Assembly (NCBI GenBank): GCA_016930435.1
Contig: JAFGGQ010000075.1
Coordinates: forward strand, 1 to 20,731
Direction: 5' to 3'
From: a bacterium
GTDB lineage: Bacteria; UBP14; UBA6098; JAFGQG01
DNA: 20,731 bases
Shown: piece by piece, positions 1 to 20,731 of the stretch
Numbering within the stretch: position 1 is the first letter of the stretch
Layout: the number at the start of each line of letters is the position of its first letter
Position numbers and translations under genes: made by a program
Notes under the pieces: model-generated
Databases searched by the model: none
What the model was told of the DNA's origin: nothing
Seen by the model: the letters and a program-made list of their open reading frames with translations, nothing else

Positions 1-109
1 TACATCCACTTAATCCGTAGTGACACATAAAAAATAACACCCCTAGGAATAGGCACTTTCAGAACATTACTGGGAAAGTTGGGTTAAAGCAATTCTTTTC
101 ATTTCATTA

Positions 110-1303
110 ATGATCTTATCAACGGGATTATCACGGTCTTTTTCGTCAGAGGGTGATTCCAAGGAATTCGAGCTGGAAGCTTCTTTTGCGGAATCACACA
201 CCCATTTCAGCCTGGCGCTTTTCAAGCAGATATTCGAAGAAAACAAAGGCGAGAATCTTATCATCTCTCCTTTGAGTATCAGTCTTGCCCTGGAGATGGT
301 TTACAATGGCGCCCTGGAAGAGACCCAGAGGGACATGGCGGAAGCATTGAGCCTTCAGAATATTGAACTTGACCAGTTGAACAGATCTAATCAATATCTC
401 TATAATTACTTTGGGCATCTGGATTCATTAATAGAGATCCGGATAGCTAACTCGATATGGGCAAAACAGGGATTCACCTTAAAAGCTGATTATGCTGAGA
501 TACTGGACCGATATTACTATAGCGAGATGCATAATTTGGATTTCAGTGATCCGCAGGCAATTAACGCCATTAATACCTGGGTATCCGAGAACACCAACAG
601 GAAGATCACCTCTATCATTCAGCAAGTGGATCGGTCAGCGGTACTTTATCTCCTCAATGCCATTTACTTTAACGGGAAGTGGTTTAAGGCGTTCGATCCG
701 AAATTGACCAGAGAAAGAAATTTCTACCTGGATAACGGTGATACCCTTAAGCATCCTATGATGAGTCAGAATGGTCGTTTTCCCTATCTTAAGGGCAGTG
801 GATTTGAGGCAATAAGCTTACCTTATGGCCACACCAAAGCCATGAGCATCTTCATTTTCCTTCCGGACACGGGCATCAGTCTGCCCGGTTTTATAGAGGG
901 CATTACTTACGAAAAATGGAACGATTGGCTTTCCGGATTTATGGATACTGGAGAAAGTGTTATATTACCCAAATTCAAATATGATTACGCCATAACCCTT
1001 AACCAGACCCTTAAAGCGCTGGGCATGGAAATTGCTTTTGACCCTGGCCAGGCAGACTTCTCGGGTATGTTTGAAAAAACCGGTGGAGAAAACATCTTTA
1101 TCCAGGAGGTGCTTCATAAGGCATTTGTTGATCTAAATGAAGAGGGAACCGAAGCCGCAGCAGTTACCGGTGTTGTAAAGGGTATAACTTCATATTCTCC
1201 AAGTATTACCATGGTCATTAACCGGCCTTTCTTCTATGTCATCAGGGATAACCGAAGCGGAATGATACTGTTTATGGGCACCGTATTCAGTCCTGAGTTT
1301 TAG
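110..1303 (+). CDS. Serpin (serine protease inhibitor), probably exported
   Basis: Serpins trap serine or cysteine proteases by cleavage of an exposed reactive-centre loop and insertion of that loop into the main beta sheet. The 397 residues match the family length. N-terminal helix and strand motifs are visible (NLIISPLSISLALEMVYNGA near residues 50-69). The hinge EEGTEAAAVTG (residues 344-354) fits the inhibitory consensus, with small residues at P12-P10. It is followed by a loop of about VVKGITSYSPS and the C-terminal INRPFFYVIRD block. P1 cannot be fixed because the loop appears about two residues longer than in alpha-1-antitrypsin; the ITSY region is likely. The start is doubtful. The frame stays open back to position 53, and codons 83-109 encode VKAILFISL, which continues into the first residues after the ATG to make a good signal-peptide core. 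No ATG, GTG or TTG lies there in frame, and the ATG at 110 has no clear ribosome binding site. The gene is convergent with the minus-strand cluster and shows no obvious functional link to it. Confidence 0.93.
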   Translation: MILSTGLSRSFSSEGDSKEFELEASFAESHTHFSLALFKQIFEENKGENLIISPLSISLALEMVYNGALEETQRDMAEALSLQNIELDQLNRSNQYLYNYFGHLDSLIEIRIANSIWAKQGFTLKADYAEILDRYYYSEMHNLDFSDPQAINAINTWVSENTNRKITSIIQQVDRSAVLYLLNAIYFNGKWFKAFDPKLTRERNFYLDNGDTLKHPMMSQNGRFPYLKGSGFEAISLPYGHTKAMSIFIFLPDTGISLPGFIEGITYEKWNDWLSGFMDTGESVILPKFKYDYAITLNQTLKALGMEIAFDPGQADFSGMFEKTGGENIFIQEVLHKAFVDLNEEGTEAAAVTGVVKGITSYSPSITMVINRPFFYVIRDNRSGMILFMGTVFSPEF

Positions 1304-1704
1304 ATTTAGGTTTCTTTAAGAAACAGTTACTTACTCGTTTTTATCAAATTTTGAAAAAGGGTTTGAGTAGATATCTCAGTTCTTGGGAAATTAGCCGTTT
1401 TCCTGATAAACTCCATACATATCTCACTATAAAAACCACAAGTTTTGTGTGGTCTTAACCGCAGAGCCCCTCACCCCCACACTCAACCCACGCAAAGGAG
1501 GCGCAGAGTAATCCACCAAGGTTGGTTCGCGCTAAGTTTTTTCTGTTTTTCTATACGTACTCAGCGTCTTCTCTGCGAAAGACAAATCTGCAAGATTTGG
1601 CTGCTCTGCGTTTAGCTAAACACAACAATCCAGGATATTTGTTTGGATATTATTTGAACATTCGTCTGCTTTTTAATAAAAGGAAACTACCAGAGATTCC
1701 ATAG
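1304..1704. other. Non-coding gap between convergent serpin and ygeW-like genes
   Basis: About 400 bases with no convincing gene; short open frames here have no coding character. Both flanking genes end into it. It contains a small GTTTCT/AGAAAC dyad just after the serpin (about 1311-1325), an ACCACA/TGTGGT dyad (1435-1440 with 1448-1453), and the dyad-rich repeat listed separately. No GC-rich stem followed by a T run was found, so neither flanking gene has an obvious intrinsic terminator. Confidence 0.6.
1454..1622. repeat. Dyad-rich intergenic repeat (CGCAGAG/CTCTGCG type)
   Basis: The heptamer CGCAGAG occurs at 1460-1466 and 1502-1508. Its complement CTCTGCG occurs at 1571-1577 and 1604-1610, giving a nested inverted arrangement. 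Inside are a perfect hairpin AAATCT-GCA-AGATTT (about 1584-1598) and a perfect 12-base palindrome GTTTAGCTAAAC (1610-1621). Sequences of the CGCAGAG / CGCAAAGGAG style are, from memory, common interspersed non-coding repeats in environmental bacterial genomes. Copy number in this genome cannot be judged from one window. Confidence 0.5.
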
Positions 1705-2748
1705 TTACATGGTCAAAGCCATAACCGCCTTTTGAACATGGAGCCGGTTTTCAGCTTGATCGAAAACAACCGAATGGCGCCCATCGATTACATCATTGGT
1801 AACTTCAAATCCCCGGTCACATGGCAAGCAGTGCATATATATAACATTATTATTACACACTGTCAATATATTCTCGTCGCAGATCCAATCCCTATTGGCT
1901 TCGTAAAGAACTTTTGTTTGATCCAGTTGAGGTTCGCCAACATTAGGCGGAAGGAACTTAAAACTGGTCCAGCTTTTGGGATACACGATATCAGCATCCT
2001 GGAAAGCTACTCTCATATCATTACAAATTTCAAATGTTCCACCGTTTTTTTGTGAATTCTGTTTTGTAAACTCCAGCACTTCGGGATCCAGTTCGAAGCC
2101 CTTGGGGTGGGCAAGGACAATATTCAGGTTAGTAAAACTGGCCCCTATGATTGCGCTCTGGGGTACGGAGAGTGGTTTTTCGATACTGGGAGAATAAGCC
2201 CAGCTCATTACGAATTTTCTGTTCCGCAGTTCATTGCCATACTTCTCTTTAATAGTAAGAATATCGGCCAATGCCTGGCAGGGGTGGTACTTATCGCATT
2301 CCATATTGATGACCGGTTTTTCGGACCACCGTGCGAATTCGCGCAGAACACGGTGTGCTTTGCCATAGATCCAGTTTACCGGTTCACCATATATTCTGAT
2401 GGAGATCCCATGGCCCATCCGGGATAGAACCCGGGCAACATCAGATACCCGTTCCGTGGAATAAGCTTCTTCATCGCCTTCAAGTGCCGGTGTGTAGATC
2501 TTCTTGGGATCCAAAAAATGAGCATGTCCGCCCAATTGGGTCATTCCGGCTTCAAAACTGTTACGGGTGCGCAGGGATTGATTATAAAATAGCATGAACA
2601 GACTCTTGTCCTGCAGTAACCGATGGGGTTCTCCCAGGGCGAATTTCTTCTTGAGGTCCAGAGCGACTTCCAAAATGGTTTCCACTTCCTCTCTGCTGAA
2701 CTCCATTAAAGTCAAAAAATCTCTTCCCCGAAAATTATGTGTTATCAT
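1705..2748 (-). CDS. ygeW: YgeW-like knotted carbamoyltransferase
   Basis: Member of the aspartate/ornithine transcarbamylase superfamily, which transfers a carbamoyl group between carbamoyl phosphate and an amino group. The 347 residues carry the carbamoyl-phosphate signature SLRTR (58-62), the HPCQ motif (155-158) and HCLP (306-309). The conserved C-terminal block ENRLHVQKA is shared with knotted acetylornithine and succinylornithine transcarbamylases and YgeW. The residues after HCLP (CDRGFEVT) differ from the LRRNVKAT I recall for acetylornithine transcarbamylase, and the neighbours are catabolic, so YgeW is preferred over an arginine-synthesis enzyme. In YgeW-containing clusters the enzyme is thought to run in the catabolic direction, making carbamoyl phosphate for ATP; the substrate here is not known. 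A GGAGG (2753-2757) precedes the ATG. It lies 25 bases after the cysteine-synthase-like gene and is the last gene of the minus-strand run. Confidence 0.85.
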   Translation of the reverse strand: MITHNFRGRDFLTLMEFSREEVETILEVALDLKKKFALGEPHRLLQDKSLFMLFYNQSLRTRNSFEAGMTQLGGHAHFLDPKKIYTPALEGDEEAYSTERVSDVARVLSRMGHGISIRIYGEPVNWIYGKAHRVLREFARWSEKPVINMECDKYHPCQALADILTIKEKYGNELRNRKFVMSWAYSPSIEKPLSVPQSAIIGASFTNLNIVLAHPKGFELDPEVLEFTKQNSQKNGGTFEICNDMRVAFQDADIVYPKSWTSFKFLPPNVGEPQLDQTKVLYEANRDWICDENILTVCNNNVIYMHCLPCDRGFEVTNDVIDGRHSVVFDQAENRLHVQKAVMALTM

Positions 2749-2773
2749 TTTTCCTCCGGCAAATCATAGTTTA

Positions 2774-3823
2774 CTATTCGATTATCTCCCACCCGGCCTG
2801 ATACTTATCCAGCTCGGAAATTGTATATTCATCCATAGGGTGCTTACGTTCCGGGATGTCGAGTATCTTCGTCTCACCGCAGAGTTCGGTGGAAAAATAC
2901 CGCTGCCCGGTATCATTGATCATGGTTGCTATGCTCTTTATCTCCGGGTGCAGACGGGCCAGCTTGATTGCAGCGGCAACATTACTCCCCGAGGATATTC
3001 CGCAAAAGAGGCCTTCCTCAACCGCTAACCGTTTACCCATCTCGATAGCTTCATCAGAGGTAGTGAGGATAATCCCATTTAAAAGGGAAAGGTCCAGGTT
3101 AAAGGGTACAAAACCATCCCCGATCCCCTCTATACGGTGTGATCCCCATTCCCTCCTGGCCAGCATTGGCGCCTCGGCTGGTTCAATGGCATAGAGCATT
3201 AAACCGGGATTTTTTTTCCGGAAAAAGCGCCCAACACCGGTCAGGGTTCCGCCCGTACCCTGGGTTGCAATAAAGGCGTCTATATTGCCTCCGGTCTGAT
3301 CCCAGATCTCTGGACCGGTAGTCTCAAAATGAGCCATAATATTATTATTATTGTCATATTGACCCACTTCCCAGTATTTCCCAGGATTTTTCTCTTTCAT
3401 CCTTCTGGTAAGTTCAAGGCAAAGATCCACATCACTCTCAGCGCCGGGTGTGAATAGGATATTTGCGCCATACATACGCATCAGTTTCTTGCGCTCCTCG
3501 GACATCCCTTCCGGCATTACAATGGTTACTTTGTAACCATACATTCGCCCGACAAATGAACAGGATATACCAGCATTTCCCGTGGAAGTCTCAATTATTT
3601 CCATACCGGGTTTCAGCTCTCCGCTCTCGATCGCCCGGGTGATCATCTTGTAATAAATGCGGTCCTTTAAACTGCCTGTTGGGCTGAACCACTCCAGCTT
3701 GCAGAAAATATCGGCATTAATCCCTTCCTGCCTGGGAATCTTGTTGAGTTTGATCAAAGGGGTTAACCCAATGGTCTCGAAGATATTTGAGGCGCACTTA
3801 CCCCTTTTTAACCAATTTACCAT
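2774..3823 (-). CDS. Cysteine-synthase/CBS-family PLP enzyme (fold type II)
   Basis: Fold-type-II PLP enzyme of the cysteine synthase / cystathionine beta-synthase family, which performs beta-replacement or beta-elimination on serine-type substrates. The start used is the second in-frame ATG, because GGAG at 3830-3833 sits six bases before it; an ATG at 3835 would add four residues without a site of its own. Numbered from this start (349 residues), the PLP lysine is K53 in SPTGSLKDR, the substrate loop is STGNA (80-84), the phosphate loop is GTGGT (189-193), and GISSGSN near 276-282 supplies the serine contacting the PLP nitrogen. The loop reads STGNA rather than the usual TSGNT of CysK. It lies between a threonine-synthase-like gene and ygeW, which suggests a catabolic beta-eliminase (for example on a diaminopropionate or ureido amino acid) rather than cysteine synthesis. 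This is an inference; ordinary cysteine synthase remains possible. Confidence 0.85.
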   Translation of the reverse strand: MVNWLKRGKCASNIFETIGLTPLIKLNKIPRQEGINADIFCKLEWFSPTGSLKDRIYYKMITRAIESGELKPGMEIIETSTGNAGISCSFVGRMYGYKVTIVMPEGMSEERKKLMRMYGANILFTPGAESDVDLCLELTRRMKEKNPGKYWEVGQYDNNNNIMAHFETTGPEIWDQTGGNIDAFIATQGTGGTLTGVGRFFRKKNPGLMLYAIEPAEAPMLARREWGSHRIEGIGDGFVPFNLDLSLLNGIILTTSDEAIEMGKRLAVEEGLFCGISSGSNVAAAIKLARLHPEIKSIATMINDTGQRYFSTELCGETKILDIPERKHPMDEYTISELDKYQAGWEIIE

Positions 3824-3829
3824 AGTATT

Positions 3830-3833
3830 CTCC
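3830..3833 (-). promoter_or_regulatory. Ribosome binding site choosing the start at 3823
   Basis: On the minus strand GGAG is followed by six bases (AATACT) and ATG. The site overlaps the upstream in-frame ATG ending at 3835, so that ATG cannot use it. This favours the shorter 349-residue product. Confidence 0.5.
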
Positions 3834-3879
3834 ATTGATGATGAAAGTTAGTTCTTGCTGCCTTGTGTAATATTTACTC

Positions 3880-3908
3880 TTTAAAAATCAATATCCGTAT
3901 TATCTCAA
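3880..3908 (-). promoter_or_regulatory. Candidate internal promoter before the cysteine-synthase-like gene
   Basis: On the minus strand TTGAGA (3903-3908) and TTTAAA (3880-3885) are spaced by 17 bases, about 50 bases before the start. The 175-base gap here is unusually long for an operon whose neighbouring junctions are an 8-base overlap and a 25-base gap, so an internal promoter is reasonable. The -10 match is weak. Confidence 0.3.
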
Positions 3909-3998
3909 CTTCCATGTTGGTCTAACATCGTTTTCTTATCTCTTGCAGAGGTTAATCACTAAATAAATCTCAAATTATTATGATGTCAATGACTGCGC

Positions 3999-5252
3999 TT
4001 AAAATAGCCCAAATGACAGCAAAGCATTTTCAATATCATCCAAACCGGGTTCAACGATCAGCGGTTTTTCCTTTACCGCCATCATTGCCGAATCGATATC
4101 CTTTAAGCCATTGCCGGTAATTATCACCACGATCTTTTCGCTGGCATCGATCTCCCGTAAGTCAACCATCTTTCTCAACCCGGCATAGCCTGCAACCCCG
4201 GCAGGCTCGCCGAAAACGCCGGATCCCCTTGCGACAAGCGGTATCGCTTCCAGAATCTGGTCATCGGAAACGGTGATCATTTTCCCCCCGGATTCCCGAA
4301 CCGCTCGCAAAGCCTTGACCTGGTCCCGTGGATTACCTACGGAAATGCTATCCGCAACTGTCTCAGGTATTAAGGTTTCAGCCATGTCTTTCCCTTCAAC
4401 AAAGGCCTTCACCAAAGGAGCTGCTTTTTCAGCCTGTACCCCGATCAACTGAGGTAATTTATCTATAAAGCCAAGCCTGTAAAAATCCTGAAACCCCTTC
4501 CATAATCCTGCAATTATGCATCCATCCCCAACCGAAACGAAAACTTTATCAGGAGCCTTCCAGCTGAGTTGCTCACAAATCTCCAGGGCAGCGGTCTTTT
4601 TTCCTTCACCCAGATAAGGATTGATAGCCGTGTTCCGGCAGTACCATTGCCATTTATTAGCGGCCAAACGGCATTGGTCGAAGGCGTGATCGTAGGTTCC
4701 CCTGATCATCAGTACTTTAGCGCCAAAGCTCAGCAATTGAGCTACTTTCGCGCGTGGAGCATTTTCGGGGACAAAGATCAGGCAATCCAATCCGGTCACT
4801 GCAGCAAAAGCGGAAAGAGAGGAAGCAGCATTACCGGTGGAAGCGGTTGTAATAACCCGGGCCCCTTTTTCAAGGGCTTTAACCACCGCTATTGAGCTCG
4901 CCCTATCCTTCATAGAGGCAGTTGGATTTTTCCCCTCGTCCTTGATATAAAGACCATTTAAGCCCAATTGTTCACCCAGTTTTTCGGCCTTATAAAGTGG
5001 TGTGAAGCCAACCTGAAGGGGTGGGATTAGTTGCGGCTGGTCAACCGGGAGCAGGGGAAGATATCGCCAATGGGAATACTCATGTGAATTTTCTAATGAT
5101 GCTTTGCTTAACTGGCTTTTTATAAACTCATAATCATAAACGACATCCAGCGTGCCTGATATATCCCCGCAGTAAGGGCAGGTATATTCGGTATCCGAAG
5201 TGGAATAGGTTTTACCGCAGGATACACATTGCAAGTGCAGTATATTACTCAT
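3999..5252 (-). CDS. Threonine-synthase-like PLP enzyme with N-terminal zinc ribbon
   Basis: Fold-type-II PLP enzyme of 417 residues. An N-terminal zinc ribbon has cysteines C9, C12, C25 and C28. The PLP lysine is K115 in NPTASMKDR, and the substrate loop is STGNA (138-142). GSGVFGEPAGVAGYAGL near 342-358 matches the C-terminal part of the threonine synthase family. Classical threonine synthase has NPTGSFKDR, so two loop positions differ. No homoserine kinase or homoserine dehydrogenase gene is nearby. Its ATG overlaps the end of ssnA by eight bases, which implies translational coupling. Together with SsnA, YgeW and Xdh this suggests a catabolic lyase or ammonia-lyase role, perhaps replacing YgeX (diaminopropionate ammonia-lyase) of E. 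coli-type clusters; that is an inference. A true threonine synthase cannot be excluded. Confidence 0.85.
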   Translation of the reverse strand: MSNILHLQCVSCGKTYSTSDTEYTCPYCGDISGTLDVVYDYEFIKSQLSKASLENSHEYSHWRYLPLLPVDQPQLIPPLQVGFTPLYKAEKLGEQLGLNGLYIKDEGKNPTASMKDRASSIAVVKALEKGARVITTASTGNAASSLSAFAAVTGLDCLIFVPENAPRAKVAQLLSFGAKVLMIRGTYDHAFDQCRLAANKWQWYCRNTAINPYLGEGKKTAALEICEQLSWKAPDKVFVSVGDGCIIAGLWKGFQDFYRLGFIDKLPQLIGVQAEKAAPLVKAFVEGKDMAETLIPETVADSISVGNPRDQVKALRAVRESGGKMITVSDDQILEAIPLVARGSGVFGEPAGVAGYAGLRKMVDLREIDASEKIVVIITGNGLKDIDSAMMAVKEKPLIVEPGLDDIENALLSFGLF

Positions 5253-6570
5253 TTGAGAACCTCCGCCACATCCCTTCAGCTGCTTTTCGTGCTCTGGTCA
5301 GCATTTCGTTTTCGTTAAATGTCAATATTCGGCGATCCCTCATTATCAGTTTGCCATTTACAATAAGGGTTTGCACGGGAGCCCCGGAAATCCCGAAAAG
5401 AAAATGGTACCACCAGTTCTGTAAATTCAGCGGGGTCGGGGGTTCATAATCTACTAATATCAGATCGGCACTTGCCCCTATCTCTATTTTCCCCAGAGTC
5501 TTTCCCCAAAATTGCGAAGCCAGTCCGGGATTATTTTGCGTGAATACCATTTTGAGCTCATCTGTGCCCATGGCAGGGTCACGGTAGATTAGCTTCGGCA
5601 AAAGATTTCCAATCCTTAATGCTTGAGGCATACTTGAGGAATAGCCATCGGTACCCAAAGCCACTTTAACACCCCGATCCATCATACGGAGTATGGGCGC
5701 GTAGCCAACCCCATTATTCATATTGGATTCCGGATTATGGATGACCCGGGTCGCCCTTTCGGCCAGAAGTCCAATCTCTCCATCACTTAGGTCCACTCCG
5801 TGCACGGCAAGTGTTTTAGGTCCCAGAAGGCCATGATCATCCAGGCGTTCCACCACCCTTTTACCGTAATTGCAGATAGAATCGTCCACATCAATGTGGT
5901 CTTCGGCAACATGAAGGTGGTACCCGGAATCGAGCTGGTTACCAAAATGCTCACATTCCCGGAGTGTCTGGTCGGAGAGCGTAAATGAAGCGTGTAGTCC
6001 GAATGAAGCGCGCAGTAATTCGGGATTTTCGCTTTGGCAGTACCGGATAAAATCCCGGTTTTCCTGTATTCCTTTTTGGGCTTGGTCCAAGCCATTGCGG
6101 TCAGATACTTCATAGCAAAGGCAGGCCCTTAAACCAGCTTCCTGAACGGCAAGGGCTATCGTCTGCAAGGATCCCAGAATATAATTGGGGCTGGCATGAT
6201 GATCGAAAAGAGTGGTTGTGCCTGATTTTATGCTATCTATCAATGCCGCCATTACGCTATAGTATAAGCTTTCCTGGTCAAGAACGCGATCCACTTTCCA
6301 CCATAGGTCTTTCAAAATATTACCAAAATTTGAGGGGGTATTTGAAATCTGTATCCCCCGGGCTAAAGAGCTATAAAGATGCGTATGGGCATTTATGTAT
6401 CCGGGCAGGCAGCTCCCGCCCCGGGCTTCGATAATATCAGCCTCGGGAGCAATAAGAGCAGGACCTATTGCCTTTATTAATCCTCCTTCAATCAAGATAT
6501 CTTCACCTTTTCTCAAAGGGTCCCTATCATTGAAAGTAAAGATAGAAGCGCTTTTTATCAATAGAGACAT
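5245..6570 (-). CDS. ssnA: SsnA-type amidohydrolase
   Basis: Metal-dependent hydrolase of the amidohydrolase superfamily, in the branch with guanine deaminase, chlorohydrolases and SsnA. Its 441 residues are close to E. coli SsnA. Metal and catalytic residues visible are H62 and H64 (NAHTH), H220 with E223 (HLHVAE), H257 (VHGVD) and D308 (GTDGYSSSM). The family hydrolyses C-N bonds, usually ring deamination; the exact SsnA substrate is not firmly established to my knowledge. SsnA is a marker of anaerobic purine/urate catabolic clusters together with YgeW and molybdenum hydroxylases, both present here. An AAGGAAA site precedes the ATG. The stop codon lies 17 bases from the TldE-like gene on one side, and the 3' end overlaps the threonine-synthase-like gene on the other. 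The product should be cytoplasmic, since no signal peptide is seen. Confidence 0.87.
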   Translation of the reverse strand: MSLLIKSASIFTFNDRDPLRKGEDILIEGGLIKAIGPALIAPEADIIEARGGSCLPGYINAHTHLYSSLARGIQISNTPSNFGNILKDLWWKVDRVLDQESLYYSVMAALIDSIKSGTTTLFDHHASPNYILGSLQTIALAVQEAGLRACLCYEVSDRNGLDQAQKGIQENRDFIRYCQSENPELLRASFGLHASFTLSDQTLRECEHFGNQLDSGYHLHVAEDHIDVDDSICNYGKRVVERLDDHGLLGPKTLAVHGVDLSDGEIGLLAERATRVIHNPESNMNNGVGYAPILRMMDRGVKVALGTDGYSSSMPQALRIGNLLPKLIYRDPAMGTDELKMVFTQNNPGLASQFWGKTLGKIEIGASADLILVDYEPPTPLNLQNWWYHFLFGISGAPVQTLIVNGKLIMRDRRILTFNENEMLTRARKAAEGMWRRFSNE

Positions 6571-6587
6571 TATCGGATTTCCTTGAT

Positions 6588-8300
6588 TTATTCATTGATA
6601 AAATATGGGTGTTCCAGAAGGGGAGGCTTCTCCAGCTTGCCTCCGCCTGGTATGATCTCCATATCCTCTATCAGGATAGAAGGGGTAACCAGTGAAACCG
6701 GGATGTCCCCTGAAAAACCACGGCTGATCAGGTTATAAACATTCTTTTCCCGGGAAATCCCAACAATATCCCGAAGGATCAGTATAGTAAGGTTACTGAT
6801 CTTGACATTCTGAATAAGCTCTTCCCTTCTATCATCAGCGTAAATCTTATATGCATAAAGGGGCGCAGTCAATCCGATTTCATTCTCATCGGAAGGCTGG
6901 GCGAATCGTTCATTTTCCAGCTTTTTTATGATTATGCCATATTCAAGGTTCTGAGCAACACAGCGGTCTATCAGCTCATTTTTAAGTTCATCTACCGGCA
7001 GGCTTTCTTCGGTTTCCACAGTGAGGTTGCTAATCCTTCCACAGATAGAATACCCCATCGCTGCTCTGCCATGGCCATTGGATCCCTCGCTATGCTTACT
7101 GGGGTAACGATGGCTAAGGAACTCTTTGAGCGAACCTTCCTCAACCACATTTACAACCCGGGCGGGAAACCCCTCATCATCAACTTCATAACTGCCCACA
7201 ACTTCTTTTCCATCATATTCCAACAGGTATGGATCATCTTTTACTGAAATATCAGGAGGGAGAATATTTCTATCCTTTTTATTATCCAGGTAGTTCCGTG
7301 GTATATAATGCTCCTGCCAATCCTCTTCTGTAAGCGGTGAAAGGGGCAGGGATAGGTTTTTACCAAGGAGTTGATAGAAGAACTCCGCTGCAGCCTGACC
7401 TTCCAGGATAACTGGTCCTACATAATAATCGAGGGTATCGGCGTCCAACAGTCGGGAGAACTCCAGTGCCCATTCCCTCACCTCCCCGATCAGCGCAGTC
7501 TGGTCAGGAAAAAAGCTAAAGGAACGCGCGTAGAATGTTTTCTGGTCATTAAATTCCAACCCTTCTTTATTCCGGGAATTAATAAACACCTCCAGGCTGA
7601 TCAATGGGGCTTTCTGCTTGACCATTGTGCCCTCCGAATTCACAAAATATTTGGTGACGTCCTGAAGTCTGAAATTGGCCTGTGAAGTATGGATTTCCGG
7701 AAACTCCCTGAACAGACCGGACAATTCCCGAATCCTTTCCTTCCAGTAGATGGTATCGGATTCAAGTGGAATATCAGTCTGGATGAACTGAAAGGGTTCT
7801 TCTTTAGTAAAATTCGGGGTACTGTCCTTAATAATGCGGTTTTGCAGGTTAGCTTTTTTCTGAGCCAGGGCTTCCAGCGCAGATTTGTACTCCTGGTCGG
7901 TATGGTACCACAGCTTATGGCGGATAGCATCATAATCATTTTCAAGAGGCATCATGTGATTAGAGCGGCGGGAGAAACGCCAGGCGTTGGATCCGATGAA
8001 ATTTGTATTATCAAAGGAGTAATCGCCCACCCGGATCTCTATGCTAAGCTGCCGTGATCTATCCTGCCGGGACTCCAGTATTGCTCCGAAAGAGGCTTTC
8101 AATTCAAATTGCTTAAGATCCTGAATCCTGTAGCTTATAAAATAAGGAGGATCATAACCTTCCAGACTGAGCTCGTTTACGGAACGCCCTATCTCGTCCC
8201 TCATAGCCTGGAGGACGATGTCATCAGCAGCATGAAGCGCTGATATAACCCCGGTTATCAGGATCACCATTATTAATGTCATAACAATGATTTTTTTCAT
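6588..8300 (-). CDS. Secreted TldE/PmbA-like protein lacking the protease motif
   Basis: Paralogue of the neighbouring TldD-like gene: both share the N-terminal layout (an RVGD block followed by DNT), the NSEGT core segment, and the C-terminal NV[FY]N...IPVS block. Where the neighbour has HEIFGH, this protein reads YQLLGK (Y309 to K314). The conserved C-terminal cysteine is replaced by serine (SRGFSGD). It therefore looks non-catalytic, as TldE/PmbA is relative to TldD. The start chosen is 8300 because GGAG (8306-8309) precedes it and residues 1-24 (MKKIIVMTLIM... ending ALHA) form a clear signal peptide. An upstream in-frame ATG at 8351 would add 17 unlikely residues. Length is 570 residues from this start, larger than cytoplasmic TldD/E (about 450-480). 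It probably forms an extracytoplasmic heterodimer with the TldD-like protein. The gap to that gene is about 175 bases. Confidence 0.75.
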   Translation of the reverse strand: MKKIIVMTLIMVILITGVISALHAADDIVLQAMRDEIGRSVNELSLEGYDPPYFISYRIQDLKQFELKASFGAILESRQDRSRQLSIEIRVGDYSFDNTNFIGSNAWRFSRRSNHMMPLENDYDAIRHKLWYHTDQEYKSALEALAQKKANLQNRIIKDSTPNFTKEEPFQFIQTDIPLESDTIYWKERIRELSGLFREFPEIHTSQANFRLQDVTKYFVNSEGTMVKQKAPLISLEVFINSRNKEGLEFNDQKTFYARSFSFFPDQTALIGEVREWALEFSRLLDADTLDYYVGPVILEGQAAAEFFYQLLGKNLSLPLSPLTEEDWQEHYIPRNYLDNKKDRNILPPDISVKDDPYLLEYDGKEVVGSYEVDDEGFPARVVNVVEEGSLKEFLSHRYPSKHSEGSNGHGRAAMGYSICGRISNLTVETEESLPVDELKNELIDRCVAQNLEYGIIIKKLENERFAQPSDENEIGLTAPLYAYKIYADDRREELIQNVKISNLTILILRDIVGISREKNVYNLISRGFSGDIPVSLVTPSILIEDMEIIPGGGKLEKPPLLEHPYFINE

Positions 8301-8305
8301 TATAT

Positions 8306-8309
8306 CTCC
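8306..8309 (-). promoter_or_regulatory. Ribosome binding site setting the start at 8300
   Basis: Minus-strand TGGAG followed by ATATA and ATG AAA AAA. This site plus the lysine-rich signal peptide beginning there make 8300 the likely start rather than the ATG at 8351. Confidence 0.65.
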
Positions 8310-8475
8310 AGTAAGTGAGTTGTGATTTGGCAGAGAATTTATAATATACATTTTGATTTGATAATATTAGTATGTTCTAAATTGACTTTTCCATTTTTCA
8401 AAAACCTTTTTGCGCATTTTATACACCCTTTCCGCCGATTAGAAGAGGGCGCGCTTCTTTCCAACATCCTATCGG

Positions 8476-10161
8476 TTAATCATGATGAGGAGGGTTAAGA
8501 ATAGGGGGTTTATCTTCGGATTTTGCACTTTTTTCAACTTCGATCTGAGAGACCAGCATACTTGGAGCGATACCGGAAACCGGGATGTAACCTGATTCAG
8601 CGCCGCAGTAGCCGTTGAAAACGTTGTAGTCATCAGCAGCAGCAATGATCCTGGTCAGGCTGGAAAGGGGTGTACCCACGATATCGACCCCCCGAACCAG
8701 CTCGTCCGGCCGCCCGTCGGCATATACCTTATAAACGATTACCGGTTTGACCTTGAAAGCCTGGGGAGTCCAGCGTCCGGTCATGGTAAATCCCCCGGAG
8801 ATATCTTCGAAAACCAATCCATATTCTTTTTGCTGCGATTTTAATTCCTCGATCAGGGCTGCTTTTAGATCGGCATAAGGTATGGTCCGGGTGGATTCAA
8901 CGAACAAATTCCCTTGACGGGATACGATTTTATTGCCATATTGTCTCCGGCCATGACCTCCTGATTGGTTAAAACCTTCTACCGGAGTTCGGCACATCAG
9001 GAAATTTATCAGAACCCCATTCCTTACAACATCTACTCTTTGAGCTTCTACCCCTTCGTCATCATAAAGATAGTGGCCATTAAGGGAAATCCCATTATAA
9101 TATTTCTGGTTAGGGTCGTCGTAAATATTTATGAAATCGGGCATGACCAGCTCGCCCACCTTTTTTTTAAAGGTCTGGCCATTGCTGACCTGTTTCAGTC
9201 GATGTCCTTCGATGCGGTGTCCGAATATTTCGTGGAAAAATACTCCGGCAGCGCGGCTTTTCATTATTGCCGGACCTGTAAAGGGTTCGACTACAGGGGC
9301 TTTACGAAGTGCGTTCAGCTGATAGATAATGGTATCTATAGTACTTAAAATACTTTCTTCATCGGGTAATTCGTCAAAACACGCCACGTCAAAGCTTTTA
9401 TAAATATTAAGGTCCATACCGTCATCAGCCTTGGTCTCGCCGTAGAGTGATAAACGAATAAAATCCCGGCCCATCTGAATACGGGTGCCCTCCGAATTGA
9501 CAATGAATTTGTTTTCCTGCTTAACTGTCAGTCCGATAGACGAGTAATATATGTTGGGATCCTCTTTAAACAACAGTGAATACGTTTTAAGTCTGTCTAT
9601 CCAGGGTTTTCTGTCCCAGGAAATCTCATTAAGATCTTCTATGTGGATATTTTTCGGTGCTGGGGAAAAGTCCGGGGAATTGTCTTCCTCTTCGACCTTA
9701 ACCGCGATATTCGCTTTGACTTTGGTAAAGGCCATCTGCACTTGTTTAAACTCCAGATCGGTTTCATACCACAGTATAGCTTTAATAGCTGAAGGATCAT
9801 CTTGAATAGCGATGTCCTTTCCGCCCTGCCGATCATCTGCCCAGTAGCCCCGTATTTGATGTGTATTATCAAGTTGAAAATCCCCCACCCTGAGATCCAC
9901 ATCGAGGTATCGCTTCCGGTTATACGCATCATCCATCAAGGCGCCCATTGAAGCGAGCAATCTGGTCTCGGTTACTTCTGTAACTTCATAAGCCATAAAG
10001 TAAAGGGGGGCTTCGCCCAGTTCCTTCAGTTCCTTGAAGGAGCGGTTTAATTCCTCCCCCATGGCTTTCAGGAGCAGGCTCTCCTCAGCATTCACTCCAG
10101 TGATTATAAATACCTTGATCAACAGTACTGCAATCAAAGGCAAAATGTTTATTCGGCGCAT
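8476..10161 (-). CDS. Secreted TldD-like zinc metalloprotease
   Basis: TldD/PmbA-family metalloprotease of 561 residues. The family's HExxxH signature is present as HEIFGH (H310, E311, H315), followed by RIEGH. A cysteine at C519 (YCGAESG) matches the position of the third zinc ligand in TldD. Residues 1-25 (MRRINILPLIAVLLIKVF... ending NA) are a signal peptide, so the enzyme should act in the periplasm or on the surface; E. coli TldD is cytoplasmic. TldD/E proteases degrade unfolded peptides inside a closed chamber, for example processing microcin B17 and degrading CcdA. The substrate here is unknown. A strong AAAGGAG site lies six bases before the ATG, and the gene starts 18 bases after the PreA-like gene, so both are likely co-transcribed. 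It pairs with the motif-less paralogue downstream. Confidence 0.83.
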   Translation of the reverse strand: MRRINILPLIAVLLIKVFIITGVNAEESLLLKAMGEELNRSFKELKELGEAPLYFMAYEVTEVTETRLLASMGALMDDAYNRKRYLDVDLRVGDFQLDNTHQIRGYWADDRQGGKDIAIQDDPSAIKAILWYETDLEFKQVQMAFTKVKANIAVKVEEEDNSPDFSPAPKNIHIEDLNEISWDRKPWIDRLKTYSLLFKEDPNIYYSSIGLTVKQENKFIVNSEGTRIQMGRDFIRLSLYGETKADDGMDLNIYKSFDVACFDELPDEESILSTIDTIIYQLNALRKAPVVEPFTGPAIMKSRAAGVFFHEIFGHRIEGHRLKQVSNGQTFKKKVGELVMPDFINIYDDPNQKYYNGISLNGHYLYDDEGVEAQRVDVVRNGVLINFLMCRTPVEGFNQSGGHGRRQYGNKIVSRQGNLFVESTRTIPYADLKAALIEELKSQQKEYGLVFEDISGGFTMTGRWTPQAFKVKPVIVYKVYADGRPDELVRGVDIVGTPLSSLTRIIAAADDYNVFNGYCGAESGYIPVSGIAPSMLVSQIEVEKSAKSEDKPPILNPPHHD

Positions 10162-10179
10162 GATAACTCCTTTAATAGA

Positions 10180-11409
10180 TTATTCTATTATCTTCATGGT
10201 AATACAATTCTCAATGGGGCAGACGACCTTGCATAACCCACAACCGACGCATTTTTCATCATCAACATGGGGGAGGCGATCCGCAGTAACTTCAATCGCT
10301 TCGTGACCGCCGTCCCTACAGGCTGTGAAGCAAAGATTACATTTTAAGCAGGAATCCTGGTCGATTCGGCTACGTGCTTTGATCCTGGGCAATTCTTCAT
10401 GATCCACGATATAGGGCAAAGCTTTCCCTGTGATCTCCTTAGGTGAGTTAAATCCTTTTCGTAGGAGAAATTGTGACAAACCGCTTTTTAAATCGTCAAT
10501 AATCCCGAATCCATAGCGCATCACTGCGGTGCAATATTGAACGATCCCGGCGCCCACAGCCATGAATTCAACCGCATCCCTCCATGTGGAAGCTCCACCG
10601 GTCCCGCTGATAGGAATATCCACGTTTCGAGCTATCTCAGCGATAGTGCGGAGTGTTAATGGTTTGATTGCCGGACCGGATAATCCGCTATAGGTGGACT
10701 TACCGCCAACATTCGGAAAAGGGATGAATGAATCCAGATCGATGCCCATAAGGGAGGGCAGTGTATTACTTGCTGTAATTGCGTCCGCACCTGCTTCCCG
10801 GAGGACATTCGCCACGGCTATTATATCGGCAACCTGTGGTGTGATCTTGATCATTACCGGGATATGCCGGGCAGCTTCTTTCACCCATTCCGCAACCATC
10901 CTGGAAGCTTCAACACTCTGGCCCAACATCCGGCCAGATTGCTCTCCAATGCTCCCCTGGGGACAGGAAAAACTGCACTCGATCATATCCGCACCCGCAC
11001 CCTCCAGACGTTCGGTCAGAATTTGCCAGTCATCTTTCCGGGAACCCATGATGCTGCCGACAACCACTTTATTCGGGTAGCGCTTTTTCAATGAAATAAC
11101 CCGTTTTTCAACCTCCAGTATATGATGTCTGGAGATCAGGTCGATATTCCCCATCCCTACTAGTTTCCGACGAGCAAAATGGTACCCGCTGATCATGGGG
11201 TAGGCCAGAGACACATCCTGCCCCTCTACCGAAGTAGTCTTCAGAACCGCGCCAGCCCATCCATAATCAAATCCTCGGGCTACCATACTCTCATCATCCG
11301 TTGATGGCGAGGCAGCAAGCACAAAAGGGCTATCAAACTTAACTCCGCAGAATTCAATCGACAAATCTAAAAGCGAAAACAGATCCGAACGATGATACTC
11401 ATCTTCCAT
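10180..11409 (-). CDS. PreA-like dihydropyrimidine-dehydrogenase-fold flavoprotein with two 4Fe-4S clusters
   Basis: Resembles E. coli PreA (about 411 residues) and the C-terminal half of eukaryotic dihydropyrimidine dehydrogenase, which reduce the C5=C6 bond of uracil or thymine. The 409 residues comprise an FMN-binding TIM barrel (SCPQ at 148-151, SNTLPSLMG near 214-222, ISGTGG at 267-272) and a C-terminal ferredoxin domain with cysteines C354, C357, C360, C364 and C387, C390, C393, C397. In dihydropyrimidine dehydrogenase the loop after SCPH carries a catalytic cysteine (C671 in pig); a by-eye alignment puts L162 at that place, so the substrate may not be a simple pyrimidine. The usual NADH/FAD partner PreT is not in the window; electrons could come from a ferredoxin. 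It sits 46 bases after the nitroreductase and 18 before the TldD-like gene, inside a purine-catabolism-like operon. A role as an N-heterocycle reductase is inferred. Confidence 0.85.
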   Translation of the reverse strand: MEDEYHRSDLFSLLDLSIEFCGVKFDSPFVLAASPSTDDESMVARGFDYGWAGAVLKTTSVEGQDVSLAYPMISGYHFARRKLVGMGNIDLISRHHILEVEKRVISLKKRYPNKVVVGSIMGSRKDDWQILTERLEGAGADMIECSFSCPQGSIGEQSGRMLGQSVEASRMVAEWVKEAARHIPVMIKITPQVADIIAVANVLREAGADAITASNTLPSLMGIDLDSFIPFPNVGGKSTYSGLSGPAIKPLTLRTIAEIARNVDIPISGTGGASTWRDAVEFMAVGAGIVQYCTAVMRYGFGIIDDLKSGLSQFLLRKGFNSPKEITGKALPYIVDHEELPRIKARSRIDQDSCLKCNLCFTACRDGGHEAIEVTADRLPHVDDEKCVGCGLCKVVCPIENCITMKIIE

Positions 11410-11455
11410 ATTATTTACGCTGTTCCTGCAAACCTATCCTCACACTTTATACTAA

Positions 11456-12025
11456 TCAGATATCCAAAACCAGCTCATCCACCCTCCACTTGGGAACATG
11501 GTGAGTCCCGGCATCATCTCGCCAATAGCGGGTATCCCCATCCTTAACTTCCTCAACCACCACTTTCTCTTTGGGTTTCCCGAGTGCTACCACCAGAACT
11601 ATATCATACAAATCGGGAATGCTCAGGCTCTCCCTCAGTTTTTGCTTTTTCATGGAACCGAACATACAGCCCCCAAGGCCCTTTTCCACCGCTCCAAGAA
11701 GAATATTCTGAGCAGCGATTCCATGGTCGCATCCGCATGAATCACCCACCTCATTATCCCTTAATATAACTACGTAAGCAGAAGGGCGTTCTCCCTCTGA
11801 CGGACAGGGCCAGTCTTCAATAAAACGTGCCCAACCCAAAGTCTCAAAGATAAGGGCATTCTTATCGGGTTCATTGGAAAGGATGTAACGCAAAGGCTGC
11901 CGATTGCTGGCAGATGCCCCTAACCGGGCTAAACCCACCAATTCCCTCAACGTCTCACCGCTGATTTGATGATCCTGGAAAAAACGGCGGTAACTGCGGT
12001 TCTTTTCAATTAGTTCCCTAATCAT
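11456..12025 (-). CDS. Nitroreductase-family flavoprotein
   Basis: FMN-dependent nitroreductase fold of 189 residues. The N-terminal RSYRRF (10-15) and SASNRQPLRY (38-47) match the FMN phosphate- and ring-binding motifs, and EKGLGGCMFGS in the C-terminal half matches the family's GLG segment. Members reduce nitro groups, quinones, flavins or enoate-like substrates using NAD(P)H; the substrate cannot be told from sequence. AAAGGAG is placed eight bases before the ATG, and a near-consensus promoter lies directly upstream, so this is the first gene of the proposed long operon. Its position before the PreA-like reductase suggests it might feed electrons to, or act next to, that enzyme. This is an inference from order only. 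Confidence 0.85.
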   Translation of the reverse strand: MIRELIEKNRSYRRFFQDHQISGETLRELVGLARLGASASNRQPLRYILSNEPDKNALIFETLGWARFIEDWPCPSEGERPSAYVVILRDNEVGDSCGCDHGIAAQNILLGAVEKGLGGCMFGSMKKQKLRESLSIPDLYDIVLVVALGKPKEKVVVEEVKDGDTRYWRDDAGTHHVPKWRVDELVLDI

Positions 12026-12052
12026 TATATAAACTCCTTTTCGTTTTCCTAA

Positions 12053-12080
12053 ATTATACGAAAATAAATAGTCCGGTCAA
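12053..12080 (-). promoter_or_regulatory. Strong sigma-70-type promoter of the nitroreductase-PreA-Tld-SsnA operon
   Basis: On the minus strand TTGACC (12075-12080) and a perfect TATAAT (12053-12058) are separated by 16 bases. Transcription would start near 12046, about 20 bases before the nitroreductase ATG with its AAAGGAG site. It is the best promoter match in the window and marks the start of the catabolic operon. Confidence 0.65.
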
Positions 12081-12098
12081 TCGAATATTTATCATTAT

Positions 12099-13640
12099 CT
12101 AACGGATCAATAACGCTTTTTTACTGAAAGCCTTATCCGGGGTAATTAGTTTAATAAAATACACTCCCGAGGGCAGAAATTCACCATCGTTATCCTTCCC
12201 ATCCCAGGGATAGCGATGAATTCCCGCCGCCAGGCTGGATTCGCATAAACTGTTTACTCTCTGACCGCTGGAATTCAGTACTTCCAGTCTCACCTGAGTC
12301 TGCTCAGGCAGATAAAAATGTACATCTGTTCGGTCATTAAAAGGATTTGGGAAATTAGGAAATAGCGAATAATTATTGACATATTTCATATTATCAGATA
12401 TAGTTATTGTGGTTTCCCAATCCACGCTAATGGTATATTCAATTCCATCGAGTACCTCGGTGGCTCCGCTATATTCCGTACCCCAGATCTGTTGCAGGGT
12501 ATCTACAGTTGTTGCCAATTCCACCCCGATATACCATAAACCCGGTGGTACACTTTCAAGGTAAATGGTTTTATCCGAGCCGTAATGGGTATCCGAGTAT
12601 TCTGCGCTGCTGTTAAAGGCGAAGTCTCCCGGATTCAGGTAGAGGTTAAAATCAAAACCTTCGCTGCCATCCAGGATTATATGCAATTCGGAAGCTTCGA
12701 GAGGGACCTGAACGGTGAAATGGTGATACTGTTTATCCCCGATCCTTGTGTATTGGGGTAGGCTGTCTGATGTTGACCGGTCCATCACTCTGATTTCTCC
12801 CCTGTTCAGTTGTGCTTTAACGGATGGAATTCCTCCCCCTTCCATTGAGTAGAGCAGGATAGCTTCCATAAGGTGGAGTTGTTCGCCAGATAAAATACCT
12901 TCGGGGTGGGATCCGATGACGGTTACCCTTCCGGTGGTATCGGAGGCTTTATAAGCCCAGCAGCTTACCTTTTCGTGCATGGTCCAGCCGGGGTAGTCGA
13001 AGCGGAGCAGAATTTCGGTTTGGGGTGGCCAATCGATGGTTTCCCTGGCGTAGCAGCCCCCATTATGAAAGACCCCATCGATATATAGATCACCTCCGAA
13101 ATCGAAGTAAGTAAGGAGGGGTGATCCGGGGACTACAAAGTGCCCGGTGGAGGTTTCCGAAAGTCCTGTAGAAGCGGTACGGCCTGGCCAGATATGATAG
13201 TAAGCCTCCCATACCCCCGAGGTCTGATAGCTTAATGAGGATATGAATGCCCCGGCGCAGGAGCCGGTGTATCCTCCACCGTTCCGGAAAAATTTCCGCA
13301 CCCGGTTACGCCCTTCTTCCCCTAATGAATTACCATGGTTGGTTGCCGAACCTCCATTGGTATAGATGCAACGAAAACGTGGCTCACCGTCGGGGTAAAG
13401 CAATACCCCGTTCTCATCAGCTTCATTCTGGATCATCACCGAGGTCTGAATGATGCTGCTGGAGGTCGCAAGGTATTCCATCTCTAAACTTAGTGATTCA
13501 GCAGCGGGAAGTTCGGTATGATGGTACAGATAAACCCCTCCGTCCATGAAAAGATCTTTGTAATAGCCCTCCATAGCAATAAGGGGGAAAATACTCATAA
13601 TGATCTTTAAAAGGGTAATACCTAATAATTTCCTGCTCAT
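12099..13640 (-). CDS. Secreted amidotransferase-like protein with PPC domain and T9SS-like C-terminal tail
   Basis: 513 residues in three parts. An N-terminal signal-like segment is followed by a class I glutamine amidotransferase-like / BPL_N-type domain: nucleophile elbow GGYTGSCAGAF with C128, and a His-Glu pair in IGSHPEG (H245, E247). Residues about 305-375 resemble a bacterial pre-peptidase C-terminal (PPC) beta domain (FTVQVPLEASELHIILDGS, then a YIGVEL strand). The last 80 or so residues, from PNFPNPFNDRTDVHFYLP to a basic KKALLIR end, match T9SS type A sorting / FlgD-like Ig domains of FCB bacteria. The protein is thus probably exported and anchored or released by type IX secretion. 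The enzymatic role of secreted BPL_N-like domains is not established. There is no good ribosome binding site before the first ATG; Met15 is a possible alternative start. It lies upstream of the catabolic operon with its own spacing, so co-function is uncertain. Confidence 0.82.
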   Translation of the reverse strand: MSRKLLGITLLKIIMSIFPLIAMEGYYKDLFMDGGVYLYHHTELPAAESLSLEMEYLATSSSIIQTSVMIQNEADENGVLLYPDGEPRFRCIYTNGGSATNHGNSLGEEGRNRVRKFFRNGGGYTGSCAGAFISSLSYQTSGVWEAYYHIWPGRTASTGLSETSTGHFVVPGSPLLTYFDFGGDLYIDGVFHNGGCYARETIDWPPQTEILLRFDYPGWTMHEKVSCWAYKASDTTGRVTVIGSHPEGILSGEQLHLMEAILLYSMEGGGIPSVKAQLNRGEIRVMDRSTSDSLPQYTRIGDKQYHHFTVQVPLEASELHIILDGSEGFDFNLYLNPGDFAFNSSAEYSDTHYGSDKTIYLESVPPGLWYIGVELATTVDTLQQIWGTEYSGATEVLDGIEYTISVDWETTITISDNMKYVNNYSLFPNFPNPFNDRTDVHFYLPEQTQVRLEVLNSSGQRVNSLCESSLAAGIHRYPWDGKDNDGEFLPSGVYFIKLITPDKAFSKKALLIR

Positions 13641-13686
13641 GGCAACCCAATACTGTTTTTTGTAATATTATCTGCGGATTAATCTC

Positions 13687-13692
13687 ATTATA
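13687..13692 (-). promoter_or_regulatory. Candidate -10 element (TATAAT) for the amidotransferase-like gene
   Basis: A perfect TATAAT on the minus strand about 47 bases before the start of the 513-residue gene. No good -35 hexamer is seen at the proper distance, so confidence is modest. Confidence 0.3.
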
Positions 13693-13892
13693 ACCGATAG
13701 ACCTTACTGCTGAAGCCGGGTATAGGCAACTTCGCCGGATTGCTATCCATGCCGGGAGGATCATAACACTGCAGGCATCGTAAAGCATTTTCCTGGGTTT
13801 GCTGTAAATTTTTCAGGAACACCTCTATCAGATAATGTTTCTAATGATTTTCAAGCAATTTATACGCACCTGAAAATTTTTAGCCCGGTTCT

Positions 13893-14303
13893 TTAATGAT
13901 TATTTATAAATTTCCGTCTGCCAATAGTATTAGGGTCATGGATACGATTAAGCCGAAGATCATAACAGTCGGCACTCTCCCAAAAACTCCCGAAATAATT
14001 GTAGAGGTAAATGGGTAATTTCCAGGATATTCGGTAATGCTCGAAAAGGGAATCGGCAGTTTGCTCGAGGTGAAACGTATTTGATATTCTCCCCTTACCA
14101 AGTTTTAGAATAATATCCTCGTTATTCCACTGCTGAGCAAGGGAAGAGTTCCAGATATATGGCCGAATTTCAAGGGAATCGCTTAATACCGCGGGAGAGG
14201 CCTTTTCGGCTTTCTCCTCCCCTTCCTGATTATCCTTATTATCAGCATTACAAATAGACATGCTTAAAGCTATTGCCAGACAGATCCCGAACAATTTTAT
14301 CAT
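13893..14303 (-). CDS. Hypothetical exported protein, 136 residues
   Basis: I do not recognise this protein. Residues 1-20 (MIKLFGICLAIALSMSICNA) form a signal peptide. The cysteine at 18 is not in a good lipobox (MSIC), so a soluble exported protein is more likely than a lipoprotein. A short charged, Glu/Lys-rich linker (about 21-36) follows, then a compact region rich in Trp and Tyr (RPYIWNSSLAQQWNN, ISWKLPIYLYNYF), and a basic tail. An AAAGGAG-type site is 10 bases before the ATG, and a good promoter lies upstream, so it is likely a real, independently transcribed gene. It sits between the molybdenum hydroxylase genes and the amidotransferase-like secreted protein; no function is assigned. 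Confidence 0.6.
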   Translation of the reverse strand: MIKLFGICLAIALSMSICNADNKDNQEGEEKAEKASPAVLSDSLEIRPYIWNSSLAQQWNNEDIILKLGKGRISNTFHLEQTADSLFEHYRISWKLPIYLYNYFGSFWESADCYDLRLNRIHDPNTIGRRKFINNH

Positions 14304-14342
14304 TCAGCATTATCTCCTTTCCGCTTGATTTCGATATTCCAT

Positions 14343-14371
14343 AATTTAATCATCATTGCATATTATGTCAA
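14343..14371 (-). promoter_or_regulatory. Sigma-70-type promoter for the 136-residue exported protein
   Basis: Minus-strand TTGACA (14366-14371), a 17-base spacer, then TAAATT (14343-14348). The -35 is perfect and the -10 matches four of six. It lies about 40 bases before the ATG, and separates the Xdh genes from the secreted-protein genes as transcription units. Confidence 0.55.
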
Positions 14372-14573
14372 CCCAGAGATTATGTTCAGGGTAGATAAAT
14401 AATTTTCCCCATATTGTCCGGCAACTAATTTAAGTTTTTAAAAAGATCCGACACTAATAACGAACCGCCATAACCAAAGATAGCCTGAAGTCAACCTTTT
14501 CATCAAATCCTTATTTGGAAAAGCAAAGCACGCGGCAAAAATAAATATCTTATAATAAGCGCTTCTCGATCAG

Positions 14574-15029
14574 TTATTGATTCGATACCGATTTAATTGC
14601 TTCAATTATTTGTTTATATCCCGTACACCTGCAGAGATTTCCCGAGATTGCTATTTTTATCTCTTCTTCCGTGGGATGGGGATTCTTATCCAAGAGCGCT
14701 TTAGCGCTCATCAGCATCCCCGGTGTGCAAAATCCGCAGTGTACCGCTTCATGTTCGATAAAAGCCTTTTGCAGTATTGAGAGCTCTCCATTTTCTTCCA
14801 GGCCTTCCACTGTGAAGATCTCACTACCATCTGCCTGAGGCGCTAAAACCAGACAGGAGTTCACCGCGTCTCCATTCATGATAACAGTGCAGGCACCACA
14901 TTCCCCGATCTCGCAGCCACGTTTTGTTCCGGTTAATCCCAGTTCATCCCGAAGCAGATCCAGCAGTGTAAGATTATGTTCGATCTCCAGACAATATCGC
15001 TTGTTATTTACCTTAATCTCGATTTTCAT
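14574..15029 (-). CDS. xdhC: Xanthine-dehydrogenase-type 2Fe-2S subunit
   Basis: Small iron-sulfur subunit of a molybdenum hydroxylase, 151 residues, the usual length. The plant-type 2Fe-2S cluster uses C39, C44, C47 and C59 (CEIGECGACT). The second cluster uses C98, C101, C133 and C135 (HCGFCTPG and NLCRCTG). It passes electrons from the Mo centre to FAD or an external acceptor. The residue before CGFC is histidine (H97); most family members have glutamine there, next to the molybdopterin. It is the third Xdh gene in order, 21 bases after the FAD subunit; naming follows E. coli, where xdhC is the iron-sulfur subunit rather than the maturation factor. No clear ribosome binding site was seen, so coupling to the upstream gene is likely. 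Confidence 0.92.
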   Translation of the reverse strand: MKIEIKVNNKRYCLEIEHNLTLLDLLRDELGLTGTKRGCEIGECGACTVIMNGDAVNSCLVLAPQADGSEIFTVEGLEENGELSILQKAFIEHEAVHCGFCTPGMLMSAKALLDKNPHPTEEEIKIAISGNLCRCTGYKQIIEAIKSVSNQ

Positions 15030-15050
15030 GGTATTTATATGCTAAAGCAT

Positions 15051-15935
15051 TTATTTTACGGCAACCCCAGGTTTCAAGTTAAAGATAGCCTGCAGGCTTC
15101 TCCTGACAAGGGCGGCAATAACCGGTTTTTTGTATTCTGTTGACCAGCGTACACCGGTAATCTCAACCATTTTTCGGGCAACCATATCACCGGCTTTTGA
15201 AAACAAACGTTCAGAGGGTTCATTACCCAGAAGGTATTCCTCCACTTCGGTGAATCTGAAAACATTTGGGGTAGTTGAGCCCGGCACTATTCTTATATAG
15301 CATATCTTGTTATTACTGTCAATCATTCCACAGGCGGCTACCTGTAGTCGGGCTATGGACAGGGCTTCTCTTCTACCGAGTTTAATGAAATTGCTACGGC
15401 AACCTTCCGGTAGCTTTTTAAACCTTATCCAGGTAAGGAACTCATCATTTGCCCTGTTGGTTTTATATGCACCCCTGATGAAACCGGAAAGCAATTCTGT
15501 ACGGTTTCCGGAGGAGCTTTCCAGTGTCAACTCGGCATCCAGGGCTACCAGTGGTGGAAGGGTATCGGCACAGGGAGCGGCATTGCAGATATTACCTCCC
15601 AACGTGCCCCTGTTCCTTATCTGTGCAGATCCTACCAGTGAAGAGGCTTGTGTGAGAAATCCGGCGTGCCTACCAAGGAGTATTGATTCGACCATTTGAG
15701 AGTGCTTAACAAGAGCGCCTATCCTGATAAAATGACCTTCATCCTCAATCTTATTTAACAATTTAATCGAAGATATGTCAAGAATTATTACCTTTCTATT
15801 CTGTTTTTCACTCCGGAGCTCCGGCAACAGATCGGTTCCTCCAGCCAGTATTCTAATGGCATGCTTGTTCTGAGCAAGGATATGGACCGTTTCTTCAACC
15901 GTATTGGCTTTATAATATTTGATTTCCGGTAACAT
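15051..15935 (-). CDS. xdhB: Xanthine-dehydrogenase-type FAD-binding subunit
   Basis: FAD subunit of the CO dehydrogenase/xanthine dehydrogenase family, 294 residues, normal length. The two FAD-binding signatures are ILAGGTDLLP (29-38) and IRNRGTLGGNICNAAPCAD (106-124). The C-terminal part matches the CO_deh_flav_C domain. It receives electrons from the 2Fe-2S subunit and reduces NAD+ or another acceptor. An AGGAT site is about nine bases before the ATG. It lies 112 bases after the Mo subunit and 21 before the iron-sulfur subunit, so all three form one unit. Confidence 0.92.
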   Translation of the reverse strand: MLPEIKYYKANTVEETVHILAQNKHAIRILAGGTDLLPELRSEKQNRKVIILDISSIKLLNKIEDEGHFIRIGALVKHSQMVESILLGRHAGFLTQASSLVGSAQIRNRGTLGGNICNAAPCADTLPPLVALDAELTLESSSGNRTELLSGFIRGAYKTNRANDEFLTWIRFKKLPEGCRSNFIKLGRREALSIARLQVAACGMIDSNNKICYIRIVPGSTTPNVFRFTEVEEYLLGNEPSERLFSKAGDMVARKMVEITGVRWSTEYKKPVIAALVRRSLQAIFNLKPGVAVK

Positions 15936-16047
15936 GATCTGATTATCCTATTATTCTTTGGAGGTCACCTTAATAAAAAACCTTTTCGTATCGTATTCAT
16001 TACCAATGTTTACACTTTTGCGCTGGTTACTTAATTATAATTATCAT

Positions 16048-18366
16048 CTACTTTTCTTCGCTGCCCCTTTTGGAAATTCTTTTTAGCTTGTGATCCAGCA
16101 GTACCTTTTCCAGGTCCGCTGGTAATTCCCTGATCCTCTTTCCGGTAGCATGGCATATCGCATTCAGTATTGCAGGTGCGGCCAATTCGGTAGCTGGTTC
16201 ACCGATACTTTTCGCTCCGAATGGTCCGAGGGGATCGGGATTTTCTACTATTATTGCTTTCATATCCGGTATATCACAAGCTGTAGGGATCAGGTATTCA
16301 TCAAAATTATAGCATTGGGGTTCCCCTTCCTGTATGCTGAATTCTTCCATTAATCCATAGCCCATACCCATCACCAATCCGCCATAGATCTGTCCTTCCA
16401 CGCCGGCGCGATTAATTGCTTTCCCTACATCATGGGCAGCGGCAATACGGATCACCTTGACCTGCCCTGTCTCGGTATCCACTTCGACTTCCGCTACATT
16501 ACAGCCATATACAAATGTAAAATATGCCTGGCCCTGGCCGGTTTTCTCATCCCATGTTGTAGATGGGCTTTTATGCCAGCCAAATCCGAATAATTTTACT
16601 CCCCGATTGAAGCATTCCCCTGCCAGAGCGGAAAAGCTGGTCTTCTTTGTTCTATTTTTTGAGGAGAATATCCAATTATTATACATTATCAAATTATCAA
16701 TAGATTCGTCAAGAATTATTGAGGCTTCCTTCAGCATGGAATCCCTTACTGTTTCAGCGCCTTTCTTAGCTGCGGAACCGCCCATGATAGTACCTCGTGA
16801 AGCCACTGTAGGGCCGCTATCGGAGATCCGGGAGGTATTTACCGGGAAAAAGGTTATTCGGTCCGGGGAGATACCCAGCACTTCTGAAGCGATTATGGCC
16901 TGGGCCGTCTGTGCTCCCTGTCCCATATCGCTGATCCCCGACCACATGATAACCGAACCATCACTTTGGACCGAAACTACCGTCGCTGCGGCATCTATCC
17001 CCTCCGCGCCCAGGGATACTCCCCTGTAGCTGCAGGCAAGTCCTATGCCCCTTTTTATGTAATCCTGATTACGTTTTTCCCCCTCATAGAGGGCCCGTTT
17101 CATCTCCCATTTCATCTCCCCGGCAGCCTTTTGCAGTACCTCTTTAAGGCTCACCCCGGGATTGAGTTTCTGGCCGGTTGCGGTAACCGAGCCTTCTGTA
17201 AAGCAGTTTTTCAACCTGAGTTCCAGGGGGTCGAGATTCAGTTCCTGAGCAAGTTCATCCATTAGTGATTCAATTGCGAAGTTTACCTGTGGTGATCCGA
17301 ATCCCCTCATCGCACCGGTATATGCCTGGTTGGTATAAACCGCAAAGGCATCTGTTTTTACATTGAGGCATTCATAAGGCCCGGCAGCCTGTACTGCCGA
17401 ACGCCATGTCACGAATGGGCTCATCGATGCATAGGCGCCGGCATCGGCTATAATACGGGCTTCGATAGCAGTAAGCCTTCCATTTTTCTTTGCCCCGATC
17501 TTATAATAAAGGATGTAGGGATGCCGCTTGTAACTTTCCAGAAAAGATTCTTCCCGGGTATTGACCATCTTCACCGGCCGGCCTGTTTTTAGGGCTAAAA
17601 GTGCGGCCCGGCAACAGAGTGAGGTCATAACCTCGTCCTTGCCCCCAAAGGACCCACCCATAGTAGCCTGTTCAATCTCAACCCGGTTCATGGGAATCCC
17701 CAGAACCTCCGATACTGAACGCCTCGTGGAATAAGCATTCTGGGCGCAGCATTCTATCTTTATACCATCTCCCGGGAGGGGAAGAGCCAGGGCGGCTTCA
17801 GGTTCAAGATAAGAATGTTCGATCCGCTGGGTACGATAAGACCTTTTTAGGATTACCTCAGCCTCCTGAAATCCCTTCTCTATTGACCCCCTTCTGACTT
17901 TATGATGGATAAAAACATTATCCCCCTGGTGAATTCTGGGGGCATCTGGCTTCATGGCCTCTTCCACATCAAATACTGCCGGAAGAAGCTTGTATTCCAC
18001 CCGAATCAAACCGACTGCCTCACGGGCCTCCCTTTCGGTTAGGGCAGCCACTATAGCTACCCCGTCCCCAATAAAACGTACTTTATCTTCGGCCATTACG
18101 CTCTGGTTTTTAACAACTACCCCGAATACCCTTGCTCCCGGGATGTCACTCGCGGTTAAAGCTGCTATTACCCCTTTTTTCCGCGTAGCCGCATTGGTGC
18201 TAATTTGGAGAATTCTGGCGTGAGGATACGGACTGCGCAGCACCGCTCCATAAAGCATTCCGGGAAAACAACGGTCAGCAGCGTACAGTGCCCTTCCGGT
18301 TACCTTGCCAAAAGCGTCCAGACGACCGGTATATTGACCCACAACATTATGCTCTTTTTTTTGCAT
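16048..18366 (-). CDS. xdhA: Xanthine-dehydrogenase-type molybdenum-binding subunit
   Basis: Large subunit of a molybdenum hydroxylase, 772 residues. It binds Mo-molybdopterin cytosine dinucleotide and hydroxylates an N-heterocycle or aldehyde with water as oxygen donor. Motifs: GGSFGGKD (F240, K243, D244), AMRGFGSPQ (R354), SDMGQGAQT (Q483) and GAKSIGEPATELAAP with the catalytic glutamate E723. R354 and E723 are conserved as in xanthine dehydrogenases; at D244 xanthine dehydrogenase usually has glutamate (GGFGGKE), so purine specificity is likely but not certain. Other possible substrates are hypoxanthine-like purines or nicotinate. AAAGG lies about five bases before the ATG. The gene follows the small ferredoxin by 95 bases, separated by a strong hairpin. 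No in-frame UGA or selenoprotein signal was noted. XdhC/CoxI-type maturation factors are not in the window. Confidence 0.92.
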   Translation of the reverse strand: MQKKEHNVVGQYTGRLDAFGKVTGRALYAADRCFPGMLYGAVLRSPYPHARILQISTNAATRKKGVIAALTASDIPGARVFGVVVKNQSVMAEDKVRFIGDGVAIVAALTEREAREAVGLIRVEYKLLPAVFDVEEAMKPDAPRIHQGDNVFIHHKVRRGSIEKGFQEAEVILKRSYRTQRIEHSYLEPEAALALPLPGDGIKIECCAQNAYSTRRSVSEVLGIPMNRVEIEQATMGGSFGGKDEVMTSLCCRAALLALKTGRPVKMVNTREESFLESYKRHPYILYYKIGAKKNGRLTAIEARIIADAGAYASMSPFVTWRSAVQAAGPYECLNVKTDAFAVYTNQAYTGAMRGFGSPQVNFAIESLMDELAQELNLDPLELRLKNCFTEGSVTATGQKLNPGVSLKEVLQKAAGEMKWEMKRALYEGEKRNQDYIKRGIGLACSYRGVSLGAEGIDAAATVVSVQSDGSVIMWSGISDMGQGAQTAQAIIASEVLGISPDRITFFPVNTSRISDSGPTVASRGTIMGGSAAKKGAETVRDSMLKEASIILDESIDNLIMYNNWIFSSKNRTKKTSFSALAGECFNRGVKLFGFGWHKSPSTTWDEKTGQGQAYFTFVYGCNVAEVEVDTETGQVKVIRIAAAHDVGKAINRAGVEGQIYGGLVMGMGYGLMEEFSIQEGEPQCYNFDEYLIPTACDIPDMKAIIVENPDPLGPFGAKSIGEPATELAAPAILNAICHATGKRIRELPADLEKVLLDHKLKRISKRGSEEK

Positions 18367-18413
18367 TTGCCTTTATTAATTAACTGAACGTCATAGGGCT
18401 GATTGCAAAGGCC

Positions 18414-18440
18414 TTCCCGTATTCCTAATCAATACGGGAA
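18414..18440. promoter_or_regulatory. Perfect 10-bp inverted repeat between ferredoxin and xdhA
   Basis: TTCCCGTATT (18414-18423), a 7-base loop, then AATACGGGAA (18431-18440), pairing perfectly. It lies between the ferredoxin stop and the xdhA start. No T run follows on the minus strand, so it is not a classical intrinsic terminator. It could be an RNA-processing or stability hairpin, an attenuator, or an operator for a dimeric regulator. Confidence 0.55.
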
Positions 18441-18461
18441 TATGCTTCTCTTCTAAGCATA

Positions 18462-18656
18462 CTATTCAATTATCAGGATAGCATTGTTGGGACAGAGTCT
18501 GGCGACCCTTCTGATTTTTTGTTCCAGTTCCCAGGGAATATCACCAGGCATAGCCATCGCTTTTTTACTGCCTGACTGAAAACGAAAGATTTCAGGGCAT
18601 TCCTGCACACATATACCAGCAGTGCCGCATTTTACCTGGTCAACTTTTACCCTCAT
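18462..18656 (-). CDS. Small single-cluster ferredoxin
   Basis: 64-residue ferredoxin of the divergent 3Fe-4S/4Fe-4S type. Cysteines are C10, C16, C20 and C55 (KCGTAGICVQECPE and RLCPNNA). The usual second ligand of the CxxCxxC motif is alanine (A13), so the cluster is probably 3Fe-4S, or 4Fe-4S with a non-Cys ligand, using C10, C16 and C55. It is preceded by AGGAG about six bases before the ATG. It opens the molybdenum hydroxylase unit and may carry electrons from Xdh, or to the PreA-like reductase encoded downstream; this pairing is inferred from context. Confidence 0.88.
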   Translation of the reverse strand: MRVKVDQVKCGTAGICVQECPEIFRFQSGSKKAMAMPGDIPWELEQKIRRVARLCPNNAILIIE

Positions 18657-18693
18657 TTATACTCCTAATTATGGATTAAAATATTAGGTTCAT

Positions 18694-18710
18694 ATGCAAT
18701 TTAGTTGCAT
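18694..18710. promoter_or_regulatory. Inverted repeat upstream of the ferredoxin/xdh unit
   Basis: ATGCAA, five bases, TTGCAT: a perfect 6-bp dyad 38 bases before the ferredoxin ATG and just after the stop of the membrane-protein gene. A weak TAATAT (-10-like) lies next to it on the minus strand. It could be an operator, or a weak hairpin at the end of the preceding gene. Confidence 0.3.
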
Positions 18711-18714
18711 GGTA

Positions 18715-18960
18715 TTATTTGCTCGCACAACGAACCAGTATCAGCAATATTACGGACCCAATAACAGCTATAGCAAAACTGCTGATATTAAATCTAAGGT
18801 TAAGGCCTTCCCCTAAAAACAGATGGGATATCATTCCTCCCATGAATGCCCCTATTACACCAATTAATATGTTTAATAGGCATCCATGTTTTTTCCCGGT
18901 GAGTAAACTTGCAACCCACCCGGCTAATGCACCAAAAACAATCCAGGTAAGTAAACCCAT
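18715..18960 (-). CDS. GlsB/YeaQ/YmgE-family small membrane protein
   Basis: 81 residues with the transglycosylase-associated-protein pattern: three hydrophobic segments (about 4-21, 27-48 and 59-77), a GALAGWVASLLTGKK motif in the first, and a glycine-rich GVIGAFMGG in the second. Members are inner-membrane proteins often linked to stress or envelope responses in E. coli and Gram-positives; the molecular role is unclear. No good ribosome binding site is seen, but a strong promoter lies upstream. It is probably independent of the xdh genes although on the same strand. Confidence 0.85.
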   Translation of the reverse strand: MGLLTWIVFGALAGWVASLLTGKKHGCLLNILIGVIGAFMGGMISHLFLGEGLNLRFNISSFAIAVIGSVILLILVRCASK

Positions 18961-18997
18961 TAAGAATATTTTGTGATTTAATTAACTTTGATGAAAG

Positions 18998-19026
18998 AAA
19001 ATAACATATCATTATTCTTTTGTCAA
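18998..19026 (-). promoter_or_regulatory. Sigma-70-type promoter for the GlsB-family gene
   Basis: Minus-strand perfect TTGACA (19021-19026), a 17-base spacer, and TATTTT (18998-19003). The predicted start lies about 30 bases before the ATG. Confidence 0.55.
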
Positions 19027-19269
19027 TAGATAAATTGAAGTAATGAAAAATGTACTGCTCCAAATAATGGAATTTTCAGCTTAAAGGTTTATATTGAATA
19101 GATGTTTCAGTTCCGGATTTTCCAACACTTCCAGCTCTACCTCCCAATGTACAAAACTGCATTTTATTGAATCCTTAATTGGATTGAACTATCTGTCCAG
19201 ACTATTATGCACACTTGAACCCTTATCTTGTGTTATAAGAAATTTTGGGTACTTTGAATATTTTCCCTT

Positions 19270-19310
19270 GAATTACAGATTATTATATATTATTATGAAC
19301 TACAGATTAT
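19270..19310. repeat. Imperfect 14-bp direct repeat
   Basis: GAATTACAGATTAT (19270-19283) and GAACTACAGATTAT (19297-19310) differ at one base, with starts 27 bases apart. They lie upstream of the exchanger promoter and could be regulator sites or chance in AT-rich DNA. Confidence 0.35.
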
Positions 19311-19358
19311 GAAATACTATTTTAATATCCTTATTATTCAAACCAGTTATTTGGCAAA

Positions 19359-19367
19359 TGTTATAAT
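19359..19367 (+). promoter_or_regulatory. Extended -10 promoter for the exchanger gene
   Basis: TG, one base, then perfect TATAAT (19362-19367): the extended -10 form, which can work without a good -35. Predicted transcription start is about 55 bases before the ATG at 19431. Confidence 0.45.
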
Positions 19368-19430
19368 TATCATCATTTATAAGGCAGATTCCAAAGGTTG
19401 TAGCGAGGAAGATAATTTTATCAAATAATT

Positions 19431-20393
19431 ATGGAAATAGTATTACCCATATTTTTGCTGATTTTAGGACTATTTTTAGTAGTCAAGGGGGCTGATTTTC
19501 TGGTAGATGGTTCATCTTCCCTGGCAAAGAGCTTTGATATTCCCGAAATCGTCATAGGTTTAACCATTGTTGCCTTCGGGACTTCCGCACCGGAACTCAT
19601 TGTCAACATCATTTCTACGCTATCCGACCGGCCGGAAATAAACTTCGGTAATATTATCGGAAGCAACATTATTAATACTCTCCTTATACTGGGGGTTTCA
19701 AGCCTGATCTATCCCCTTAGCGTAAAAAAAACTACTGTCTGGAGGGAAATCCCATTCTCATTTGCTGCTGTATTGGTATTATTCCTGGTTTCCAACGATG
19801 GACTCCTTCTGGGTTTAGAAAAAGATAGCCTTTCCCGGATCGACGGACTGGTTTTTTTAGTTCTATTTGGTCTCTTTATTACCTATATTTTCGGTTTATC
19901 CAAAGTTAGTTCCGGGGACCAATTCGAGGTCAAGATTTACCCCCTCCGAAAAACACTATTTTATATATCATTAGGACTCATGGGCCTCTTTTTTGGCGGC
20001 CGGTTAGTGGTTAACAACGCTGTTGAACTGGCATATCGTTTAAAAGTCAGCGAAAAATTGATCGCATTGACGATAATTTCCAGCGGGACAACCCTCCCCG
20101 AACTGGCAACCTCATCTGTAGCTGCGTACAGGAAAAGATGCGATATCGCTGTTGGAAATATTGTAGGTTCCAATATTTTTAATATTTTACTGATCTTGGG
20201 AATTAGCTCAACTATCAAGCCCATTTCCTTCGATAAAGCCTTGAATGTTGATCTCATCGTACTTATCTTTGCAACAGCATTCTTGTTCACCACCATGTTC
20301 ACCGGCAAAAAGCATAAGTTGGATCGGTTTGAAGCCGTTATTTTACTTGTTCTTTATCTCTTATATATGACTTTTATTATATTTAGAGGATAA
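19431..20393 (+). CDS. Calcium/sodium antiporter (CaCA family, YrbG-like)
   Basis: 320-residue inner-membrane cation exchanger. The two inverted alpha repeats are visible: GTSAPE (50-55) with GNIIGSN (73-79), and SGTTLPE (218-224) with GNIVGSN (242-248). The glutamates E55 and E224 are the ion ligands. About ten hydrophobic segments cover the protein, with a short hydrophilic loop around 155-174. Members move Ca2+ out in exchange for Na+ or H+; the exact ions cannot be read from sequence. The ATG has no close ribosome binding site (GAGGAAG is about 20 bases upstream), and no alternative start exists because a stop lies at 19413. It is transcribed divergently from the minus-strand cluster and shows no clear link to it. 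Confidence 0.93.
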   Translation: MEIVLPIFLLILGLFLVVKGADFLVDGSSSLAKSFDIPEIVIGLTIVAFGTSAPELIVNIISTLSDRPEINFGNIIGSNIINTLLILGVSSLIYPLSVKKTTVWREIPFSFAAVLVLFLVSNDGLLLGLEKDSLSRIDGLVFLVLFGLFITYIFGLSKVSSGDQFEVKIYPLRKTLFYISLGLMGLFFGGRLVVNNAVELAYRLKVSEKLIALTIISSGTTLPELATSSVAAYRKRCDIAVGNIVGSNIFNILLILGISSTIKPISFDKALNVDLIVLIFATAFLFTTMFTGKKHKLDRFEAVILLVLYLLYMTFIIFRG

Positions 20394-20465
20394 GGATTTC
20401 ATATTCCGGGATTCCAAGGTTATGTTGAGCAAAAAATCAATAATGCCGTTTTTTTTTAAATCTAC

Positions 20466-20494
20466 TTGCATTTTATTTAAGGGAAATATATATA
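20466..20494 (+). promoter_or_regulatory. Candidate promoter before the truncated gene at the window end
   Basis: TTGCAT (20466-20471), a 17-base spacer and TATATA (20489-20494) in AT-rich DNA. The untranslated leader would be about 140 bases. A CAATTC/GAATTG dyad lies just downstream (about 20517-20538). Confidence 0.25.
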
Positions 20495-20640
20495 TTAGGT
20501 TTCTTATAAGGAATGGCAATTCTGCAATAAGTGAATTGCTTTATATTTAAGGCTACGGGAACATAAAGTGGCCATAAAGGACAAGGTAAAATATTCCATA
20601 GTGGCTTAATTAGCTTATTGAGTTTGGGATTTTAATTTCA

Positions 20641-20731
20641 ATGTCCGCAGAAAAAAAAACCAGGGAACAGTTAATTATTGAGCTGGCAGAAGCTCGGGAT
20701 AAGATATTGGGACAAGAAAGCTTTATTCAAA
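20641..20731 (+). CDS. 5' end of a gene, possibly a PAS-type sensor kinase (cut by window end)
   Basis: Thirty codons from an ATG: MSAEKKTREQLIIELAEARD followed by KILGQESFIQ, still open at the window edge. The charged heptad-like pattern matches the short N-terminal coiled coil that often precedes the first PAS domain in bacterial sensor histidine kinases. This is suggestive only, since no PAS or kinase motif is inside the window. No strong ribosome binding site is visible. Confidence 0.5.
   Translation, partial: MSAEKKTREQLIIELAEARDKILGQESFIQ

Follow-up and report, generated by a model that had tools for sequence, protein, structure and literature searches.

The window analysed here, i.e., the whole stretch of 20,731 nucleotides, may encode the larger part of a variant anaerobic pathway of reductive urate (2,8-dioxopurine) breakdown, in which a threonine-synthase-like (TS-like) PLP enzyme would act as YgeX and a second carbamoyltransferase (CT) would replace YgeY; we give this reading an even chance of being right. 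Three standard enzymes are absent and, judged from sequence, relatives of threonine synthase, cysteine synthase and amino-acid carbamoyltransferases seem to stand in for them. It was as recently as 2025 that the reductive urate pathway was elucidated (Li et al., PMC12507026). A sequence-only reading of the window had proposed a variant purine pathway of the yge/ygf type, with replacement PLP enzymes and ending in carbamoyl phosphate and ammonia, and had presented it as a possible new version in one FCB bacterium. Comparative genomics supports the core of this idea, but not the restriction to one bacterium, as the TS-like enzyme is found with SsnA in several other phyla too. The proposed carbamoyl-phosphate end is strengthened by a carbamate kinase close to the second YgeW-related carbamoyltransferase.

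Gene content and genomic context

Profile and domain searches confirmed the Mo-hydroxylase subunits, PreA-like protein, SsnA, TS-like enzyme, CysK-like enzyme and carbamoyltransferase named in the earlier reading, at these positions. Two TldD/PmbA-like genes and a nitroreductase gene of the same run had been left out of it.

16048..18366, minus strand: XdhA-like Mo-hydroxylase large subunit (MoCoBD_1/MoCoBD_2), candidate urate/N-heterocycle (de)hydroxylase
15051..15935, minus strand: XdhB-like FAD subunit (FAD_binding_5 and CO_deh_flav_C)
14574..15029, minus strand: XdhC-like 2Fe-2S subunit (Fer2 and Fer2_2)
11456..12025, minus strand: small nitroreductase-family protein (PF00881), first gene of the tight run
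10180..11409, minus strand: PreA-like FMN/2x[4Fe-4S] reductase, above the PreA model cut-off, proposed YgfK/UacX substitute
8476..10161, minus strand: TldD/PmbA-like protein 1 (PF19289), apparent signal peptide
6588..8351, minus strand: TldD/PmbA-like protein 2 (PF19289), apparent signal peptide
5245..6570, minus strand: SsnA amidohydrolase (NF005540)
3999..5252, minus strand: TS-like PLP enzyme (threonine-synthase models; motif NPYLGEGKKT / VGDG), proposed C3 diamino-acid lyase (YgeX role)
2774..3835, minus strand: CysK-like PLP enzyme, under all cysteine-synthase cut-offs, altered substrate motifs ETSTGNAG and GIGDGFVP
1705..2748, minus strand: AOTCase/YgeW-related carbamoyltransferase CT_A (profiles, structure matches and tree)

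The genes for the PreA-like protein, the two TldD-like proteins, SsnA, the TS-like and CysK-like enzymes and the carbamoyltransferase form a real, operon-like run, in which the SsnA and TS-like genes overlap by 8 bp. Between this run and the three-subunit Mo hydroxylase lie the nitroreductase, a T9SS-type secreted protein and a small ORF, and since these three genes part them, the Mo hydroxylase may be a separate transcription unit.

The genome of the window (G000) is a 90%-complete MAG, and its family holds only one other genome (G011). The order TldD-TldD-SsnA-TS-CysK-CT, part of which the earlier reading had put forward for checking in related genomes, is kept in this family mate, with identities of 84% for the CT, 79% for the CysK-like enzyme, about 71% for the TS-like enzyme, 59% for SsnA, and 65% and 48% for TldD-like proteins 1 and 2. 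No relative of the nitroreductase was recognised beside SsnA in G011. As the order is conserved, the arrangement is not due to chance.

YgeX, YgeY, YgfK and dihydropyrimidinase had been described as missing, which holds within the window. A search for a full ygeX/ygeY/ygfK set elsewhere with curated profiles, run on the entire 90%-complete genome, found none of the three (YgeX, best 55 bits, cut-off 276; YgfK, best 343 bits over part of the model, cut-off 835; YgeY, no match). YgeX and YgeY are absent in G011 too (YgeY, 47 bits, cut-off 321.5). A hydantoinase, however, does occur outside the window: a D-hydantoinase (HyuA) scores over its cut-off on another contig (G000:C39:29552-30904). Additionally, contig C69 carries the second YgeW-related carbamoyltransferase (CT_B) with a nearby carbamate kinase, and C112 a second xanthine dehydrogenase (XDH) with the usual xanthine-dehydrogenase loops. 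This MAG shows no linkage between the window and HyuA, CT_B, carbamate kinase or the second XDH, which counts against the main reading.

Proposed pathway

The substrates and reactions proposed here are all predicted from gene content, gene order, motifs, phylogeny and the absence of YgfK, YgeY and YgeX by profile search. Molybdenum hydroxylases would interconvert purines, with the window enzyme as the candidate for reducing urate. The pyrimidine-type ring would be reduced by the PreA-like flavoenzyme, which would take the place of YgfK or UacX, and opened by SsnA, and HyuA from the other contig would lead to 2,3-diureidopropionate. CT_A and CT_B may phosphorolyse both ureido groups, replacing YgeW plus YgeY; with a second carbamoyltransferase in place of YgeY, both groups would end as carbamoyl phosphate, and the carbamate kinase near CT_B could make ATP. 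The TS-like enzyme would convert 2,3-diaminopropionate to pyruvate and 2 NH3 (the YgeX step), and the CysK-like enzyme is possibly an accessory PLP enzyme, the counterpart of a ~490-aa PLP protein in other clusters.

The urate cluster of E. coli and C. difficile consists of XdhD, YgfK or UacX, SsnA, HyuA, YgeW or UacY, YgeY and YgeX (PMC12507026). The present system shares with it SsnA, a Mo hydroxylase, a PreA/PydA-type flavoenzyme and a YgeW-related carbamoyltransferase, as well as a hydantoinase and carbamate kinase, which here are found elsewhere in the genome. In contrast, it has no YgfK, XdhD/XdhAC, YgeY or YgeX, its reductase is PreA-type and not UacX-type, and it has the TS-like and CysK-like PLP enzymes, a second carbamoyltransferase and the TldD-like pair.

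Taken further, these genes might take purines all the way to pyruvate with no YgfK, YgeY or YgeX: two YgeW-related CTs would recover both ureido groups as carbamoyl phosphate (each purine yielding two ATP through carbamate kinase), and a widespread, unrecognised threonine-synthase-fold subfamily would perform the last step. We put this fuller version forward tentatively, as possible and not as probable. Our results point to a distinct TS-like subfamily, which a few residues suffice to recognise, as the likely enzyme of the YgeX step across many phyla, and to phosphorolysis of both ureido groups in some lineages. Were this so, more organisms would be able to use urate anaerobically, the expected ATP yield would change, and the annotation of many “threonine synthases”, “cysteine synthases” and “ornithine carbamoyltransferases” would be corrected.

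The two PLP enzymes

By score, the TS-like enzyme is a threonine synthase, exceeding the cut-offs of both curated models (PRK08197, 307.6 bits, cut-off 303; thrC, 237 bits, cut-off 167). It shares with the solved synthases (2zsj, 6cgq, 2d1f, 1uim) the fold-type-II PLP family, the PTxSxKDR lysine motif and overall sequence, but Arg160 (T. thermophilus numbering) is replaced and the VGNxGN loop is VGDG. The Arg of the motif NPxRxEGQKT, which we take to be the ligand of the substrate phosphate, is absent in 21/21 TS-like relatives (Leu in the window protein) and kept in the aligned solved synthases and five other paralogues. The only other TS paralogue of G000 (C159) also lacks this Arg, so that no biosynthetic threonine synthase was recognised in the genome. 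The CysK-like enzyme scores 333 bits against a cysteine-synthase cut-off of 344, and its substrate loop reads ETSTGNAG in place of EPTSGNTG. From these motifs, the TS-like enzyme is not an ordinary threonine synthase and the CysK-like enzyme departs from cysteine synthases, which agrees with the earlier expectation for both.

YgeX diaminopropionate ammonia-lyase belongs to the same PF00291 superfamily as the TS-like enzyme, and the same reaction is proposed for both. However, the two are only ~23% identical over part of their length, and the TS-like enzyme forms a separate, fully supported tree branch. SsnA clusters with the TS-like enzyme span seven phyla or more and mostly lack YgeX; the enzyme accompanies SsnA in Bacillota, Mycoplasmatota, Chloroflexota, KSB1, Acidobacteriota, Verrucomicrobiota and Caldisericota. 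Of the 36 SsnA loci that carry two or more further pathway genes, 13 have TS only, nine YgeX only, three both and 11 neither; the per-locus contrast taken alone is not significant (Fisher p = 0.16). A genome of the same class (G016) has a single cluster XdhBCD-HyuA-SsnA-UacX-YgeY-CT-TS, and a Haloplasma locus (L190) has TS plus the rest of the pathway; both genomes lack YgeX. TS and YgeX together in Desulfosporosinus, and YgeX elsewhere in the G020 and G030 genomes, count against the main reading.

The ~490-aa PLP protein is disfavoured as the YgeX counterpart because two loci (L173, L228) contain it alongside YgeX but have no TS-like gene within the locus. We found no paper linking threonine synthase to the reductive urate pathway in the open literature searched, and a published neighbourhood survey scores any PF00291 protein near SsnA as YgeX (PMC12507026). 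The TS-like enzyme in the clusters of many phyla has apparently gone unnoticed.

Carbamoyltransferases

CT_A had been named YgeW, an assignment that did not hold, as the YgeW models give 173 bits (cut-off 453) and 166 bits (cut-off 500). It is nearer to N-acetylornithine carbamoyltransferase, although just under that cut-off as well (279 bits, cut-off 288). In the tree, CT_A falls within the clade of E. coli YgeW and cluster CTs (95/91), with ArgF and PyrB outside, and lies outside the YgeW sub-clade proper.

All YgeY-less genomes tested for both (G000, G011, G017, G028, G029) have a second cluster-type carbamoyltransferase. These second enzymes have two different origins, and the possession of two carbamoyltransferases may go back to just two evolutionary events. 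Strict mutual exclusion of YgeY and a second enzyme of this kind is rejected, as G037 and G038 have YgeY and two carbamoyltransferases, which counts against the main reading, as do YgeY-like matches over the cut-off outside the cluster in G020 and G030. Replacement of a hydrolase has a precedent in the pseudo-ATCase, which phosphorolyses allantoate in its place; in Nocardioides its gene adjoins a ygeW homologue, xdhABC and hyuA, and the Rubrobacter ureidoglycine carbamoyltransferase, with an adjacent carbamate kinase gene, was shown in vitro (PMC4016543). Both there and here a carbamoyltransferase is proposed to replace an amidohydrolase in purine breakdown. However, those systems use the ATCase branch while CT_B belongs to the AOTCase/YgeW branch, and the Rubrobacter route is that of oxidative allantoate.

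Ring reduction and opening

SsnA, the marker used by Li et al. for the reductive urate pathway (PMC12507026), passes its curated model (NF005540, 525 bits, cut-off 444) and is 40% identical to E. coli SsnA. The PreA-like protein passes the PreA model (449 bits, cut-off 335) and lies outside the 100/100 branch of clostridial UacX-type reductases. Unlike UacX, it has the catalytic Cys loop SCPQG, and its resemblance to pyrimidine-type PreA (41% identity to E. coli PreA) counts against the main reading. It is 61% identical to a PreA from an Eisenbacteria MAG, encoded between XdhABC and HyuA. Two contigs of this MAG (C345, C344) carry a C112-type XdhA, a window-type Xdh, PreA, HyuA, SsnA, CT_A, CT_B, carbamate kinase and TS.

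The window XdhA (substrate loop GGSFGGKDE) groups with those of Eisenbacteria, Halanaerobium and Opitutaceae. By tree and residue check, both XDHs of G000 lie outside the XdhD and XdhAC clades and lack Glu606, which rules out the window enzyme as XdhD, and neither known urate-reductase type was found in the family, which counts against the main reading. The first step and substrate of the pathway are therefore candidates only.

Alternative explanations

The cluster could instead serve a pyrimidine or other N-heterocycle, with PreA and D-hydantoinase forming a dihydropyrimidine pathway and SsnA, CT and PLP enzymes acting on a related ureido amino acid, not urate. The SCPQG loop, the HyuA-type enzyme above the D-hydantoinase cut-off and the lack of XdhD or XdhAC all fit this. 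We nevertheless consider it unlikely, as SsnA passes its own model, Eisenbacteria has XDH, PreA, HyuA, SsnA and CT_A together, and fused PreA-type reductases with the same loop adjoin SsnA in Elusimicrobia, Opitutaceae and Alphaproteobacteria. It is decidedly unlikely that the TS-like enzyme is no diaminopropionate lyase and, with the CysK-like enzyme, cleaves or substitutes ureido-alanine (albizziin) directly, with urea or a different amino acid as the product. This might explain why two PLP enzymes with altered substrate motifs occur where YgeY is absent, and why TS and YgeX coexist in Desulfosporosinus. However, f4, Haloplasma and Halanaerobium have the TS-like enzyme with YgeY and without YgeX, and there diaminopropionate should be its substrate.

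It is very improbable that the PLP pair simply encodes the biosynthetic threonine and cysteine synthases of the organism and lies beside SsnA by accident. The PRK08197 score and the Arg-less C159 would agree with it, but the motif Arg is missing throughout the TS-like relatives and kept in the aligned solved synthases, the association with SsnA spans many phyla, and a separate CysK with canonical motifs is encoded at C96. It is scarcely credible that CT_A and CT_B belong to arginine biosynthesis by the acetyl- or succinyl-ornithine route and not to ureido catabolism: N-acetylornithine carbamoyltransferases match them best by profile and structure, but both group with YgeW and cluster CTs, a carbamate kinase lies near CT_B, and separate enzymes of the ArgF clade (an OTC, C11) and of the PyrB clade (C145) are encoded in G000.

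Eisenbacteria contigs

Eisenbacteria C342 was considered as a ~490-aa PLP protein and showed no match on inspection. Contigs C345 and C344 each end inside CT_A (residues 1-285 and 310-347), which is consistent with the two being adjacent.

The gene cluster and its genome

The cluster is best read as a variant of the anaerobic reductive urate pathway (Li et al., PMC12507026), in which a threonine-synthase-like (TS-like) enzyme would take the YgeX step, a second carbamoyltransferase would replace YgeY and a PreA-like reductase would stand in for YgfK or UacX. Its interest lies in the TS-like subfamily and in the version with two carbamoyltransferases, both proposed from comparative evidence. The purine-pathway interpretation of the sequence-only reading is upheld in outline, and is sharpened and widened here. 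The window is a complete contig (C110, 20,731 bp); the genome it belongs to (G000) is 90% complete and comprises 2.85 Mb in 180 contigs. In transcription order, the genes of the window are:

18366 to 14574, minus strand: XdhA-, XdhB- and XdhC-like molybdenum hydroxylase genes
Minus strand: small ORF and a secreted protein with a type-IX sorting-like tail, between the XdhC-like gene and the tight run
Minus strand: tight run of nitroreductase, PreA-like, two TldD/PmbA-like, SsnA, TS-like, cysteine-synthase-like (CysK-like) and carbamoyltransferase (CT_A) genes

The SsnA and TS-like genes overlap by 8 bp, and the remaining gaps of the tight run are about 20-165 bp. The gene set noted earlier was sound apart from some omitted genes and one wrong name: the carbamoyltransferase had been called YgeW, but CT_A scored far below the cut-offs of both YgeW models, and just missed that of the N-acetylornithine carbamoyltransferase model. 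The secreted protein (12099-13640), between the molybdenum hydroxylase and the PreA run, combines FlgD-Ig and a T9SS-type sorting tail with a weak BPL_N match. A serpin gene (110-1303; PF00079, 381 bits) flanks the cluster, and the only family mate (G011) has a 44% identical serpin near its own cluster (L047:8491-9732).

YgeX, YgeY and YgfK had been reported missing from the window, and profile searches found none of them over cut-off elsewhere in G000. Dihydropyrimidinase is likewise not among the window genes, but a D-hydantoinase over cut-off lies on contig C39. G000 has four carbamoyltransferases, CT_A among them: CT_B lies on C69 near a carbamate kinase, and the other two belong to the ArgF clade (C11) and the PyrB clade (C145). 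A second XDH on C112 has mocA- and yqeB-like neighbours.

The TldD/PmbA-like pair beside SsnA (6588-10161) has apparent signal peptides, and both family genomes carry paralogues one gene from the unlinked hydantoinase (G000:C39, L145:8430-10226; G011:C158, L146:11736-13526). A protein of about 315 aa lies between CT_B and carbamate kinase in both (G000:C69, L056:2798-3736; G011:C167, L356:4721-5677), with a weak EgtB/GldK-type match in the G000 copy.

The PLP enzymes

By their motifs, the two PLP enzymes of the window are unlike ordinary threonine and cysteine synthases. Solved threonine synthases (2zsj, 6cgq, 2d1f, 1uim) have in common the motif NPxRxEGQKT, whose Arg (residue 160, T. thermophilus numbering) binds the phosphate of O-phosphohomoserine. 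All 21 TS-like sequences of the set have another residue in place of this Arg, usually Leu or Thr, and all 21 have VGDG instead of VGNxGN; the Arg is kept in five further paralogues that these genomes encode (G018:C54, G021:C93, G022:C28, G025:C328, G026:C39). Loss of this anion-binding residue would fit a phosphate-free substrate such as diaminopropionate. The TS-like sequences do not form one resolved clade, the base of the tree being open. G000 has four PF00291 genes, namely the two window genes, a CysK with canonical motifs (C96) and a second threonine-synthase-like gene (C159, L058:4875-5987); the last also lacks the Arg, and the biosynthetic threonine synthase was therefore not identified among them.

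The CysK-like enzyme scores below every cysteine-synthase cut-off, and has ETSTGNAG and GIGDGFVP where cysteine synthases have EPTSGNTG and GIGAGF[IV]P. A PF00291 protein of about 490 aa in other clusters carries similar motifs (STGN, GIGDKHVP), which suggests that the two may have a role in common. At two loci (L173, L228) this protein stands alongside YgeX with no TS-like gene, and we therefore do not assign the YgeX step to either. Racemase, second lyase and beta-replacement are candidate roles of the CysK-like enzyme.

The two carbamoyltransferases

YgeY over cut-off was missing from 6 of the 23 SsnA genomes searched (G000, G011, G017, G025, G028, G029), and all five of these that were examined for a second carbamoyltransferase have one: CT_B in G000, G011 and G017, and an ATCase-like enzyme directly adjoining CT_A in G028 and G029. 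G020 and G030 have an ATCase-like enzyme as well; their only YgeY-like protein is a distant one (36% identical to that of E. coli), encoded away from the cluster. The strict converse, that YgeY excludes a second carbamoyltransferase, was rejected, as G037 and G038 have YgeY, CT_A and an ATCase-like enzyme. A precedent is the Rubrobacter pseudo-ATCase, which phosphorolyses allantoate in place of a hydrolase; Nocardioides has a pseudo-ATCase gene next to a homologue of ygeW, xdhABC and hyuA (PMC4016543).

Conservation across genomes

Among the 17 genomes compared within the phylum, G011 retains the TldD-TldD-SsnA-TS-CysK-CT_A order. It also keeps CT_B with carbamate kinase, and its hydantoinase lies near a gene of the TldD type; profile searches of its genome found neither YgeY nor YgeX. 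YgeY exceeds its cut-off in eight genomes from two further families, f3 and f4. A genome of the same class (G016) holds XdhB, XdhC, XdhD, HyuA, SsnA, a UacX-type reductase, YgeY, a carbamoyltransferase and the TS-like gene in a single cluster, and YgeX was not found in that genome. Within one class the TS-like gene thus occupies the expected place of YgeX; in the window family, YgeY has been lost as well and different enzymes serve the upstream steps.

In an Eisenbacteria relative, contig C345 (L170/L361) carries XdhA of the C112 type, yqeB and XdhB, together with window-type XdhA (57%), XdhB and XdhC (69%), PreA (61%), HyuA and SsnA (about 49%), as well as CT_A up to residue 285 (66%). At the end of contig C344 (L284) stand CT_A residues 310-347 (95%), and this contig further carries CT_B (68% to G000:C69), carbamate kinase and the TS-like gene (55%). 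Since both break inside the same gene, they probably adjoin, and gene types spread over four contigs in G000 would stand together here. YgeY and YgeX are absent from this genome too.

Scanning species genomes with an SsnA alignment gave 80 loci, 36 of which have at least two other pathway genes within 10 kb. The TS-like gene occurs without YgeX in 13 of these, YgeX without it in 9, both in 3 and neither in 11. With many contigs cut short, and the TS-like gene of L178 missed by the overlap rule, the true counts may be higher. The contrast between the TS-like gene and YgeX has a Fisher p of 0.16; the 490-aa protein accompanies the TS-like gene in 15 of 16 loci (p = 4e-6), related genomes not being independent in either statistic. 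Haloplasma (L190) has XdhABC, YgeW, YgfK, SsnA, YgeY, TS-like, 490-aa and HyuA genes, and Halanaerobium groups YgeY, a carbamoyltransferase, TS-like and 490-aa genes; YgeX was found in neither genome.

The upstream steps

The C112 XDH has the loops GGAFGGKED and FRGFG of ordinary xanthine dehydrogenases, and the window XDH has GGSFGGKDE and MRGFG. In the tree, the closest company of the window XdhA is enzymes from Eisenbacteria, Halanaerobium and Opitutaceae, and neither XDH of G000 falls inside the XdhD or XdhAC clades. Glu606, the XdhD residue reported by Li et al. (PMC12507026), is present in f3 and f4 XdhD and absent from the G000 XDHs. The SCPQG loop, missing from UacX-type enzymes, is retained in the window PreA-like enzyme. 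Urate as the starting substrate is hence a prediction, though the most likely one.

Long fused PreA-type reductases (about 820-870 aa where complete) are encoded next to SsnA or a short way from it in several phyla (L203, L212, L222, L225, L230, L242), with the SCPQG loop in all five aligned, and may represent a ring reductase of another type than YgfK and UacX.
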